Of a stretch of DNA of 64,000 nucleotides, positions 1-64,000 are shown in pieces. The stretch is from Sphingopyxis panaciterrae (GTDB lineage Bacteria > Pseudomonadota > Alphaproteobacteria > Sphingomonadales > Sphingomonadaceae): positions 496,001 through 560,000 of the forward strand of contig NZ_JAASQN010000001.1 of assembly GCF_011762125.1 (NCBI RefSeq), given 5' to 3'. The translations under genes and the position numbers were made by a program. The notes beneath the pieces are model-generated. The model did not search any database. It saw only the letters and a program-made list of their open reading frames with translations, and was not told where the DNA came from. Positions within the stretch are counted from its first letter, which is position 1. Every line of letters begins with the position of its first letter.

Positions 1-100
1 GCGACCCGACCGGCTGCCCGGTTTCCAGATAGGCGTCGACGACCAGACGGAACACATCGCGGGCGCGCGTGGTGAGTTCGGTGATCGGCGGCGTGGTCAT
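1..100 (-). CDS. hrcA: Heat-inducible transcription repressor HrcA (N-terminal fragment)
   Basis: Only the first 33 codons lie in the window; the gene runs off the left edge. The start is the ATG complementary to 98-100. The translation reads [20 protein letters not shown] and continues into [13 protein letters not shown], which matches the winged-helix N-terminus of HrcA, the repressor of groESL/dnaK-type heat-shock operons. The divergent arrangement with rph close by is common in alphaproteobacteria. I see no CIRCE-like inverted repeat in the 90 bp upstream (101-190). Identification rests on a short stretch but is characteristic. Confidence 0.8.
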
Positions 101-190
101 GGGGGGAATCTAGGGACGGGGAGAGGAAGGGGCAAGCTTTGCTGGTCAGCGCGGGCAAGTCGCGTTAGCCTTTCCGACGGGGAGGACAGC

Positions 191-991
191 ATGACGACAC
201 GCCCGCTTACCCAGGATGATCCGCTCGACGACTTCGGCCATCGCGAGATGACGCTGCTTGGCGGCCGGCATCGCGTCTACACCATGGGCAGCGGCCCTGC
301 CGTCATCGTGATGACCGAAATGCCGGGGATCAGCCCGCATGTCGCGCGCTTCGCGCGCTGGGTGCGCAATGCGGGCTTTACCGTCTATATGCCGCATATC
401 TTTGGCAAGGACGGCGCGGTGCCGCGCATGCCGGGCGCCTTGTTCACCATCGCCGGTGGTTGCATCAGCCGCCAGTTCCGCGCGCTGGCAGCCAATGAAA
501 GTGCGCCCGCGACGCAGTGGCTCCGCGCGCTCGCGGCGCAGGCGCATGGCGAATGCGGCGGCAAGGGGGTTGGCGCGATCGGCATGTGCTTTACGGGCAA
601 TTTCGCGCTGTCGATGATGCTCGAACCCGCGGTCATCGCCCCGGTGCTCGCGCAGCCGTCGCTGCCGATGACCAAGCCGGCGGCGATCCATATCGCGCCG
701 GACGAGCTCGCGGCGGTCAAGGCACGGATGGTTGCCGAAGATCTGACCGTGCTGGCCTATCGGTTCGCGGGCGACAAATTCTGCCAGGCAGCCCGCTTCG
801 CCGCCTATGAAGACGCGCTCGGCGACCGCTTTATCGGCAAGGTGTTACCTGACAGCGCGGCTAACCCGGTCAGCCCGATGAAGAATCCGCACAGCGTCGT
901 CACCATCCATCTGATCGACGAGGCGGGGCAACCGACGGTGCAGGCGCGCGACGAAATCCTCGATTTCTTCAAGATGCGGTTGAGCGAATGA
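191..991 (+). CDS. Dienelactone hydrolase family protein
   Basis: A 266-residue cytosolic alpha/beta hydrolase with no signal peptide. The nucleophile elbow is Gly-Met-Cys-Phe-Thr-Gly with Cys133, the cysteine nucleophile typical of dienelactone hydrolases rather than serine. Asp195 (in FAGD) and His234 (in NPHSV) are the likely rest of the triad. Glu43 in TEMPG corresponds to the family's conserved glutamate that activates the cysteine. An ideal Shine-Dalgarno, GGGGAGGA, sits 5 nt before the ATG. The natural substrate is unknown; distant family members also act on other lactones and esters. It lies between divergent hrcA and rph and may be cotranscribed with rph (47 bp gap). Confidence 0.85.
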   Translation: MTTRPLTQDDPLDDFGHREMTLLGGRHRVYTMGSGPAVIVMTEMPGISPHVARFARWVRNAGFTVYMPHIFGKDGAVPRMPGALFTIAGGCISRQFRALAANESAPATQWLRALAAQAHGECGGKGVGAIGMCFTGNFALSMMLEPAVIAPVLAQPSLPMTKPAAIHIAPDELAAVKARMVAEDLTVLAYRFAGDKFCQAARFAAYEDALGDRFIGKVLPDSAANPVSPMKNPHSVVTIHLIDEAGQPTVQARDEILDFFKMRLSE

Positions 992-1038
992 GGGCGGCGG
1001 CCTAAGGGCGGCGGCATCATCATTTGAAAGGATTCTTC

Positions 1039-1758
1039 ATGCGCCCTTCCGGCCGCGCCCCCGACCAGATGCGTCCCATCGCCCTCGAGACCGAATTCAC
1101 CATCCATGCCGAGGGCAGCGTGCTCGTGTCGTTCGGCAACACCAAGGTGCTGGTGACCGCGAGCGTCGACGAAAAGGTGCCGCCGTTCCTGCGCGGCAAG
1201 GGGCAGGGCTGGGTGACGGCCGAATATGGCATGCTGCCCCGCGCGACGCACACGCGCGGCAGCCGCGAGGCGGCGAAGGGCAAGCAGTCGGGCCGGACGC
1301 AGGAAATCCAGCGGCTGATCGGCCGCAGCCTGCGCGCCGTCGTCGACATGAAGAAGCTGGGCGAGCGCCAGATCGTCATCGATTGCGACGTGATCCAGGC
1401 CGACGGCGGCACGCGCACCGCGTCGATTTCGGGCGCGTGGGTCGCGCTGCGCCTCGCGGTCGACAAGCTGCTCGCCGCCAAGACGATCGCCGAAGATCCG
1501 ATCGAGGACAAGGTGGGCGCGATTTCGTGCGGGATCTACAAGGGCACGCCGGTGCTCGACCTTGATTATGACGAAGATTCGGTGGCCGAAGCCGACGGCA
1601 ATTTCGTGCTGACCGGCCGCGGCCAGATCGTCGAAGTGCAGGCGAGCGCCGAGGGCGCGACCTACGACGAGGAAGGCCTGCTCCGCCTGCTGCGCCTCGC
1701 CCGCATCGGCTGCGCCGAGATTTTCGCGGCACAGGACAAGGCGGTAGGGCGGTCGTAG
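1039..1758 (+). CDS. rph: Ribonuclease PH
   Basis: A 239-residue phosphorolytic 3'-5' exoribonuclease that trims tRNA 3' ends and other structured RNAs, using phosphate and releasing nucleoside diphosphates. The N-terminus ([13 protein letters not shown]), the phosphate-binding [20 protein letters not shown] region (about residues 75-95) and the [10 protein letters not shown] segment are diagnostic. I chose the ATG at 1039, not the in-frame TTG at 1024, because GAAAGGA precedes it at good spacing and the protein then matches the usual length. Pairing with rdgB downstream is a common arrangement, here interrupted by a DUF559 gene. Confidence 0.95.
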
Positions 1759-1760
1759 CT

Positions 1761-1826
1761 TTCCTCTCCCGTCGGGAGAGGAAGCGAGACTTGCCAGCTT
1801 GCTGGCTAGTCGCAGCAGGTGAGGGG
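1761..1826. repeat. Left half of a dispersed palindromic repeat
   Basis: It begins with a perfect hairpin, TTCCTCTCCC-GTC-GGGAGAGGAA (1761-1783), followed by a second imperfect inverted segment (CCAGCTTGCTGG at 1793-1804) and a GTGAGGGG tail. The complementary tail and hairpin reappear at 2189-2222 on the other side of the DUF559 gene. Such elements are recurrent intergenic repeats in sphingomonads and xanthomonads (recalled, not searched). It begins just after the rph stop and could act as its terminator or processing site. Confidence 0.6.
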
Positions 1827-1828
1827 AT

Positions 1829-2230
1829 GTGTCCGGGCAGCCGCACAAATCGTCAACGCCAATCGCGCGAAAATTGCGGCGCGCGGAAACCGAGGCCGAA
1901 AAGAGGCTTTGGCGCGTACTTCGGGCGCGCCAATTCCTTGGTTTCAAATTTCGCCGGCAATCGCCCATTGCCGGTTTCGTTGCTGACTTCTTGTGCGAAG
2001 AGCTGCGGATTATCATCGAGGCGGACGGCGGGCAGCATGCCGAAAATGCTGCCGACATCGACCGGACCGCGCGCCTGCAAGCGGCTGGCTATCAAGTCAT
2101 CCGATACTGGAACAATGACATTATGAGCAATCTGGAAGGCGTTTTGGAGGATTTGCGCGGGCGTGTGCTTGCCGTCGCCAACGGCAGACCCCCTCACCCA
2201 ACCCTCTCCCAAGGGGAGAGGGCTTTGTGA
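1829..2230 (+). CDS. DUF559 domain protein (Vsr-like endonuclease fold)
   Basis: A 133-residue protein with the DUF559 core: R[10 protein letters not shown] near residues 18-27, a [14 protein letters not shown] strand carrying the catalytic-type Asp, then E-ADGGQH and the motif [11 protein letters not shown]. These resemble the PD-(D/E)XK-like fold of very-short-patch-repair endonucleases. The start is a GTG at 1829; nothing better is visible. The last dozen residues ([13 protein letters not shown]) are encoded by the flanking dispersed repeat. The stop overlaps the rdgB start (GTGA, 2227-2230), so translation is probably coupled. Function is unproven; members of this family are often found beside intergenic repeats. 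Confidence 0.75.
2189..2222. repeat. Right half of a dispersed palindromic repeat
   Basis: CCCCTCACCC is followed by a hairpin, CCCTCTCC-CAAG-GGGAGAGGG, inside the 3' end of the DUF559 reading frame. It is the inverted counterpart of the 1761-1826 element, so the DUF559 gene is bracketed by two inward-facing repeat halves. It also supplies the purine-rich region just upstream of the rdgB GTG start. Confidence 0.6.
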
Positions 2231-2853
2231 CCCGCAAACTGCAACCCGGCCGTCTCGTCATCGCCAGCCACAATGCGGGCAAGGTGCGCGAGATAAGGGC
2301 GCTGCTCGAACCGTTCGGGATCGAACCGGTGTCGGCGGGCGACCTTGGCTTGCCCGAGCCCGAGGAGACGGGGACGAGCTTCGTCGAAAACGCGCTGCTG
2401 AAGGCGCATGCGAGCGCGGCGGCGGCGGGGCTGCCGGCGCTGGCCGACGACAGCGGGCTCGAGGTCGCGGCGCTGGGCGGGCGGCCCGGCGTCTACACCG
2501 CCGACTGGGCCGAACGCCAATGGTATGAAGGCGAGCCGGGGCGCGACTGGTATATGGCGATGGGCAAGGTCGAAGGCCTGCTCGCCGAACAAGGCGCCGA
2601 TGTCGATCGCAGCGCGCGCTTTGTTTGCACGCTCGCGCTCGCCTGGCCCGATGGACATGCCGATGTTTACGAAGGTGCCGCGCAGGGCAGCCTGACCTGG
2701 CCGCCGCGCGGGCTGCTGGGCTTTGGTTATGATCCGGTCTTCGTTCCGGTCGGCAACTCCCTGACTTACGCGGAAATTGATCCGACGGAAAAGCATGCGA
2801 TCAGCCATCGTGCGGACGCTTTTGCGAAGCTGGTCGCGGGCGCCTTCGCATAG
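2227..2853 (+). CDS. rdgB: RdgB/HAM1 non-canonical purine NTP pyrophosphatase
   Basis: A 208-residue house-cleaning enzyme that hydrolyses dITP, XTP and ITP to monophosphates and pyrophosphate, keeping deaminated purines out of DNA. It has the family's [11 protein letters not shown] nucleotide-binding motif at residues 13-23, the [11 protein letters not shown] helix, the catalytic ADDSGLEV motif and the late FGYDPVFVP and EK-H-SHRADA motifs. It starts with GTG in a 4-nt overlap with the DUF559 stop. The GGGGAGAGGG arm of the repeat serves as a Shine-Dalgarno-like sequence 4 nt upstream. Confidence 0.95.
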
Positions 2854-2858
2854 CCTGA

Positions 2859-2902
2859 ATTATACCCGGATAATATTGACAGAGTTTTTATCCGGGTATA
2901 AT
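2859..2902 (+). promoter_or_regulatory. Promoter embedded in a perfect 15-bp inverted repeat
   Basis: ATTATACCCGGATAA (2859-2873) and its exact reverse complement TTATCCGGGTATAAT (2888-2902) are separated by 14 bp. Within it lie a consensus -35 TTGACA (2876-2881) and a consensus -10 TATAAT (2897-2902), 15 bp apart. The -10 ends only 8 bp before the ATG of the DUF2239 gene, so the transcript would be leaderless or nearly so. The palindrome covers the -10 and flanks the -35, which fits a repressor operator. The regulator is not identifiable from this window. Confidence 0.75.
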
Positions 2903-2910
2903 GGGTCGCC

Positions 2911-3426
2911 ATGACTCACGAACATCACAGCGTCACCGCCTTTCTCGGCGACACCAAGCTCGCTTCCGGAAATCGCGAAACCGTCACCCGGACGATCGAG
3001 GAGCGCTATCCCGGCGACCTCGGCGCGATTCTCGTTTTCGACGATATGTCCGGCCGGCTCACCGATCTCGACTATTGGGACGCCGCGACGGCTGCCCCGG
3101 CGCCCTCCGCGGGCCGCCCGCGGCTTGGCGTGAAAGCGCGCGAGGTCACGCTGCTGCCGCGCCATTGGGACTGGCTTGCGGCGCAGCCGGGAGGGGCGTC
3201 GGCGACGCTGCGGCGGCTGGTCGAAACTGCGAGCCGCGACGCGCCGGACGCAAAGCAGCGCAAGGAGGCGGCTTATCATTTCATGAGCCACCTCTGCGGC
3301 GACCGGCCGGGTTATGAGGACGCGCTGCGCGCCTTGTACCGCGACGATGACGAAGGGTTTTTCGCCACCGTGGCGGCATGGCCCGACGATATTCGGGCCC
3401 ATATCGCGCAGATGCTGAAGCGCTGA
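2911..3426 (+). CDS. DUF2239 family protein
   Basis: A 171-residue soluble protein with the DUF2239 features: an N-terminal TAFLGDTKLASG-type strand pair, a conserved D-x-x-G-R-x-x-DLDYWD segment near residues 46-58, a GRPRLGVKAREVTLLPRHWDWL core and a KEAAYHFMSH helix. The molecular role of the family is unknown. It is transcribed from its own palindrome-controlled promoter and probably lacks a 5' leader. No Shine-Dalgarno is visible between the -10 box and the ATG, consistent with leaderless translation. Confidence 0.85.
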   Translation: MTHEHHSVTAFLGDTKLASGNRETVTRTIEERYPGDLGAILVFDDMSGRLTDLDYWDAATAAPAPSAGRPRLGVKAREVTLLPRHWDWLAAQPGGASATLRRLVETASRDAPDAKQRKEAAYHFMSHLCGDRPGYEDALRALYRDDDEGFFATVAAWPDDIRAHIAQMLKR

Positions 3427-3431
3427 AACGG

Positions 3432-3476
3432 CGGATGGGAGATTCCGGCTTTCGCCGCCATGACGAAAGGGGGTAG
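3432..3476. repeat. Short dispersed intergenic repeat
   Basis: The GGGAGATTCCGGCTTTCGCC unit followed by ATGACGAAAGG resembles the recurrent 'ATTCCGGCTTTCGCCGG-AATGACGA' repeat common in this group. A small CGGC-tttc-GCCG hairpin is visible. It fills the 59-bp gap between the DUF2239 gene and hemW. Confidence 0.4.
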
Positions 3477-3485
3477 GGGCGCCGC

Positions 3486-4631
3486 ATGGCCGACCCGCTT
3501 GCCCTTTATGTCCATTGGCCGTTTTGCGTGTCGAAATGCCCCTATTGCGACTTCAACAGCCATGTGCGCGAAAGCGTCGATCAGGCGGTGTGGCGCGCGG
3601 CGTTGCTTGCCGATCTGCGGTACGAGGCAGGGTTGCTGCCGGGGCGCACCGTCGGATCGATCTTTTTCGGCGGCGGCACACCGAGCCTGATGCCGCCTGC
3701 AACGGTCGCGGCGGTGATCGCGGCGGCAGATGAAGCCTGGGGGCTGGCCGAAGCTGTCGAGATCACGCTGGAGGCCAATCCCAATTCGGTCGAAGTTGCC
3801 AACTTCGCCGCGCTCGCATCGGCCGGGGTCAATCGCGTATCGATAGGGGTTCAGAGCTTCGACCCGCAGGTGCTTGAATTTCTTGGCCGCGCGCACAGCG
3901 GCGATGAGGCGCGCCGGGCGATCACCGCGGCGCAGGATCATTTCGCGCGTGTCAGCTTCGACCTGATCTACGCCCGGCCGGGGCAGTCGCTCGCGGCATG
4001 GGAGGCCGAACTTCAGGGCGCGCTGGCGTTCGGCACCGATCATCTTTCGCTCTATCAGCTTACCATCGAACCCGGCACGCGCTTTGCGACATTGGCGGCA
4101 AAGGGCGACCTGACGATTCCCGACGGCGACACCGCCGCCGACCTGTTCGACGCGACGCAGGCGATAACGCGCGCCGCGGGGCTGCCGCGCTACGAAGTGT
4201 CGAACCATGCGCGCGCCGGGCAAGAGAGCCGCCATAATCTCGCTTACTGGCGCTACGCCGATTATGCGGGCATCGGCCCCGGCGCGCATGGCCGACGGCT
4301 CGGACAGGCGACCGAGCGGCACAAGAAGCCCGAAAATTTCGTCGCCGCGGTCGAGCGCAACGGTCATGGGCTGAAGGTCGAGAGCGACCTGCCGCCGCAC
4401 GAGCGCGCGACCGAGGCGATGCTGATGGGGCTGCGGTTGACCGAAGGCATCGACCTGGCGCGGATCGAAGCGCGCAGCGGATTGCCGCGCGACGCATTTC
4501 TGGATGCGGAAACGGCGGCACGGCTGGCGCGGCAGGGGCTGATGCGGCAGGTAGGCGACACGCTTGCGGTGAGCGACGATGGCATATTGCTGCTCGACTC
4601 GATCCTTTCCGAGGTGGTGCGGACCGGCTAG
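3486..4631 (+). CDS. hemW: Radical SAM heme chaperone HemW
   Basis: A 381-residue radical-SAM protein of the HemW (formerly 'HemN-like') family, which binds heme and delivers it to respiratory enzymes and is not a coproporphyrinogen oxidase. The cluster motif Cys14-x3-Cys18-x2-Cys21 lies in HWPFCVSKCPYCDF. FFGGGTPSL, LEANP and NRVSIGVQSF follow, then LYQLTIEPGT and the C-terminal domain with YEVSNHA and NLAYWRYADYAGIGPGAH. The start ATG is 11 nt after AAAGGGGG. It is in the usual neighbourhood of rph and rdgB. Confidence 0.93.
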   Translation: MADPLALYVHWPFCVSKCPYCDFNSHVRESVDQAVWRAALLADLRYEAGLLPGRTVGSIFFGGGTPSLMPPATVAAVIAAADEAWGLAEAVEITLEANPNSVEVANFAALASAGVNRVSIGVQSFDPQVLEFLGRAHSGDEARRAITAAQDHFARVSFDLIYARPGQSLAAWEAELQGALAFGTDHLSLYQLTIEPGTRFATLAAKGDLTIPDGDTAADLFDATQAITRAAGLPRYEVSNHARAGQESRHNLAYWRYADYAGIGPGAHGRRLGQATERHKKPENFVAAVERNGHGLKVESDLPPHERATEAMLMGLRLTEGIDLARIEARSGLPRDAFLDAETAARLARQGLMRQVGDTLAVSDDGILLLDSILSEVVRTG

Positions 4632-4642
4632 TTAAAGCAGGC

Positions 4643-4724
4643 TCCGTTCGCATCGAGCGAAGTCGAGATGCCCATCGTTCGTCCATGCCTTCGCGGTGTC
4701 TCGACTTCGCTCGACACGAACGGA
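4643..4724. repeat. Imperfect inverted repeat upstream of xerC
   Basis: TCCGTTCG-x-ATCGAGCGAAGTCGAGA on the left is mirrored by TCTCGACTTCGCTCGA and CGAACGGA on the right, with about 25 bp between the arms. This is the 'tcgagcgaagtcgaga' dispersed repeat class. It fills the gap between hemW and xerC and could end hemW transcription. Confidence 0.65.
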
Positions 4725-4737
4725 TTGGGAAGGAATT

Positions 4738-5631
4738 GTGTTGGCGCAAGATTTGATCCGCGACTGGGATGCCCATCTGGCGCATGAAAAGCGCCGGTCG
4801 GAGCATACGCGCCGTGCCTATATCGCGACGGCGACACGCTTCTGCGCCTTTCTGTCGAACCACCATGGCGGTGCGGTCGATGCGCACATGCTCAAATCGC
4901 TGACCGCCAACGACTTGCGCGCCTATCTTGCCGCGCGCCGGGCCGAGGGGCTGGGCAATACGTCGGCGGCGCGCGAGCTGTCGGCGCTGCGCGGTTTCCT
5001 GCGCTTCACTGGCGGATCGGGGGCGGTGGTGCCGCCATTGCGCGGGCCGCGGGTCAAGAAGGGGCTGCCGCGTCCCGTTGCGCCCGCCGAGGCGATGCAG
5101 CTTGCGCAGGATGTCGAGGATAATGCCCGCGAGGGCTGGGTCGGCGCGCGCGATTTCGCGCTGCTGCTGCTGCTCTATGGCGCTGGCTTACGGATCGGCG
5201 AGGCGCTGGGGCTGACGGGTGCGGTGCTGCCGCTCGGCGAGACGCTCCGCGTCACCGGCAAACGGAACAAGACGCGCATCGTCCCGGTCCTGCCAGCGGT
5301 GGCCGCCGCGGTTTCCCGCTATGTTGCGGCTTGCCCATGGCCGATCGCGAAGGACAGCGCGTTGTTTCTTGGCGCGCGCGGCGGCCCGCTGGCGCCCGGG
5401 GTCGTCCGCGCCAGCGTCCGCGCCGCGCGCCGCGCCCTGGGGCTTCCCGAACGCACGACCCCGCACGCGCTGCGCCACAGCTTCGCGACGCATTTGCTGG
5501 CGGGCGGAGCGGATTTGCGCAGCCTGCAGGAATTGCTCGGCCATGCGAGCCTGGCTTCGACGCAGGTCTACACCGCGGTCGATGCGGCGCATTTGCTCGA
5601 TATCTATCGCAGCGCGCATCCGCGGGCGTGA
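4738..5631 (+). CDS. xerC: Tyrosine recombinase XerC-like
   Basis: About 297 residues, the normal size for a chromosome-dimer-resolution recombinase acting at dif with its partner XerD and FtsK. The N-terminal SAM-like domain (EKRRSEHTRRAY) is followed by the catalytic domain: Arg in GAGLRIGEALGL, Lys in TGKRNKTR, His-x-x-Arg in HALRHSFATHLL, His in LLGHASL and the Tyr nucleophile in STQVYT. I place the start at GTG 4738 or TTG 4741, just after GGAAGGA (4728-4734). The longer reading frame begins inside the repeat and is unlikely. XerC versus XerD is decided by resemblance only. The gap to the convergent dedA (5632-5888) holds nothing I recognise. Confidence 0.85.
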   Translation: MLAQDLIRDWDAHLAHEKRRSEHTRRAYIATATRFCAFLSNHHGGAVDAHMLKSLTANDLRAYLAARRAEGLGNTSAARELSALRGFLRFTGGSGAVVPPLRGPRVKKGLPRPVAPAEAMQLAQDVEDNAREGWVGARDFALLLLLYGAGLRIGEALGLTGAVLPLGETLRVTGKRNKTRIVPVLPAVAAAVSRYVAACPWPIAKDSALFLGARGGPLAPGVVRASVRAARRALGLPERTTPHALRHSFATHLLAGGADLRSLQELLGHASLASTQVYTAVDAAHLLDIYRSAHPRA

Positions 5632-5888
5632 TCGGCGAGCAACAGAAGCTCGCTTCGACTTACCGGGGTGTTCGTTTGCCCTTGGTGCGGCTTGTCAGGT
5701 GGAAAAGCCGGCAGCGGTCGCAGCGGTACGGTCGGAGCTGAAATTCGGAACGCCGAACGACCGCGAGCGCTTCCTCTTCCGATCGATAGGAATGCTTCTT
5801 TACGCAAATGCTCAATCTGGTGCGCACGCGGTCTCTTTGGTGAGGATCAACGACGGCCGCTTATCAAACATCGGCGGGCAAATCCCGA

Positions 5889-6497
5889 TCATTCGCCTTT
5901 TGCCTTCGGCTTCCAGGTGATGACGCGCCAGATATAGATCAGCACCAGCGATCCGATCGCGACCAGCGCGACGGGGCCGACAAAGGCGTCGAGGTTCGCG
6001 AACTTCCCGCCGAACCAGTTGCCCGCGCCTGCCAGGGCGGCGATCCAGATCGTCGATCCGGCGGCGGTCCAGATCAGGAATTTCGCCTGGTTCATCCTCA
6101 CCATGCCGGCGGGGAGCGACACCATCGTCCGCGCGACGGGCATGAAGCGTGCGAAAAAGATTATCGCGGGGCCGTATTTCAGAAAGAAATTGTGCATCCG
6201 TTCGACCTCGGCCCAGTCGAGCGTCAGCCAGCGGCCGTGGCGGTCGATGAAGGGTTTGAGCCGCGCATAGCCGATCCAGCGTCCGATGCCGTACCAGACC
6301 CAGTTGCCCGCGGTCGTGCCCGCGACCGCGACCGCGACGAGGGTCCAGAAATCGAAATGGCCCTTGGCGACGCCGATGCCGCCGAGGCCCATGATCACTT
6401 CGGACGGGATCGGCGGGAAGACGTTTTCGAGGAACATGAGGATGAAAATCCCCATATAGCCCCAGCCCTGGATCAGGTTCAGGATGAAATCGGTCAT
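5889..6497 (-). CDS. DedA family membrane protein
   Basis: A 202-residue integral membrane protein of the DedA/SNARE-associated family, several of which are undecaprenyl-phosphate or lipid flippases needed for envelope homeostasis. It shows the family's FLENVFPPIPSEVIM re-entrant motif near residues 22-36 and the FFARFMPVARTMVSLPAGM motif around 115-133 with the essential arginines. Four or more hydrophobic segments are evident, and it ends in a basic KPKAKGE tail. It is downstream of gshB on the same strand (24-bp gap), so the two may be cotranscribed. Confidence 0.9.
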   Translation of the reverse strand: MTDFILNLIQGWGYMGIFILMFLENVFPPIPSEVIMGLGGIGVAKGHFDFWTLVAVAVAGTTAGNWVWYGIGRWIGYARLKPFIDRHGRWLTLDWAEVERMHNFFLKYGPAIIFFARFMPVARTMVSLPAGMVRMNQAKFLIWTAAGSTIWIAALAGAGNWFGGKFANLDAFVGPVALVAIGSLVLIYIWRVITWKPKAKGE

Positions 6498-6521
6498 GAC
6501 AGGGGTAACGCGGCGGCTGCG

Positions 6522-7472
6522 TCAACCGATCCGGCGAACGATCGCGTCCCAGATCATGCCCGCGGTATCGCTGTTGTTGAAACGGTCGATCGCGACGATG
6601 CCGGTCGGTGAGGTGACGTTGATTTCGGTCAGCCATTCGCCGCCGATCACGTCGATGCCGACGAAGACCAGCCCGCGTTCCTTGAGGCGCGGTCCCAGAA
6701 TGTCGCAGATTTCCTGCTCGCGCGGGGTGAGTTCGGTCGCCTCGGCATAGCCGCCGACCGCGAGGTTCGAGCGGAATTCGCCTTCGCCGGGTTTGCGATT
6801 GATCGCGCCCGCGACCTCGCCGTCGACCAGCACGATGCGCTTGTCGCCCTTCGCGACGCTCGGCAGGAACTGCTGGACCATGAAAGGCTCGGGCCAGACC
6901 TGCCCGAACAGTTCGACGAGCGCGCCGAGATTGCCGCCATCGGCGTCGATCTTGAAAACAGCCTTGCCGCCATTGCCGTGGAGCGGCTTGATGACGACCG
7001 CGCCATGGCGCGCTTGGAAATCCTTCACCGCGTCGAGGTTGCGGGTCACCATCGTCGGCGGCATGAATTCGGGAAAGTCGAGGACGAACACCTTTTCGGG
7101 CGCGTTGCGGACCGAAACCGGATCGTTGACGACCAGCGTTTCGTGCGCGATCCGCTCGAGCAGCCAGGTGCCGGTGAGATAACCGAGGTCGAAGGGCGGA
7201 TCCTGTCGCATCAGCACGACATCGACGTCGCGGCCAAGGTCGAGCAGCACTTCGTCGCCGAACGTGTAATGGGCGCCCGCCTCGCGCTTCGCTTCGGTGA
7301 TGCGGTGCGCCCTGGTGGTGAGGCGCCCGGCCTCCCACGTCAGCCCGCGGACGTCGTAGTGGTAAAGCTCGTAGCCGCGTTCGAGCGCTTTCAGGATCAG
7401 GTGGAAACTGCTGTCTCCCCCGATGTTGATTCCGTCCATCGGGTCCATTTGCACGGCGGCGCGCAGGGTCAT
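6522..7472 (-). CDS. gshB: Glutathione synthetase
   Basis: A 316-residue ATP-grasp ligase joining gamma-glutamylcysteine and glycine to give glutathione. It has the MDPMDGINIGGDSSFHL N-terminus, the VLMRQDPPFD motif, VVIKPLHGNGGKAVFKI in the ATP-grasp domain and the C-terminal EINVTSPTGIVAIDR. I start it at the ATG complementary to 7470-7472, with AGGAAGA upstream; the longer frame adds an unrelated N-terminus. It is 10 bp downstream of the YraN gene in an rsmI-yraN-gshB operon, an order conserved in alphaproteobacteria. Confidence 0.95.
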   Translation of the reverse strand: MTLRAAVQMDPMDGINIGGDSSFHLILKALERGYELYHYDVRGLTWEAGRLTTRAHRITEAKREAGAHYTFGDEVLLDLGRDVDVVLMRQDPPFDLGYLTGTWLLERIAHETLVVNDPVSVRNAPEKVFVLDFPEFMPPTMVTRNLDAVKDFQARHGAVVIKPLHGNGGKAVFKIDADGGNLGALVELFGQVWPEPFMVQQFLPSVAKGDKRIVLVDGEVAGAINRKPGEGEFRSNLAVGGYAEATELTPREQEICDILGPRLKERGLVFVGIDVIGGEWLTEINVTSPTGIVAIDRFNNSDTAGMIWDAIVRRIG

Positions 7473-7482
7473 TATGTCTTCC

Positions 7483-7833
7483 TCAGGGTTGCCAGACGTG
7501 GACCAGATGGCGCGGCAGGCGTCCCGGCGCAAGGAGCATCACGTCGATGCGGATATCATCGCGTGGCCGGATGAAGCGGGGACTCAGCATTTCCGCCGCC
7601 GCGGCAACACGGCGCAGGCGATATGCGTCGATCGCGAAATCGAGATCCTCGATGCGGTCGCGCCACTTGACCTCGATGAAGGCGATGGTGCGCCCGCGCC
7701 GCGCGACCAGGTCGACCTCTCCCGCGGGAACGCGCAGCCGTTCGCCCAATATACGCCAACCGTGCAGGCGCAGCCACCAGGCCGCGCGGCGTTCGGCCTT
7801 GCGTCCGCGAGCTTCGGCGGCGGCGCGGTTCAC
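7483..7833 (-). CDS. YraN family (UPF0102) endonuclease-like protein
   Basis: A 116-residue protein of the UPF0102 family. It has a G-x-x-AE-x-xA helix at the N-terminus and a restriction-endonuclease-like core (GEVDLVARRGRTIAFIEVKWR), with Glu-x-Asp and Glu-Val-Lys supplying a PD-(D/E)XK-type site. The biochemical role is unsettled; the fold suggests nucleic-acid cleavage. It overlaps rsmI by 4 nt (7830-7833), indicating translational coupling, and matches the yraL-yraM-yraN neighbourhood of enterobacteria. Confidence 0.88.
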   Translation of the reverse strand: MNRAAAEARGRKAERRAAWWLRLHGWRILGERLRVPAGEVDLVARRGRTIAFIEVKWRDRIEDLDFAIDAYRLRRVAAAAEMLSPRFIRPRDDIRIDVMLLAPGRLPRHLVHVWQP

Positions 7834-8690
7834 CCGCCCTCTTTCAAGGTCAGCGCGCGGGCATAGGTCTCATGCCGGTCGAGTCCGAAGCGTTTGGCGA
7901 CTGCCTTCGCCGCCTGTGCGACGGGCTTGCCGGCCATCGCTTCGCGCAGCGCGGCGTCCAGTGTCGCATCGTCGGCCGCTTCGGCGATCGCCGCGCCGGG
8001 CGGGCCGACGACGACGACGATCTCCCCCTTCGGCGGCGCATCGGCGTAGCGCGCGGCGAGGTTGCTGAGCGTGCCGGTGACGCATTGTTCGTAGAGTTTG
8101 CTGATCTCGCGCGCGACCGCGGCCTCGCGATCGCCCAGCCCTTCGGCCATTGCCGCCAAGGACGCCGACAGGCGCGGTCCGCTTTCATAAAAGACCAAAG
8201 TCGCGCGCAGTCCGGCAAATTCGGCGAGCGTGTCGGCGCGCGCCTTGGCCTTGTTCGGCAGGAAGCCCGCGAACAGGAAGCGGTCGCTGGGCAGCCCCGA
8301 CAGGGTGATCGCGGCGATCGCGGCGCACGGGCCGGGCAGGGTGGTCACGTGCCGCCCCGCCCCGCGCGCGTCGCGGACCAGCTTGTATCCGGGGTCCGAA
8401 ATCAGCGGGGTTCCGGCATCCGACACGAGTATGACAATTTCATCGGCCATTCGCGCAACCAGAGCGGCGCGGGTGCGTTCGTCGCTATGATCATGATAGG
8501 GGGTCATCGGCACACGCAAACCAAGATGGGCGAGAAGCTTCGCCGTCACGCGCGTATCCTCCGCCGCGATGACGTCGGCGGCGGCAAGCGTCGCCGCGGC
8601 GCGGGCGGAGATGTCGCCGAGGTTGCCGATGGGCGTCGCAACGATATAGAGTCCGGGCAAGGGAGAATCTGAGATGGTCGAATCCGGCAT
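7830..8690 (-). CDS. rsmI: 16S rRNA 2'-O-methyltransferase RsmI
   Basis: A 286-residue SAM-dependent enzyme that methylates the ribose of C1402 in 16S rRNA. Diagnostic stretches are LYIVATPIGNLGDIS at the start, AAEDTRVTAKLL, VSDAGTPLISDPG and LPGPCAAIAALTL-like sequence (here AAIAAITLSGLPSDRF), then YESGPRL and GEIVVVVGP. I chose the ATG complementary to 8688-8690, since the family begins about 10-15 residues before LYIVATP. The start codon shares the palindrome CATG with an in-frame ATG of the divergent lipoprotein gene. Confidence 0.93.
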   Translation of the reverse strand: MPDSTISDSPLPGLYIVATPIGNLGDISARAAATLAAADVIAAEDTRVTAKLLAHLGLRVPMTPYHDHSDERTRAALVARMADEIVILVSDAGTPLISDPGYKLVRDARGAGRHVTTLPGPCAAIAAITLSGLPSDRFLFAGFLPNKAKARADTLAEFAGLRATLVFYESGPRLSASLAAMAEGLGDREAAVAREISKLYEQCVTGTLSNLAARYADAPPKGEIVVVVGPPGAAIAEAADDATLDAALREAMAGKPVAQAAKAVAKRFGLDRHETYARALTLKEGG

Positions 8691-9888
8691 GACGCCGAAA
8701 ATGGCAGAAACTGCTACCGAGCGCCAAAACAATGCGGCGTCGCGGCGAAAAATGCTGCGCACGATGGCAACGCTGGCGATGGCAGGGCTGCTGGCGGCGT
8801 GTCAGGTCGTTCCCAAGTCCGACGGGCCCGCGACCCCGCCGCCGCCCGACCGGCCGGCCGACGACATCGGTCCGGGCTTGCCGACCGACACCGACCGCCA
8901 CCGCGTCGCGCTGCTCGTCCCCGAAACCGGTCCCAACGCCGATGTCGGCATGGCGATCGCCAATGCGACGACGATGGCACTGCTCGATTCGCGTACCGAA
9001 AAGGTCCGCATCACCACCTATGACACCGCGCTCGGCGCCGCGGCCGCGGCGCGGCAGGCGGTCGCCGACGGCAACAAGCTGATCCTCGGCCCGCTGCTGA
9101 GCGAGGATGTCGCGGCGGTCGCGCCGATCGCGCGCGCGGCAAAGGTGCCGGTATTGAGCTTCTCGAACGACAGCAGCGTGGCCGGCAACGGCGTCTTCAT
9201 CATGGGCTTCGTCCCCGGCCAGTCGGTCGAACGCGTCGTCGCCTTCGCGCGCGGCAAGGGACATGTCCGCTTCGGGGCGCTGGTGCCCAAGAATGTTTAT
9301 GGCGACCGGTCGGCGGCGGCGTTCCGCGCCGCGGTGACCGAAGCCGGCGGGACGCTGGTCGCGGTCGAAAGCTATGATCGCAGCGCCACCGCGCTGACCG
9401 GCGCGGCGCGACGGCTGGCCAGCGGCGGCGCGATGGACGCGGTGCTGATCGCCGACAGCGGCGGCAATGCGATCCGCGCGGTGCCGGTGATCAAGAGCAG
9501 CGGCAACAAGCAGATCCTCGGCACCGAACTGTGGAATACCGAAGCCTCGCTGGGCAGCAATGCGGCGATGCGCGGGGCGTGGTTCGCCAGCGTGTCGGAC
9601 GGGCTCTACGGCCAGCTCGCGGGCAAATATCGCACCCGTTTCGGGCGGGCGCCCTATCGCCTGGCGAGCCTTGGCTATGATTCGGTGCTGCTGACCGTTC
9701 GCATTTCGCGCGACTGGAAACCGGGCACCAGCTTTCCGGCGAACAAGCTGCTCGCCGCGGATGGCTTTGGCGGCATCGACGGCATCTTCCGCTTCAACAA
9801 CCGCGGCATTGCATTGCGCGCGCTGGAAGTGAGCGAGGTCGGTGCCGGCGGATTCCGCGTCGTCGATCCCGCGCCGACGAAGTGGTGA
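8674..9888 (+). CDS. Penicillin-binding protein activator, LpoA/YraM-like lipoprotein
   Basis: About 404 residues with an N-terminal lipoprotein signal: a basic SRRK stretch, a hydrophobic segment and the lipobox LLAAC, so the mature protein is probably anchored in the outer membrane. The rest is a periplasmic-binding-like fold (VALLVPETGPNADVGMAIANATTMAL, ILGPLLSEDV, VPVLSFSND) found in LpoA-type activators of peptidoglycan synthases and in branched-chain amino-acid binding proteins. Its position opposite rsmI-yraN matches yraM. The start is uncertain: ATG 8674 has GGGAG at good spacing but overlaps rsmI by 17 nt; ATG 8689, 8701 or 8752 are alternatives that still keep the signal peptide. 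Confidence 0.82.
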   Translation: MVESGMTPKMAETATERQNNAASRRKMLRTMATLAMAGLLAACQVVPKSDGPATPPPPDRPADDIGPGLPTDTDRHRVALLVPETGPNADVGMAIANATTMALLDSRTEKVRITTYDTALGAAAAARQAVADGNKLILGPLLSEDVAAVAPIARAAKVPVLSFSNDSSVAGNGVFIMGFVPGQSVERVVAFARGKGHVRFGALVPKNVYGDRSAAAFRAAVTEAGGTLVAVESYDRSATALTGAARRLASGGAMDAVLIADSGGNAIRAVPVIKSSGNKQILGTELWNTEASLGSNAAMRGAWFASVSDGLYGQLAGKYRTRFGRAPYRLASLGYDSVLLTVRISRDWKPGTSFPANKLLAADGFGGIDGIFRFNNRGIALRALEVSEVGAGGFRVVDPAPTKW

Positions 9889-10033
9889 TCGTGAAAGGCG
9901 TGGCATAGCCGCCACAGTCGGACGAAAAAGCGGCGGGCAATCCGGTGCCGCAGCCTTTACGTGCGCCGCGCGTTCACTATATGGACATTGCGCGCGCTTC
10001 GTGCCGATTCCGCGCGCCCGTCATGAATGACTC

Positions 10034-10049
10034 AGGAGATACAGCTATA
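10034..10049 (+). promoter_or_regulatory. Ribosome binding site selecting an AUA start for infC
   Basis: AGGAG (10034-10038) lies 8 nt before ATA (10047-10049), whereas the first downstream ATG (10059) is 20 nt away and the upstream ATG (10023) lies before the Shine-Dalgarno. Rare AUU/AUC/AUA initiators are the known signature of infC, because IF3 discriminates against them and so autoregulates. The AUA reading is inferred from spacing. Confidence 0.65.
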
Positions 10050-10595
10050 CCACCGCCCATGACTCGCCGCCCGATGGACCGAATGCCGCCCAAGAATGGC
10101 CCGCGATACAATGAATTCATCGCCTCCCCCAAGGTCCGCGTCATCGACGACGAAGGCGAAAATCTGGGCGTCATGCTGACCGCCGAAGCGATCGAACAGG
10201 CGGCCTCCGTCGGGCTGGACCTCGTCGAAGTATCCCCGAACGCCGATCCGCCGGTGTGCAAGTTCCTCGACGTGGGCAAGTTCAAATACGAAGCCCAGAA
10301 AAAGGCGAATCTGGCGCGCAAGAGCCAGAAGACGCAGGAAATCAAAGAGATCAAGATGCGTCCGAATATCGATGATCATGATTTCGACGTGAAGATGCGC
10401 AAGGTGTTCGACTTCCTCGGGGAAGGCGACAAGGTCAAGATGACGATGCGCTTCCGCGGCCGCGAGATGAGCCACACCCAGCTTGGCCTCAACGTGCTGC
10501 AGCGCGTCGCCGAACTGACGTCGGAAATCGCGAAGGTCGAGGCGCATCCGCGCACCGAGGGCCGTCAGATGCTGATGGTCATCGCGCCGAAATAG
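10047..10595 (+). CDS. infC: Translation initiation factor IF-3
   Basis: About 182 residues. IF3 binds the 30S subunit, prevents premature 50S joining and proofreads the start codon and initiator tRNA. The N-domain (GPRYNEFI, VRVIDDEGENLGVM, EAIEQAASVGLDLVEVSPNADPPVCKFLD) leads through a lysine-rich linker (QKKANLARKSQKTQEIKEIKMRP) to the C-domain (GDKVKMTMRFRGREM, HPRTEGRQMLMVIAPK). I start at ATA 10047 because of the well-spaced AGGAG; ATG 10059 would give 178 residues. The upstream 158 bp hold no promoter I can define. Confidence 0.93.
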   Translation: MPPPMTRRPMDRMPPKNGPRYNEFIASPKVRVIDDEGENLGVMLTAEAIEQAASVGLDLVEVSPNADPPVCKFLDVGKFKYEAQKKANLARKSQKTQEIKEIKMRPNIDDHDFDVKMRKVFDFLGEGDKVKMTMRFRGREMSHTQLGLNVLQRVAELTSEIAKVEAHPRTEGRQMLMVIAPK

Positions 10596-10609
10596 GTTGC
10601 GATTTCAGC

Positions 10610-10643
10610 TTTCGTTATCCCGGCCTTTGCCGGAAGGACGAAA
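10610..10643. repeat. Hairpin repeat between convergent infC and NRDE gene
   Basis: TTTCGT and ACGAAA close a stem whose inner part is CCGGC-cttt-GCCGG. It belongs to the same dispersed palindromic class as 3432-3476. Sitting between convergent genes, it may terminate both, although no long T-run follows. Confidence 0.5.
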
Positions 10644-11345
10644 TCAGGAACCGATATGAAATTGGAGGGCGGTCGTTCCGGCGGAACGCCCGCCCGCTTC
10701 ATATCGGCGCTCGATCATGCGGGCGTGGCCGTCGGCGGCGACCGCGACCAGCGTCGAGGCGCGGGTGCCGTATATGTCGCCGCGCAGGAACAGCGCCGGG
10801 CCGTCCTCGGCCATCAGCGTATCGAGCAACGCTTCCGGATCCGTGCCGGCATCGGCAACGGCCTGGAGTGCGAGGCGCAGCCGCTCGGCGCGGGGGCAGG
10901 GGCTGTCGACGGGCTCGTTGGCGAGCGCCTGGACGCCGGCGCCCAGCGGCATGATCAGCGGCACCGGCCGGTTGGTCAGCAGTCGCGCCGCGCCGCCGTT
11001 GACCGCGAACAGGTTGAAGGCGTTGAAGCGCGGCAAATCCGTCGTCGCCGGCTCGGCGAAGCGCCCCGAACCGTGCAGCATGTCGGTCACCAGCGCGCCG
11101 CGCGATTCCTTTGCCGGATCGGGCATCGCACCGCGGACGTTGGTCACGACGACGGCGCGCCCGCTCGGCCGGTGCAGCCCGAGCCAGGTGCCGCCCGCCT
11201 GCAGGTCGCGCCCGGCGGCGATCCCGCTGCCGTCTTCCCATGGATGGAGCGGCGCCGCGGGCCGCGCGTGAAATTCGTCGCGATTGCCGACCAGGATGAG
11301 CGGCCATTGCGGATGGGCATGGTGAGCGAGAGCAACGACACACAT
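10644..11345 (-). CDS. NRDE family protein (TANGO2-like)
   Basis: A 233-residue protein starting Met-Cys-Val-Val, with the family's eponymous ILVGNRDEFHARP segment and GGTWLGLHRPSGRAVVVTNVR. These features match the NRDE/TANGO2 family, implicated in heme or lipid-related cytoplasmic processes, with an Ntn-hydrolase-like fold in which Cys2 would be N-terminal. I start at the ATG complementary to 11343-11345 because the conserved Met-Cys begins there; seven extra codons upstream are probably untranslated. No partner genes are adjacent. Confidence 0.85.
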   Translation of the reverse strand: MCVVALAHHAHPQWPLILVGNRDEFHARPAAPLHPWEDGSGIAAGRDLQAGGTWLGLHRPSGRAVVVTNVRGAMPDPAKESRGALVTDMLHGSGRFAEPATTDLPRFNAFNLFAVNGGAARLLTNRPVPLIMPLGAGVQALANEPVDSPCPRAERLRLALQAVADAGTDPEALLDTLMAEDGPALFLRGDIYGTRASTLVAVAADGHARMIERRYEAGGRSAGTTALQFHIGS

Positions 11346-11485
11346 GCGGTGCATATCGTCATGCACCGCCCGCTTGCCAAGCCCCCAATCCGCCGTCCGG
11401 GCTGTATTGTGCTGCTATATCACCGCATTGCTGACGGCCGCAAAGCATGATAGTTTTGCGCGATTTTTCAGCAGGGGAGGCGAAT

Positions 11486-11923
11486 ATGACCGAAGTGCGT
11501 AAAACGCCGTGGCATTTGTGGCTGGTGGGTGGGCTGACCCTGCTCTGGAATCTGTTTCCGGCGGTCGATTTCACCCTAACCAATATGCAGAATGGTTTCT
11601 GGCTGTCGCAATATAATGAAGAACAGCGCACCTTCTTCCTGAGCACCCCCGCCTGGGCAAATGCCTGTTGGGCGCTGGGCGGCTTCGGATCCTTCATCGG
11701 GTCGCTGCTGCTTCTGCTGCGCTCGCGCTACGCGCTCACGGCCTTCATCGCGTCGGCCGTGGGGCTGGCCGGGGTGACCTATTATCAGCTGGTCCAGAAT
11801 GGCGACACACTGAAGCGGCTGCTCGGCGACGTGCCGCTCTATACCAGCATCGTGGTCTGGGTGGTCCTGCTCGCGCTGATCTTCTACGCGCGGGCGATGA
11901 AGGCGCGGGGCGTGCTGCGCTGA
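11486..11923 (+). CDS. Small four-helix membrane protein of unknown function
   Basis: About 145 residues with four hydrophobic segments: WHLWLVGGLTLLWNLF, a WANACWALGGFGSFIGSLLLLL stretch, the ALTAFIASAVGLAGVTYY helix and the TSIVVWVVLLALIFYARAM helix. The start ATG at 11486 follows GGGGAGG at ideal spacing. I recognise it as a type of small membrane protein common in sphingomonads but know no function; some databases may label homologues as transporters without evidence. It is a single gene between convergent neighbours. Confidence 0.75.
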   Translation: MTEVRKTPWHLWLVGGLTLLWNLFPAVDFTLTNMQNGFWLSQYNEEQRTFFLSTPAWANACWALGGFGSFIGSLLLLLRSRYALTAFIASAVGLAGVTYYQLVQNGDTLKRLLGDVPLYTSIVVWVVLLALIFYARAMKARGVLR

Positions 11924-11967
11924 CGGGGGAATGACAGGTTTCGGCTGGGAGTTGCCGTCCTTTTCAT

Positions 11968-12060
11968 CGTCACCCCGGACTTGATCCGGGGTCCCGCTTG
12001 GCGCCGAAAACCGCTGGTGCCTTCAAAAAAGCGGGATCCCGGGTCAAGCCCGGGATGACG
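11968..12060. repeat. Dispersed composite palindromic repeat, copy 1
   Basis: The left part is a hairpin, CACCCCGGACTTGATCCGGGG; the right part is GCGGGATCCCGGGTCAAGCC followed by CGGGATGACG. The whole unit is itself an inverted repeat, since CGTCA at the left end matches TGACG at the right end. A second copy with the same order and a diverged middle lies at 18082-18173. It separates convergent genes (11486 gene and S10 peptidase). Confidence 0.8.
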
Positions 12061-12103
12061 AAGGTGAGTAGAGCTCATGGCAGCTCCCCACCCCGATGCC
12101 GAC

Positions 12104-13624
12104 CTAACGCCCCCGAATAAACGCGCGGATATCGGCCGATAATTTGTGGCGGTCCTCGTCGCGGATATACATCATGTGGCCGGCGCCATAATATTGATAT
12201 GAGATGCGATCCTGCGGGATGCCGGTGCGCGACAGCGCATATTCGGCGGCGAAAAAGGGCGTCGCGAAGTCGTAATAGCCCTGGCCGACGAAGACGCGCA
12301 GCCCGCTATTCTCGCGCAGCGCCTGCCCGATATAGGGCGCGACGTTGAGGTAGGCGTTGCTGTCGCGCCCGCCGATCCGCCAGTCCCACGGACCGACATT
12401 GCCGATCGACTGATATTCGCGGGTCGTCTTGAACCCCAAGGTGTCGCGGCTCCAGCTGTTGATCGCGGCAGTATAGCTCGCGTCGATGCCATAGAAGCTC
12501 GGATCATTGTCGGGGCTTTCGCCGGCATTGTCATAATCCTTGCCGGTGTAGCGGCTGTCGAGGCGGCCGATGGTCAGCCCGCGGTCGCGCAGCAATTCCT
12601 TGTAGAAGCGGTCGGGCGTCACGCGCAGGTCGGCGCTTTCGAGATAGGTTTCGCTCAGACCCGTGAAGCGCGCGAGTTCGCGGCGGATTTGGGCGCGTTC
12701 CTCGCCCTGCAACTTCTGACCCTTCAGCAGCGCCGAGGCATAGGGGCCGATCGCCCATTGTCGTGCTTCCTCGGCGAAAGCTTCGACCGAGGTGCCGCTT
12801 GCCTTGCCGTGGAACATCGCCGTCGTCGCCATCGACGGCAGGTTGGTGATATAGCTCAGCTCGTTGCCCGGCGTGTCGGCGCCGGCGGCGAAATCGAGCA
12901 CGGTCGAGATGAGGATGATGCCGTTCAACGCGACGTCGTTGTACGTCTCGTTCATCAACTGGTTGGCGACCGCGGCCGATCGCGTCGTGCCATAGCTTTC
13001 GCCGCCGAGGAACTTGGGGCTGTTCCAGCGGCCGTTTTCATTGAGCCAGCGGCGGATCACCTCGGCGACGGCCTTGGCGTCCTGTGTCACCCCATAATAA
13101 TCCTCGGGCTTCGCCTTGCCGATCAGGTGCGAAAAGCCGGTGCCCGGCGGGTCGATGAACACGACGTCGGTGACGTCGAGCAGCGCGTCGGGGTTGTCGA
13201 CGATCGGATAGGGCGGGGCGCCGTCGTCGCGCGCGTCGCCGGGGATCGCGACGCGCTTCGGCCCGAATGCGCCCATCATCAGCCACACGGTGCCCGACCC
13301 CGGGCCGCCGTTGAACAGGAAGGTCACCGGGCGGCTGGGGTCGCGCGGTTCCTTGACATAGGCGGTGGTGACGATCGCCGCCTCGGCGACGTCATCCTGG
13401 TTCTTCAGGATCGTCTCGCCGATCGTCGCGGCATAGTTGACGCGCTGGCCGCCGAAAGTGCCGCTGAGCTTGGTGGTATGGACCTGCGGTTCATAGTCGT
13501 CGGCGGGCTTGTCGGCCTTGGCCTTCTGGCTCGCGGCGCCGTCTGCAGGCTTGTCCTGCGCGTGGAGGGCGGCGGGCACGGCAAAGGCGAGCGCCAGGGC
13601 GATGAGCGACAGACCCGATTTCAT
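12104..13624 (-). CDS. S10 family serine carboxypeptidase-like peptidase, exported
   Basis: 506 residues with a Sec signal peptide (MKSGLSLIALALAFAVPAAL, then HAQ). The serine-carboxypeptidase fold is shown by FLFNGGPGSGTVWLMMGAFGP near residue 110, FIDPPGTGFSH, the nucleophile elbow GGESYGTTR, a late Asp region (VGQGYYDFATPF) and the catalytic His in YYGAGHMMY. Such periplasmic enzymes remove C-terminal residues from peptides. Start at ATG 13624 with GGGGAGA upstream. It is monocistronic as far as I can see. Confidence 0.88.
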   Translation of the reverse strand: MKSGLSLIALALAFAVPAALHAQDKPADGAASQKAKADKPADDYEPQVHTTKLSGTFGGQRVNYAATIGETILKNQDDVAEAAIVTTAYVKEPRDPSRPVTFLFNGGPGSGTVWLMMGAFGPKRVAIPGDARDDGAPPYPIVDNPDALLDVTDVVFIDPPGTGFSHLIGKAKPEDYYGVTQDAKAVAEVIRRWLNENGRWNSPKFLGGESYGTTRSAAVANQLMNETYNDVALNGIILISTVLDFAAGADTPGNELSYITNLPSMATTAMFHGKASGTSVEAFAEEARQWAIGPYASALLKGQKLQGEERAQIRRELARFTGLSETYLESADLRVTPDRFYKELLRDRGLTIGRLDSRYTGKDYDNAGESPDNDPSFYGIDASYTAAINSWSRDTLGFKTTREYQSIGNVGPWDWRIGGRDSNAYLNVAPYIGQALRENSGLRVFVGQGYYDFATPFFAAEYALSRTGIPQDRISYQYYGAGHMMYIRDEDRHKLSADIRAFIRGR

Positions 13625-13720
13625 TCGACATTCTCCCCGTTAGGGCGCGGACGCTAAGCCGCGCGCGGGGAGGGGGCAAGGGTGCTGGTCGGCTCGATAG
13701 GGGCTTTGGTCGAAGGGTGG

Positions 13721-14017
13721 TCAGGCGGCCTTCTTGGGCTGCACCGATAATTCGAGACCCAGGGCATCAAGGACGGCGGTCAGCGTCTGTAGCGTCGGAT
13801 TGCCATTTTCGGACAGCGCATTGTAGAGCGCCTGTCGTCCGAGTCCGGTCTGCCGCGCAATCTCGGTCATGCCCTTCGACCGGGCGACATCGCCCAGTGC
13901 GCCGGCAATATGTCTCGCGTCATTTCCTTCCATCGCCGCTTCAAGATAGTAGCGGATGTCCTCGGCGGTCTCGAGATAATCGGCCGGATCAAAGGGGAGC
14001 GTTTTCAATGCCATCAT
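13721..14017 (-). CDS. Antitoxin of a HigBA/RelE-type addiction module
   Basis: 98 residues of the 'putative addiction module antidote' family. The N-terminal TLPFDPADYLETAEDIRYYLEAA toxin-binding part is followed by a Xre-type helix-turn-helix (MTEIARQTGLGRQALYNALSENGNPTLQTLTAVLDALGL). The double ATG at 14017/14014 follows GGAGGCGA. It overlaps the upstream toxin gene by 29 nt. It presumably neutralises the toxin and represses the promoter at 14308-14341. Chromosomal stability or phage-defence roles are possible but not shown. Confidence 0.88.
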   Translation of the reverse strand: MMALKTLPFDPADYLETAEDIRYYLEAAMEGNDARHIAGALGDVARSKGMTEIARQTGLGRQALYNALSENGNPTLQTLTAVLDALGLELSVQPKKAA

Positions 14018-14354
14018 TCGCCTCCGTTGCCAGCGCCTTGGCCTTTGCAATGTCGCGCGCCTGACTGTCCTTGTCGCCGCCCGACAACAGCAAGAGCAGC
14101 CTGTCGCCCTGCCACATATAATAGATTCGATATCCAGGTCCGAAAGCGAAGCGCAATTCGTGCACATCGTCGCCGACGGACTTCGTGTCTCCCATATGGC
14201 CGAGCGCAAGCTTTTTAAGACGATCGACGATTCTGGGCATCGCCGACCGATCCCGCAACGTCCGCAGCCATTTTTCAAATTGCGGCGTTTGCCGAAACTG
14301 AATAACTTGTCCTGTATACAGGACATATGGGGAATTGTCAATCGGTTCGTCCAT
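13989..14354 (-). CDS. Toxin of a HigB/RelE-ParE-type addiction module
   Basis: Up to 121 residues with the RelE/ParE-superfamily signature: FRQTPQFEKWLRTLRDR, LALGHMGDTKSVGDDVHELRF, GPGYRIYYMWQGDRLLLLLSGG and the ending DKDSQARDIAKAKALA. Family members are mostly ribosome-dependent mRNA interferases. The start is unclear: the ATG at 14354 adds about 17 residues not typical of the family and lies upstream of a strong promoter inside the frame; starting at ATT (14301-14303) would give about 104 residues, the usual size. The toxin precedes its antitoxin, the HigBA order. Confidence 0.85.
   Translation of the reverse strand: MDEPIDNSPYVLYTGQVIQFRQTPQFEKWLRTLRDRSAMPRIVDRLKKLALGHMGDTKSVGDDVHELRFAFGPGYRIYYMWQGDRLLLLLSGGDKDSQARDIAKAKALATEANDGIENAPL
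14308..14341 (-). promoter_or_regulatory. Promoter and palindromic operator of the toxin-antitoxin module
   Basis: On the minus strand a consensus -35 TTGACA (complement of 14336-14341) is followed after exactly 17 bp by a -10 TATACA (complement of 14313-14318). The -10 sits in the centre of a perfect 18-bp palindrome, TGTCCTGTATACAGGACA (14308-14325), a good candidate for antitoxin autoregulation. Transcription would start near 14305, right at the likely toxin start. Confidence 0.7.
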
Positions 14355-14455
14355 GGGCGATCATCCTTTCGCGGATCGCGTGCCATGGTACTTTGGCGGG
14401 TGTTACCGCCGTCAGCCAGTGGGGGAGGGGCTGGACTTGTCCGAAACGGACGCGA

Positions 14456-16642
14456 TCACCGCCCCCACTTCGTCTTGCTTTGCTTCCCGAACCGCCCCTT
14501 GCGCGTCCCTGGCTTGCCCTCGTTCGAGCGCCCGACGCGCGGTGCGACCTGCTGGTCGGCGGGCAGGCCGAGCTCGTCGGCTTCCAATCGGCGGATCTCG
14601 TCGCGCAGGCGCCCGGCTTCCTCGAACTCCAGGTCTGCCGCTGCATCGCGCATCTTCTTTTCGAGGTCCTGAATATAGGCGCGCAGGTTATGCCCGACCA
14701 TATGCGCCGGCTTGTCCTCGCCGATGTCGATCGTCACCTGATCCTTCGACGCGACATGCGCGATGATGTCGCCGATGTTGCGCTTGATCGTCGTCGGGGT
14801 GATGCCGTGCTCGGCGTTATACGCCTCCTGCTTTTCGCGGCGGCGGTCGGTTTCGCGCATCGCGCGTTCCATGCTGCCGGTGATGCGGTCGGCGTAGAGG
14901 ATGACGCGGCCGTCGACGTTGCGCGCGGCGCGGCCGATCGTCTGCACCAGCGACGTTTCGCTACGCAAAAACCCCTCCTTGTCGGCGTCGAGGATCGCGA
15001 CGAGCCCGCATTCAGGAATGTCGAGTCCTTCGCGGAGCAGGTTGATACCGACGAGCACGTCGAACACCCCGAGGCGGAGGTCGCGGATGATCTCGATGCG
15101 CTCCAGCGTCTCGACGTCCGAGTGCATGTAGCGGACCTTCAGCCCCGCTTCGTGGAGGAATTCGGTCAGATCTTCGGCCATGCGTTTGGTCAGCGTCGTG
15201 ACGAGGGTGCGATATCCCGCCGCCGCGGTCGCCTTCGCTTCCATGATCAGGTCGTCGACCTGTTCCTCGACCGGCTTGATGAACACCGGCGGGTCGATGA
15301 GGCCGGTGGGGCGGATCACCTGCTCCGCGAACACGCCCTGCGTGCGGTCCATTTCCCACGTTCCCGGCGTCGCCGACACGCTGACCGTCTGGGGACGCAT
15401 GACGTCCCATTCGGCAAAGCGCAGCGGCCGGTTGTCGATGCAGCTGGGCAGGCGGAAGCCATATTCGGCGAGCGTGATCTTGCGGCGGTGATCGCCCTTC
15501 GACATCGCACCGATCTGCGGGATCGTCTGGTGGCTTTCGTCGACGAAGAGCAGCGCATTATCGGGCAGATATTCGAACAGCGTCGGCGGCGGCTCGCCGG
15601 GCAGGCGGCCGGTCAGGAAGCGGCTGTAATTTTCGATCCCTGCGCAACTGCCCGTCGCGGCGATCATCTCAAGGTCGAAATTGGTGCGCTGTTCCAGCCG
15701 CTGCGCTTCGAGCAGGCGGCCCTCGGCTTCGAGTTCCTTCAAACGCTCGGCAAGCTCGTGGCGGATCGCCTCGCTCGCCTGCTTCAGCGTCGGGCCGGGG
15801 GTCACATAGTGGCTGTTCGCATAGATGCGGACATGGTTGAGGTTGGCGATCTTCTTGCCGGTCAGCGGGTCGAACTCGGTGATTTCCTCGATCTCGTCGC
15901 CGAAGAAGCTGACGCGCCAGGCCATATCTTCATAGTGCGACGGGAAAATCTCCAGAGAGTCCCCCCGCACGCGGAAATTGCCGCGCGCGAAGGCCTGGTC
16001 GTTGCGCTTGTACTGGAGCGCGACGAGTTTGCGAATGATCTCGCGATTGTCGGCCACCTGGCCCTTTTTGAGGTCGAAGATCATCGCCGAATAAGTCTCG
16101 ACCGAACCGATGCCGTAGAGGCACGACACCGACGCGACGATGATCACATCGTCGCGTTCGAGCAACGCCCGCGTCGCCGAGTGGCGCATGCGGTCGATCG
16201 CCTCGTTTACCGAGCTTTCCTTCTCGATATAGGTGTCGCTGCGGGGAACATAGGCTTCGGGCTGGTAATAGTCGTAATAGCTGACGAAATATTCGACCGC
16301 ATTGTTCGGGAAAAAGCTCTTGAACTCGCCATAGAGCTGCGCCGCGAGGATCTTGTTCGGGGCGAGGATCAGCGCCGGGCGCTGCAGTTCGTCGATGACC
16401 TTCGCCATGGTGAAGGTCTTGCCCGATCCGGTGACGCCGAGCAGCACCTGGTCGCGCTCGCCATCGAGGGCGGTCGAGACCAGTTCCTTGATCGCGGTCG
16501 GCTGGTCGCCCGCGGGTTCATAGTCGCTAACCAGTTCAAATCGCTTGCCGCCTTCGACCTTGTCGGGGCGCGCGGGACGGTGCGGCACATAGTCGGCCGC
16601 GGTTTCGATTTCATCGAGCGATGTACGAATCTGAATTGCCAT
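14456..16642 (-). CDS. uvrB: Excinuclease ABC subunit B
   Basis: 728 residues. UvrB is the DNA-damage verification helicase of nucleotide excision repair, working with UvrA and UvrC. Visible are GDQPTAI, Walker A GVTGSGKT, the beta-hairpin region [12 protein letters not shown], Walker B LLFVDESH, helicase motifs V/VI ([20 protein letters not shown]) and the C-terminal UVR domain ([31 protein letters not shown], abbreviated here by its ends) that contacts UvrC. I start at the ATG complementary to 16640-16642 ([12 protein letters not shown]). The protein ends in a basic tail rich in Lys and Arg. Confidence 0.96.
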
Positions 16643-16733
16643 TGCTGCCAATATGGTATCGATGGAGCGGGTCCACAATCGCAATGAATCACAACAAGAA
16701 GAGCCCCCGCATTAAAGTCACAGGAGACAGGGT

Positions 16734-17252
16734 ATGAAAAAGATTATGACGATCGCGGCGCTCGGCATCGCGTTGGCCGTATCGGGCTGTGGCAAGAGCG
16801 AGAATGCCGGCGGAACCGTGAAGCGCGAAGCCGGTAACTGGAAGACCGACATCAAGCTGGTGAAGTTCGAAGTTCCCGGCATGCCCGAGGAAATGAAGTC
16901 GGGCATGAAGCAGATGATGGAAGGTGCCAGCGGCATGGACCAGTGCTTCACGCAGGAACAGGTCGACAAGGAGGATATCGCAGCCGAACTCGCCAAGGGC
17001 CCGGGCAATGGCGGCGAGTGCACCTGGTCGAAGAAGAATGTCAGCGGCGGCAAGGTTGATGTCGCGGGCACCTGCAAGGCGAATGGCCAGACCGTCGACA
17101 TGGCGATGACCGGCACGATCGAGGCGAAGAAGAACGACGTCACGATCACCACCAAGGGCAAGATCCCGACGGGGGGCGACATGGAAATGGTCATGCAGAT
17201 GACCAGCGTCCACACCGGCCCGTGCAAGCCGGCGGGCACCGCGAAGAGCTGA
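16734..17252 (+). CDS. DUF3617 domain lipoprotein (copy 1)
   Basis: 172 residues with a lipoprotein signal and lipobox VSGC, so the mature chain begins at Cys19. The body is DUF3617: VKREAGNWKTDIKLVKFEVPG, a Cys pair flanking the CFTQEQVDKED segment, GECTWSKKNVSGGKVDVAGTC and a final GPCKP. Function is unknown; the family is abundant in sphingomonad periplasms. It diverges from uvrB and is followed by a strong terminator and a paralogue at 17425. SD CAGGAGACAGGGT precedes the ATG. Confidence 0.9.
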   Translation: MKKIMTIAALGIALAVSGCGKSENAGGTVKREAGNWKTDIKLVKFEVPGMPEEMKSGMKQMMEGASGMDQCFTQEQVDKEDIAAELAKGPGNGGECTWSKKNVSGGKVDVAGTCKANGQTVDMAMTGTIEAKKNDVTITTKGKIPTGGDMEMVMQMTSVHTGPCKPAGTAKS

Positions 17253-17280
17253 TCGCGGTCCGGTTCGAAGACCGGGTTCA

Positions 17281-17321
17281 GGAAAAGGGGCGTTGGCTGC
17301 TGCCGGCGCCCCTTTTCCTTG
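17281..17321 (+). terminator. Intrinsic terminator after DUF3617 copy 1
   Basis: GGAAAAGGGGCG (17281-17292) pairs perfectly with CGCCCCTTTTCC (17307-17318) around a 14-nt loop. The T-rich right arm acts as the U-tract. It separates the two DUF3617 genes, so they are probably independent transcripts. Confidence 0.8.
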
Positions 17322-17424
17322 GTCTGCCGATCTTTTCCTGACCTCTGTGCATCATCGTCGAAATTTGGCGCAACCATATATCGGGAAAGGGGTTTTCGCT
17401 TTGCTCAACAGGAGGATGGAGCCC

Positions 17425-17964
17425 ATGAAGAAGTTCGTTACGGTTGCGGTAATCGGTGTTTCGCTGGCACTCGGTGGCTGCGGTAAGTCGGATAGCTCGG
17501 CGGATGCCGGCGCCGAAAAGACCAGCGGTGTAGGCGCATCGTCGTCGGGTCCGGTCAAACGCGAAGCCGGCAACTGGAAGACCGACGTGAAGCTGGTCAA
17601 ATTCGATATGCCGGGCGTGCCCGCGAATATGAAGGACCAGATGGAAAAGCAGTTCGCCGCGGCGAGCGGGACCGAACAATGCGTTACGCAGGCACAGGTC
17701 GACCAGGAAAATGCGGCCGATGCGCTGTCGAAGGGTTTCGGCGAAGCCTGCACCTGGGCGAAGAAGGAGATCGGCGGCAGCAAGATCGACGTCGCTGGCA
17801 CCTGCACCTCGAACGGCCAGAAGGTCGAGCTGGCGATGAACGGCACCATGGAGCCGAAGAAGAGCGACGTGCTCGTCACCTCCAAGGGTCCGGCGCCGAC
17901 GGGCGGCCAGATGGAAATGCAGATGCAGGTCACCAGCACCAATATCGGTCCCTGCAAAAGCTGA
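17425..17964 (+). CDS. DUF3617 domain lipoprotein (copy 2)
   Basis: 179 residues, clearly paralogous to the gene at 16734. The same KREAGNWKTDVKLVKFDMPG block, Cys spacing (EQCVTQAQVDQEN, EACTWAKKEIGGSKIDVAGT), and end NIGPCKS are present. The signal MKKFVTVAVIGVSLALGGCG carries the lipobox LGGC. The linker after the Cys is longer and rich in Ser, Ala and Gly. I start at ATG 17425, 9 nt after AGGAGG; ATG 17416 abuts the Shine-Dalgarno and is unlikely. It is followed by a terminator. Confidence 0.9.
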   Translation: MKKFVTVAVIGVSLALGGCGKSDSSADAGAEKTSGVGASSSGPVKREAGNWKTDVKLVKFDMPGVPANMKDQMEKQFAAASGTEQCVTQAQVDQENAADALSKGFGEACTWAKKEIGGSKIDVAGTCTSNGQKVELAMNGTMEPKKSDVLVTSKGPAPTGGQMEMQMQVTSTNIGPCKS

Positions 17965-17990
17965 GATCCGGGCATAGCCCTGTCTCAGGA

Positions 17991-18021
17991 GCGCGCGGCC
18001 GAACGGCCGCGCGCTTTTTTT
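17991..18021 (+). terminator. Intrinsic terminator after DUF3617 copy 2
   Basis: GCGCGCGGCC (17991-18000), loop GAAC, GGCCGCGCGC (18005-18014), followed by seven T (18015-18021). A textbook rho-independent terminator. Confidence 0.92.
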
Positions 18022-18081
18022 GCGTGCGGAGCCGCGGCGGGAGTGACCATCATCGGCCGATTGTTGACGTTTATAACCATT

Positions 18082-18173
18082 GTCACCCCGGACTTGATCC
18101 GGGGTCACGCTTGAACTCGAAAACTGCAGAGCACTTCAAAAAAAGCGGGATCCCGGGTCAAGCCCGGGATGAC
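18082..18173. repeat. Dispersed composite palindromic repeat, copy 2
   Basis: Same architecture as 11968-12060: GTCACCCCGGACTTGATCCG on the left, CACTTCAAAAAAAGCGGGAT and then CCCGGGTCAAGCCCGGGATG on the right. The outer arms are nearly identical between copies, while the 25-30 bp between them have diverged. Confidence 0.8.
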
Positions 18174-18292
18174 AAATGGGGAGGGCCGAAAGCCGCCGGC
18201 GACGGTTAGTCAGCGTGGGAACGGTTGCTCCACCCCACGCAGACGCCACCCGAGCGCCGCGATCCAAATCGCGCGGCGTCTGGTGCCATTTT

Positions 18293-18566
18293 CGATACGA
18301 TACTAAGCTTTATGCTTTCCGTATCGGCACAGCATGATAAAGCGATCCTGTAAGAAAGGTCGCAGAGGATTTCGAAGGGAAGCGGACTCGCCGGGTAGAA
18401 AGCAGGTGGGGCTGCATCCCACCCGGCGAAGTCTCAGTGCATGAAGCCGGAAGATATTCCGAACGGTGCCAGGGACCAGCTCGCACCTTTCGACCCACCG
18501 GCTTCAATCCGTCCAACTGAGATCATGTCTCAGACCAGACCGCGGCGCTGTGGGGGGACACCGCGA
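18293..18566 (+). ncRNA. Candidate structured RNA or long structured leader (unidentified)
   Basis: No gene fits here, but base pairing is dense. Stem A: GACT+CGCCGGGT (18385-18396) with ACCCGGCG+A+AGTC (18421-18433), enclosing GCAG/CTGC. Stem B: TGAAGCCGG (18442-18450) with CCGGCTTCA (18498-18506), enclosing GGTGC/GCACC. Stem C: CTGAGA (18517-18522) can pair either with TCTCAG at 18432-18437 or with TCTCAG at 18528-18533. Stem D: CGCGG/CCGCG with inner TGT/ACA at 18541-18565. Upstream, CGATACG and CGTATCG (18294-18325) also pair. It does not match tmRNA, RNase P, SRP or 6S patterns as I remember them. Strand and ends are guesses. Confidence 0.35.
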
Positions 18567-18810
18567 CAATATGAAAATTACAGAAACCGGTGACAGATTG
18601 CAGTTACATGAGGTCACGTAGCGGGGTGTAGCAAGTTGATAACCGTTCGTTAACCTTGTTCGACGCTTTTCCGGGCCGTTTGCCGCGGCCGTTTTGAGAT
18701 TTGAGGGAGCGTGGCGCGTTTGTTACCGTTACGAGGTAGTAACAATGGCTGGCTGCGTTTTGTGATTGGCGTATCTACCGCACCGCTCGTCGGAGCATTT
18801 GAGGGGTAGC

Positions 18811-20571
18811 ATGGACCACGCGAAAGCGAACGATACACAGGATAGCGGCGAGACCGACCGGATCATCGTGCAGGAATGCGAGCGGCTGCTCGAATCGCCG
18901 ATGTTCATCCGTTCGCCCGTCCTGTCGCGGCTCCTGCAATTCCTTGTCGAACATCGTCTGCGCGGCGGACGCAGTGCGCCCAAGGCCTATGCGATCGCAA
19001 CCGAGGCGCTGGGCCGCAGCGCCGATTTCGATCCCGCAGTCGACAGCTATCCGCGCGTCATGGTCGGGCGCCTGCGCAGCCTGCTCGACCGCTATTATGC
19101 CGACACACCATGGGTCCACCGGCTGCGGGTGCCGCAGGGCAGCTATGAAGTCGTCGTCCAGCATCGCAACGCCCCCCCGGCGCGCTCGCCCGAAGAGCGG
19201 AGCGACGCGGCGGAGGGGACGGGCGCCGATCAGGCTGCGCCTGCCGATCGGCCGCCGCCCGGCGGGCCGTCGCGCGCCATATCCGGCCGGCATCCCCTGC
19301 GCTGGGCCGCCGCGATCGTGATCGTCGCGCTCGCACTGCTTGCCGGATGGTGGTTCACGGCCGGAAAGGGCAAATTGCTCGCCTCCGAGCCCGTCGCGAT
19401 GCCGCTGCTCGACGTCAGCGCGCCGCTCGCGGGCGACAGCGGACCATCGCGCGCGCTTGCCCGCGCGCTCGATGGCAAGCTGCGCGACGGCCTTCGCCGC
19501 TTTGATCTCGTCGACCTCCGCAGTGCCGGCGCGCCGGGCGATACGGCGGCCGGAAGCCGCGTCGACTACCGCCTCGACACGTCGCTGGTGCGGACGCTCG
19601 AAGGCAATGTGGATGTCACGCTCGTGCTCAACCGCGTCGCCGACCAGCGTACCATCTGGTCGCAGCAGCTTCGTCTGACCGCCGACGAGGTGCCCGAATT
19701 TGCCGCGATCGACCCCGCGATCGCGCAGGTCGCTGGCGATTTCGGCGTGATCGTGCGCGACCAGGTTCAGCGCGAGCCCGACAATTTCAGTCCGGGCTTT
19801 CCGTGCCTCGCCCAGTTCAATCGCATGCGCCAGATGCGCCATGCGCAGGGGCGCGAGCAGGTCGACGCCTGCCTCCGCGTGTCGCTCAAGGCCAATCCGA
19901 CCGATCCGGTGACGCTTACCGCGCTGTCGCTCCTGCGCTTTGGCGACTGGCAGCCGCGGCGGCAGACCAAGACCGGACAGCAAGCCTTCGCCGAGGCGCG
20001 GTCGTTTGCCGAACAAAGCTATCAGAACGGCCCGAGCAGTTCCGCCGGCCTGTTCGCGATGGCGCGCGCCAATTTCTATTCGGGCAATTGCGCCGCGGGT
20101 AATGCGATGGGCGACGGGGCGATCCGGCTCAATCCCTATGATGCCGATATCTCCGGCTTCCTCGGCCTGTTCAAGACGACCTGCGGCCAGATGGAGGAGG
20201 GGGAGGCGTTGCTGCGCCGGTCGCTCGCGCTCGATTCCTCCTATCCCGGCGTGCCCGCGGTAACGCTGGCCTTCCTGCTGTCGCAGCGCGGCGAGCAGGG
20301 TGAGGCGCTGTCGATCCTCGATCATATGCCGTCGCCGAGCAACATGGAGCCGCAATATCTGATGGTGCGTTCGGTCGTCCTGGCGAGGTCGGGCAACCTG
20401 CTCGAAGCGCGGCGCCAGTGGCAGCGCCTGCTCGACTATACGAAGCAGCCGGCCGCCGCGCCGCCCGAACAGGTGCTGCGCCAGTTCGTTATCACCCCCG
20501 TGGTGATCCAGCGCGCCTCCGCGGCGCTGCGCGAAGCGGGCGTGGCGCCTGCGACGAAACCCCTGCCGTGA
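18811..20571 (+). CDS. Membrane-anchored TPR protein with N-terminal DNA-binding-like domain
   Basis: 586 residues. The N-terminal 100 (ECERLLESPMFIRSPVLSRL, then FLVEHRL, AYAIATEALGR, DFDPAVDSYPRVMVGRLRSL) form a domain seen before TolB/FlgO-like and TPR modules in CadC-like signalling proteins, resembling a winged helix. A proline- and Ala-rich linker leads to one transmembrane helix (about residues 170-190) and a periplasmic part: a FlgO-like nucleotide-free domain (LARALDGKLRDGLRRFDLVD) and TPR-type helices to the C-terminus. Start at ATG 18811 after GAGGGG. It probably senses an envelope signal, but the target is unknown. Confidence 0.65.
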   Translation: MDHAKANDTQDSGETDRIIVQECERLLESPMFIRSPVLSRLLQFLVEHRLRGGRSAPKAYAIATEALGRSADFDPAVDSYPRVMVGRLRSLLDRYYADTPWVHRLRVPQGSYEVVVQHRNAPPARSPEERSDAAEGTGADQAAPADRPPPGGPSRAISGRHPLRWAAAIVIVALALLAGWWFTAGKGKLLASEPVAMPLLDVSAPLAGDSGPSRALARALDGKLRDGLRRFDLVDLRSAGAPGDTAAGSRVDYRLDTSLVRTLEGNVDVTLVLNRVADQRTIWSQQLRLTADEVPEFAAIDPAIAQVAGDFGVIVRDQVQREPDNFSPGFPCLAQFNRMRQMRHAQGREQVDACLRVSLKANPTDPVTLTALSLLRFGDWQPRRQTKTGQQAFAEARSFAEQSYQNGPSSSAGLFAMARANFYSGNCAAGNAMGDGAIRLNPYDADISGFLGLFKTTCGQMEEGEALLRRSLALDSSYPGVPAVTLAFLLSQRGEQGEALSILDHMPSPSNMEPQYLMVRSVVLARSGNLLEARRQWQRLLDYTKQPAAAPPEQVLRQFVITPVVIQRASAALREAGVAPATKPLP

Positions 20572-20709
20572 AACACTTGCCTTGATGGTGCGATATCAGG
20601 CAGAAAGCACGCGGCGCCAACCATCCGGCGCCAGCCCTCTTGCCAGCCCCGCCGCCGCGCACTAGGGCAAACCCCGACATTCACGGCTTAGTCAGAAAAG
20701 GAATAGCGC

Positions 20710-20946
20710 ATGAGCGATTCGGCCGAAAAGGTTAAAAAGATCGTCGTCGAACATCTGGGCGTCGAAGCCGACAAGGTCACCGAAGAAGCGAGCTTCATCG
20801 ATGATCTGGGCGCAGACAGCCTCGACATCGTCGAACTGGTGATGGCGTTCGAAGAAGAATTCGGCGTCGAAATCCCCGACGATGCGGCGGAGAAGATCGC
20901 GACCGTCAAGGATGCGATCGACTATATCGAAGCGAACAAGGGCTAA
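20710..20946 (+). CDS. acpP: Acyl carrier protein
   Basis: 78 acidic residues. The phosphopantetheine attachment site is Ser37 in [15 protein letters not shown]. The protein carries growing acyl chains for type II fatty-acid synthesis. AAAGGA precedes the ATG by 8 nt. fabF follows after 169 bp, with a hairpin-T7 structure between them, so read-through or a second promoter would be needed for fabF. Confidence 0.97.
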
Positions 20947-21001
20947 TATGGCTCTGTCCGGCGTGGCCGGACGCGGCGGCGACGCCGCCCACGCGTTTCC
21001 G

Positions 21002-21049
21002 GCTTCCCGGTCCCGAGCGTTCGCGCGCAGTGGCCGGGAAGCTTTTTTT
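21002..21049 (+). terminator. Terminator or attenuator between acpP and fabF
   Basis: GCTTCCCGG (21002-21010) pairs with CCGGGAAGC (21034-21042), followed by seven T (21043-21049). It would end most acpP transcripts before fabF, consistent with the much higher demand for ACP than for FabF. Confidence 0.8.
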
Positions 21050-21115
21050 ATGGATATGCGTCTTCTGAAATGACGCGGCACCCCGCGGGGACGGGGGCCG
21101 ATGAAAGGAACGATT

Positions 21116-22378
21116 ATGCGCCGGGTTGTGGTGACGGGTTTGGGTTTGGTGACGCCGCTTGGCGCCGACGTGGAAACCACGTGGAAAAATCTGATCGCCG
21201 GCAAATCGGGCGCCGGTACCATCACCCATTTCGACGCATCGGACCAGAAATGCACGATCGCGTGCGAGGTCAAGGGCCCCGACCATGAATATGGCTTCGA
21301 CCCCGGCAAGCGCGTCGACCACAAGGTGCAGCGCCAGGTCGATCCGTTCATCATCTTCGGCATCGACGCCGCGGGCCAGGCGCTCGAGGATGCGGGCCTC
21401 ACCGATCTTACCGAAGAACAGAAGGTGCGCGCCGGCTGCTCGATCGGATCGGGCATCGGTGGCCTGCCGGGCATCGAGAGCGAAAGCCTGCTGCTCGCCG
21501 AAAAGGGGCCGGGCCGCGTCTCGCCGCACTTCGTCCATGGCCGCCTGATCAACCTGATCTCGGGCCAAGTCAGCATCAAATATGGCCTGAAAGGTCCGAA
21601 CCACGCCGTCGTCACCGCCTGTTCGACCGGCGCGCATTCGATCGGCGACGCGGCGCGGATGATCAAGGACGACGATGCCGACATCATGCTCGCGGGCGGC
21701 GCCGAGGCGACGATCTGCCCGATCGGCATCGCCGGCTTCGCCCAGGCGCGCGCGCTCAACATGAGCTACAACGACCGCCCCGAACAGGCGAGCCGCCCCT
21801 ATGACAAGGACCGCGACGGCTTCGTGATGGGCGAAGGCGCGGGCGTCGTCGTGCTCGAGGAATATGAGCATGCCAAGGCGCGCGGCGCCAAGATCTACGC
21901 CGAAGTCGTCGGCTATGGCCTGTCGGGCGACGCCTATCACGTCACCGCGCCCGATCCCGAAATGGACGGCGCCTTCCGCTCGATGAGCGCGGCGCTCAAG
22001 AAGGCGGGCATGACCCCCGCCGACATCGACTATATCAACGCGCACGGCACTTCGACAATGGCCGACACGATCGAACTCGGCGCGGTGAAGCGCCTGTTCG
22101 GCGACGCGATGGGCAATGTATCGATGAGCTCGACCAAGTCCGCCATCGGACATCTGCTCGGCGGTGCCGGCGCAGTCGAGACGATCTTCTGCATCCTGGC
22201 GATTCGCGACCAGATCGTCCCGCCGACGCTCAACCTCGACAATCCCGACGAAGGCACCGAGGGTGCCGACCTCGTCCCGCACGTCGCGAAAAAGCGCAAG
22301 GTCAAGGCGGCGCTCAACAACAGCTTCGGTTTCGGCGGCACCAACGCCAGCCTGATCGTCAAGGCGGTCGAAGACTGA
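21116..22378 (+). CDS. fabF: 3-oxoacyl-[acyl-carrier-protein] synthase II
   Basis: 420 residues of the KAS II condensing enzyme that elongates acyl-ACP with malonyl-ACP. The catalytic Cys169 lies in VVTACSTGAHSIG, and the two histidines in NAHGTSTM and KSAIGHLLGGAGAVE; the C-terminal NNSFGFGGTNASL closes the active site. I use ATG 21116, preceded by AAAGGA; the frame's earlier ATG at 21101 overlaps the Shine-Dalgarno. Part of acpP-fabF-mltG, a widely conserved order. Confidence 0.96.
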   Translation: MRRVVVTGLGLVTPLGADVETTWKNLIAGKSGAGTITHFDASDQKCTIACEVKGPDHEYGFDPGKRVDHKVQRQVDPFIIFGIDAAGQALEDAGLTDLTEEQKVRAGCSIGSGIGGLPGIESESLLLAEKGPGRVSPHFVHGRLINLISGQVSIKYGLKGPNHAVVTACSTGAHSIGDAARMIKDDDADIMLAGGAEATICPIGIAGFAQARALNMSYNDRPEQASRPYDKDRDGFVMGEGAGVVVLEEYEHAKARGAKIYAEVVGYGLSGDAYHVTAPDPEMDGAFRSMSAALKKAGMTPADIDYINAHGTSTMADTIELGAVKRLFGDAMGNVSMSSTKSAIGHLLGGAGAVETIFCILAIRDQIVPPTLNLDNPDEGTEGADLVPHVAKKRKVKAALNNSFGFGGTNASLIVKAVED

Positions 22379-22387
22379 TTTCTTTCG

Positions 22388-22481
22388 TCATTGCGAGCGG
22401 CGAAGCCGCGTGGCAATCCAGAGTGTGCGCTAACCGCTCTGGATTGCTTCCCCCGGCTTTCGCCGGGGTCGCAATGACGGG
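22388..22481. repeat. Dispersed inverted repeat between fabF and mltG
   Basis: The outer arms CGTCATTGCGA (22388-22398) and TCGCAATGACG (22471-22481) are perfect reverse complements. Inside, GGCAATCCAGAG pairs with CTCTGGATTGCTTC, and CCGGCTTTCGCCGG forms its own hairpin. This is the 'cattgcgag...gcaatccag' repeat class, different from the copies at 11968 and 18082. Confidence 0.85.
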
Positions 22482-22534
22482 AAGGGGACCAGGGTAAAGT
22501 CATCATATTCTAAGCGCCGAATAGGGAGAATCTG

Positions 22535-23476
22535 GTGCATTCGTTCCGTTGGCTGACGATTGCGATCTTGGCCCTGTTGCTCGCCGCCTGTTCGGGTGGC
22601 GCGCCGCGCGATGCCGTGGTCGTCATTCCGCAGGGGGCGAGCATCGCGAAGGCGGGCGAACTTCTCGAAACCGCGGGGGCGGTATCTGCCTCGGACTTCC
22701 GTAACCAGGCGCGCTTCTTCGGCTCCGACGACCCGATCAAGCCCGGCGAGTATAAGATCGAAAAGGGGATGGACGCAGGCGACATCCTGAAATTGCTCCA
22801 GTCGGGCAAGACGATCCAGCGGCTGGTGATGATCCCCGAGGGCATGCCCTCGATCATGGTGTGGGACCGGCTGATGGCCGAGCCGCGGCTGAAGGGCAAA
22901 ATCCCGGTGCCCGCCGAAGGCAGCATCCTTCCCGACAGCTATGCCTTCACCACCGGCGAAAGCCGCGCCGCCGTGGTCAAACGCATGCAGGCGGCGATGG
23001 ACAAGGCGTTCGCCGAACTGTGGAAGAAGCGCAGCCCGCGCACCGCGGTCAAGGATCGCAACGAGGCAATGACGCTCGCCTCGATCGTCGAGAAGGAAAC
23101 CGGCGTCGCCGCCGAGCGCCGCACCGTCGCGGGCGTCTACACGAACCGCCTCGCGGTCGGCATGAAGCTTCAGGCCGACCCGACGATCATCTATCCGATC
23201 ACCAGGGGCAAACCGCTCGGCCGCCGTATATTGCGCTCCGAAATCCAGGCGGTGAACGGATATAACACCTACAGCATGATCGGCCTGCCCAAGGGACCGA
23301 TCGCCAACCCCGGCAAGGCCTCGATCGCCGCGGTGCTTGACCCCGAGGCGAACGACTATCTCTTCTTCGTCGCCAAGGGCGACGGCGGCCACATCTTCGC
23401 GCGGACGCTGTCCGAACATAATGCCAATGTGCAAAAATGGTACCAGCTGCGGCGCGAGCGCGGGGAGATGGAATAA
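22535..23476 (+). CDS. mltG: Endolytic transglycosylase MltG
   Basis: 313 residues of the YceG/MltG family, which cuts nascent peptidoglycan strands and so sets glycan length. A short hydrophobic N-terminus ends in LLLAACSGG, a lipobox, so this copy may be a lipoprotein rather than a transmembrane-anchored protein. The LysM-like part (VVVIPQGASIAKAGELL) precedes the catalytic domain with EGSILPDSYAF, the catalytic Glu in ASIVEKETG, and QADPTIIYP, YNTY-x-GLPKGPIANPGK-SI. Start GTG 22535 follows GGGAGAAT. Confidence 0.92.
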   Translation: MHSFRWLTIAILALLLAACSGGAPRDAVVVIPQGASIAKAGELLETAGAVSASDFRNQARFFGSDDPIKPGEYKIEKGMDAGDILKLLQSGKTIQRLVMIPEGMPSIMVWDRLMAEPRLKGKIPVPAEGSILPDSYAFTTGESRAAVVKRMQAAMDKAFAELWKKRSPRTAVKDRNEAMTLASIVEKETGVAAERRTVAGVYTNRLAVGMKLQADPTIIYPITRGKPLGRRILRSEIQAVNGYNTYSMIGLPKGPIANPGKASIAAVLDPEANDYLFFVAKGDGGHIFARTLSEHNANVQKWYQLRRERGEME

Positions 23477-23502
23477 CCGCGCGGTTCGAGGAAGGGATTC
23501 GA

Positions 23503-24255
23503 ATGACCACGGCAAAGCTCTTCCTCCACGGCGTCCCCGACAGCCCCGCCATCTGGCGCCCGCTGCTCGCCATACTCGACCTTGGCGCGACCCCCGTCGC
23601 GGTTCCCGCGCTCCCGGGCTTCACCGCTCCGCTCCCCGCCGGCTTCCCCGCGACGAAGGAAGCCTATGCCGGCTGGGCGATCGGGCAAGCCGAAGCGCTG
23701 TTCGCGCAACATGGCCCGATCGACATCGTCGGCCACGACTGGGGCGCCCTGATCACCCAACGCGCCGCGATGCTGCGCCCCGATCTGATCCGGAGCTGGG
23801 CGATATCGAACGCCGTTATCGATCCCGATTATCGCGGGCACCGCCTCGCGCGCATCTGGAATACCCCGGTGCTCGGCGAAATCTTCATGGCGCTGAGCAA
23901 GCCCGCGAAGCTTGCCGAGGGGCTCGCGGCGGCGGGCATGCCCGCCGACATCGCTGCCGAAGAGGCCGTACAATGGGCGAACAAGGACAAGCGGCGCGCG
24001 ATCCTGAAGCTCTACCGCTCGGCGAAGGGGCTGAGCTTCGCGCACGACTGGGCGCTCGACATCCCGAAACTGCCCGCGAACGGCGCGCTGGTCTGGGGCG
24101 AAGGCGATCCCTATGTCGAGTTGTCGGTTGCGCAACGCTACGCCGCGAACACCGGCACGCCACTGACCGTGATCGACGGGGCCGGGCATTGGGCCATTGC
24201 CGAGCGCCCGCACGCGGTGGCGGCGGCGCTCACGGCTTTCTGGAACGGGCTTTGA
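23503..24255 (+). CDS. Alpha/beta hydrolase (epoxide hydrolase/haloalkane dehalogenase type)
   Basis: 250 residues. The nucleophile elbow GHDWGAL carries Asp instead of Ser, as in epoxide hydrolases and haloalkane dehalogenases. HGVPDSPAIW near the start forms the oxyanion hole, and GAGHWAIAERP supplies the catalytic His. Start ATG 23503 with GAAGGG upstream. It begins 26 bp after mltG. The substrate cannot be deduced; a related group is simply annotated as alpha/beta fold hydrolases. Confidence 0.85.
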   Translation: MTTAKLFLHGVPDSPAIWRPLLAILDLGATPVAVPALPGFTAPLPAGFPATKEAYAGWAIGQAEALFAQHGPIDIVGHDWGALITQRAAMLRPDLIRSWAISNAVIDPDYRGHRLARIWNTPVLGEIFMALSKPAKLAEGLAAAGMPADIAAEEAVQWANKDKRRAILKLYRSAKGLSFAHDWALDIPKLPANGALVWGEGDPYVELSVAQRYAANTGTPLTVIDGAGHWAIAERPHAVAAALTAFWNGL

Positions 24256-24322
24256 TCGATATATCCGATCATTGTGAGCGGCGCACTCAATTTGACCCCG
24301 GTGTCATTCTTTGGTTGAGGGG

Positions 24323-24907
24323 ATGCGCGCTGGCATCCCGCAGAGCCGCGCGATAGCCGGCCCGGACATCCCCCCTCCCGTCCCGGCCGCTGGCGCCGTG
24401 CCCATCATCGTGACCGCGACGATGGGCACGGCGGACCAGCGTCGGTTCGATGCGCTGCGCGCCGCGCATTTTCCATCCGATCGCAACCATCTTACGGCGC
24501 ATATCACGCTCTTTCACCAGCTGCCGCCGTCGTGCCGCGACGAGTTGACCCGGCTGATCCGCGCGATCGCCGGCGACACGCCGCCGCCCGCCGCGATGCT
24601 TCGCGAGGTCTATTCGCTCGGTGGCGGGGTCGCGTACCGGATCGAGAGCGCCGACCTGCTCGCAATCCGTGAACGCATCGCCGATCGCTTCTTCGGCGCC
24701 CTCTCCGCGCAGGATCGGGGCACGCCGCGCCTTCATATCACGGTCCAGAACAAGGTGGCGCCGGGGCAGGCAAGGGCGCTGCTCGCCGAACTGTCGGATG
24801 CGTTCCGCCCCGGCCCGCTCCCGATCGCGGGACTCGCCGCGCATGACTATCGCGGCGGCCCGTGGGAGCCAGTGTTTGCGGCTAATTTTCGGGGGCGGCG
24901 CGCATGA
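24323..24907 (+). CDS. 2'-5' RNA ligase/phosphoesterase (LigT) family protein
   Basis: About 194 residues with the two His-x-Thr motifs of the 2H phosphoesterase superfamily: AHITLFHQL near residue 57 and LHITVQNKV near residue 139. Members hydrolyse or ligate 2',5' RNA linkages or open cyclic phosphodiesters. The start is uncertain: ATG 24323 directly follows GAGGGG, TTG 24311 lacks a Shine-Dalgarno, and the conserved core begins only around PIIVTATM (24400). The first 25 residues are Pro- and Ala-rich and may be untranslated. Confidence 0.75.
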   Translation: MRAGIPQSRAIAGPDIPPPVPAAGAVPIIVTATMGTADQRRFDALRAAHFPSDRNHLTAHITLFHQLPPSCRDELTRLIRAIAGDTPPPAAMLREVYSLGGGVAYRIESADLLAIRERIADRFFGALSAQDRGTPRLHITVQNKVAPGQARALLAELSDAFRPGPLPIAGLAAHDYRGGPWEPVFAANFRGRRA

Positions 24908-24967
24908 TATTGACCGCGGCTGCGGCCGTGCCTATAGGCGCTGCTCGCCCACGCGGCGACCCTTTGG

Positions 24968-25044
24968 GGCGGAGTAGCTCAGCTGGTTAGAGCACCGGAA
25001 TCATAATCCGGGTGTCGGGGGTTCAAGTCCCTCCTCCGCTACCA
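24968..25044 (+). tRNA. tRNA-Met (anticodon CAU)
   Basis: 77 nt with a full cloverleaf: acceptor GGCGGAG/CTCCGCT (G-U at the first pair), D-arm AGCTCAGCTGGTTAGAGC, anticodon stem CCGGA/TCCGG with loop ATCATAA (anticodon CAT), T-arm GGGGGTTCAAGTCCCTC and encoded CCA. The body resembles elongator tRNA-Met; a tRNA-Ile2 with lysidine-modified CAU is the alternative. No integrase or direct repeat at the 3' end suggests an integration here. Confidence 0.95.
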
Positions 25045-25220
25045 ATAAAATCCGGGCCTTTCTGTCGATTTCAGCCACTTTGGCCAGCGGAACAAGCCGG
25101 AAACGGTTTGCATCGTGTCGATATGTGCGCCGGTTCTTACTCATTAGCCTTCCTGGCGCCCTAGGTCGGCGATAGCGCCCGCCATGTCCCGCGGCATCTC
25201 CGTGCGATGGGCGGCCGACG

Positions 25221-27122
25221 TCAGCGCGGTGCCAGCAGCCGGTCCAGCCCAGCCTCTTCGGTGCCGGTTTTTTGAAGGCGCGGATAGCGCAGGCCGCCGC
25301 TGTAGTTGATGGCGACATCGCGGTAGCGCGTGCCGCTTTTCACCAGCAGTCTGATCGGCGTATTCGTCCCTTTTGCGCCCTTGATCGCCTCGATCAGCCG
25401 CTCCTCCGAATATTCGCGGCCGGCCACCGCGACCAGGGTGTCGGCGACATCCAGGCCCGCTTCAAACGCCGGCGAATCCCATGTTACCGCGCTGATCGCT
25501 CCCGCTTTTCCCATCACCAGCCCCAGCGAATAGCTGAGGTCGGTTTGACTGCGGCTCTTCTGCAGATTTTTGAACGCCGCGGTCGGCTCGTCGGTATACA
25601 CGAGACGATACCCATTGGTGTCGAAACCCGATAGCGGGGCGCGCGCGTCCAGACCCTCGAGCCGCGCCCTTAGCAGGCTCGCCCAGTCATAGGGGTGAAC
25701 GGCGTTCAGCGTCGCGACCACCTGATCGAAATCATAGGTCAGCACGCCCCAATCCCCGTCGCGCATTCCGAAAAAGGCGTGCGCGAAATCATCGAGCGAT
25801 TTTGTTCCGCCCGACTGTTTGCGCAGGGTCGCATCGACCTCGAGCCACAATAGCAGGCCTTCGTTGTAATAATCCTCCGACCGCTGCCAGCTGACCCAGC
25901 CTTTCGGACGGCGCCGCGCGATGATGGGATCGTTGGTGGTGTCGATCAACGGCCGCCATGTCCGGGCCGGGCGATTGTCGAGGTTGGCGGCGATGTTCGC
26001 CAGCATATCGAGTGTATCCTGTTTCGATACCATCCCCGACCGTGCCTGAAGGACATATCCCCAAAATTGGGTCTGTCCCTCGTAAACCCAGAGCAGGGAA
26101 TCGCGCATCGGCGTCCTGAAATCCGCCGTCCATGCATCGGCGCCGCGGCGAAACTTGCCATTCCAGCTGTGGGTCAGTTCATGCGGCAGCAGATTGCGCG
26201 ATCCCGGTCCGTCTGCCCATTTGGTGAAGTAACCCGGCTTGACCCCGTTTTCGGAACTGCGGTGATGCTCCAGCCCGATTCCGCCCAGCTCGTCGCTGAT
26301 GGCCAGCAGAAACTCATAACGGTCATAATGCTGGGCGCCGAACAGCTTCGCCGACTGTTCCACGAGCTTTCGATGTGCTTCGATCTGCTCGGGTTTCGCT
26401 TCCAGCTCTCCCGGCTCGTCGGCAAAGACATTGAGGTCCACCCGATCGGACAATTTCCATTCGCGATAATATCGGCCCGCAAAGACCGGTGAATCGACGA
26501 GCGTCTCATAGTCCGTCTTTTCATACACATAATCGCGCCCCTGCCGCTTGGCAGGCAGTCCGGCGACCGCGACCCAGCCTTCGGGATAGGTCGCCGTGAC
26601 CTGCACCGGAATGCGGCGGGTAAAATATCCTGCGGGATAGAGGCTGACATGATTCCATTGCAGGTTCAGCATGTTCGGCGCGACCACGATGCGGCCCTGA
26701 TCGGGTTTGGTCGGGGAGGTGAATTGAAACTCGATATCCAATTGGCTCGCGCCTCGCGGCACCTCGATATGGAACGCCCACATGTCCACCGGGTCGCGCG
26801 TCCAGCGGACCGGCTTGCCGCCCGCCCCGATTTTCAACCCGGTCAGCTTCTCAATCTGTCCGGCGGCCGAATGCGCGCCTGGAAGCCATGCCGGCGACAG
26901 CAGCACCATCGGTCCGGCCCTGGTCACCGGAATCGTCTGTTTCACGCGAAAAATCGCCTGCTGCACGTCGGTCGCGTCGACTTTCAGCGTCATCATCCCC
27001 GGGAAATCGACATCGCGCGCAGCGGGTATCCGGTCCTCGATCGGCACCGGCTGCGGCGCGGAATTCCGAGCGGTGGCGGGTGTCGCGAAGAGCAGGGCGG
27101 CAAGAGCAAGCGGGCGAAGCAT
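25221..27122 (-). CDS. M61 family metallopeptidase (glycyl aminopeptidase type), exported
   Basis: 633 residues with a signal peptide (MLRPLALAALLFATPATA). The zinc site is HELTHSWNGKFR, with the downstream glutamate in WVYEGQTQFWGYV. A C-terminal PDZ domain (SYSLGLVMGKAGAISAVTWD, SPAFEAGLDVADTLVAVAGR) completes the M61 layout. It removes N-terminal residues, Gly or Ala preferred, from peptides, in the periplasm or outside. It is the last gene of a TBDR, S9 peptidase, amidase, M61 run on one strand (57 bp after the amidase), pointing to use of imported peptides or conjugates. Confidence 0.9.
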   Translation of the reverse strand: MLRPLALAALLFATPATARNSAPQPVPIEDRIPAARDVDFPGMMTLKVDATDVQQAIFRVKQTIPVTRAGPMVLLSPAWLPGAHSAAGQIEKLTGLKIGAGGKPVRWTRDPVDMWAFHIEVPRGASQLDIEFQFTSPTKPDQGRIVVAPNMLNLQWNHVSLYPAGYFTRRIPVQVTATYPEGWVAVAGLPAKRQGRDYVYEKTDYETLVDSPVFAGRYYREWKLSDRVDLNVFADEPGELEAKPEQIEAHRKLVEQSAKLFGAQHYDRYEFLLAISDELGGIGLEHHRSSENGVKPGYFTKWADGPGSRNLLPHELTHSWNGKFRRGADAWTADFRTPMRDSLLWVYEGQTQFWGYVLQARSGMVSKQDTLDMLANIAANLDNRPARTWRPLIDTTNDPIIARRRPKGWVSWQRSEDYYNEGLLLWLEVDATLRKQSGGTKSLDDFAHAFFGMRDGDWGVLTYDFDQVVATLNAVHPYDWASLLRARLEGLDARAPLSGFDTNGYRLVYTDEPTAAFKNLQKSRSQTDLSYSLGLVMGKAGAISAVTWDSPAFEAGLDVADTLVAVAGREYSEERLIEAIKGAKGTNTPIRLLVKSGTRYRDVAINYSGGLRYPRLQKTGTEEAGLDRLLAPR

Positions 27123-27179
27123 GGAAAGCGTTCCGATCAGGGGTCGATCCGGTGCTACCGCAACCGGGAGGCGGCGACT

Positions 27180-28730
27180 CTAGCGAAGGGCAGGCGGTTT
27201 GGTCCGGGCGATCCACGGCGAGGCTTGCTCATAAGCATGGCCCAGTTGGAGAACCGCGAGGTCGGCATTGCGCGGACCGATCAGCTGGATGCCGATCGGC
27301 AGGCGATGCGCGCCGCCGAAGCCGGCGGGGATTGCCAATACCGGCAATCCGGCCATCGTCGGGGGAAGGGTAACCTCCATCCACCGATGGTATGAGTCCA
27401 TCTTGATCCCCGCAATCTCGCGCGGCCAATGTTGCTCCGCCTCGAAGGGGAAGACTTGCGCCGTCGGCAACGCGAGAAAGTCGAACGTCTCGAATGCTTT
27501 GCGAAATGCCTCGAAAATCCGCGTCCGTCCTTCCGAGGCTTTGGTCAGTTCCGGGGCGGTCAACCGTTTGTAGCCCTCCACCTCCCAGACGGCCTCGGCT
27601 TTCATTTGCCGCTGCTTCTCCGGATCGTCATAATAACCCTCCAGATCCGCCCCGACCGACCAATGGCGCAGCGTCACGGCAGTGCGCCACATCGCGCCCG
27701 GATCTTCTGCCAATTGCGCTGCGTCGACCCGCATCCCGATGGCGCGAAAGGCAGACAGTGCCTGTTCGCAGGTCTGCATGATACCCGCCTCCATCGGCAG
27801 CGCGCCGCCGAGATCGCCGAGCCAGCCGATACGCTTGCCCTTCCAGTCGCGGTCGAGCGGCTGAGCGAATATCGCCGGATCGTCCTGTTGCGCGAAGGGC
27901 GCGCGCTTGTCCGGCCCCGCCTGCACCGACAGGAGCAGCGCCAGATCGCTTACGCTTCGGGCCATCGGACCCGAGGTCGCAAAATTTTGCCAGAACAGGT
28001 CGCTGTTCGGAATCGACGGCACGCGGCCCCACGACGGGCGGAATCCGAAGATATTGTTCCAGCCGGCGGGATTGCGGAGCGACCCGCCGAAGTCGCTGCC
28101 GTCGGCGAGCGGGACCATTCGCAAGGCGAGCGCAACCGCCCCGCCGCCGGTGCTGCCGCCCGCCGACTTCCGCGGGTCGAAGGCGTTGCCCGTCGTCCCG
28201 AAAACGGGGTTGTACGAATGCGATCCCAGTGCAAACTCGGGGACGTTGGTCTTGCCGACGAAGATCGCCCCGGCATTGCGCATCCGGCCGACAACCAGCG
28301 AGTCCGCCGACGGTACATTGTCCTTCAGGATCGGTGAGCCTTGGGTGAACCGGAGCCCCTTCGCCGCAGCCGTGTCCTTGACCGCGTGCGGAAAGCCGTG
28401 AAGTACGCCCCCGAAGCGGCCCGCCGCCGCTTCCTCGTCCATTGCGGCCGCCTGCTTGAGCGCATCCTCGCGGCCGATGCGCGACACGATCGCATTATAT
28501 TCCGGGTTCAGCGCATCCACCCGGGCGATGTGCGCCGCCATCAGTTCGCGCGCGGACACATCCTTCTTCGCCAGCGCGCGCGCCAGCGCCACCGCGCTCA
28601 TGTCGAGAAGGTCACTCATCTGACCAGCTCCCCTTTCCGCGGCCAGCGCCGGGCCGGCGGCGACGAGCGCAGGCACGGCCGCCAATATCTCGCGGCGGGT
28701 GGGCCCGGCAGGAATATGGGCGCTCTTCAT
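27180..28730 (-). CDS. Amidase signature family hydrolase, exported (Tat-like signal)
   Basis: 516 residues. The catalytic Ser-cisSer-Lys triad is visible: Lys in HAVKDT, cis-Ser in AGGSTGGGAVALAL and the nucleophile Ser in GSDFGGSLRNPAG. The N-terminus GPTRREILAAVPALVAAGPA carries a twin-arginine pattern followed by a hydrophobic stretch, so it is probably exported by Tat. The family hydrolyses amide bonds in small molecules. It starts 15 bp after the S9 peptidase stop, with AGGAGA at proper distance, so the two are cotranscribed. Substrate unknown. Confidence 0.9.
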   Translation of the reverse strand: MKSAHIPAGPTRREILAAVPALVAAGPALAAERGAGQMSDLLDMSAVALARALAKKDVSARELMAAHIARVDALNPEYNAIVSRIGREDALKQAAAMDEEAAAGRFGGVLHGFPHAVKDTAAAKGLRFTQGSPILKDNVPSADSLVVGRMRNAGAIFVGKTNVPEFALGSHSYNPVFGTTGNAFDPRKSAGGSTGGGAVALALRMVPLADGSDFGGSLRNPAGWNNIFGFRPSWGRVPSIPNSDLFWQNFATSGPMARSVSDLALLLSVQAGPDKRAPFAQQDDPAIFAQPLDRDWKGKRIGWLGDLGGALPMEAGIMQTCEQALSAFRAIGMRVDAAQLAEDPGAMWRTAVTLRHWSVGADLEGYYDDPEKQRQMKAEAVWEVEGYKRLTAPELTKASEGRTRIFEAFRKAFETFDFLALPTAQVFPFEAEQHWPREIAGIKMDSYHRWMEVTLPPTMAGLPVLAIPAGFGGAHRLPIGIQLIGPRNADLAVLQLGHAYEQASPWIARTKPPALR

Positions 28731-28745
28731 CCGGTCTATCTCCTG

Positions 28746-30788
28746 TCACAAATGCTCGTCGTACCAGGCAAGCACCCGGCGCTGTATGTCGAGCTGGTGC
28801 TCATATTCGAATATCCTGTGCGGTTCGCGCGGATAGGCGATCATCCGGGCCTCTTTCCCCAGCAGGCGCAAGCCGCGATAAAAGCCCTGGCCTTGCGCAA
28901 GCGGTACACGCCGGTCTTCCTGTCCGTGCAGGACGAGGACCGGCGTGGTCACGCGATCGACCGCCCGCATCGGTGACGATGCGTCCATCTGAGCGATGCC
29001 GGAAGGCGGCATGCCGAAATAGGATGTGATGAAATCGGGCGTATCGGTCGCGAGTGCCGCACTATACTGGTCGGTCAGGGCGGCGCCGACCACCGCCGCC
29101 TTGAACCGCGTGTCGTGCGTCACGGCCCAGGACGTCATGAAACCGCCATAGCTCCAGCCGCCGATTCCCAATCGTGCCGGATCGGCGATCTTGCGTTCGA
29201 CCAGCAAATCGAGGCCGTCGGTAATATCCCGATAGTCGCGGGTGCCCCAACCGCCGACGACGCCGCGCGCAAAGCCGGTTCCCTGGCCGGCAGAACCGCG
29301 CGGGTTGGGAAGCAACACGACATAGCCGTGGCTCGCCAGCACCTGTGCCCAGTCGATCCAGCTTCCCTGCCAGCTTGTTGCCCAGCTGTCGTGCGGCCCG
29401 CCGTGCGCGAGAACAACCGTCTTTGCCGGGGTGCCGGGAACATGGCCAGGCGGCGTGACGAGCACGCCGTAGATCGGCCGGCCATCGAGGCTGCTCTTCC
29501 AGCTGAGCTCCTCGGTCCTGCCGATTTTCCATCGGCGCATCTGGGGATTGATGTCGGATACGAGCCGCAATTTGCCGCTCGCGTAAACCCAGATATCGGC
29601 GGCGCGATCGGGCTGGCTGCCGGCAAGCGCGATACTGCCGTCATCGGCAACGGAAAAATCTCCGATCCGTCCGTCAAAGGCAATCAGCGGGCTGAAACGG
29701 CCGGTCGCAACATCGACGCGAAACAGCGTGTCGCGCGTATGGACGACCGTTCGGGCGAGCAGCGTGCGATTGTCGGTGGACCATTGTACCTCGCGGATCG
29801 TTCCGTCGATGGTCGCGCCAAGCTGCTTGACGGCCCCGGTGTCGATATCGGCGACGAAGGCACGGATCCCGATCAGCCCCTCTTCGGGGGCGGTGAAAGC
29901 GAGGCGTTTTCCGTCGGGGGACCAGCTTCCGGTGCTGAAAACATTGTCGAACAGCTTTTTCTGAACCTGGCCCGTGGCGGCATCCAGCACCAGCAGTTCG
30001 GAATGATAGAAGAGATCGTTAAGACCCGATGTGGCGGCGGCCCGAACCGCCAGGCGCTTGCCATCGGGGGCCCAGCTCACCTCCGAGATATTGCGCTGTG
30101 CCACGGCGACCTGCCGCAGGCTGCGCGAAGCCAGGTCGAGAATCCACAGTTGCGCAAGGTCCTGTGGCGCATCGATCTCGACCCAATCGCGCTTCGCCGC
30201 CCGTTCGGCTTTTGCCTGAGCGGAAAGCGGAGGCGGCGCAAGGAATGCAATGCTGCGTCCGTCGGGAGACCAGCGAAAACCGGCAATGTCGCGCCCGATT
30301 GCCGTCAAGGACTGCGCCTCGCCGCCGCCCTTGGCAGGGACCAGCCACAGCTGCCGGGACGGTTCGACAGCCGGGGGCGCGCCGCTGTCGAACCGGTTCG
30401 AGAGGAAGGCGATGCTGCTGCCATCGGGTGACCATTGCGGACTGCGTTCCAGCACCGCATCGCCGCCCGTCAAACGGCGGGCGGGCGTGCTCCTGTCTGC
30501 CGGCGCGACCCATATCTCGGACCGGGAAGGGCGCGAGTTGGCGATTGTCGGCTGGGTGACATAAAGGATCTGCCGGCCATCGGGTGATATCTCCAGATCG
30601 CCGACATCGGTGAGACCCATGATGTCATCGGGAACGATCGGCTGCGACCGGACGGCCCGGTCCGGATTCTCGGCGCGGGCGGGTTCGGATAGGGCGGGGC
30701 CGAGAGACGCGGCGACGACCATCAGGCACCCGGCAAGCATATTTGTCCGCAACGGCCCCGATCGACGCAGCGTGCCGCCATGGGTCAT
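28746..30788 (-). CDS. S9 family prolyl oligopeptidase-like peptidase, exported
   Basis: About 680 residues. A signal peptide (LAGCLMVVAASLGPALS) is followed by a beta-propeller built from WD40-like repeats (LEISPDGRQILYV, PQWSPDGSSIAFLSN, FRWSPDGRSIAFL, VSWAPDGKRLAV) and a C-terminal alpha/beta hydrolase with HGGPHDSW, nucleophile GIGGWSYGGFMTSW and His in YPREPHRIFEYEH. It cleaves short peptides, often after Pro or Ala. I start at ATG 30788, with GGAG 9 nt upstream. It lies 135 bp downstream of a TonB-dependent receptor on the same strand. Confidence 0.9.
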   Translation of the reverse strand: MTHGGTLRRSGPLRTNMLAGCLMVVAASLGPALSEPARAENPDRAVRSQPIVPDDIMGLTDVGDLEISPDGRQILYVTQPTIANSRPSRSEIWVAPADRSTPARRLTGGDAVLERSPQWSPDGSSIAFLSNRFDSGAPPAVEPSRQLWLVPAKGGGEAQSLTAIGRDIAGFRWSPDGRSIAFLAPPPLSAQAKAERAAKRDWVEIDAPQDLAQLWILDLASRSLRQVAVAQRNISEVSWAPDGKRLAVRAAATSGLNDLFYHSELLVLDAATGQVQKKLFDNVFSTGSWSPDGKRLAFTAPEEGLIGIRAFVADIDTGAVKQLGATIDGTIREVQWSTDNRTLLARTVVHTRDTLFRVDVATGRFSPLIAFDGRIGDFSVADDGSIALAGSQPDRAADIWVYASGKLRLVSDINPQMRRWKIGRTEELSWKSSLDGRPIYGVLVTPPGHVPGTPAKTVVLAHGGPHDSWATSWQGSWIDWAQVLASHGYVVLLPNPRGSAGQGTGFARGVVGGWGTRDYRDITDGLDLLVERKIADPARLGIGGWSYGGFMTSWAVTHDTRFKAAVVGAALTDQYSAALATDTPDFITSYFGMPPSGIAQMDASSPMRAVDRVTTPVLVLHGQEDRRVPLAQGQGFYRGLRLLGKEARMIAYPREPHRIFEYEHQLDIQRRVLAWYDEHL

Positions 30789-30923
30789 ATCATCAAACTC
30801 CAAATCAACATGATATCCGGACCATTTGCCGGGGGAATTCCGCGGCGGAGGTGGTCTCCGTCCGCGGAAGCCCGTATCTGTCCGGCGTTCACCTGCGGCG
30901 AGCCGATACCGGTCCCCTCAAGG

Positions 30924-33641
30924 TCAGAACTCCAGCCGCGCGCCGACCGACATATAACGCCCGACCACGTCATAATAGGGCGAGAAACCCGAACTGAGCG
31001 GCGGGGCCTTGTCGAACAGATTGGAGATGCTTCCGTAGAGTTCGAAATCCTTGCCTTCGCTGACGGGGATCTTCTGGCTCAGTTGCAGGTCGACATAAGT
31101 ATAGGCCGGGATGCGGTTGTTCGTCAGCGCGGGAAGCGTGCTGTTCCAGAATCCGGAGGAAATATAGCGGGCCCGCACCGTGCCGCTGAAGCCATCGCTC
31201 GCATAGCTTATCGAGGCATTCGCCCTGATCCGGGGGACGCCGTTGACGAAGGCGGTTCCTTGCGTCTTCACATAGTCGATCTTCGTGACGCCATCGTCGG
31301 TGCTGAAATTATTCACCCACGTTCCGATCAGGCGAAAGATGACCCGCCCGTTGGCCGCGTTGTTGACCGGCATGGAATAGGCCACCTCTGCATCGACACC
31401 ATCGGTCTTGAACTCCGAGAGATTAACCTGCGAGGATGAAATGCTGTCGATCAGACCGTCGCTGCCGCGGGTGATGTAGCGGCAAAGGCTCGTGTTGCCG
31501 GCGAAGCAGCGATCGACGATGGCCTGTCCCCCGATCGAGGTAATGACATCCTTGATCGAAATGTTGAAATAGTCGATCGAAGCCGTCAATCCCCGCATCG
31601 GCGCGGTCGTAAAACCGGCGGTCCAGGTATCCGCACGCTCGGGTTCGAGCGTCGCGTTGCCGCCGCCGTAGACGAGCGTGCTGTTGCTGCCGTTGCCCGG
31701 ATTCTGCGGATCGATAATGCCGATGTAGCCAACGGTCGGTGTCGAATAAAGCTCGGTCAGGTTGGGGGCGCGAATGTCGCGCGAGCGGGTGACGCGCCCG
31801 ATCACGCCCGGCACGAACTCGTTGGTCAGGCCGACTTTCCACGACCAGATCGTGCCGCTGGTATTGTAATCGGACGCCCGTACCGCGCCGTTCAGTTCCA
31901 GCTTGCGGAGCAGCGGCACGTCCTTGACGACCGGGACGACGATTTCGCCGAATGCCTCCTTGATATTATATTTGCCGCTGAAGCCGCTGAAAAAGAAGGT
32001 GCTGAAGGCTTGAGCGGCGTCGAGTTCGCCGACTTTGGCGGCCGTCGAGAGATTGCGGCCCTCTGCACCGATCGCGATCGACACGGGGCCGGCGGGAAGC
32101 TCGAAAGGCTCGCCGCGCAAGGACACGCCATAGGTATCGAGCTTGTCGAGGACGTCCGACCTCGGCGTCCCTGTCACATAATCGATCGCAGCCTGCGAGG
32201 GGGCGCCCACGCCGAACAGGTTGATCGGTACGCAGCCGCTATTCGGATTGGTAAGCGTGATGCGGCAGATCGGGTCGTCGGTGGCCGGGTCGATCACCGA
32301 GTCGACGGCTCTCGCAAAATTCTGGGTGATCAGGAAGCCGGGGGTACGCAGCTTGTTGCGATATTCGCCGTGGCTGTAATAGGCGCTATACCGCCAACGT
32401 CCGTCGCCGAAGCTGCCGTCGAGTGCGATCGAGCCCTGGATGTTACGCCGGTCGACATCGACATCGGCGAACGAAAGATCGTCGTTGAAGCGGGAAAGCG
32501 TGAAGCTTGTCTGTCCCGCGTTCGCCATCGCCAGCCGCGCGGCGTCGTTCAGATATGCGTTGTCGGAGTTGATGGTAATATTGTCGCTATGGCTGCCGAA
32601 CCAGACATAGTGGTTATAATAGCGCGAGTAGCGCATATCGACACTGAGCTTGAGCGTATCAGTCAGTTCGTACGACGCCTTGGCCATCACCGCATAGCGC
32701 CGTTGCGGGGTGATCAAGACGCTTATGTCATCGTTGGAAGCGCCTTCGCCGCCGATCATGTTGGAGCCGACGATGGTTCCGAGGTTGGGCGTGCGCAGGC
32801 TTCCGTCGGGGTTGAAGCCAAATCCCTTGAGCACGCCCGACGTGATGAAACCGCCCCTCAAACGGGTCGCATGGCCGACGTCGGGCGTAAGTGTATTGTT
32901 GACGTTGGCAAAGCGCGCCGTATTTTTGCGGGCGGTTTTGGGAACGATGCCGTCATTGTCGACATATTCCGCGCCGATCACGAAGTGCCCGCGCCCGTCG
33001 GCGAAGGAGGTGCCGAACTTGCCCTCGAACCGGATCTGCCGCGCATCACCGCGTGACGATATTCCGGCCTCCGCGCCCAACCGAATGCCTTCATAACCGC
33101 CATCGGTAATCATGTTGACCACCCCGGCAACGGCATCGGAACCCCAGGCCGCGGAAGCGCCGCCGGTTACGATATCGACGTTTTCGATCATGATCGAGGG
33201 CACGGTGTTCAGATCGTCGCTGACCAGGCGTCGGCCGTCGAGCAGGATGAGCGAACGCCTGTCACCAAGGCCGCGGATGTTGATCGGAAAGCGGCCGGCA
33301 TCTGTATTCGTGCTCGACGTTTGCGGCGACGCTGCCGCCTTGAATTGCGGCAGGTCGGCGAGCGCCGCGCCGATGTTGGTCCGGCTCACGATCTGCAGAT
33401 CTTCCTGCGTCAGGCGTAGCAGCGGGGTAGGGGATTCAAAGCCCGGGCGATCGATGCGGGTGCCGGTAACGACGATGTCGCCGCCGCTCTCCTGACCCTG
33501 GGCCTGAGCGGCTTCATCGGCGTTCGCGTCGGGGGCGGATTGCGCTGCTGCGAACCCCGGAGTCCCGGTGGCGAAAAGAGCGGCCGAACAACCGGCGAAC
33601 CAGATCGCCTTGCGTCCCGCACGAGACTTCCTCTGCAACAT
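30924..33641 (-). CDS. TonB-dependent receptor (putative substrate importer of the mat region)
   Basis: 905 residues of an outer-membrane 22-strand barrel with plug. The signal peptide (IWFAGCSAALFATGTPGFAA) is followed by GDIVVTGTRIDRPGFESPTP, plug motifs INIRGLGDRRSLILLDGRR and VDIVTGGASAAWGSDAVAGVVN, and it ends in VGARLEF with the terminal aromatic Phe. Its long, Asp-Asn-rich barrel is the type found with peptide or carbohydrate uptake. I start at ATG 33641 preceded by AAGGGGAT. It heads a run of three exported hydrolases and diverges from matR, sharing an intergenic region with a paired GTATAC site. Confidence 0.92.
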   Translation of the reverse strand: MLQRKSRAGRKAIWFAGCSAALFATGTPGFAAAQSAPDANADEAAQAQGQESGGDIVVTGTRIDRPGFESPTPLLRLTQEDLQIVSRTNIGAALADLPQFKAAASPQTSSTNTDAGRFPINIRGLGDRRSLILLDGRRLVSDDLNTVPSIMIENVDIVTGGASAAWGSDAVAGVVNMITDGGYEGIRLGAEAGISSRGDARQIRFEGKFGTSFADGRGHFVIGAEYVDNDGIVPKTARKNTARFANVNNTLTPDVGHATRLRGGFITSGVLKGFGFNPDGSLRTPNLGTIVGSNMIGGEGASNDDISVLITPQRRYAVMAKASYELTDTLKLSVDMRYSRYYNHYVWFGSHSDNITINSDNAYLNDAARLAMANAGQTSFTLSRFNDDLSFADVDVDRRNIQGSIALDGSFGDGRWRYSAYYSHGEYRNKLRTPGFLITQNFARAVDSVIDPATDDPICRITLTNPNSGCVPINLFGVGAPSQAAIDYVTGTPRSDVLDKLDTYGVSLRGEPFELPAGPVSIAIGAEGRNLSTAAKVGELDAAQAFSTFFFSGFSGKYNIKEAFGEIVVPVVKDVPLLRKLELNGAVRASDYNTSGTIWSWKVGLTNEFVPGVIGRVTRSRDIRAPNLTELYSTPTVGYIGIIDPQNPGNGSNSTLVYGGGNATLEPERADTWTAGFTTAPMRGLTASIDYFNISIKDVITSIGGQAIVDRCFAGNTSLCRYITRGSDGLIDSISSSQVNLSEFKTDGVDAEVAYSMPVNNAANGRVIFRLIGTWVNNFSTDDGVTKIDYVKTQGTAFVNGVPRIRANASISYASDGFSGTVRARYISSGFWNSTLPALTNNRIPAYTYVDLQLSQKIPVSEGKDFELYGSISNLFDKAPPLSSGFSPYYDVVGRYMSVGARLEF

Positions 33642-33719
33642 ATGATCCCCTTCCCAAAGTCTGTTTTCCCGGCGCTCTGCGGCGCAAGGCGGAGTGCGTC
33701 TTCGCGACTCCGGCGCTGC

Positions 33720-33747
33720 AATATACAAAAATTACCGCCAATGGCAA
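33720..33747 (-). promoter_or_regulatory. Putative promoter of the TonB-dependent receptor operon
   Basis: On the minus strand, TTGCCA (complement of 33742-33747), 16 bp spacer, TATATT (complement of 33720-33725). Transcription would start near 33712, leaving a leader of about 70 nt. The paired GTATAC site begins 6 bp upstream of the -35. Confidence 0.5.
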
Positions 33748-33752
33748 TCATG

Positions 33753-33789
33753 GTATACGCATATTTCAAATTACCTATATCAAGTATAC
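33753..33789. promoter_or_regulatory. Paired GTATAC operator between TBDR and matR
   Basis: GTATAC at 33753-33758 and 33784-33789, centre to centre 31 bp (three helical turns). The first is followed by G-CATATTTC. The same arrangement recurs at 37106-37142. GTATAC-centred palindromes are the kind of site bound by FCD-type GntR regulators; Rhizobium MatR is reported, as I recall, to bind a TTGTATACA-like site. Confidence 0.7.
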
Positions 33790-33890
33790 CAAATTGTGCA
33801 ATTTATGCGACCATGTAGACGCTTCGGGCGAAGCCAAAATGTCATGGCGCATACACGATCCGCCATTATGCGCTGCACGAGAACACAAGA

Positions 33891-33918
33891 TTGCCGAGGG
33901 CCAAAAAGATTGTACAAT
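33891..33918 (+). promoter_or_regulatory. Putative matR promoter
   Basis: TTGCCG (33891-33896), 16 bp, TACAAT (33913-33918), about 26 nt before the matR ATG. The -10 lies in the palindrome ATTGTACAAT, which resembles a GntR half-site arrangement and could allow autoregulation. The intergenic region 33642-33944 is otherwise A+T-rich without genes. Confidence 0.5.
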
Positions 33919-33944
33919 TATGGGCGCCTGTCAGGGGAGATCGG

Positions 33945-34631
33945 ATGACCAACACGCATGCAAACGAACCGTTGCTTTCCGAGCGTATACGCCGATCGCT
34001 GGCGGACGAGATCGCGACGGGCGCACTGCGTCCCGGGACGCAGCTCGACGAGCAACAGGTCGCCCAGCGTTTTGGAACGTCCCGGACGCCGGCTCGCGAG
34101 GCGCTGCGTCAACTGGCGATGGATGAACTGGTAGAGGTCCGTCCGCGGCGCGGCGCCGTCGTAGCCGAATTATCGGTCGAGCGATTGATCGACATGTTCG
34201 AAATGTCCGCCGAAATGGAGGCGCTCTGCGTCCGGCTGGCGAGCAATCGCATGCATCCGCTCGAACGGGTCCGTCTTGCCCGCCTGCACGAAAGTTCGGC
34301 CGCCCTGATTGAGGCGGGGGATGTCGAGGCTTATGCGGCGTTCAATCTCGCCTTTCACGAAGCAATCTACAGCGCAACGCACAACAGCTACATCGCGGAG
34401 CAGGCGCTGGCTTTGCGCAACCGCATGGCGGGCTTCCGCCGTGCCCAGATGTTCGAACCCCAACGTTTCCGCCGTTCGTTTGAGGAGCATCGCGATATTC
34501 TCGACGCCGTCATGCGCGGCGATGGCGAAGAGGCGGCGCGGCGTATGCGCGCGCATCTGATGAATGCCGCCGGTGCGCTCGAACGCCATGCGGCCACGCT
34601 GAGCGCGAGCGGCGAGGATGTCGAAGCCTAG
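33945..34631 (+). CDS. matR: GntR/FCD transcriptional regulator, probable malonate regulator MatR
   Basis: 228 residues. The N-terminal winged helix (LSERIRRSLADEIATGALRP, QVAQRFGTSRTPAREALRQL, VEVRPRRGAVVAEL) is followed by an all-helical FCD ligand-binding domain with the metal-binding pattern Asp/His (FNLAFHEAIYSATHN, FEEHRDILDAVMRGD). Start ATG 33945 after GGGGAG. Its position among malonate genes and the GTATAC sites support MatR, a malonate-responsive repressor in rhizobia; the ligand is inferred from context only. A GCGTATACGC palindrome lies inside the coding region (33983-33992). Confidence 0.8.
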   Translation: MTNTHANEPLLSERIRRSLADEIATGALRPGTQLDEQQVAQRFGTSRTPAREALRQLAMDELVEVRPRRGAVVAELSVERLIDMFEMSAEMEALCVRLASNRMHPLERVRLARLHESSAALIEAGDVEAYAAFNLAFHEAIYSATHNSYIAEQALALRNRMAGFRRAQMFEPQRFRRSFEEHRDILDAVMRGDGEEAARRMRAHLMNAAGALERHAATLSASGEDVEA

Positions 34632-34726
34632 CGGCCGAGCGGGACAATCCGGGACCGGCGGATATTGGCGGGGCGCTGCGCCGAGGAACCAGTCTATTGA
34701 CCGCCGGCGCCAGTCGATAACGCGCC

Positions 34727-34996
34727 CTAGGGTCAGGACCCATTAATTCCGCATTCGAGGCGTCGAAATGGCGAAGATATCGGGCCTGGGCGGGTGCAGC
34801 GGGTAGCATCGCTACCCGCAAGGCCGCCCAGGCCTGAGATCGAAGCCATTTCGGCGTCGCTTCGCGATTTGACCGATTTTGCCCAGAGCAGCGTCGAAAA
34901 GCCTTGAAATATTGACATATTCCTTCGCCTTTTCTCCTCGCTCTGAGCAAAATCGCTTCAAACCTCGAACGCGGAATTAATGGGTCCTGACCCTAG
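34727..34996. mobile_element. MITE-like element with 34-bp terminal inverted repeats
   Basis: 270 bp without a gene. The termini 34727-34760 and 34963-34996 are inverted repeats with a single mismatch in 34 bp, reading inward CTAGGGTCAGGACCCATTAA. The CTAG at each outer end could be the target duplication. The interior is a nested hairpin: GGCCTGGGCGG (34783-34793) with CCGCCCAGGCC (34824-34834), and GCGGGTAGC (34799-34807) with GCTACCCGC (34811-34819). No transposase is encoded, so it would depend on one elsewhere. It sits 3 bp after the stop of the neighbouring PaiB-like gene. Confidence 0.8.
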
Positions 34997-34999
34997 CCA

Positions 35000-35599
35000 T
35001 CACAATCTTTCGGTGTTGAATCGCGTCATCCAGGCGGCCGTTGCGGTGTCGGGCAGGCGCGCCAGTATATTTTTCAGCACATCGGGTTTTTCATCCTGCC
35101 CCAGTTTGAATTTGCCTGACCGGCTGACCACGCGGGCCCGGAACCCCACGATCTTCTTCATCATCGTCTGATAGCGTGGGCCGAGTTCGCCGGCATGCCA
35201 AGGCTCGTGGCGCCCTCGCTCCATCTCGTCGATCAGCATCGTCAGAGCCGATCCGGTGAAAGCATCGTCGAACATGATTTCCGCTTCGATGCGCAACTGC
35301 GCGTAATTCCATGTCGGGGCCCAATCGCGCAGGCGAGCGTGTTCAGGGCTGATATAGGCATCGGGTCCCTTGAAAAGGATGGATGCGCGAGGTCGCCGTT
35401 CCAGCGCGGAATGAAGCGGATTCAATCGCATGAGATGCCCGATCAGTTCGACAAGCTTTCCCTGTTCGTCATAGCGCCCGACGAGCGGAAGGAGGCTTGC
35501 CTCCATGCCGTCCGCGCCATCGGCGCAAACCCACGCCAGCGGATAGGCGTCGAGCAACGCGCGTATATCGGCGTCATCGAACCGCTCGAATATCGACAT
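35000..35599 (-). CDS. FMN-binding PaiB-like protein (putative negative regulator)
   Basis: 199 residues of the PaiB family: SIFERFDDADIRALLDAYPL, LPLVGRYDEQGKLVELIGHL, NPLHSALERRPRASILFKGP, DAYISPEH-ARL, VPTWNYA-type sequence (here APTWNYAQL) and a C-terminal GFRARVVSRSGKFKLGQ. The fold is a split-barrel flavin-binding domain. Family members are annotated as FMN-binding negative transcriptional regulators, but an enzymatic role is equally possible. It is 22 bp after matC with AAAGGAG upstream, so it is part of the matC transcript. Confidence 0.88.
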   Translation of the reverse strand: MSIFERFDDADIRALLDAYPLAWVCADGADGMEASLLPLVGRYDEQGKLVELIGHLMRLNPLHSALERRPRASILFKGPDAYISPEHARLRDWAPTWNYAQLRIEAEIMFDDAFTGSALTMLIDEMERGRHEPWHAGELGPRYQTMMKKIVGFRARVVSRSGKFKLGQDEKPDVLKNILARLPDTATAAWMTRFNTERL

Positions 35600-35621
35600 C
35601 CGGTTTCTCCTTTAACGGGGC

Positions 35622-36860
35622 TCACGCCAGAAATACAAAGATGAACCAGGCTACCAGCGGTCCAAGCAGAGCGACGATTGCGCTGTAGCCGAGCAACTGG
35701 CGGACCAATCGTTCGCGGATCGGTTCGGCGGCATTGGCCACGACAAGCGCACCATTGGTGGAAAAGGGGGACGTATCGACGATTGTGGTCGCGATTGCGA
35801 TCGCCGCCACCGTACCGATGGCGCTGACCTCTCCATGGTCGAAGAAAGGTATTGCGAGCGGTACGACGATGCCCAGCAAGGCGGTTGACGAAGCGAAGGC
35901 CGAGACGATGCCGCCGAGATAACAGAGCAGCAAAACGGCAAGCAGCGGCGACCCGATGCCGGCGATGAGTTCGCCCGCCGCACTGACGGTCCCCACCCGC
36001 TGGAGAAGCGCGACATAGGTCACGACGCCCGCGATCAGGAGCACCGTCGACCAGGCGACGCGATCGACAGCGCCTTTTTGCGAGCGCGGTGCCACGATAG
36101 CGAGAAATGCGGCCGCGACCATGCTCGCCACACCGATGTCGATGCCGAATGCGATGGTTGCGATCGCCATCGCTCCCAGTGTCAGCAGGGTCAGCGACCG
36201 TTCGCGTTCGATTTCCGGCGGCGGCGCTTCCGGCACCTGGGCCTTGTCAGGCGCTTCGCGAAGCAGGCGCAGGCCGCCCAGGAACAGGAAGATCAGAATG
36301 GCCACAGCGAGATTGAAAAACAGGCTGGCGAAAAACAGCATGAGCGGTTCGGGAGCCACCCCGTTCATTTCGATCACGCCATTGGTGATTCCGCCATAAA
36401 CGGACGTCGGCGAGAAGGCGCCGGCCTGGGCCCCGTGAATCGTCATCAGCCCCATCATCAAGGGGCTGATTTTATGTTGGGCGGCGAAACGCAGCGCGAC
36501 CGGCGCCACGATCGCAACGGCCGCCGGACCGAGCGCGCCGAACGAGGTGAGAAGCGCCGCGGCAATGAAGACGACCCAAGGCATCGCAACCGCGCGATGG
36601 CCGAACATGCGTGTGAGGCCGTGCACGACCCATTCGATTGCGCCGTTGCGTTCGGCAATGGCGAACAGGAATGTCACACCGACCAATATGACGACCAGAT
36701 CGCCCGGAAAACCGGCCAGCACCTCCTTGGCGGGAATGTCGATAAGCGTCGCACTGACCAGAAATGCTGCCGCCAAGGCCAGCAATCCCATATTGATCGG
36801 CCGTAACGTCGCAATCAGGAACACAAGGGCGAGCGTTCCGACCAGGATGAGGTGGGTCAA
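35622..36860 (-). CDS. matC: SLC13/MatC-type carrier, probable malonate transporter
   Basis: 412 residues with about 11 hydrophobic helices. The N-terminus LALVFLIATLRPINMGLLAL and the GAQAGAFSPTSVYGGITNGV and VDTSPFSTNGALVVANA re-entrant motifs are characteristic of the MatC branch of the ion transporter superfamily, which takes up malonate and other dicarboxylates. The start is TTG (complement of 36858-36860) after GGAGGATAAT. It diverges from matA across 316 bp that contain the paired GTATAC operator, and carries the PaiB-like gene behind it. Confidence 0.85.
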   Translation of the reverse strand: MTHLILVGTLALVFLIATLRPINMGLLALAAAFLVSATLIDIPAKEVLAGFPGDLVVILVGVTFLFAIAERNGAIEWVVHGLTRMFGHRAVAMPWVVFIAAALLTSFGALGPAAVAIVAPVALRFAAQHKISPLMMGLMTIHGAQAGAFSPTSVYGGITNGVIEMNGVAPEPLMLFFASLFFNLAVAILIFLFLGGLRLLREAPDKAQVPEAPPPEIERERSLTLLTLGAMAIATIAFGIDIGVASMVAAAFLAIVAPRSQKGAVDRVAWSTVLLIAGVVTYVALLQRVGTVSAAGELIAGIGSPLLAVLLLCYLGGIVSAFASSTALLGIVVPLAIPFFDHGEVSAIGTVAAIAIATTIVDTSPFSTNGALVVANAAEPIRERLVRQLLGYSAIVALLGPLVAWFIFVFLA

Positions 36861-37078
36861 ATTATCCTCCCGTCGGCCGCATTTCGCGGCGCAATCATTT
36901 CTGCAGTGGGTGCGGTGTCGAGCGCGGTTGGCGCGGTCAGCTCATATATCGCTCAGAACGTCACGGGAACATCTCTCATCCCGATTGCGCTGGCAGCCGC
37001 CGATGCGATCCGCGCGCAGGGGATATTCGTGTCGTTATGCCGCCGTGGCAGCCAAAACATGTTGTCATGATCCTCTCC

Positions 37079-37104
37079 GGGCAACTTCGTGTTGCCTTTT
37101 ATTT
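37079..37104 (+). terminator. Small terminator-like hairpin upstream of matA
   Basis: GGCAAC-TTCGT-GTTGCC (37080-37096) is followed by TTTTATTT. Read on the plus strand it looks like a short intrinsic terminator, yet no convincing gene precedes it. The rest of 36861-37176 holds the operator pair and no recognisable gene. It might terminate a small antisense or leader RNA. Confidence 0.4.
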
Positions 37105-37105
37105 C

Positions 37106-37142
37106 GTATACACATATTTCCATATGCCGCTATACCGTATAC
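37106..37142. promoter_or_regulatory. Paired GTATAC operator between matC and matA
   Basis: GTATAC at 37106-37111 and 37137-37142, centre to centre 31 bp, with CATATTTC after the first, as at 33753. About 27 of 38 positions agree between the two copies. The second half-site is embedded in a TATACA -10-like element. It should control matA-matB and perhaps matC. Confidence 0.7.
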
Positions 37143-37176
37143 ATAACGCGACGATATTTTGTCTTTGGTATCACGA

Positions 37177-38514
37177 ATGAGAGAGTGGATGGACCGTTCC
37201 TCGCTGACCGACCTTCTGCAGAAATTCTCGCTTCAGGGGCGGGACTTGCTGCGCAGGCACGTGCCGTTCATCGCTGCCGGCGCAGCCGGCCCGGCGCGCT
37301 CGCGGGTCGAGACGCTGTGCGATATGGCCCGCGACCTCATATCGAATCGGGGCGAGGCATCGGGGGTCGCGATCGCCTCGGACCTGCTGCGCCTGTACGA
37401 AGCAGCGAGCGAAGCCGATCGCGCCGGCTTTTTCGCGGTTCTTGCACAAGGCTTCAATCCCGACCGGCCGGCGCTTTTGTCGGCTTGGGCGAAATTTCAG
37501 GCACAGGGCTGGAGCGCCTACCCCGATCTCGCGAGCGCGATAGAGGCGCCGCGGCAGGAACTTTTTAGGCGTCTGAACCTCGCGCCGGGAGGCACCGCCG
37601 CCCTGGTGCGCATGCGCGCCGATTTGCTCGCCATGAGAGACCTGCCCGGCGCGGCGCTGGTGGAAGCGGATCTCGCCCACCTGCTACAGTCATGGTTCAA
37701 CCGCGGATTTCTGACGATGCGAGTGATCAACTGGTCGTCGCCGGCCAGCCTGCTCGAGCGCGTAATCCGTTACGAAGCCGTGCACGATATCCGCGACTGG
37801 AACGATCTGCGCAGCCGGCTCGACCCGTCCGATCGACGCTGTTACGCCTTTTTCCATCCTGCGATTCCTGATGATCCGCTGATTTTTGTCGAAGTCGCTC
37901 TCACAAACGGCGTTCCGGACAGCATCCAGAATTTGCTCGCGGCGGATCGGGTGCCATCGCAGGGTGCGGATGCCACGACGGCCGTCTTCTATTCCATCAG
38001 CAACTGCCAGCCGGGTCTGCGGGGCATTTCGTTCGGCCATTTCCTGATCAAGCAGGTTGCCACCGATTTGAAGCGGGAGATTCCTGGCCTGGAGCGTTTC
38101 GTCACGCTTTCCCCTATTCCCGGCTTCATGAAATGGCTGCGCGCCCATGATCGCGCATTGGCCGGGGAGGAGAGCGATCATATCGAAGCCTGTCGCGACC
38201 AGCTGATCGCATGTGCTCTTCGGTATTTTCTCGAGAGCAAGGATGAGGAGGGGCGCCCCATCGATCCGGTCGCCCGTTTCCATCTCGGCAACGGGGCGCG
38301 GCTGGAACAACTGAACTGGATGGCCGACAGCTCCGAAAAAGGATTGCGGCAGAGCGCGGGCATGATGGTCAACTATCTGTACGATCTTCCCGCGATCGAG
38401 GAACTGCACGAACGATTTGCCAATCGTGGCTCGATCGCCATCGGCAGGCCTTTTCGGCAGCTGATTTCAAAACTCGAACCCGATTATGGGAAGATGATGG
38501 AACGACAGGAATGA
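37177..38514 (+). CDS. matA: Malonyl-CoA decarboxylase
   Basis: About 445 residues of the MLYCD/MatA family, converting malonyl-CoA to acetyl-CoA and CO2. The N-terminal helical domain is followed by the GNAT-like catalytic part: FLTMRVINWSSPASLLERVI, YEAVHDIRDWNDLRSRLDPS, CYAFFHPAIPDDPLIFVEVAL, YSISNCQPGLRGISFGHFLI, TLSPIPGFMKWL and FHLGNGARLEQLNWMAD. Catalytic Ser and His of this family fall in the SISNCQ-to-SPIPGF region. ATG 37177 is the best start; TTG 37159 is weak. It overlaps matB by 4 nt. Confidence 0.93.
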   Translation: MREWMDRSSLTDLLQKFSLQGRDLLRRHVPFIAAGAAGPARSRVETLCDMARDLISNRGEASGVAIASDLLRLYEAASEADRAGFFAVLAQGFNPDRPALLSAWAKFQAQGWSAYPDLASAIEAPRQELFRRLNLAPGGTAALVRMRADLLAMRDLPGAALVEADLAHLLQSWFNRGFLTMRVINWSSPASLLERVIRYEAVHDIRDWNDLRSRLDPSDRRCYAFFHPAIPDDPLIFVEVALTNGVPDSIQNLLAADRVPSQGADATTAVFYSISNCQPGLRGISFGHFLIKQVATDLKREIPGLERFVTLSPIPGFMKWLRAHDRALAGEESDHIEACRDQLIACALRYFLESKDEEGRPIDPVARFHLGNGARLEQLNWMADSSEKGLRQSAGMMVNYLYDLPAIEELHERFANRGSIAIGRPFRQLISKLEPDYGKMMERQE

Positions 38515-40028
38515 GCAACCTCTACAGCCGCCTCGCGGCGGAATTTCCGGCGAATCGTGGCCGTGTCTTCGCCTGGCTCGCCGACAGTCGCTCGCTGAGC
38601 TATGGCGGCGTCGAGGCGGAATCGGCGCGCTACGCCAACGCGCTCCGCGAACTGGGGGTCGGTATCGGGGATCGCGTCGCGGTACAGGTCGAAAAGAGCG
38701 CCGAAATGTTGCTGCTGTATCTCGGCTGTTTGCGGCTGGGGGCCGTCTTCCTGCCGCTCAATACCGCATATACTGCGGGTGAACTCGAATATTTCGTCGG
38801 CGATGCCGAGCCGGCGCTTCTCGTCTGCGACCCGGCGGCGGCCAGCGTGATCAGCGCGCTGCCGGCCGCTGGGAGCATGAAGGTGGAGACGCTCGATGCG
38901 GCAGGCGACGGCACGCTTGCCGAACTGGCACGAAGGGCTTCACCCGTCTTCGCGACCGTGGCGAGAGATGACAATGATCTCGCCGCGATTCTCTACACAT
39001 CGGGCACGACGGGGCGGTCGAAGGGCGCGATGCTGAGCCACGGCAACCTTGCATCGAACGCCTTTGCGCTGCGGGACATCTGGCGCTTTGCCGCGGACGA
39101 TGTGCTATTGCACGCGCTGCCGATTTTCCACACCCATGGGCTGTTCGTGGCAACGAACGTCATGCTGGCGTGCGGCGGATCGATGATCCTTCTTCCGCGA
39201 TTCGAGGTCGGCGAGGTCATGGCAACGCTCCCGCGCGCCACCGTCATGATGGGCGTTCCTACCTTCTATATCCGCCTGCTCGGCGAGGCGGGGTTCGGTC
39301 GCGAACTGGTTTCCCACATGCGGCTGTTCATATCGGGGTCCGCTCCCCTGGCGCCCGATGTCCATCGTGAGTTCGAGGCGCGGACCGGTCATGCCATCCT
39401 CGAGCGCTACGGCATGACCGAAACGAATATGAATATATCCAACCCCTACGACGGCGAACGGATTCCGGGGACCGTAGGGCTGCCGCTGCCGGGGGTCGAA
39501 ATCCGTATTGCGGACTCCGCGACGGGCCGCGTTCTGCCGCAGGGGGAGGTCGGAGTCATCGAGATTCGCGGGCCCAATGTGTTCAAGGGCTATTGGCGTC
39601 TTCCCGAGAAGACCGCGGCCGAGTTTCGCGACGGGTTTTTCATATCCGGCGATATGGGGCGCATCGATCAAAACGGATATATTTCCATCGTCGGACGCGA
39701 AAAGGATCTCATTATTGCGGGTGGACTCAACATTTACCCTGCGGAGGTCGAGGATGTGATCGGAGCACTGCCAGCCGTACGAGAGGTGGCGGTGATCGGC
39801 CTTCCGCATCCTGATCTGGGGGAGGCGGTCGTGGCGGTGATCGTCCCGCGCGACGCCGCATTTGCCGATGCCGCGGCGATTTCCGATGCGCTGCGCGACA
39901 AGCTTGCCCGGTTCAAGCAGCCCCGGATGGTCCTGTTCACCGATGAGCTCCCGAAGAATACGATGGGGAAAGTCCAGAAGGCCGAGCTGCGCAAGCACCA
40001 TGCCTGCCTGTTCGCATCGCGCGGTTGA
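38511..40028 (+). CDS. matB: Malonyl-CoA synthetase (acyl-CoA ligase)
   Basis: 505 residues of the ANL superfamily, activating malonate with ATP and CoA. The P-loop is LYTSGTTGRSKGAMLSH, the A5 motif ERYGMTETNMNISNPYDGER and the A8-A10 segments DGFFISGDMGRIDQNGYISI, GREKDLIIAGGLNIYPAEVE and the acetylatable Lys in NTMGKVQKAEL. The TETNMN-NPYDGER stretch is typical of MatB and separates it from acetyl-CoA synthetases. ATGA overlap with matA implies coupled translation. With matA it turns malonate into acetyl-CoA. Confidence 0.93.
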   Translation: MSNLYSRLAAEFPANRGRVFAWLADSRSLSYGGVEAESARYANALRELGVGIGDRVAVQVEKSAEMLLLYLGCLRLGAVFLPLNTAYTAGELEYFVGDAEPALLVCDPAAASVISALPAAGSMKVETLDAAGDGTLAELARRASPVFATVARDDNDLAAILYTSGTTGRSKGAMLSHGNLASNAFALRDIWRFAADDVLLHALPIFHTHGLFVATNVMLACGGSMILLPRFEVGEVMATLPRATVMMGVPTFYIRLLGEAGFGRELVSHMRLFISGSAPLAPDVHREFEARTGHAILERYGMTETNMNISNPYDGERIPGTVGLPLPGVEIRIADSATGRVLPQGEVGVIEIRGPNVFKGYWRLPEKTAAEFRDGFFISGDMGRIDQNGYISIVGREKDLIIAGGLNIYPAEVEDVIGALPAVREVAVIGLPHPDLGEAVVAVIVPRDAAFADAAAISDALRDKLARFKQPRMVLFTDELPKNTMGKVQKAELRKHHACLFASRG

Positions 40029-40111
40029 GCAGCAAATCGGCCCCGAATGCCGGCAATTCAATATGCGCGCCCGGGAGCGGACAGTCTGCAAACGGCCGGA
40101 ACGCGGCAAAT

Positions 40112-41020
40112 TCAATCGTTCGAGCAGGGTTGGGCTCCACGCATTTCCCGCAGGATCCATGTCCGGAAAAGCTCCAGCGGCGGGTGATCATCATGGGTGT
40201 CGGGCCACGCGAGATAATAGGCTTCCGGGCTTTCGTAGCGACGATCGACGGGCATGACGAGTTCGCCGCGGTCCAGCTCGCGCCCGATCAGGCTTTCGGG
40301 GAGGAGCGCAATGCCGAGGCCTGCGCGTGCGGCCTCGACGAGGAGAAGGAACTGGTCGAAGAGCATGCCATGCACTTCGCCCGGATCGACTCCCATCGCG
40401 GCAAACCAGCGCTCCCATGCGTCGGGACGCGAGACGAGATGGAGAAGGGGGGCGGCCACGAGGTCGGCCGGCCCCTCGCACGCCAATTCATCCCTCAATT
40501 GGCGGCTGCAAAGCGGCACGAGCTGCTCGTTCATCAGGAAATCCAGCCTGGCGCCCGGCCATTCGGGCGGGCCGAAATGGATCGCCGCATCGACGGTGTC
40601 GAAACGGAAGTCGAAGGGGGCTGCTCGCGTCGTCAAATTGATGCGGATCTCGGGCTGCCCCGACAGAAACCGGGGCAGGCGCGGCGTGAGCCAGCGTGCG
40701 CCGAACAGCGGCAGCACCGCGATATGCAGCGAACCGCCATCGGGATTGGCCCTGAAGCCTAGTGTCGCATTCGAAATCCGGTTCAACGCATCGCGGATTT
40801 CGCGCGCATAGGCCTTGCCGGAAAGCGTGAGATAGACCTTCTGCTTCTCGCGCTGGAAAAGCGGCGCCCCCAACATCTCCTCCAATGCCCGGATCTGCCG
40901 GCTGACGGCACTTTGGGTGAGCGAGAGCTCGCGCGCCGCGAGGGTGAAGCTCTGCGTCCGGGCTGCCGCCTCGAACGCATAAAGGAGGGCGGTCGGTGGC
41001 AGGAAACGCCGGGGGATCAT
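40112..41020 (-). CDS. LysR family regulator (GcvA-like)
   Basis: About 302 residues. The N-terminal helix-turn-helix (ALLYAFEAAARTQSFTLAAR, LSLTQSAVSRQIRALEEMLG, PLFQREKQKVYLTLSGKAY) is of the GcvA branch, followed by a periplasmic-binding-like effector domain. It is divergent from the FAD oxidoreductase gene (124 bp between) and most likely controls the pipecolate/lysine genes. I prefer the second ATG (complement of 41018-41020) because of GGA spacing; the first is two codons earlier. Confidence 0.88.
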   Translation of the reverse strand: MIPRRFLPPTALLYAFEAAARTQSFTLAARELSLTQSAVSRQIRALEEMLGAPLFQREKQKVYLTLSGKAYAREIRDALNRISNATLGFRANPDGGSLHIAVLPLFGARWLTPRLPRFLSGQPEIRINLTTRAAPFDFRFDTVDAAIHFGPPEWPGARLDFLMNEQLVPLCSRQLRDELACEGPADLVAAPLLHLVSRPDAWERWFAAMGVDPGEVHGMLFDQFLLLVEAARAGLGIALLPESLIGRELDRGELVMPVDRRYESPEAYYLAWPDTHDDHPPLELFRTWILREMRGAQPCSND

Positions 41021-41144
41021 GGTCATTCCATTTCAGAACAGGATGTCCCGGAATGCTCGTTTGATCAGGGCATATGGTCAAGCGATAATTCCAGTGTCGC
41101 ATGAACCGGCTTGATCGCGGTGGGACAGGAGAGGGGCGCAGCAG

Positions 41145-42443
41145 ATGGTCGGCTATTCGCTCAGCCATGGCTTATGGGGTGCCTCGGCGCCGCCCGCGCC
41201 CCCGACCGCTTCGCTCTCGTCCGACATCATCGCCGACGTCGCGATCGTGGGCGGCGGCTTTACCGGCTGCTCGGCCGCCTATCATCTGGCGAGCGCCGGT
41301 GTCTTTGCGGTTTTGCTCGAAGCCCGGGACATCGGCTTCGGCGGGTCGGGACGCAATGTCGGGCTGGTCAATGCCGGGCTTTGGGTCATGCCCGACGATC
41401 TTTTGGCATGCCTCGGCGACCGATATGGCGGGCGGTTGCTCACCCAGCTTGGAGATGCCCCGCGTCTCGTTTTCGATCTGGTCGAGCGCCTTGGAATCGA
41501 TTGTGAAGCGACGCCTCGGGGGACACTTCATTGTGCTGTCGGAACGCGCGGCCTTGCCGAGATATCGGAGCGTGCGCGACAGTGGAAAGCGCGCGCCGCC
41601 GACGTGGAATTACTGAACGCGGCAGGCGCCGGGCGCCTGATCGGCAGCCGGGCCTATACGGGAGCCCTGCTCGATCGCCGGGCGGGAACGATCCAGCCGC
41701 TCGCCTATGTCCGCGGCCTTGCCGACCACGCGATGCGCGCGGGCGCGCGCGTTCACACCCAGTCTCCGGTGATCGATTTTTCAGACATGGGGGCGGCGTG
41801 GAAAGTGACGACGCCAGGCGGCAGCGTCATCGCGCCGTGGGTGATCCTTGCTACCGACGCCTATTCGGACCCGGCCTATTCGGACCCGGCATGTGCGGGC
41901 TTGCAGCGCGAGCAGGTCATGCTGCCCTATTTCAACCTCGCGACGCGGCCGCTGAGCGAGGGCCAGTTGTCGGAGATCCTGCCCGGCGGGCACGGCGCCT
42001 GGGACACGAAATCGATCCTGTCGTCGTTTCGGCTCGATGCGCGCGGCCGCCTGGTCTTCGGAAGCGTCGGCGCGTTGCGGAGGGGAGGCCGGCGCATTCA
42101 CGCCGACTGGGGCAAGCGCGAGCTCAAGCGGCTGTTTCCGGGGCTCGGCGCCGTCGACTTCGAACATGGCTGGTACGGCATGATCGGAATGACCGACAAT
42201 GCGATGCCGCGCCTGCACAGGCACGGCCGCAATATGGTCTCGATCAGCGGTTTCAACGGGCGCGGCATTGCGCCCGGCACAAGTTTCGGCCGCGACCTGG
42301 CTCGCCTCGCTTCGGGGCAACTCGCGATCGAGGACCTGTCGCTACCGTTGACGGAGCGGCGCGATGCGCGGTTCCGCTCGGCGCGCTCCGCCTTTTATGA
42401 AGCGGGCGCACAACTCGCGCATTTGTCCGGCTCCCGATTTTGA
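41145..42443 (+). CDS. FAD-dependent amine oxidoreductase, L-pipecolate oxidase-like
   Basis: 432 residues of the DAO family. The dinucleotide-binding motif VAIVGGGFTGCSAAYHLA is at residues 32-49, followed by LEARDIGFGGSGRNVGLVNAG, and the C-terminal GWYGMIGMTDNAMPRL and NGRGIAPGTSFGRDLA. It resembles PuuB/AmaA-type oxidases of cyclic or linear amines. The next gene is an ALDH7-type dehydrogenase, the same pairing as amaA-amaB in Pseudomonas, so L-pipecolate is the likely substrate, giving piperideine-6-carboxylate. AGGAGAGG precedes the ATG. Confidence 0.8.
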   Translation: MVGYSLSHGLWGASAPPAPPTASLSSDIIADVAIVGGGFTGCSAAYHLASAGVFAVLLEARDIGFGGSGRNVGLVNAGLWVMPDDLLACLGDRYGGRLLTQLGDAPRLVFDLVERLGIDCEATPRGTLHCAVGTRGLAEISERARQWKARAADVELLNAAGAGRLIGSRAYTGALLDRRAGTIQPLAYVRGLADHAMRAGARVHTQSPVIDFSDMGAAWKVTTPGGSVIAPWVILATDAYSDPAYSDPACAGLQREQVMLPYFNLATRPLSEGQLSEILPGGHGAWDTKSILSSFRLDARGRLVFGSVGALRRGGRRIHADWGKRELKRLFPGLGAVDFEHGWYGMIGMTDNAMPRLHRHGRNMVSISGFNGRGIAPGTSFGRDLARLASGQLAIEDLSLPLTERRDARFRSARSAFYEAGAQLAHLSGSRF

Positions 42444-42465
42444 ACTGCAACTTGAGGATGAAGCA

Positions 42466-44001
42466 ATGACCAACACGCTCGCCGCCGAAACCCGTCATAT
42501 TCTCGCCAATATCGGGGTCGATCCAGCCGGGCTTGCGGGCGGCAGCCTGACCGTCCGTTCTCCGATCACGGGCGAGGTCATCGCCGCCGTGCGCGAGACG
42601 ACAGCGGCCGAGGCGGAAGTCGCCATCGCCGCCGCCGCCCAGGCCTTTCTGGCGTGGCGTAACGTGCCCGCACCGCGGCGCGGCGAGTTCGTCCGCCTGC
42701 TCGGCGAGGAATTACGGCGATCGAAGCAGGATCTTGGCCGGCTGGTGTCGCTCGAAGTCGGCAAATCATTGTCCGAAGGACTTGGCGAAGTACAGGAGAT
42801 GATCGACATCTGCGACTTCGCCGTCGGCCTCTCGCGCCAGCTTTACGGTTTTTGCATTCCGTCCGAACGCGTCGAACACCGTTTGACCGAGCAATGGCAC
42901 CCGCTCGGACCGGTCGGGATCATCTCGGCGTTCAATTTCCCGGTCGCGGTCTGGAGCTGGAACGCCGCGCTCGCGCTCGTCTGCGGCGATAGTGTGGTGT
43001 GGAAGCCTTCCGAAAAGGCGCCGCTGACCGCCATTGCAGTCCAGGCTATCGTGGCGCGCGCGCTCGGCAATTTTGGCCCGGATGCACCAGCGGGGCTGGC
43101 CGGCCTGATTGTCGGCGGCCGCGAACTCGGCGAATTGCTCGTCGACGATGCACGCTTACCCCTGGTTTCGGCGACGGGTTCGACGCGCATGGGCCGTACC
43201 GTCGGCGAACGCGTCGCGCGGCGGTTCGGCAAATCGATCCTCGAGCTTGGCGGCAATAACGCATCGATCGTGACGCCGTCGGCGGATCTCGATCTGACGC
43301 TGCGTGCCGTCGCATTCGGTGCGATGGGCACCGCCGGCCAGCGCTGCACGACCTTGCGCCGCCTGATCGTTCATGAAGAGATTTATGACAATCTGGTCCC
43401 GAAGCTGGCGCATGTCTACCGCAACATCGTCATCGGCGACCCGCTCGCGCCCGGGACGCTCGTCGGACCCCTGATCGACGGCGAGGCGTTCGCGGCGATG
43501 GAGCGCGCGCTCGACGCGGCGCGCGCGGCCGGCGGCAGGGTCCATGGCGGGGGCCGCGTTGATGTCAACGGAAACGCCTCCTTCTACGCGCGGCCCGCCC
43601 TTATCGAAATGCCCGAACAGGCAGCATGCGTCCGCGAGGAAGTGTTCGCGCCGATCCTCTACGTCCTCAAATATCGCACGTTCGACGAAGCGGTCGCGCT
43701 GCAGAACGATGTGCCGCAAGGCCTGTCTTCGTCGATCTTCGCCACCGACATGCGCGAGGTGGAACATTTCCTGTCTGCCGGCGGATCGGATTGCGGCATC
43801 GCCAACGTCAACATGGGCACATCGGGCGCCGAGATCGGCGGCGCTTTCGGCGGCGAGAAGGAAACCGGCGGCGGGCGCGAAAGCGGCTCGGACAGCTGGA
43901 AAGCCTATATGCGGCGCCAGACCAACGCCATCAACTATGGCCGGACCCTGCCGCTCGCACAGGGCGTTACGTTCGACGTCGATGCCGGAGAGACGGCGTG
44001 A
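42466..44001 (+). CDS. amaB: L-aminoadipate-semialdehyde/piperideine-6-carboxylate dehydrogenase (ALDH7)
   Basis: 511 residues. The ALDH7 (antiquitin) hallmark GTSGAEIGGAFGGEKETGGG followed by RESGSDSWKAYMRRQT sits near the C-terminus and defines specificity for alpha-aminoadipate semialdehyde. The catalytic Cys is in GTAGQRCTTLRR and the general base in ILELGGNNA. It oxidises the semialdehyde to aminoadipate with NAD+. Start ATG 42466 after GAGGATGAAGCA, 22 bp after the oxidase gene. Its last 35 bp overlap the convergent AraC gene. Confidence 0.9.
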   Translation: MTNTLAAETRHILANIGVDPAGLAGGSLTVRSPITGEVIAAVRETTAAEAEVAIAAAAQAFLAWRNVPAPRRGEFVRLLGEELRRSKQDLGRLVSLEVGKSLSEGLGEVQEMIDICDFAVGLSRQLYGFCIPSERVEHRLTEQWHPLGPVGIISAFNFPVAVWSWNAALALVCGDSVVWKPSEKAPLTAIAVQAIVARALGNFGPDAPAGLAGLIVGGRELGELLVDDARLPLVSATGSTRMGRTVGERVARRFGKSILELGGNNASIVTPSADLDLTLRAVAFGAMGTAGQRCTTLRRLIVHEEIYDNLVPKLAHVYRNIVIGDPLAPGTLVGPLIDGEAFAAMERALDAARAAGGRVHGGGRVDVNGNASFYARPALIEMPEQAACVREEVFAPILYVLKYRTFDEAVALQNDVPQGLSSSIFATDMREVEHFLSAGGSDCGIANVNMGTSGAEIGGAFGGEKETGGGRESGSDSWKAYMRRQTNAINYGRTLPLAQGVTFDVDAGETA

Positions 44002-45082
44002 GTTCGCCGCGTCGGCGGAGCTTGGACGGCGTCGTGCCGAAATGGCGATGCACCGCGACCGCGAAGCTCGACGAACGGTTATAACCGACGGCATAGGCAA
44101 TCTGGGTAATGGGATCGTCACCCTCGCTCAGCAGTGCGAGCGCCCGCTGCATGCGCAGATCCTGAACATAGTCGAAAACCGACTGGCCCAGGATTTGACG
44201 GAAGCCGGTGCAAAGCGCGCTGCGGCTTAGCCCCACTTCGGCCGCAAGTTCTTCGAGCGACGGCGGCGTGACATAATTCGCTTCCAGAAACCGCTGCGCT
44301 TTCACCACCCCGCGGGCGGTCAGCTTGGTGGTTTCGGGCGACTGAAAACACTCGCTCTGGTCGAACGCCTCGAGCGCCTGGCAGACGATCTCGAGCGCTT
44401 TCGATTGCAGGAAGATGCGGCGGCGGCGGCCGTCGAGAGGGCAGGTCTGGACATCCTCAAGACAGCGCAGCATGGCGGCGCTGAGCGGCAAGGCGCGTCC
44501 TGACGTCCGTTGCAGGTCGCCGTCGAGGAAAGCTTGCAGCAGGGCCGGCAGTTCGTGCGCGCTCCCGGCATACAGCGTCTTGAGCACTTCGCGATGCACG
44601 ACGATGTAGATATAGCGCGCGACGCCCGCGAGCGTGACCTCGGCAGGAGGTTGGTGCGCCGGCTCGATGACGAGGACGGTGCTTGGCGCCTCGAAGCTGA
44701 GCGGCTCCCCGGCAAAGGGCACATATTCGCCGTCGCCATTGCTGGCGAGGTAGATCAGCAGGCTGTCGGGCGCGTTGAAATAGGACGACTGCGGCGTCGC
44801 ATATTCGGTCTCCGCAAAGGTGACGAAAAACCCGTCGGTCAGGCCGCAGAATTCATAGCGGCCGCTCCCGAAGGCCTCTTTCATTTGCCAGCGGTAGTGA
44901 CTGTCGCTCAGCGGTTCGAACGTCTCGATCAAATGACCGGGATATTCGATCCGGTCGATGGCGTAATCCGCGACGGCATATCGCACAGAGTTCTGCACGG
45001 CGTCTTTCGCCGGAGGCGGAAAACGCCGCATCGGAGCCACATGGGAACCCGTCCGGACGTCGCTGTCGGTAGTGCCGGTCAT
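43967..45082 (-). CDS. AraC family regulator
   Basis: About 371 residues with an N-terminal AraC-binding-like sensor (YFNAPDSLLIYLASNGDGEY, VLVIEPAHQPPAEVTLAGVA) and a C-terminal double helix-turn-helix (PPSLEELAAEVGLSRSALCTG, ITQIAYAVGYNRSSSFAVAV, HRHFGTTPSKLRRR). The start is uncertain: ATG 45082 or ATG 45031. It diverges from a TonB-dependent receptor gene, which it may regulate, and its 3' end overlaps amaB by 35 bp. Confidence 0.85.
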   Translation of the reverse strand: MTGTTDSDVRTGSHVAPMRRFPPPAKDAVQNSVRYAVADYAIDRIEYPGHLIETFEPLSDSHYRWQMKEAFGSGRYEFCGLTDGFFVTFAETEYATPQSSYFNAPDSLLIYLASNGDGEYVPFAGEPLSFEAPSTVLVIEPAHQPPAEVTLAGVARYIYIVVHREVLKTLYAGSAHELPALLQAFLDGDLQRTSGRALPLSAAMLRCLEDVQTCPLDGRRRRIFLQSKALEIVCQALEAFDQSECFQSPETTKLTARGVVKAQRFLEANYVTPPSLEELAAEVGLSRSALCTGFRQILGQSVFDYVQDLRMQRALALLSEGDDPITQIAYAVGYNRSSSFAVAVHRHFGTTPSKLRRRGELTPSLRHRRRT

Positions 45083-45340
45083 GGCGGAAGCTTGTGCACC
45101 TTGGCCGCCCGCGTCAAGGCGTACATCCCGTCGCCTCATAGCCGCTGGTCGGTTTTCGCGGCGATCGCGCGCGATCTGGCGGCGCGCGATGCTCTTTTGG
45201 CGGTTCGGAAAAGCCAGGCGGCCGGTCATCGATTAGCTTGCCCTTCAACGCATCGCCGCTGCGCCAGTGAAAGCCGGTCAGGAGCGAATTGTGAATGCTG
45301 GCACGGGAACAGTGCTGATGAACGTTGGGGGATGAAGCCT

Positions 45341-47599
45341 ATGCGGACAGGGACCAAATCGATCGGACTTACCTCGGCGAGCTTGCTGGGCTTATGCGTC
45401 ATGGCGACGGGTGCGGCGGCGCAGACGGCGGCATCCCCGGACACGGATTCCGTCGAGGCGAGCACGGGCGAAATCGTGGTGACCGCGAGCAAGCGCGAGC
45501 AGAAGCTGCGCGATGTGCCGTCGGCGATCACCGTGCTCGGCGGCGACACGCTCGCCAATCTGGGTGTCCAGTCGGTCCGCGATTATGCAACGCTGACGCC
45601 CGGGCTGGCCATTCAGGACAGCGGCAGTCCCGGCTATGGCAAGATCTTCATCCGCGGCCTGACCACCGGCAGCCTCCAGCAATCGGCGACGACGGTCTAT
45701 TATATCGATGACGTCCCGTTCACCGCGAGCTCGGCCAACGGCGGCGGCGCCTTCATCGCGCCCGATCCCGAGCTGACCGATATCGAGCGGATCGAGGTGC
45801 TTAAAGGTCCGCAGGGGACGCTTTACGGCGCTTCCAGCCTTGGCGGTGTCATCCGGCTCGTATCGAAGAGCCCCGATGCCTCCGGGTTTTCGGGCAGCGC
45901 CCGGGCCGAGATGACCGCGATCGACGGCGGCGGGGCCGGTTTTTCGGCCAGCGCCACGCTCAACCTGCCGCTGGTGACCGACCGTCTCGCCCTCCGCGCC
46001 ACGGGCTTCTACCGCGAAGCGCCGGGCTTTGCCGACAATATCGGCACCGGTACCGACAACGTCAATCGCAGCCGGTTCAAGGGCGGGCGCCTGGCGCTCC
46101 GCTGGACGCCCACCGATCGATTGACCTTCGATCTTGTCGGCCAGTTGCAGGACATCGACACGCGCGGCCCCGCGCTCGAAACCAGCGTCGCCGGCACCCT
46201 GACCCCGCTCTACGGCGAACGCAAACATAGCAATTTCTTCGACGCCCCGACGCAGGTGCGCTACCGGCTGGCCTCGGTCACCGGCCGGTACGACACCGAC
46301 CTGGGCCAGATCATCGCCACCGGCGCCTATCTCGAGAGCAAGTTGCAGACCGAGGTCGACCTGACCTCGACCTATGCGCCCTTTTTTCCCGTGTTCGCCT
46401 CGGTCGGTTATGTCTATCCGGCGAACACCGGCGTTGCCGTCGTATCGACGATCCCGGCAGTCAAGAAGACCGCAGAGCTGCGGTTCGTGTCGCGGCGGCT
46501 GGGCGGTATCGAGTTCGTCGCGGGCGGCTTCTACACGCATGAACGCGTCGCATCGCCGACCGATGTCATCGCGCGCGACATGGCGACCAATGCCCGGCTG
46601 CCCGGACCGCTGGGCACGATCATCACGACGCCGATCAACGATACGTATGAAGAGCTGTCCGCCTTCGGCAATCTGACCGTCTATCTGACGGATAATCTCG
46701 ATGTCACCGGCGGGCTGCGTTTCGCGCATAGCACGGAGGACTTCAATGCCTCCTATGGCGGCGTATATTATACGGCGTTCCTGGGCGGTCCGGTCGCGCT
46801 TCCGCCCGTCCACTCGAGCCACGACCAGCTCACCTATCTCGCGACGCTGCGCTGGCGGGCGACCCCGACCCTCAGCTTCTTCGCCCGCGCGGCGAGCGGC
46901 TATCGCCCGGGCGGCCCGCAGGTCGCCGCGATCGTGCCCCCCGGCGCCCAGACCCGGATCAATCCCGACACGGTCTGGAACTATGAAGTCGGACTGAAGG
47001 GCGATTTTCTCGACCGGAAACTCAGCCTCGAAGCCTCGGTCTACCGCATCGACTGGAACGACATCCAGCTCTACACCATTTTCAACAGTTCGCAGCTTCT
47101 GGCCAATGCCGGCAAGGCCAAGGTCGACGGCTTCGAGATACAGCTGGCCGCGCGGCCGACGGAGCTGCTGACCGCCACCGCCAATCTCGGCTATACCAAT
47201 TCGCGGCTGGCCGAAGTCGATCCCGGGGTGACCGCCTATATCGGCGCGGTCGCGGGCGACCCCATTCCCCAGACGTCGCCCTGGACGGCGTCCGCCACCC
47301 TCGACCAGCTGATCCCGCTTGGCGGCGATCTCCAGGGCCAGCTCGGCGCGACATTCCGCTACCAGTCGCGCCGCTTCACCTCCTTCCCGGGCAGTATCTC
47401 CGATCCCAACATGCGCCTGCCGGGGCGCACCACCTTCGATCTGCGCGCGGGGCTCAGCTACCGCAACTATCAGCTGCAGCTGCGCGCCGAGAATATCACC
47501 GATCGCAAGGGAATCGCGAACTACCTGCCCGGCGCGCCCGCATCCTCCTATCTGATGCGGCCGCGCAGCTTCACGGTTTCGGTGAGTAGCAAATTTTAG
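45341..47599 (+). CDS. TonB-dependent receptor (siderophore/vitamin-like plug)
   Basis: 752 residues. The signal peptide (SIGLTSASLLGLCVMATGAA) is followed by GEIVVTASKREQKLRDVPSA, the plug motif IERIEVLKGPQGTLYGASSL and GGVIRLVSKSPD, and the barrel ends with SFTVSVSSKF. This 'KREQ-LRDVP' class is very common in sphingomonads. Start at ATG 45341, with GGGG 10 nt upstream, or ATG 45332. It leads a co-oriented set (esterase, amidohydrolase, flavoprotein dehydrogenase), suggesting import of the substrate they degrade. Confidence 0.9.
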   Translation: MRTGTKSIGLTSASLLGLCVMATGAAAQTAASPDTDSVEASTGEIVVTASKREQKLRDVPSAITVLGGDTLANLGVQSVRDYATLTPGLAIQDSGSPGYGKIFIRGLTTGSLQQSATTVYYIDDVPFTASSANGGGAFIAPDPELTDIERIEVLKGPQGTLYGASSLGGVIRLVSKSPDASGFSGSARAEMTAIDGGGAGFSASATLNLPLVTDRLALRATGFYREAPGFADNIGTGTDNVNRSRFKGGRLALRWTPTDRLTFDLVGQLQDIDTRGPALETSVAGTLTPLYGERKHSNFFDAPTQVRYRLASVTGRYDTDLGQIIATGAYLESKLQTEVDLTSTYAPFFPVFASVGYVYPANTGVAVVSTIPAVKKTAELRFVSRRLGGIEFVAGGFYTHERVASPTDVIARDMATNARLPGPLGTIITTPINDTYEELSAFGNLTVYLTDNLDVTGGLRFAHSTEDFNASYGGVYYTAFLGGPVALPPVHSSHDQLTYLATLRWRATPTLSFFARAASGYRPGGPQVAAIVPPGAQTRINPDTVWNYEVGLKGDFLDRKLSLEASVYRIDWNDIQLYTIFNSSQLLANAGKAKVDGFEIQLAARPTELLTATANLGYTNSRLAEVDPGVTAYIGAVAGDPIPQTSPWTASATLDQLIPLGGDLQGQLGATFRYQSRRFTSFPGSISDPNMRLPGRTTFDLRAGLSYRNYQLQLRAENITDRKGIANYLPGAPASSYLMRPRSFTVSVSSKF

Positions 47600-47688
47600 A
47601 CGCCCTTGGCCGCCCATGCTCACCCGGGCCGCCGGGCGGTCCCGGGTCAGCGCCGTTTTCGCCGCACAAACATATAAAAGGATTTCGG

Positions 47689-48732
47689 ATGACCACGCCT
47701 ATAGACCGTCCAACGGCCCCGCCGATCGGTAGCGACCTCGTCACGGAAGCTGCCGTGGCCGCCATCGCGCCTGCGAGCGCTGCCGCCAGGGAAGCGGACG
47801 GCCGCATCGGATCGGCGACGAACCAGCCCTTCGATTTGACCGAGGCGACGCCGTCGTTCGGCGCCCTTTTCCCCGCCACCCGATATTTCGAGATCGATTC
47901 GAAAATCGCCGGCGCGCGTTTTTCGGCCTGGGTCACGCCGCCGGCGCAATATGACGCCGACCCGGCACAGGCCTATCCGGTCGTCTATCAGGTCGACGGC
48001 AATCTGTTCTTTCCGACAACGGCGCCCCTGCACCAGCCGGGGCAGAGCGACAATATGTCGCCGCAAATTCCCTTCATCCTCGTATCCGTCGGCTATGGCG
48101 TGCAGGAAAGCCATGCATGGCCCTGGCTGCGCGTTCGCGACCTGCTCCCGCCGGGAGAGCCGGTTCCCGAGCTCATGACACAAGCGGTCGAATTGACGGT
48201 GCAGGCCGGGCTTCTGGAGCAGGGGGAGGGCGATCGCTATCTTGAGATGTTCGCCAACCCGGCGGCGGACAAGTTTCTCGGCTTTCTGGAGCAGGAGTTG
48301 CACCCGCAACTGGCGAAAGCCTTTCGCATCGACGCCGACAATGTCGGTCTCTGGGGGGTGTCCTACGGCGGCTTGTTCGCAGCCTATGTCGCGATCAAGC
48401 GATCGGAGCTGTTCAAGCGTATCGGCGCCAGCAGCCCGGGTATCGTCGGCGAAGAAAGCCGGATTTTCGATCTTTACCGGGAAGCGGTCGCCTCGGGGCG
48501 CGATTATTCGGGCCGCCGGCTGCATATCACGCTCGGCGCGCGCGAACTGGCCGAACCAGGCATCTATCAGTGGCTCCTGGCCCGCGGCACCGCCCAGCTG
48601 CTCGGCGAGACCTCGCAGCATCCGTTGTCCGGGCTTGAGGTCTCGACCGAAATCATCCCGCTGGAAAGCCATTTGAGCGGCGGCGTGCCGGCTTGGTTCA
48701 GCTTCCTGCGCGCCTGCTACCGGCGCGGGTAG
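47689..48732 (+). CDS. Alpha/beta hydrolase, esterase family (IroE/EstD-like)
   Basis: 347 residues without a signal peptide. The putative-esterase fold is shown by FSAWVTPPAQYDADPAQAYP, VVYQVDGNLFF, ILVSVGYG, the nucleophile elbow LWGVSYGGLFAAY and a late His in PLESHLSGGVPAW. Members cleave esters such as siderophore trilactones or acyl esters. It has AAAGGA before the ATG, sits 90 bp after the receptor gene, and a GC-rich hairpin (47622-47650) lies in between. Confidence 0.82.
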   Translation: MTTPIDRPTAPPIGSDLVTEAAVAAIAPASAAAREADGRIGSATNQPFDLTEATPSFGALFPATRYFEIDSKIAGARFSAWVTPPAQYDADPAQAYPVVYQVDGNLFFPTTAPLHQPGQSDNMSPQIPFILVSVGYGVQESHAWPWLRVRDLLPPGEPVPELMTQAVELTVQAGLLEQGEGDRYLEMFANPAADKFLGFLEQELHPQLAKAFRIDADNVGLWGVSYGGLFAAYVAIKRSELFKRIGASSPGIVGEESRIFDLYREAVASGRDYSGRRLHITLGARELAEPGIYQWLLARGTAQLLGETSQHPLSGLEVSTEIIPLESHLSGGVPAWFSFLRACYRRG

Positions 48733-48764
48733 CAGGGCAGCGAAACAATATCGGTGAGGAAAAT

Positions 48765-50003
48765 ATGACCAACGTCATCCTTGAAAATGCGCGAATATTC
48801 GATGGTCATTTGGCGGACTGCGCCGAGGGCATGTCGGTGCTGGTCGAGGACGGCGTCATCCGCGAAGTGTCCGACCGCCCGATCGAGGCGGCCGGGGCGC
48901 AGCGGATCGACGTCGCCGGCAAGACCTTGATGCCCGGGCTGATCGATCTTCACATCCATGCCTATTTTTCGGATCTGAACGCAAAGCTCGTCGACAGCCG
49001 CGATGCCCCCTACCGGACCGCGCATGCCATCCACAAGCTCGGGCATGCGCTCGACTGCGGCTTTACCACCGTCCGCGACATCGGCGGCGGCGATTATCCG
49101 CTGGCCGCCGCCATCGAGGACGGGCTGATCCGGGCGCCGCGCTTCTTCTACGCGGGCAAGGTCCTGTCGATGACCGGCGGGCACGTCGATTACCGGACGC
49201 CGAACGAGCAACACCATACCCATGGCTATTGCTCATGCGGCTCGATGAACTGGGGCGGCGTCGTGGTCGACGGCGTCGACGCGTGCATCAAGGCGGCGCG
49301 CGAGGAGCTGCGCCGCGGCGCGCATTGCATCAAGATCGTCGCCTCGGGCGGCGTGATGTCGCCGAGCGATCCGATGTGGATGAACCAGTTCCGCGAGGAC
49401 GAGACCCGGGCGATCGTCAACGAATGCATCGAGCGGCGGACTTATGTCTCGGCGCATTGCCATCCGGTCGGTGCGATCCGCCGCTCGATCGAGTTCGGCG
49501 TCCGCTGCATCGAGCACGCAACGCTCATCGATGCGGAGACGGCGCGGTTCGTGGCCGAACGCGGCGCCTTCGTCGTGCCGACGATGTCGGTGATCTTCGT
49601 CAGCATGGAGGTCGGCGGCGCGCTCGGCATGACGCCGGACAGCATGGCCAAGCTCAAGGTCGCGGCCGATGCGGCAATCGAAGGGCTTCAGCATATGCGC
49701 GACGCCGGGGTGAAGATGGGCTTCGGCACCGATCTGCTCGGCTCGACCTACGACCAGCAGTGCCGCGAGTTCGAGTTTCGCCGCGCGGTGTTCACCCCGC
49801 TCGAAATGCTGCGCCAGGCGACCTCGGTCGGCGCCGAGATCCTGATGCAGGACGGCAAGCTCGGTTGCGTGCGGCCCGGCGCCCATGCCGACCTCATCGT
49901 CGTCGACGGCGATCCGCTGAAGGATATCGGATTGCTTGCCGCGGACGGTCGCAAGCTCGATCTGATCATGCGTGCCGGCGAGATCGTGAAAAACCGTCTC
50001 TAG
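48765..50003 (+). CDS. Metal-dependent amidohydrolase (imidazolonepropionase/Xaa-Pro dipeptidase-like)
   Basis: 412 residues of the amidohydrolase superfamily. Metal ligands appear in order: His-x-His in LIDLHIHAYF, Lys in CIKIVASGGVMSP (likely carbamylated), His in YVSAHCHPVGA, His in RCIEHATLID and Asp in MGFGTDLLGS. The LMPGLIDLHIH and GVRPGAHADLIVVDGDPL ends are typical. Characterised relatives cleave dipeptides with a C-terminal Pro or Lys/Arg, so a peptide or N-acyl amino acid is a likely substrate. Start at ATG 48765 after GAGGAAA. Confidence 0.88.
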   Translation: MTNVILENARIFDGHLADCAEGMSVLVEDGVIREVSDRPIEAAGAQRIDVAGKTLMPGLIDLHIHAYFSDLNAKLVDSRDAPYRTAHAIHKLGHALDCGFTTVRDIGGGDYPLAAAIEDGLIRAPRFFYAGKVLSMTGGHVDYRTPNEQHHTHGYCSCGSMNWGGVVVDGVDACIKAAREELRRGAHCIKIVASGGVMSPSDPMWMNQFREDETRAIVNECIERRTYVSAHCHPVGAIRRSIEFGVRCIEHATLIDAETARFVAERGAFVVPTMSVIFVSMEVGGALGMTPDSMAKLKVAADAAIEGLQHMRDAGVKMGFGTDLLGSTYDQQCREFEFRRAVFTPLEMLRQATSVGAEILMQDGKLGCVRPGAHADLIVVDGDPLKDIGLLAADGRKLDLIMRAGEIVKNRL

Positions 50004-50016
50004 GGAAAATGGGAAG

Positions 50017-51420
50017 ATGAGTGCTTTGGACGTAATTTCGGCGCGCGATCTGCCCGCGCAGGCGAGGGTGGCACTCGACGAGCATTTCGGCGATCGCGTC
50101 AGCTATTCGGAGGCGATCCGGTCGCAGCACGGCCAGAGCGAGGCGCATCATGCTGCGGCGCTGCCGGATGCGGTCGTCTTCGCCGAGAACAGCGAGGACG
50201 TGGTTTTCGTCGTCCGGCTCTGTTCGGCCCATGATGTCAAGCTGACGGCATATGGCGCCGGAACCTCGATGGAGGGCAATGCGATACCGCTATATGGCGG
50301 CATATCGCTCGACATGAGCCGGATGAACCGCATCCTCGCCGTCAATGCGGAGGATTTCGACGTCGTCGCCGAACCCGGCGTGACGCGGAATGCGCTCAAC
50401 AACCATCTACGTGATCAGGGTCTGTTCTTTCCCGTCGACCCGGGGGCCGACGCGACGATCGGCGGTATGGCGTCGACCCGCGCTTCGGGGACCAACGCGG
50501 TCCGATACGGCACGATGCGCGAAGCCGTGCTCGGGCTGCGCGTCGTCACCGCCGACGGCCGGGAAATTCGCACCGCCCGCCGCGCCCGCAAATCCGCTGC
50601 CGGTTACGACCTCACGCACCTGTTCGTGGGCGCCGAAGGCACGCTCGGCATCATCACCGAGGTGACCTTGCGCCTCCACCCGATCCCCGAGGTGATCTCA
50701 TCGGCAATCTGCAGCTTCGAAACCCTCGAAGGCGCGGCGGCGACCGTGATCCAGGCGATCCAGTGCGGGATACCGCTGGCCCGCGCCGAAATACTCGACG
50801 ATGTCGCAATGGGGGCGGTCAACCGCTGGGCGAAGCTCGACTATCCCGAAAAGACGACCTTGTTCTTCGAGTTTCACGGATCGCAAACGGCCGTTGCGGA
50901 ACAGGTCGCGACGGTAAAGGAACTCGCCGGCGGAAACGGTGGCGGCGGTTTCCAATGGTCCAACCTTCCCGAGGAACGGGCAAGGCTGTGGAAGGCGCGG
51001 CACGAAGCCTATTATGCGGCGGTCAACCTGCGTCCTGGCGCGGTCGGCTGGTCGACCGACGTGTGCGTGCCGATCAGCCGGCTCCCGGAATGCATCGCGG
51101 ACACGAAGCGCGATCTGGAAGCGGCGTCCATTCCCGCCGCCATCCTCGGCCATGTCGGCGATGGAAATTTCCATGTCATCTTTTCGCTCGATCCCGCCGC
51201 GCCGCATGAAATGGCAGAGGCAGGCGACATAAACGCCCGCCTGATCGCCCGGGCATTGGCCATGGACGGAACCTGCACCGGCGAACATGGCGTCGGACTG
51301 GGCAAGCAGGATGCACTGGTGGATGAACTCGGCGACAGCGTCGATGTCATGCGCCAGATAAAGCGCACCCTCGACCCGCGCGGAATATTCAATCCCGGAA
51401 AAATCTTCGTCGCGGGCTGA
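50017..51420 (+). CDS. FAD-linked D-2-hydroxyacid dehydrogenase (GlcD/LDHD-like)
   Basis: 467 residues of the PCMH-type FAD oxidase family. FAD-binding motifs are VKLTAYGAGTSMEGNAIPLY, GADATIGGMASTRASGTNAV, RYGTMREAVLGL and GAEGTLGIITEVTLRLHPIP; the C-terminal substrate domain shows AAILGHVGDGNFH and CTGEHGVGLGK. It oxidises D-lactate, glycolate or similar D-2-hydroxyacids. Lying 13 bp after the amidohydrolase, it probably handles a product of that hydrolase. Confidence 0.88.
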   Translation: MSALDVISARDLPAQARVALDEHFGDRVSYSEAIRSQHGQSEAHHAAALPDAVVFAENSEDVVFVVRLCSAHDVKLTAYGAGTSMEGNAIPLYGGISLDMSRMNRILAVNAEDFDVVAEPGVTRNALNNHLRDQGLFFPVDPGADATIGGMASTRASGTNAVRYGTMREAVLGLRVVTADGREIRTARRARKSAAGYDLTHLFVGAEGTLGIITEVTLRLHPIPEVISSAICSFETLEGAAATVIQAIQCGIPLARAEILDDVAMGAVNRWAKLDYPEKTTLFFEFHGSQTAVAEQVATVKELAGGNGGGGFQWSNLPEERARLWKARHEAYYAAVNLRPGAVGWSTDVCVPISRLPECIADTKRDLEAASIPAAILGHVGDGNFHVIFSLDPAAPHEMAEAGDINARLIARALAMDGTCTGEHGVGLGKQDALVDELGDSVDVMRQIKRTLDPRGIFNPGKIFVAG

Positions 51421-51447
51421 TGGTGGGGGAAGCTTCATACCGCACGG

Positions 51448-52689
51448 TCAACCCGTTCGCTGCTCCTTCTCGGAGCCGGGAAGCATGATCGTCGCAATGC
51501 CGAGAAGGGGCAGGTAGGCGCAGAATTTATAGACCCAGACGATGCCATGGATATCGGCCAGCTGGCCAAGCGCCGCGGCGCCGATCCCGCTGATCCCGAA
51601 CATCAGGCCGAACATCAGTCCCGATACCAGGCCAACGCGGCCCGGCACGATTTCCTGCGCATAAACGACGAGCGCGGCAAAGGCCGACGACATGATCAGG
51701 CCGATCGAAATCGCGAAGATTGCGGTCCAGAACAGGTTGGCGTGCGGCAGGATCATCGCGAATGGCGCAACCCCCAGGAACGACACCCAGATGACCGCCT
51801 TGCGGCCGATACGATCCCCGACGGGGCCGCCGGCAAAGGTTCCGGCCGCCACCGCGGCGAGGAAGCAGAAAAGATAGAATTGGGATTCGCGTGCGGTCAG
51901 GTCGAAGCGTTCGATGAGGTAGAAGGTGAAATAGTTGGTGAACGCGCCGATATAGATGAACTTCGCGAACATCAGGACGCCGATCGCCGACAGCGCCCGA
52001 ATGATGTCCCGCCGGCTGTGCGGAGAGGCTTGCGACGCAATCGCGGCGACGGCCGGGGTGCCGGCGGCCCTTATCCGCCACCGGGTGACGGCGAACAGCA
52101 CCCAGATCGCCGCGATGGCGGCAAAGGCGAGCCAGCCGACCGCGGTCTGCCCGAACGGCAGGATGATCGCCGACGCCACCACCGGACCAAGGGCGGAGCC
52201 GGTGTTGCCGCCGACCTGGAAGGCTGACTGGGCGGTGCCGAAGCGTCCCCCCGACGCCATGCGCGCGACCCGCGAAGCTTCGGGATGGAAGGTTGCCGAG
52301 CCGACGCCGATGACCGCCGCTGCGAGGATCAGGGCCGGATAGCTTCCCGCCATGGCCAGCCCGCCGACGCCGATCAATGTGGCGAACATGCCGATCGGCA
52401 GCAGATAGGGCAGCGGCCGCTTGTCGGTGTAAAGGCCCACCCATGGCTGGAGCAGCGAGGCGGTGAACTGATAGATCAGGGCGATCCAGCCGATCTGCCC
52501 GAAGCTCAGATGATATTTTTCCTTGAGCATCGGATAGATGGCGGGAAGCACGGCCTGAATCAGATCGTTTAGCAAGTGGGCGAATGCGACCGCCCCGACG
52601 ATCTGCACGACCAGCTTGGGTCCATCCTGCCGGGGCGCGGCGGGCATGATGTTCGGGACGATTGAGGGGGTGGCGGTCGTGTCGGTCAT
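51448..52689 (-). CDS. MFS transporter, fosmidomycin-resistance-like
   Basis: 413 residues with 12 hydrophobic helices. The first helices read AFAHLLNDLIQAVLPAIYPM and LQPWVGLYTDKRPLPYLLPI, matching the Fsr subfamily, whose founding member exports fosmidomycin. In this catabolic neighbourhood it may instead carry a metabolite. It diverges from a cupin/AraC regulator, an arrangement typical of regulator-controlled efflux pumps (compare NimR/NimT). It converges on the flavoprotein dehydrogenase gene with 27 bp between. Confidence 0.85.
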   Translation of the reverse strand: MTDTTATPSIVPNIMPAAPRQDGPKLVVQIVGAVAFAHLLNDLIQAVLPAIYPMLKEKYHLSFGQIGWIALIYQFTASLLQPWVGLYTDKRPLPYLLPIGMFATLIGVGGLAMAGSYPALILAAAVIGVGSATFHPEASRVARMASGGRFGTAQSAFQVGGNTGSALGPVVASAIILPFGQTAVGWLAFAAIAAIWVLFAVTRWRIRAAGTPAVAAIASQASPHSRRDIIRALSAIGVLMFAKFIYIGAFTNYFTFYLIERFDLTARESQFYLFCFLAAVAAGTFAGGPVGDRIGRKAVIWVSFLGVAPFAMILPHANLFWTAIFAISIGLIMSSAFAALVVYAQEIVPGRVGLVSGLMFGLMFGISGIGAAALGQLADIHGIVWVYKFCAYLPLLGIATIMLPGSEKEQRTG

Positions 52690-52779
52690 GGCGGGTGCTT
52701 TCGAATTTGTCCGGCGCCACTAACAACCCCATCTCTTTCCCGCTTTGTTGTATGAGCCAATCATTTCTGCGAATGGGAC

Positions 52780-53547
52780 ATGATGCAATTTCATCCCGAC
52801 GAGAATGATCATGTGGCGCGCCCGCTCATCGCGATCGGGCACGATTATCCCGATTCCTACGAGCTGGCCGAACACCGCCACCGTCGCAGCCAGTTTCTGT
52901 ATGCCGCGACCGGCGTGATGGCGGTGAATACGCCCAATGGGGCATGGGTCGCCCCGACCGAGCGCGCCGTGTGGATTCCGGCCGGGACGCCGCATTCGGT
53001 CCGCATGGTCGGCGCGGTGCAAACCCGCAGCGTCCTGATCGAACCGGGTGAGTGCGCGGGGCGGGGCGACCAATGCCAGGTCGTCGGGGTGTCATCGCTG
53101 CTGCGCCAATTGCTCCGCGCCGCCGCCGACGTGGCGCCCGAATATGACGTGTCAGGCCGCGATGGGCTGGTCATGCGCCTGTTGATGGCGGAGATCGACG
53201 ATGCGCCGCTCATCCCGCTGGCAGTGCCATTCCCGTCGCACCCGGCGCTGGCGGAACATTGTCACGCCTTTCTGAAACAGCCGAATGCTGCCGCCTCGAT
53301 CGACGAATGGGCCGACGCAATGGTCATGAACCGGCGCAGCTTCACCCGCCTGTTCCGGCGGGAAACCGGCATGAGCTTTGCGGCGTGGCGCCAGCAGGCG
53401 TGCCTGTCGGTGGCCTTGCCGAAACTGGCGGCGGGGGAGGCGGTAACATCGGTTGCCTACGACCTCGGCTATGATGGGCCGGGCAATTTTTCGACGATGT
53501 TCAAACGCGTGCTCGGGGTGCCGCCGAGCCGCTATCGGAAGCCGTAG
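52780..53547 (+). CDS. AraC family regulator with N-terminal cupin (NimR-like)
   Basis: 255 residues. The cupin sensor (HRHRRSQFLYAATGVMAVNT, ERAVWIPAGTPHSVRMVG) precedes a C-terminal AraC helix-turn-helix (MNRRSFTRLFRRETGMSF, AVTSVAYDLGYDGPGNFSTM, FKRVLGVPPSRYR). The start is ATG 52780 or 52783. It is divergent from the MFS gene (90 bp) and is the probable local regulator. Confidence 0.88.
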   Translation: MMQFHPDENDHVARPLIAIGHDYPDSYELAEHRHRRSQFLYAATGVMAVNTPNGAWVAPTERAVWIPAGTPHSVRMVGAVQTRSVLIEPGECAGRGDQCQVVGVSSLLRQLLRAAADVAPEYDVSGRDGLVMRLLMAEIDDAPLIPLAVPFPSHPALAEHCHAFLKQPNAAASIDEWADAMVMNRRSFTRLFRRETGMSFAAWRQQACLSVALPKLAAGEAVTSVAYDLGYDGPGNFSTMFKRVLGVPPSRYRKP

Positions 53548-53571
53548 CCGCGAGCGTGCATCGCGTCACCG

Positions 53572-54897
53572 TCAGCCGATCGTGCGCGCCAGTTCGCGGT
53601 TGAGCCAGAGCGCGACGAGCGTACCGATCGCGCCCGACAGCAGATAGGCACCGGCGGCGATCAGGCCGAACTGGCTCGACAGCCACAGCGCCACCAGCGG
53701 CGCGAAACCCGCCCCGAACAGCCAGGCAAGGTCGGACGTGAAAGCCGAGCCCGTATAGCGGTGACGCGGCTGGAAGTTCGATGACAGCGCGCCCGACGAC
53801 TGGCCGAACGACAGGCCAAGCAGCGCGAACCCCAGGATCATGAACGCCGCTTCGCCGGCCTCGCCCGCGCCGAGCAGCTGCGGCGCAAAGCCGCTGAACG
53901 CCGCGATCGCGGCCGCAGTCGCGCCCAGCACGGTGCGGCGGCCAACCCGGTCGGCCAGATAGCCCGAGGCGATGATCGAGAGGATACCGACGACGGCGGC
54001 AACCGCCTCGATCATCAGGAAGCGCACCGGGGTCTCGTCGGTGAACAGGAAGACCCACGACAGCGGATAGACGGTGACCATGTGGAACATCGCGAAGCTG
54101 GCGAGCGGCGCGAAGGCGCCGGCGGCGATCACTTTCCAGTCCGAACGGATCGTTTCGAGCAGCGGCGCGGGTTCGAGCGCCTTGTCCTCGAACAGCTCGG
54201 CATATTCGGGGGTCACGACGATACGCAGCCGCGCGAACAGCGCGACGACGTTGATCGCAAAGGCGACGAAGAAGGGATAGCGCCAGCCCCAGGCGAGGAA
54301 GTCCTGCGCCGGCAGCGCCGAAATCAGGAACATGAACAGCAGGCTGGCGACGATCAGCCCGAGCGGGGCGCCAAGCTGCGGGATCATCGCATACCAGCCG
54401 CGCTTGCCCTGCGGCGCGTTGATCGCGAGCAGCGAGGCCAGCCCGTCCCACGAGCCGCCGAGCGCGACGCCCTGGCCCATGCGGAACAGCGCGAGGAGGA
54501 GCGCCGAGGCGATGCCGATGCTTTCATATCCGGGCAGGAAGGCGATCGCCGCGGTCGAGCCGCCGAGCAGGAACAGCGCGATGGTCAGCTTCGCGCCGCG
54601 GCCATAGGCGCGGTCGACGGCGGTAAAGATGATCGTGCCGACCGGACGCGCGGCAAAGGCAAGGGCGAAGATGGCGAACGACCATAAAGTGCCCTGAAGC
54701 GGGTCCATGTGCGGGAACACCAGCTTCGGAAACACCAGCACCGATGCGATCGCATAGACAAAGAAGTCGAAGAATTCCGACGTCCGGCCGATGATCACGC
54801 CGATCGCGATTTCGGCGGGGGCGATGCGATGCCCGTCGTCGTTCAGCGCCCGCGCATCGCGTTCGGCCTGGGTGGTGGGTGCGGTCTCGGCAGACAT
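53572..54897 (-). CDS. MFS transporter, metabolite:H+ symporter (MHS) family
   Basis: 441 residues with 12 predicted helices. The MHS signatures are APAEIAIGVIIGRTSEFFDF near the N-terminus and FRMGQGVALGGSWDGLASLL after helix 4. Members take up organic acids or osmolytes by proton symport (ShiA, ProP, KgtP). I start at the ATG complementary to 54895-54897 (MSAETAPTT). The gene converges on the AraC gene with only 24 bp between. No regulator next to it points to a specific substrate. Confidence 0.87.
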   Translation of the reverse strand: MSAETAPTTQAERDARALNDDGHRIAPAEIAIGVIIGRTSEFFDFFVYAIASVLVFPKLVFPHMDPLQGTLWSFAIFALAFAARPVGTIIFTAVDRAYGRGAKLTIALFLLGGSTAAIAFLPGYESIGIASALLLALFRMGQGVALGGSWDGLASLLAINAPQGKRGWYAMIPQLGAPLGLIVASLLFMFLISALPAQDFLAWGWRYPFFVAFAINVVALFARLRIVVTPEYAELFEDKALEPAPLLETIRSDWKVIAAGAFAPLASFAMFHMVTVYPLSWVFLFTDETPVRFLMIEAVAAVVGILSIIASGYLADRVGRRTVLGATAAAIAAFSGFAPQLLGAGEAGEAAFMILGFALLGLSFGQSSGALSSNFQPRHRYTGSAFTSDLAWLFGAGFAPLVALWLSSQFGLIAAGAYLLSGAIGTLVALWLNRELARTIG

Positions 54898-55072
54898 GGG
54901 TACGCGGTCCTGCATCGGGCGCTGCCATACAATATGCGGGCCGGCAACGCGATTCGGGGTTCAAGGGCAAGCGCCCCCTTCATGACTTCGCCTTTGCTTC
55001 ATCGATCGCGGCGGGGGGATTGGACAAAATGTCCTATGTGCTGTGCAGCAAAGCGCGCCTAGTCGCGCGGAT

Positions 55073-56254
55073 ATGGCAACGCTTCTCCCTCGATTCCGGC
55101 GCCTGACGCCGCTTGTCCTGCTGCCGATGCTGTCGGGATGCGGCATGGTCGTGCTCGATCCCGCTGGCGACGTCGCGCGCCAGCAGGGCGATCTGATCGT
55201 CATCTCGACCGTGCTGATGCTGCTGATCATCGTGCCGGTCATGGCGCTGACGATCTTTTTCGCCTGGCGTTATCGCGCCGCGAACAAGCAGGCGACCTAC
55301 AAGCCCGACTGGGACCATTCGACCCAGCTCGAACTGGTCATCTGGGCGGCGCCGTTGCTGATCATCATCTGCCTGGGCGCGGTGACCTGGGTCGCGACGC
55401 ACCTGCTCGACCCCTACCGCCCGCTCGCGCGCACCGCGCCGGGGCAGGCGGTCGCGGCCGAGGCCAGGCCGCTCGACGTCCAGGTCGTCGCGCTCGACTG
55501 GAAATGGCTGTTCATCTATCCCGAACAGGGCGTCGCCGCGGTCAATGAACTGGTCGTTCCGGTCGACCGCCCGCTGCGCTTTCGCATTTCCTCCTCTTCG
55601 GTGATGAACAGCTTCTATATCCCGGCGCTCGCCGGGCAGATCTACGCCATGCCGGGGATGGAAACGAAGCTGCACGGCGTGTTCAACGAAACCGGCAGCT
55701 TTACCGGCTTTTCCGCCAATTATTCGGGCGCGGGCTTTTCCAACATGCGTTTTGCGGTGAAAAGCATGTCGCAGGCCGGGTTCGAACAATGGGTGGCCGA
55801 GGCAAAGCGCGCGCCGGGCGGCGATCTCGACCGCCTCGCCTATCTGCAGCTTGAAAAGCCGAGCGAGAAGGAACCGGTGCGCCGCTTCGCCGCGGTCGAG
55901 CCGCAACTGTTCGACGCGGTGGTCAATATGTGCGTCGAACCCGGCAAGATGTGCATGCACGACATGATGTCGATCGACGCCGCCGGCGGCGCCGGCATCG
56001 CGGGCATCGGCAATGTCCGCGACCTGTCCTATGACAAGTTCGCGGCGCGCGGCAGCACCGACATCGCGCGCTGGAGCATGCGTTATGTCGCCGCGCTGTG
56101 CAGTTCGCCGATCATGTCGAACGACAGGCCCGACGCGACCCCCGTCGACCTTGCGCCGCTCACCGGCGCCGGGCTGAAGCGTCCGGCCGCGCCGCCGCCG
56201 CCCGCCCAGACCGCGCTCAACGCGCCCGCCGCCGCTTCCCGCCCGCTGTCCTGA
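55073..56254 (+). CDS. cyoA: Ubiquinol oxidase (cytochrome bo3) subunit II
   Basis: About 393 residues. A lipoprotein signal with lipobox LSGC, two transmembrane helices and the periplasmic cupredoxin-like domain ([50 protein letters not shown]) are visible. The CuA ligands of cytochrome oxidases are missing, as expected for a quinol oxidase. An unusual Ala/Pro-rich tail (about 25 residues) follows the CyoA core. GGACA-AAA-TGTCC (55022-55034) lies upstream. I use ATG 55073; GTG 55043 is possible. Confidence 0.94.
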
Positions 56255-56270
56255 TCCGGATCGAGATACC

Positions 56271-58277
56271 ATGACCCCGCATCCCGCCCCCGAAGCCGGC
56301 CCGTTCCTCGGCCGCCTGTCGCTCGAAGCGCTGCCGCTGCACGAACCGATCCTCGTCGCCACCTTTGCCGCTGTCGTCATCGGCGGCCTCGCGGTGCTCG
56401 GCCTCATCACCAAATACCGGCTGTGGGGCTGGTTGTGGAAGGAGTGGTTCACCACCGTCGACCACAAGCGGATCGGGATCATGTACATGATCCTCGGCCT
56501 GATCATGTTCCTGCGCGGTTTCGCCGACGCGGTGATGATGCGCCTGCAACAGGTGTGGGCGTTCAACGGATCCGAAGGCTATCTCAACGCGCATCATTAT
56601 GACCAGGTCTTCACCGCGCACGGCGTGATCATGATCTTTTTCGTCGCGATGCCGTTCATCACCGGCCTGATGAACTATATCGTCCCGCTCCAGATCGGGG
56701 CGCGCGACGTCAGCTTTCCGTTCCTCAACAATTTCAGCTTCTGGATGACGACCGCGGGCGCGGTGCTGTGCATGGTGTCGCTGTTCATCGGCGAATTCGC
56801 GCAGACCGGCTGGCTCGCCTATCCGCCTTTGTCGGGGATCGCCTACAGCCCCAATGTCGGCGTCGATTATTATATCTGGTCGCTGCAGATCGCGGGCGTG
56901 GGAACGACATTGTCGGGCATCAACCTGATCGTGACGATCCTGAAGCTGCGCGCGCCGGGCATGGGGCTGATGAAGATGCCCGTCTTCACCTGGACCAGCC
57001 TGTGCGCGAACATCCTGATCGTCGCCTCCTTTCCGGTGCTGACCGCGGTGCTCGCGCTGCTGACGCTCGACCGTTATGTCGGGACCAATTTCTTCACCAA
57101 CGACTTCGGCGGATCGCCGATGATGTATGTGAACCTGATCTGGATCTGGGGTCACCCCGAAGTCTATATCCTCATCCTGCCTTTGTTCGGCGTCTTCTCC
57201 GAAGTCACCTCGACCTTCTCGGGCAAGAAGCTCTTCGGCTATACGTCGATGGTCTATGCGACGGTGGTCATCACCATCCTGTCGTACATCGTCTGGCTGC
57301 ACCATTTCTTCACCATGGGATCGGGCGCCAGCGTCAACAGCTTCTTCGGTATCACGACGATGGTGATCTCGATCCCGACGGGGGCAAAGCTGTTCAACTG
57401 GCTGTTCACCATGTACCGCGGCCGCATCCGGTTCGACCTGCCGATGATGTGGACGGTGGCCTTCATGCTGACCTTCGTCGTCGGCGGCATGACCGGGGTG
57501 CTGCTCGCGGTGCCGCCCGCCGATTTCGTGCTGCACAATTCGCTGTTCCTGATCGCGCATTTCCACAATGTCATCATCGGCGGCGTCCTGTTCGGCCTGT
57601 TCGCGGCGATCAACTATTGGTGGCCGAAGGCCTTCGGCTTCAAGCTCGACGTCTTCTGGGGCAAGATCAGCTTCTGGTGCTGGGTCGTCGGCTTCTGGCT
57701 CGCCTTCATGCCGCTCTATGTGCTCGGCCTGATGGGCGTCACCCGCCGCATGCGCGTGTTCGACGATCCCAGCCTGCAAATCTGGTTCGCGATCGCGGCG
57801 TTCGGGGCGCTGGTGATCGCGGCGGGGATCGGCGCGATGCTCGTCCAGTTCGGGGTCAGCATCCGGCGGCGCAAGGAACTCGCCGACGACAGCGGCGATC
57901 CGTGGGGCGGCCGCACGCTCGAATGGGCGACCAGTTCGCCGCCGCCCGATTATAATTTCGCCTTCACGCCGGTGATCCACGATCTCGACGCGTGGCACGA
58001 CATGAAGCGGCGCGGGCACCAGCGCCCGGTCACCGGCTTCCGCGATATCCACATGCCCGGCAACACCGGGGCGGGGATCATCCTTGCGGGGTTCAGCCTG
58101 GTGATGGGCTTCGCGCTGGTCTGGCACATCTGGTGGCTCGCGGCGCTCGGCTTCGTCGCCACGGTGGGCGGCGCGATCGTCCACACTTTCAACTACAAGC
58201 GCGATTTCCACATTCCCGCCGCGACGGTGGTCGCGGTCGAGGACGCGCGCACCCGCCAGCTGGCGGCCGGAGCCTGA
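56271..58277 (+). CDS. cyoB: Ubiquinol oxidase subunit I
   Basis: 668 residues of the heme-copper oxidase catalytic subunit. Heme b ligand His in [15 protein letters not shown], the CuB/Tyr site [15 protein letters not shown], the His pair in [10 protein letters not shown] and the heme o3 ligand in [10 protein letters not shown] are all present. It reduces O2 to water with quinol electrons and pumps protons. It starts 16 bp after cyoA and is followed by cyoC after 3 bp. Confidence 0.97.
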
Positions 58278-58280
58278 TCG

Positions 58281-58922
58281 ATGAGCGCCACGACGATCAC
58301 CACTGCCCCCACCACCATCGACGAGCCCGTCCGCTTCTACGACCTCGACGAGCATGCGCATCCCGAAGGGCATAGCACGATGCTGGGCTTCTGGATCTAT
58401 CTGATGAGCGACTGCCTCATCTTCGCGATCCTCTTTGCCTGCTATGCCGTGCTCGGCGGCAATTATGCCGCGGGACCGGCGCCGAAGGACCTGTTCGACC
58501 TGAAACTGATCGCGCTCAACACCGCGATGCTGCTCTTCTCGTCGATCACCTACGGCTTTGCGGTGCTCCAGATGCAGCAGGGCCGGGTGAAGGGAACACA
58601 GCTCTGGCTCGCGATCACCGGGCTGTTCGGCCTCGGCTTCCTGGGGATCGAGCTCTATGAATTCCACCACCTGATCGAGCTCGGCGCGACGCCGCAGCGC
58701 AGCGCGTTCCTGTCGGCCTTCTTCACCCTCGTCGGCACGCACGGGCTGCATGTGACCTTCGGCATCGTCTGGCTGGTCACGCTGATGGTCCAGCTCGGCA
58801 AGCATGGGCTGGTCGCCGCGAACCGCCGCCGCGTCATGTGCCTGTCGATGTTCTGGCACTTCCTCGACGTCATCTGGATCGGCGTCTTCACCATTGTCTA
58901 TCTGATGGGAGTGCTGCGATGA
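58281..58922 (+). CDS. cyoC: Ubiquinol oxidase subunit III
   Basis: 213 residues with five transmembrane helices. The [19 protein letters not shown] start and [37 protein letters not shown] segments are typical of cytochrome o oxidase subunit III. It overlaps cyoD by the 4-nt ATGA (58919-58922). Confidence 0.95.
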
Positions 58923-59293
58923 GCGCCGACCCGCACCACGCCGCCGACGCGCATCACGAAATCGAGATGCCGCACGCGTCGATGCGCGATTATGCCATCG
59001 GGTTCATCCTGTCGGTGATCCTGACCGCCATCCCCTTCTGGCTGGTCATGGAGCGGCCCTTTTCGGCCGGCGCGACCGCGGCGATCATCATGGGCTTCGC
59101 GGCGGTTCAGATCGTCGTCCATATGGTCTATTTCCTCCACATGACGCCGAAGGCCGAAGGCGGCTGGTCGATGACCTCGCTGATCTTCACCATCATCGTC
59201 GTCGTGATCATGCTCGCGGGGTCGCTCTGGGTGATGCACCACCTCAATACCAATATGATGCCGATGCCGCACGATCCGAGCCAGCTGCCGTGA
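58919..59293 (+). CDS. cyoD: Ubiquinol oxidase subunit IV
   Basis: 124 residues with three transmembrane helices and a His-rich N-terminus ([17 protein letters not shown]). The [16 protein letters not shown] and [20 protein letters not shown] segments match CyoD. Start ATG 58919 in the cyoC stop overlap; the stop overlaps the surf1 GTG by 4 nt. Confidence 0.94.
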
Positions 59294-60015
59294 CGCGGCC
59301 GCGCCGCGCGGCGCTGGCCGCGGCGGCGCTGGTCGCCTCGGCGGGCCTGGCGGCGCTCGGCGTCTGGCAGGTCGAACGCCGCGCCTGGAAGCATGAGCTG
59401 GTCGCGGCGGTCGATGCGCGCATCCATGCGTCGCCCGTCCAGGCGCCCGGTCCCGGCGCCTGGCCGCGCATCGATGCGAAAGGCGACGCCTATCGCCGGA
59501 TCAGCGCTACTGGCCGCTTCCGCCATGACCGCGCGACGCTGGTGCAGGCGGTGACCGCGCGCGGCGCGGGATATTGGGTCATGACCCCGCTCGAAACGCC
59601 CGCCTTCACGCTGCTGGTCAATCGCGGCTTCGTGCCGAAGGACAGGCGCGACCCCATGACCCGCGATGCGGGGAATGTCAGGGGCATCGCGACGGTGACC
59701 GGACTATTGCGCGTCACCGAGCCGAAAGGCGGTTTCCTGCGAACCAACGATCCGGCGGGTGACCGCTGGTATTCGCGCGATGTCGCGGCCATCGCCAAGG
59801 CGAGGGCGCTGAACAATGTCGCGCCCTATTTCGTCGATGCCGATGCTTCGCCGAATCCCGGCGGCTACCCGGTCGGCGGGCTGACCGTCGTGCGCTTTGC
59901 CGACAATCATCTCGTCTATGCGCTGACCTGGTTCGCGCTGTCGCTGCTCGCCGCCTTTTTTGCATGGCGGCTGTGGCATCCGGCGGCGCGCGGGTCCAAT
60001 ATGGCGGACGAATGA
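59290..60015 (+). CDS. SURF1 family oxidase assembly protein
   Basis: 241 residues with an N-terminal and a C-terminal transmembrane helix bracketing a periplasmic domain. Family motifs are LGVWQVERRAWKHELVAA, GYWVMTPLETPAFTLLVNRG and FVPKDRRDP, and the final NHLVYALTWFALSLLAAFF. SURF1 helps insert heme a in cytochrome oxidases; in this operon it presumably serves the bo3-type enzyme. GTG start in a 4-nt overlap with cyoD, and stop overlapping regB by 4 nt. Confidence 0.9.
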   Translation: MTRPRRAALAAAALVASAGLAALGVWQVERRAWKHELVAAVDARIHASPVQAPGPGAWPRIDAKGDAYRRISATGRFRHDRATLVQAVTARGAGYWVMTPLETPAFTLLVNRGFVPKDRRDPMTRDAGNVRGIATVTGLLRVTEPKGGFLRTNDPAGDRWYSRDVAAIAKARALNNVAPYFVDADASPNPGGYPVGGLTVVRFADNHLVYALTWFALSLLAAFFAWRLWHPAARGSNMADE

Positions 60016-61319
60016 GCCAGCCTGTCCTCAACTCGACACCATTGCCGGAGGCCGACGCCGGGCGGCGCAACATGTCGCTGCTGATCCAGCTGCGCTGGCT
60101 CGCGGTCGGCGGCCAGCTTGCAACGATCCATGTCGTCGGCGGGATCATGGGGATCGCCTTGCCGCTGGCGCCGTTGCTCGGTGCAATCGCGATGCTGGTC
60201 GCGATCAACCTCGTCAGCCTGTTGCTGCTGCGCCGCGGGCGCGCGGTGACCAACATCGAACTGACCGCAACCCTGCTTTTCGACGTCGCGGCGCTCGGCT
60301 GGCAGCTCCATCACAGCGGCGGCCTCACCAATCCCTTCGCCTCGCTGTTCCTGCTGCAGGTCGTGATCGGCGCGATCCTGCTTTCGACCCGTTCGTCATG
60401 GGCGGTGGTCGCGGCGGCGCTCGCCGCGATCGCCGCGCTGCGTGTCGATCCGACGCCGCTGATCCTGCCCGCCCCTTATGCGAGTGACCCGATGGGGCTG
60501 TATCTTCAGGGCAGCCTGGTCTGCTTCGTGCTCATCGCGGTGCTGCTTGTCGCCTTCGTCACCCGGATCAGCCGTAACTTGCGCCAACGCGATGCCGCGC
60601 TGGCCGCCAGCCGCCAACGCGCCGCCGAAGAGGATCATATCGTGCGCATGGGCCTGCTCGCGTCGGGGGCGGCGCATGAACTGGGAACGCCGCTGTCGAC
60701 GCTTTCGGTGCTGATCGGCGACTGGCGGGCGGCGCCGCGCCTCGCGCAGGACAGCGAATTGCAGGAGGATCTCAGCGACATGGAGGCTGCCGTCCGGCGC
60801 TGCAAGGCGATCGTCAGCGGCATATTGATGTCGGCGGGCGAAGCGCGCGGAGAAGCACCACAGCTCACCACCATCCGCCGCTTCCTCGGCGATATCGTCG
60901 CTGATTCGCAGGCGGTGCGCCGGCCCGGCGCGGTCGAGTTCAACGATCGCTTCGGCCCCGATGTCGCGATCGTGTCGGACCCGGCGCTGCGCCAGGTCAT
61001 CGGCAACGTCATGGACAATGCGGCCGAGGTGTCGCCCGACTGGACCAGCATTTCGGCATCGCGCGACGGCGATATGGTGGTGATCGAGATCGCCGACGCC
61101 GGTCCTGGGTTCAGCGCCGAGATGCTGGAGAATTTCGGCCAGCCCTATCGTTCGACCAAGGGACGCCCGGGCGGCGGGCTGGGGCTGTTCCTCCTCGTCA
61201 ACGTCGCGCGCAAGCTCGGCGGCGGGGCGAGCGTTGCCAACCGTGACGCGGGGGGCGCGCTCGTGCGTATTTTCCTGCCATTATCGGTGCTGGGGCGACC
61301 CGAAGGAGCAGAGGCATGA
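60012..61319 (+). CDS. regB: RegB/PrrB/ActS-type redox sensor histidine kinase
   Basis: 435 residues. Six transmembrane helices in the first 190 residues include the quinone-sensing motif GGLTNPFASLFLL. The phosphorylated His lies in SGAAHELGTPLSTLSVL, and the conserved redox Cys in AAVRRCKAIVSGI. The ATPase part shows NVMDNAAEVS, GPGFSAEML and GRPGGGLGLFL. It reads the ubiquinone/ubiquinol balance and phosphorylates RegA. Overlaps of 4 nt with both neighbours put it in the same transcript as the oxidase it is expected to regulate. Confidence 0.93.
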   Translation: MSQPVLNSTPLPEADAGRRNMSLLIQLRWLAVGGQLATIHVVGGIMGIALPLAPLLGAIAMLVAINLVSLLLLRRGRAVTNIELTATLLFDVAALGWQLHHSGGLTNPFASLFLLQVVIGAILLSTRSSWAVVAAALAAIAALRVDPTPLILPAPYASDPMGLYLQGSLVCFVLIAVLLVAFVTRISRNLRQRDAALAASRQRAAEEDHIVRMGLLASGAAHELGTPLSTLSVLIGDWRAAPRLAQDSELQEDLSDMEAAVRRCKAIVSGILMSAGEARGEAPQLTTIRRFLGDIVADSQAVRRPGAVEFNDRFGPDVAIVSDPALRQVIGNVMDNAAEVSPDWTSISASRDGDMVVIEIADAGPGFSAEMLENFGQPYRSTKGRPGGGLGLFLLVNVARKLGGGASVANRDAGGALVRIFLPLSVLGRPEGAEA

Positions 61320-61849
61320 CCGAACCCCGCCGTCTGGTGATCGTCGAGGATGACGAAGCCTTTGCCCGGACGCTGAAACGATCGTTCGAGCGGCGCGACT
61401 ATGACGTGCGTGTCGCGCATGACCCGGACGAATTGACGGCGCTCCTCGCAAGCTTCCGGCCCGGCTATGCGGTCGTCGATCTGAAGCTCGGCGGGGCTTC
61501 GGGGCTTGTCTGCGTGCAGCAGCTGCGCGCCGCCGATGCCGCGATGCGCATCGTCGTACTGACCGGTTTCGCCAGCATCGCGACGGCGGTCGAAGCGATC
61601 AAGCTCGGCGCCTCCTATTATCTCGCCAAGCCATCGAACACCGACGATATCGAGGCGGCATTCGGGCGGACCGAGGGCAATACCGAAACCCCGCTCGACG
61701 GCCGGCAATCGTCGATCAAGACCGTCGAGTGGGAGCATATCCACCAGACGCTCGTCGAAACCGAATTCAATATCTCCGAAACCGCCCGCCGCCTCGGAAT
61801 GCACCGGCGCACGCTCGCCCGGAAACTCGAAAAGCGCCAGATCCGCTGA
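61316..61849 (+). CDS. regA: RegA/PrrA/ActR-type response regulator
   Basis: 177 residues. The receiver has the acidic pair in VIVEDDEAF, phospho-Asp in YAVVDLKLGGASGL, Thr in VVLTGFAS and Lys in YYLAKPSNTDD. The C-terminal Fis-type helix-turn-helix (NISETARRLGMHRRTLARKL) is nearly invariant in this family. It controls respiratory, and in phototrophs photosynthetic, genes by redox state. ATGA overlap with regB. Confidence 0.94.
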   Translation: MTEPRRLVIVEDDEAFARTLKRSFERRDYDVRVAHDPDELTALLASFRPGYAVVDLKLGGASGLVCVQQLRAADAAMRIVVLTGFASIATAVEAIKLGASYYLAKPSNTDDIEAAFGRTEGNTETPLDGRQSSIKTVEWEHIHQTLVETEFNISETARRLGMHRRTLARKLEKRQIR

Positions 61850-61864
61850 TGCCGTGACCTTGTG

Positions 61865-62488
61865 TCAAAGCGCGTCCGCCGCGTGCTCCAGTTGCGGCGT
61901 GAAGGAATCGATATAGGCCTGCCGATCTTCCGCCGACCGCCATGTCGTCGCGCAGGCGCTCAGGACGCGGATATCCGCCAGCCCCATCGCTTCGAACACA
62001 TGCCGAAGATAGGGCAATTGGAAATCCGTCCGGTCATCCTCGTCCGTCGACGAGCGGGTGAGAATGAGCTGGACGGGCCGATCGCGGAGCAGGCCGATAT
62101 GCTGGCGCGTTTCGGCATCGAAGCCAAAGGTTCGGCCCGGCTGCATCAGATTGTCGAGATAGCGCTTCATCGCCCAGGGCACCGAATAATTCCACATCGG
62201 GCAGGACAGCAGGATTTTGTCCGCCCGATCGAAGTCGCCGATCAGCCGCTCGGTCGCGACCCATGCCCGCTTTCCCTCTGCGGTCTGTGGTTCGCCGAAC
62301 AGGGGCGCCAGCTTGTGAAAGGCATGGACGGCGCCGAACCCGGGATTGGCGCGGCCGTCGAACACGTCGACGTGGCGAATGTCATGACTGGGATGGCGGA
62401 CGCGATAGCGTTCGAGAAACCGGGCCGCCAGCTTTCGCGAGTCCGACCGTTCGCCCTTCGGGCTTCCCGAAATATGAAGCACATTCAT
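61865..62488 (-). CDS. FMN-dependent NADH:quinone oxidoreductase/azoreductase-like
   Basis: 207 residues of the flavodoxin-like fold family: MNVLHISGSPKGERSDSRKL (phosphate loop), then ADKILLSCPMWNYSVPWAMK and DNLMQPGRTFGF, and a late LTRSSTDEDDRTDF variant of the flavin-binding loop. Members reduce quinones or azo bonds by two electrons. It begins within the TAATG that ends the marR gene (stop and start share one base), so the two are translated together, and MarR probably represses the pair in response to quinones or electrophiles. Confidence 0.85.
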   Translation of the reverse strand: MNVLHISGSPKGERSDSRKLAARFLERYRVRHPSHDIRHVDVFDGRANPGFGAVHAFHKLAPLFGEPQTAEGKRAWVATERLIGDFDRADKILLSCPMWNYSVPWAMKRYLDNLMQPGRTFGFDAETRQHIGLLRDRPVQLILTRSSTDEDDRTDFQLPYLRHVFEAMGLADIRVLSACATTWRSAEDRQAYIDSFTPQLEHAADAL

Positions 62489-62967
62489 TATATTATCTCC
62501 CTGCCATGCGGCTCCCGGCGGTCGAGGTTGGCGATGACGCGGCGCAGCAGCCGTTCGAGCGCCGTCACCTCGGCTCCCGCGATGCCGTCCGTCGCGAGGA
62601 TATGGATGTCGCGGGTGACCGAAAGCAGGGCGCTTTCCAGTGCGCGCCCGCGCGGGGTCAGGAAGACCAGCACCTCGCGGCGGTTGCCCGCATTGCGGCG
62701 GCGGTCGATCAATCCCTTCTTCTCTAGTTCGCGCAAGGTGACGGCGGCGGTCGCCTCCGACAGCGCCAGCCGTCCCGCGAGCTGGCGCTGGCAGATGCCG
62801 TTGCCGTGCCACAATTGCCGCAGGAAGCGCCATTGACCGGGCGATACGCCATGCGCGACGGTCTCCCGCTCCAGCTGCCGCTGGAACGAGCGGAAGGCGC
62901 GGCGGGCGAGGTCGTGCAGCGCTTCGTCGGTCCGCGCGCCGCACCCGTCCTTCCGCCGGCCCGCCAC
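62488..62967 (-). CDS. MarR family regulator
   Basis: 159 residues with the MarR winged helix (LAGRLALSEATAAVTLRELEKKGLI, summarised by LALSEATAAVTLRELEKKGL) and the DRRRNAGNRREVLVFLTPRG wing. Upstream the gene abuts the end of a TonB-dependent receptor gene (7 bp), and downstream it is coupled to the flavin oxidoreductase. Typical MarR proteins of this type sense phenolics, quinones or peroxides. Confidence 0.88.
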   Translation of the reverse strand: MAGRRKDGCGARTDEALHDLARRAFRSFQRQLERETVAHGVSPGQWRFLRQLWHGNGICQRQLAGRLALSEATAAVTLRELEKKGLIDRRRNAGNRREVLVFLTPRGRALESALLSVTRDIHILATDGIAGAEVTALERLLRRVIANLDRREPHGREII

Positions 62968-62974
62968 GGCCGCG

Positions 62975-64000
62975 TCAGAAGCCCTTGGTGATTTCCAGCG
63001 CGATCGTCCGCGACGGATTGACGAACACCGCCCAGGTCTGCGCGACGAGCGGCACGCCGAACGACTGGCTGAAAGATATTTTGTTCGTCAGGTTGCGGCC
63101 GATCAGCGCGATCTCGAGATCGTTCGCCTCCGACGCGATCGCCAGCCGGGCGTCGAGCTTGGTATAGCCCGGCATGATATTGTTGGGGTTGCGATCATCC
63201 TGATAGATGGAGGCGCCGGTATAGTCGGCGGCGACGCGGCCGGTCAGCGCCCAGTCCGGCGACACCGGCACCCGGACCTCGGCATAGCTGTTCCATTTCC
63301 ATTCCGGCGCACGGGTCAGCCGGTATCCCGCAAGGTTCATCGTCGTGCAGCCGGCGGGCGCATTATAGACGCAGGCCGCGCCCGGATAGTCGGTATAATA
63401 GGCATCGAGATACGCGAGCGAACCGCCGATCGTCAGGAAATCCGCGACCCGCACCGACATGTCGCCCTCGATCCCGCGTGACCGGGCTTCGGCGGCGTTG
63501 CCGGTGGTGAAGGACGAACCGGTGAAGGACGAAACCTGCAAATTGGTGAAATCGGTCGTGAACGCCGCCATGTTGAGGTGGAGGCGATTGTCGAGCAGCC
63601 GCAGCTTGGCGCCGACTTCCCATGATTTCGCGCGTTCGGGTTCGAACTCGACCCGGCCGGTGAGGCCGAGGCGGCTGTCGTTCGACACATAACCGCCCCC
63701 CTTCGACCCGGTGGCGTAGCTGACATAGACTTGCGCCGCAGGACCGAATTTATAGCTGAGCTTTGCCGAATAATCCCACAATGCCTCGCTGCGCGAGCGG
63801 ACGAAGACATAGCTGGGATAGGCGAGCACGCCCATTTCGCCGGCAATGCGCGCCTGTTTCGATTCACGGTTGTAGCGCAGGCTGCCGCTGAAGGTCAGCG
63901 CGTCGGTCAGGTGCCAATCGACCGCGGCGAAGGGGGAAAGGGCCTCGCTCGTCTGGTGGAAGGGCAAGCGCGCGGTCCCTTGCAACAGCGGGCCGATCGG
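62975..64000 (-). CDS. TonB-dependent receptor (C-terminal part, runs off the window)
   Basis: The last 341 codons of a TonB-dependent barrel; the 5' end lies beyond 64000. The alternating strands LTDALTFSGSLRYNRESKQA, YVSYATGSKGGGYVSNDSRL, LEIALIGRNLTNKISFSQSF and the terminal PSRTIALEITKGF (last residue Phe) are typical. It is on the same strand as marR and the flavin reductase, so they could form one transcript. The substrate is unknown. Confidence 0.88.
   Translation of the reverse strand, partial: PIGPLLQGTARLPFHQTSEALSPFAAVDWHLTDALTFSGSLRYNRESKQARIAGEMGVLAYPSYVFVRSRSEALWDYSAKLSYKFGPAAQVYVSYATGSKGGGYVSNDSRLGLTGRVEFEPERAKSWEVGAKLRLLDNRLHLNMAAFTTDFTNLQVSSFTGSSFTTGNAAEARSRGIEGDMSVRVADFLTIGGSLAYLDAYYTDYPGAACVYNAPAGCTTMNLAGYRLTRAPEWKWNSYAEVRVPVSPDWALTGRVAADYTGASIYQDDRNPNNIMPGYTKLDARLAIASEANDLEIALIGRNLTNKISFSQSFGVPLVAQTWAVFVNPSRTIALEITKGF

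Follow-up and report, generated by a model that had tools for sequence, protein, structure and literature searches.

Does a locus that places an outer-membrane receptor and three apparently exported hydrolases beside a complete set of malonate utilization genes serve a single purpose, and if so, on which compound would it act? The question is raised by a window of 64,000 nucleotides of Sphingopyxis panaciterrae, a soil-type bacterium. Malonate is attached by plants and fungi to amino acids, hormone precursors, flavonoid glucosides and siderophores, and the initial annotation had proposed that the receptor and hydrolases import and cleave malonyl-conjugated amides or peptides, for example plant N-malonyl amino acids. 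In the open-access literature searched, we found little on bacterial recovery of malonate from conjugates, and no described link of a TonB-dependent receptor (TBDR), amidase or esterase with malonate. With confidence slightly better than even, we consider the locus to be a malonate-conjugate scavenging regulon.

Gene content of the locus

Pfam and NCBIfam searches confirmed the gene content previously read from the sequence (Table 1): the TBDR, S9, amidase and M61 genes on one strand (transcribed in that order on the minus strand), a regulator, matC with a PaiB-like gene, and matA with matB. Malonyl-CoA decarboxylase, malonyl-CoA synthase and MatC were found together above curated cut-offs (Pfam, NCBIfam), which identifies a MatABC malonate utilization operon.

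Table 1 Features of the malonate locus (positions in the window)
Feature	Position	Strand	Evidence
M61 (glycyl aminopeptidase-type) peptidase	25221..27122	-	PF05299/PF17899 above cut-off; PDB 8j9c, E 1e-203
Amidase-signature hydrolase	27180..28730	-	PF01425; NF005686 above cut-off
S9 (prolyl-oligopeptidase/acyl-peptidase-like) peptidase, probably exported	28746..30803	-	PF00326 and PD40; PDB 8wt1, E 1.9e-57
TBDR; likely start 33641	30924..33728	-	PF00593, PF07715
Putative operator pair GTATAC-N25-GTATAC, TBDR/gntR intergenic, half-sites 33753/33784	33753..33789	.	Pattern search
GntR/FCD-family malonate regulator (MatR/MdcY-like); likely start 33945	33891..34631	+	PF00392, PF07729; orthologue neighbourhoods
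PaiB-like FMN_bind_2 protein, directly 3' of matC	35000..35599	-	PF04299
MatC malonate carrier	35622..36860	-	PF07158, PF03600
Putative operator pair GTATAC-N25-GTATAC, matC/matA intergenic, half-sites 37106/37137	37106..37142	.	Pattern search
MatA malonyl-CoA decarboxylase	37159..38514	+	PF05292, PF17408
MatB malonyl-CoA synthase	38511..40028	+	NF005702, 790.9 bits (cut-off 558)

The TBDR, S9 peptidase, amidase and M61 peptidase all start with signal-peptide-like sequences, as judged by eye. The M61 protein carries a HELTH metal motif (by eye), and the combination of PF05299 with HEXXH identifies it as an M61 glycyl aminopeptidase. The S9 peptidase scored 204.2 bits against the lasso-peptide isopeptidase (AtxE2 type) model NF033523 (cut-off 400), so far below the cut-off that a role in lasso-peptide clearance was rejected, and 216.6 bits against the dipeptidyl-peptidase Dpp5 model NF053518 (cut-off 900). 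When the TBDR was compared with PDB sequences, the best-scoring stretches covered residues 52-196 (plug), the best match being the colicin I receptor (E 2.1e-10).

Shared putative operators and the regulator

Two divergent promoters (TBDR/gntR and matC/matA) each contain a pair of GTATAC half-sites with a spacing of exactly 31 bp. The pattern GTATAC-N25-GTATAC occurs at only these two sites in the 4.84-Mb genome, and the reversed control pattern at none. Zero-mismatch matches to GTATACNCATATTT were restricted to the two operator regions, with one further match at one mismatch. The TBDR/gntR pair is flanked in phase by one-mismatch half-sites at 33721 (32 bp) and 33815 (31 bp). In the sister Sphingopyxis G039, operator pairs are exclusive to the two equivalent regions and the 31-bp spacing is kept. 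Thus, the earlier claim that both gene groups share the same operators is borne out by paired sites present in both promoters and, as pairs, unique in the genome. Among other loci, G427 has a one-mismatch pair with 30 bp spacing between gntR and matA, and none upstream of its TBDR-amidase pair; Novosphingobium subterraneum (L050) has a 31-bp one-mismatch pair ∼120 bp upstream of a TBDR adjoining gntR. No such pair was found in Novosphingobium loci L037-L040 and L043 or in most other loci, and the operator could therefore not be generalized.

MdcY sites consist of GT and AC boxes with a 2-nt gap, as described in PMC4494728; the GT-AT-AC of the half-sites fits this box spacing, consistent with a predicted operator of MdcY type. 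In 16 of 16 loci with an orthologue at least 56% identical to the regulator, malonate genes lie beside it. The remaining 4 of the 20 regulator-homologue loci (at most 30% identity) contain no panel gene at E values up to 1e-15, and no malonate gene lies close to the homologues of 35-44% identity in G101, G090, G133 and G097. Judged by orthologue context and operator boxes, the protein is a MatR/MdcY-type malonate regulator, and together with the shared putative operators this supports the view that one malonate-type regulator governs the locus. Both its binding to these sites and its inducer are inferred.

Recurrence beside malonate genes

The genome has 121 Plug matches in 4.84 Mb, and a single adjacent TBDR therefore means little. 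Among 28 malonate loci, however, 14 had a TBDR no more than 3 kb from the malonate core, compared with approximately 8 to 14% expected from the TBDR densities of three genomes; adjacency by chance was thus rejected. These 28 were Sphingomonadales-type loci with Mat or Mad genes, the window and its near relatives included; G421, with only MatA and carboxylesterase, was retained, and two L163 TBDRs were added by hand. Left out were Mdc-only loci (L027, L041, L042, L044-L049 and L053), MCD loci without MatB (L028, L131, L134, L136-L142 and L144), L037 (same as L143) and the later-found L192, L196 and L215-L217. It should be noted that the TBDR profile, built from six proteins, missed the two L163 TBDRs, which were caught by Pfam, so that TBDR absences are lower bounds. 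Among the loci of close amidase orthologues in the order sample, the S9 peptidase was present in three (two with mat genes and one without) and the M61 peptidase only in the two sisters. The proposed malonate function of the TBDR and three apparently exported hydrolases is supported in part: the shared putative operators, the repeated amidase-malonate linkage described below and an excess of TBDRs near malonate loci favour it, but S9 and M61 were seen too seldom to assign either to malonate function.

In the amidase, Lys118, Ser193 and Ser217 occupy positions that we take to be the amidase-signature Ser-cisSer-Lys motif, and these columns are invariant in 13 aligned members. Its N-terminus is a twin-arginine-like, signal-type sequence, and of 23 amidases 22 show a twin-arginine motif at the N-terminus, 14 of them with the start as called and 8 once the reading frame is extended upstream (all by eye). 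Among 396 genomes of the order, 10 of the 23 bearing the amidase have its relatives in the same fetched stretch as malonate transport or activation genes. MadM was above cut-off in 15 of the 396 genomes and co-occurred with the amidase in 7, against 0.87 expected (hypergeometric, 4e-6); in all 7, the genes for the amidase, MadL and MadM (MadLM being a malonate symporter) are adjacent. In G655 and G747 the MatB and amidase genes overlap by 4 bp, and Marinovum algicola pMaD2 has the order MCD-acyl-CoA synthetase-amidase-transporter-amidase. On the amidase tree the malonate label requires 7 changes, 6 of them forced by well-supported branches, which implies repeated gain or loss of the linkage. 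With the malonate rows, 0 of 500 shuffles gave a value as low as observed, and with the remaining rows 5 of 500 did; two cut contigs, G189 (3,443 bases) and G141 (ending near the amidase), were scored as 'none' and positive, respectively.

The tie between amidase and malonate genes, supported by this recurrence in separate lineages, is weakened by the close orthologues (68-100% identity, order sample): 6 of 8 have no malonate genes in the fetched region (G344, G401, G443, G449, G434 and G225). A TBDR-amidase module can therefore exist without them nearby. None were seen at the amidase locus of the Novosphingobium RL4 plasmid, in 13 of 15 other loci of the class, or in 5 of 6 plasmid loci, where the incomplete gene table makes absences weak. 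In G437, G443 and G449, MCD is encoded at another place in the genome. The assumption that every MCD gene indicates malonate catabolism was rejected for G400 (C12), G369, G227, G265 and G443, whose MCD gene has a different conserved context that lacks MatB. Fragmentary MCD matches in G204 and G406 were left out of the neighbourhood set, and the MCD of G122 is a fragment.

The complete TBDR-S9-amidase-M61 and mat block was found, among the loci fetched, only in the window genome and G039; G427 has a reduced form (TBDR-amidase with GntR-MatC-MatA-MatB). The initial annotation had held that rare adjacency of the two gene groups in relatives would refute its proposal. The whole block is indeed rare, whereas amidase-malonate and TBDR-malonate pairs recur, and related bacteria appear to have paired such parts several times. 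Other malonate loci encode an exported-looking carboxylesterase (RR-type N-termini in 4 of 4, by eye), which suggests parallel amide and ester versions; that of Novosphingobium capsulatum also has a GH1 beta-glucosidase. A hydrolase of either type is absent from 13 of the 28 malonate loci.

A proposed scavenging regulon and its alternatives

In the regulon that we favour, the MatR/MdcY-type GntR regulator would bind the paired GTATAC sites in both divergent promoters, and these shared operators would couple the TBDR-S9-amidase-M61 operon to matC-paiB and matA-matB. The TBDR would carry a large or scarce malonyl-bearing compound across the outer membrane, the probably exported peptidases would trim it, and the putatively TAT-exported amidase would cleave the malonyl-amide bond in the periplasm. 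The released malonate would be taken up by MatC, converted by MatB to malonyl-CoA and decarboxylated by MatA to acetyl-CoA.

A serious though less probable alternative is that two modules under one regulator lie side by side, namely malonate catabolism and general scavenging of peptides or amino-acid derivatives (TBDR, S9, amidase, M61 and PaiB; in relatives OCD, Lrp and MocR). Malonate would then merely indicate a habitat rich in plants, and the amidase would not release it. S9 and M61 are enzymes that act on peptides, TBDRs are dense in this genome, and the close orthologous modules of G344, G401, G443, G449, G434 and plasmid RL4 combine TBDR, PaiB, OCD or Lrp without nearby malonate genes. 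However, the operators tie the module to the mat genes, and distant members of the amidase family occur in several lineages in apparent operons with MadLM, MatB or MatA, without S9 or M61.

Another reading concerns the PaiB-like protein. Piperazate synthases use N5-hydroxyornithine, and the protein matches 9jn4 (E 2e-14), 9kea (E 3e-12), NohD 9or1 (E 1.7e-12) and 9ebk (piperazate synthase; E 7.7e-11) better than PaiB itself (9vyc/2ol5; E 3.6e-7); by these scores it is nearer to hydroxylamine enzymes (piperazate synthases, NohD) than to PaiB. In a hand-mapped alignment to 9qlk, which we take to be SbPZS with residue numbers shifted by 2, the PZS equivalents His-61, Asn-66, Thr-102, Lys-173 and Asp-177 are kept; Lys-178 is replaced by Glu and Tyr-150 by Arg (a Tyr follows), and Tyr-94 is not kept. 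The piperazate-synthase paper states that PaiB keeps four of these residues yet has no N-N activity. In PMC13274692, 9jn5 is KtzT and 9kea LnzB; 9jn4 is listed alongside 9jn5. The locus of G039 encodes an ornithine cyclodeaminase (OCD) matching 1u7h (E 2.6e-117); no OCD was found at the window locus, which has an inverted-repeat element in its place.

On this basis, the locus could encode a near-complete route for the Fusarium hydroxamate siderophore malonichrome or similar malonyl-hydroxamates. Malonichrome is a cyclic hexapeptide built from one Ala, two Gly and three malonyl-acylated N5-hydroxyornithines (PMC4290682). After TBDR uptake, S9 and M61 would dismantle the Gly/Gly/Ala backbone, the amidase would free N5-hydroxyornithine of its malonyl group, the heme-type PaiB-like protein, akin to piperazate synthases and NohD, would remove the hydroxylamine, OCD (in relatives) would convert ornithine to proline, and MatC-MatB-MatA would burn the malonate. 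This fits the siderophore composition, the PaiB-like matches and the G039 OCD, but we regard it as improbable: OCD is absent from the window locus, no siderophore-specific feature was seen in the TBDR, the regulator is malonate-type and not iron-type, the three PZS positions above are not kept, and amidase-MadLM loci lack these extras. If it were true, non-malonyl ferrichromes would be the substrates of those modules that lack malonate genes, and the wider loci would represent general malonyl-conjugate scavenging with separate amide and ester arms.

Finally, the amidase could simply deamidate malonamate, a malonamate/malonamide salvage as proposed for Bradyrhizobium malonamidase E2, which converts malonamate to malonate and ammonia (PMC8393822). 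The window enzyme is likewise of the amidase-signature type and is linked to malonate genes. We regard this reading as very improbable, since so small a substrate would call for neither a TBDR nor two peptidases nor TAT-type export, and no malonamidase-named chain occurs among 39 PDB matches at E up to 1e-20.

If the scavenging regulon is real, it would supply candidates for enzymes that act on malonyl-ACC, N-malonyl-tryptophan, aryl malonamic acids or malonichrome, and would account for sphingomonad malonate loci so often adjoining TBDRs. The substrate question would become testable with two or three purified enzymes.

Comparison with known systems

The matABC/matR operon of Rhizobium and relatives, exemplified by Microvirga ossetica plasmid locus L217, shares with the window the GntR regulator, SLC13/MatC-type carrier, malonyl-CoA decarboxylase and malonyl-CoA synthase; the L217 stretch has no annotated TBDR, amidase or peptidase, whereas in the window such an operon would be joined to them through the second operator pair. 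Malonamidase E2 of Bradyrhizobium japonicum is similar in amidase-signature fold and triad, malonate being the presumed product of the window enzyme, which differs in its export-like signal, its position behind a TBDR and the absence of E2 from those PDB matches. Sphingomonad TBDR-peptidase clusters, including those of lasso-peptide isopeptidases, likewise place an S9 peptidase gene after that of a TBDR, next to a regulator of the GntR type; the window S9 differs from the isopeptidases in its score (204.2 versus 400 bits, NF033523), and its gene set is joined to malonate catabolism. The Novosphingobium capsulatum plasmid locus L216 also unites GntR, malonyl-CoA synthase, malonyl-CoA decarboxylase, TBDRs and a hydrolase in one stretch, but has a carboxylesterase for the amidase, MadLM for MatC and a GH1 beta-glucosidase nearby, a gene set that suggests malonyl esters or glucosides as substrates.

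Gene content and operators

All genes named in the initial annotation were found at the window locus, and the observation that TonB-dependent receptor (TBDR) and hydrolase genes lie next to malonate genes was confirmed by gene content. Sequence inspection revealed Lys118/Ser193/Ser217 in the amidase, GWSYGG in the S9 peptidase, HELTH in the M61 peptidase and YTSGTTG in the malonyl-CoA synthase (MatB), which we take to be the catalytic motifs. Signal-like N-termini were recognized by eye on the TBDR, amidase and both peptidases.

Coordinates of features in the window and comparison loci
Sequence	Position	Strand	Feature
Window	leftward from 33728	-	TBDR, S9 peptidase, amidase-signature enzyme, M61 peptidase
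Window	33753/33784		GTATAC pair
Window	rightward from 33891	+	GntR/FCD regulator
Window	34727-34998		~270-bp element with inverted ends (GGGTCAGGACCCATTAATTCCGC)
Window	leftward from 36860	-	MatC (malonate carrier), then PaiB-like protein
Window	37106/37137		GTATAC pair
Window	rightward from 37159	+	Malonyl-CoA decarboxylase (MatA), then MatB; frames overlap
Window	40112-44001		Lysine/pipecolate catabolic unit beside matB: GcvA-like LysR regulator; L-pipecolate-oxidase-like FAD enzyme (below cut-off); L-piperidine-6-carboxylate dehydrogenase (over cut-off)
L036 (G039, sister Sphingopyxis)	10828-12467		Ornithine cyclodeaminase (OCD), Lrp-type regulator
L030 (G122)	9914-10210		MatA cut down to C-terminal fragment, ~98 codons
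L026 (G091)	2-17098		Related amidase (51%) clustered with TBDR, two DUF885 proteins, DAO and DHDPS family enzymes, M14 peptidase, POT transporter
L215 (Marinovum algicola pMaD2)	3064-10404		One apparent operon; fatty-acid transporter, two amidases
L216 (Novosphingobium capsulatum plasmid)	2123-19341		Annotated GH1 beta-glucosidase, carboxylesterase, malonyl-CoA synthase and decarboxylase, MadLM, two TBDRs

The proposal that both gene groups share operators was also borne out: GTATAC-N25-GTATAC (31 bp spacing) occurred at exactly the two tabulated places in the whole genome, and a reversed control pattern at none. A whole-genome search of G039 likewise gave exactly two places, both in the equivalent regions. 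The half-site spacing was kept, with varying intervening sequence. One-mismatch pairs were present between gntR and matA in G427 (30 bp) and ~120 bp upstream of the TBDR adjoining gntR in Novosphingobium subterraneum (31 bp), whereas no GTATAC-type pair was detected ahead of the TBDR-amidase genes of G427 or in most other loci tested. Read as GT-AT-AC, the half-site fits the 2-nt gap between GT and AC of MdcY sites, as given in PMC4494728. Among 20 loci matched by a GntR protein search of genome contigs, all 16 with orthologues of at least 56% identity had a nearby gene for MatB, MatC, MadM or malonate decarboxylase alpha, and all four with homologues of at most 30% identity had none of these in the vicinity. 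From these neighbourhoods, the GntR/FCD protein of the window is predicted to be a malonate regulator.

The ~270-bp element, with eight more whole or partial copies (73-87%) elsewhere in the same genome, occupies the place of the OCD and Lrp-type regulator genes of G039.

Linkage of the amidase to malonate genes

MatA was matched in 6 of 148 relatives. Across 396 Sphingomonadales genomes, matches were obtained for the malonyl-CoA decarboxylase (MCD) family in 21, the amidase in 23 (E up to 1e-120) and MadM (over cut-off) in 15. Ten of the 23 amidase-bearing genomes (the window genome, G427, G133, G137, G141, G122, G318, G202, G214 and G320) carried malonate transport/activation genes in the same fetched stretch, and G039, not part of this sample, was an eleventh case. 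The amidase adjoined MadL and MadM (malonate symporter) in seven genomes; 0.87 genomes were expected with both genes. Gene order was TBDR-MatA-MatB / AraC-amidase-MadL-MadM in G133 and TBDR-amidohydrolase-CehA/McbA-like hydrolase-amidase-MadL-MadM-MatB in G137. The MatA fragment of G122 adjoins an intact-looking MatB and the amidase.

Beyond the Sphingomonadales, 15 more amidase-bearing genomes were identified among 327 of the Alphaproteobacteria (E up to 1e-110); in two of the 15 (G655, G747) MatB overlaps the amidase by 4 bp. Six of 41 amidase-containing plasmid records were inspected; in one of them, pMaD2, genes for malonyl-CoA decarboxylase, acyl-CoA synthetase, an amidase, a transporter and the window-type amidase follow one another. 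On the 39-row amidase tree, the malonate label required seven changes, six of them forced by well-supported branches, and none of 500 shuffles was as low; thus, the linkage is clustered yet was repeatedly gained or lost.

By eye, a twin-arginine motif was present in 22 of 23 Sphingomonadales amidase N-termini (including G039, excluding G189; nine extended upstream) and absent from that of locus L126. N-termini of the 15 further alphaproteobacterial amidases, as called, showed no export signal. L126, L124 and L129 belong to a separate amidase subclade adjoining an acyl-CoA dehydrogenase-type gene and a 1075-1097-aa protein (DUF3857/transglutaminase/TPR in the one scanned).

Amidase loci without malonate genes

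The proposed import-hydrolysis-malonate regulon was partly supported: operators, malonate-type regulator and recurrent pairing argue for it, but in six of the eight close-clade amidase loci of the Sphingomonadales sample (G344, G401, G443, G449, G434 and G225) malonate genes were absent from the fetched region. G344, G401, G434 and G225 were also absent from both the MCD and MadM match lists. Combinations of TBDR, PaiB, OCD, Lrp/AsnC regulator, MocR-type regulator and TolB-amidohydrolase recurred instead, and a Novosphingobium RL4 plasmid carried TBDR, PaiB, OCD and amidase with no malonate genes in 27 kb. These loci indicate that TBDR, amidase and PaiB form an independent module, which has been combined with malonate genes in Sphingopyxis and, minus PaiB, in G427. 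Since PaiB, a companion of that module elsewhere, stands directly behind matC in the window, the two units are interleaved rather than mere neighbours. The G091 cluster presumably resembles hydroxyproline-peptide use.

Possible ester-type version and TBDR proximity

A carboxylesterase lay beside MatB or MatA in the malonate loci of N. rosa (L037), REEB22, G421 and G382, each starting with a putative RR-type signal, and was annotated there in N. capsulatum HAMBI_0103. The N. capsulatum plasmid locus possibly serves malonyl-glucoside utilisation; its GH1 beta-glucosidase and two TBDRs would suit malonylated glucosides. Among 28 malonate loci, not all independent, 14 had a TBDR no more than 3 kb from their malonate core, where the density of TBDR genes would predict 8 to 14%, and 13 had neither amidase nor carboxylesterase.

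Proposed function

Gene content, operators and recurrent pairing are the observed part of the proposal. In the mechanism we infer from them, the TBDR would pass a conjugate too large or too scarce for porins, the peptidases would trim it, a periplasmic amidase would free malonate, and MatC or MadLM, MatB and MatA would carry malonate on to acetyl-CoA. Malonate release outside the cytoplasm would need just such a pairing of an exported hydrolase with an inner-membrane malonate carrier. Candidate substrates described in the literature include N-malonyl amino acids (PMC8762209), malonyl-ACC (PMC4227472), aryl malonamic acids from Fusarium (PMC4726666) and malonichrome, composed of one Ala, two Gly and three malonyl-N5-hydroxyornithines (PMC4290682).

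That the locus specifically breaks down malonichrome is improbable. The parts of malonichrome do fit unusually well with the PaiB-like protein, the OCD of G039 and the M61 glycyl aminopeptidase, and E values of the PaiB-like protein were lower against piperazate synthases and NohD (2e-14 to 1.5e-10) than against PaiB (3.6e-7). However, OCD is absent from the window locus, the PaiB-like protein has no equivalents of piperazate synthase Lys-178, Tyr-150 and Tyr-94, and no pointer to iron control was seen at the locus.

The malonate core is ordinary. Open-access literature searches directed at the question gave no account of such a core sharing paired operators with a TBDR and exported-looking hydrolases, or of the apparent recurrence of this logic in two chemical versions.
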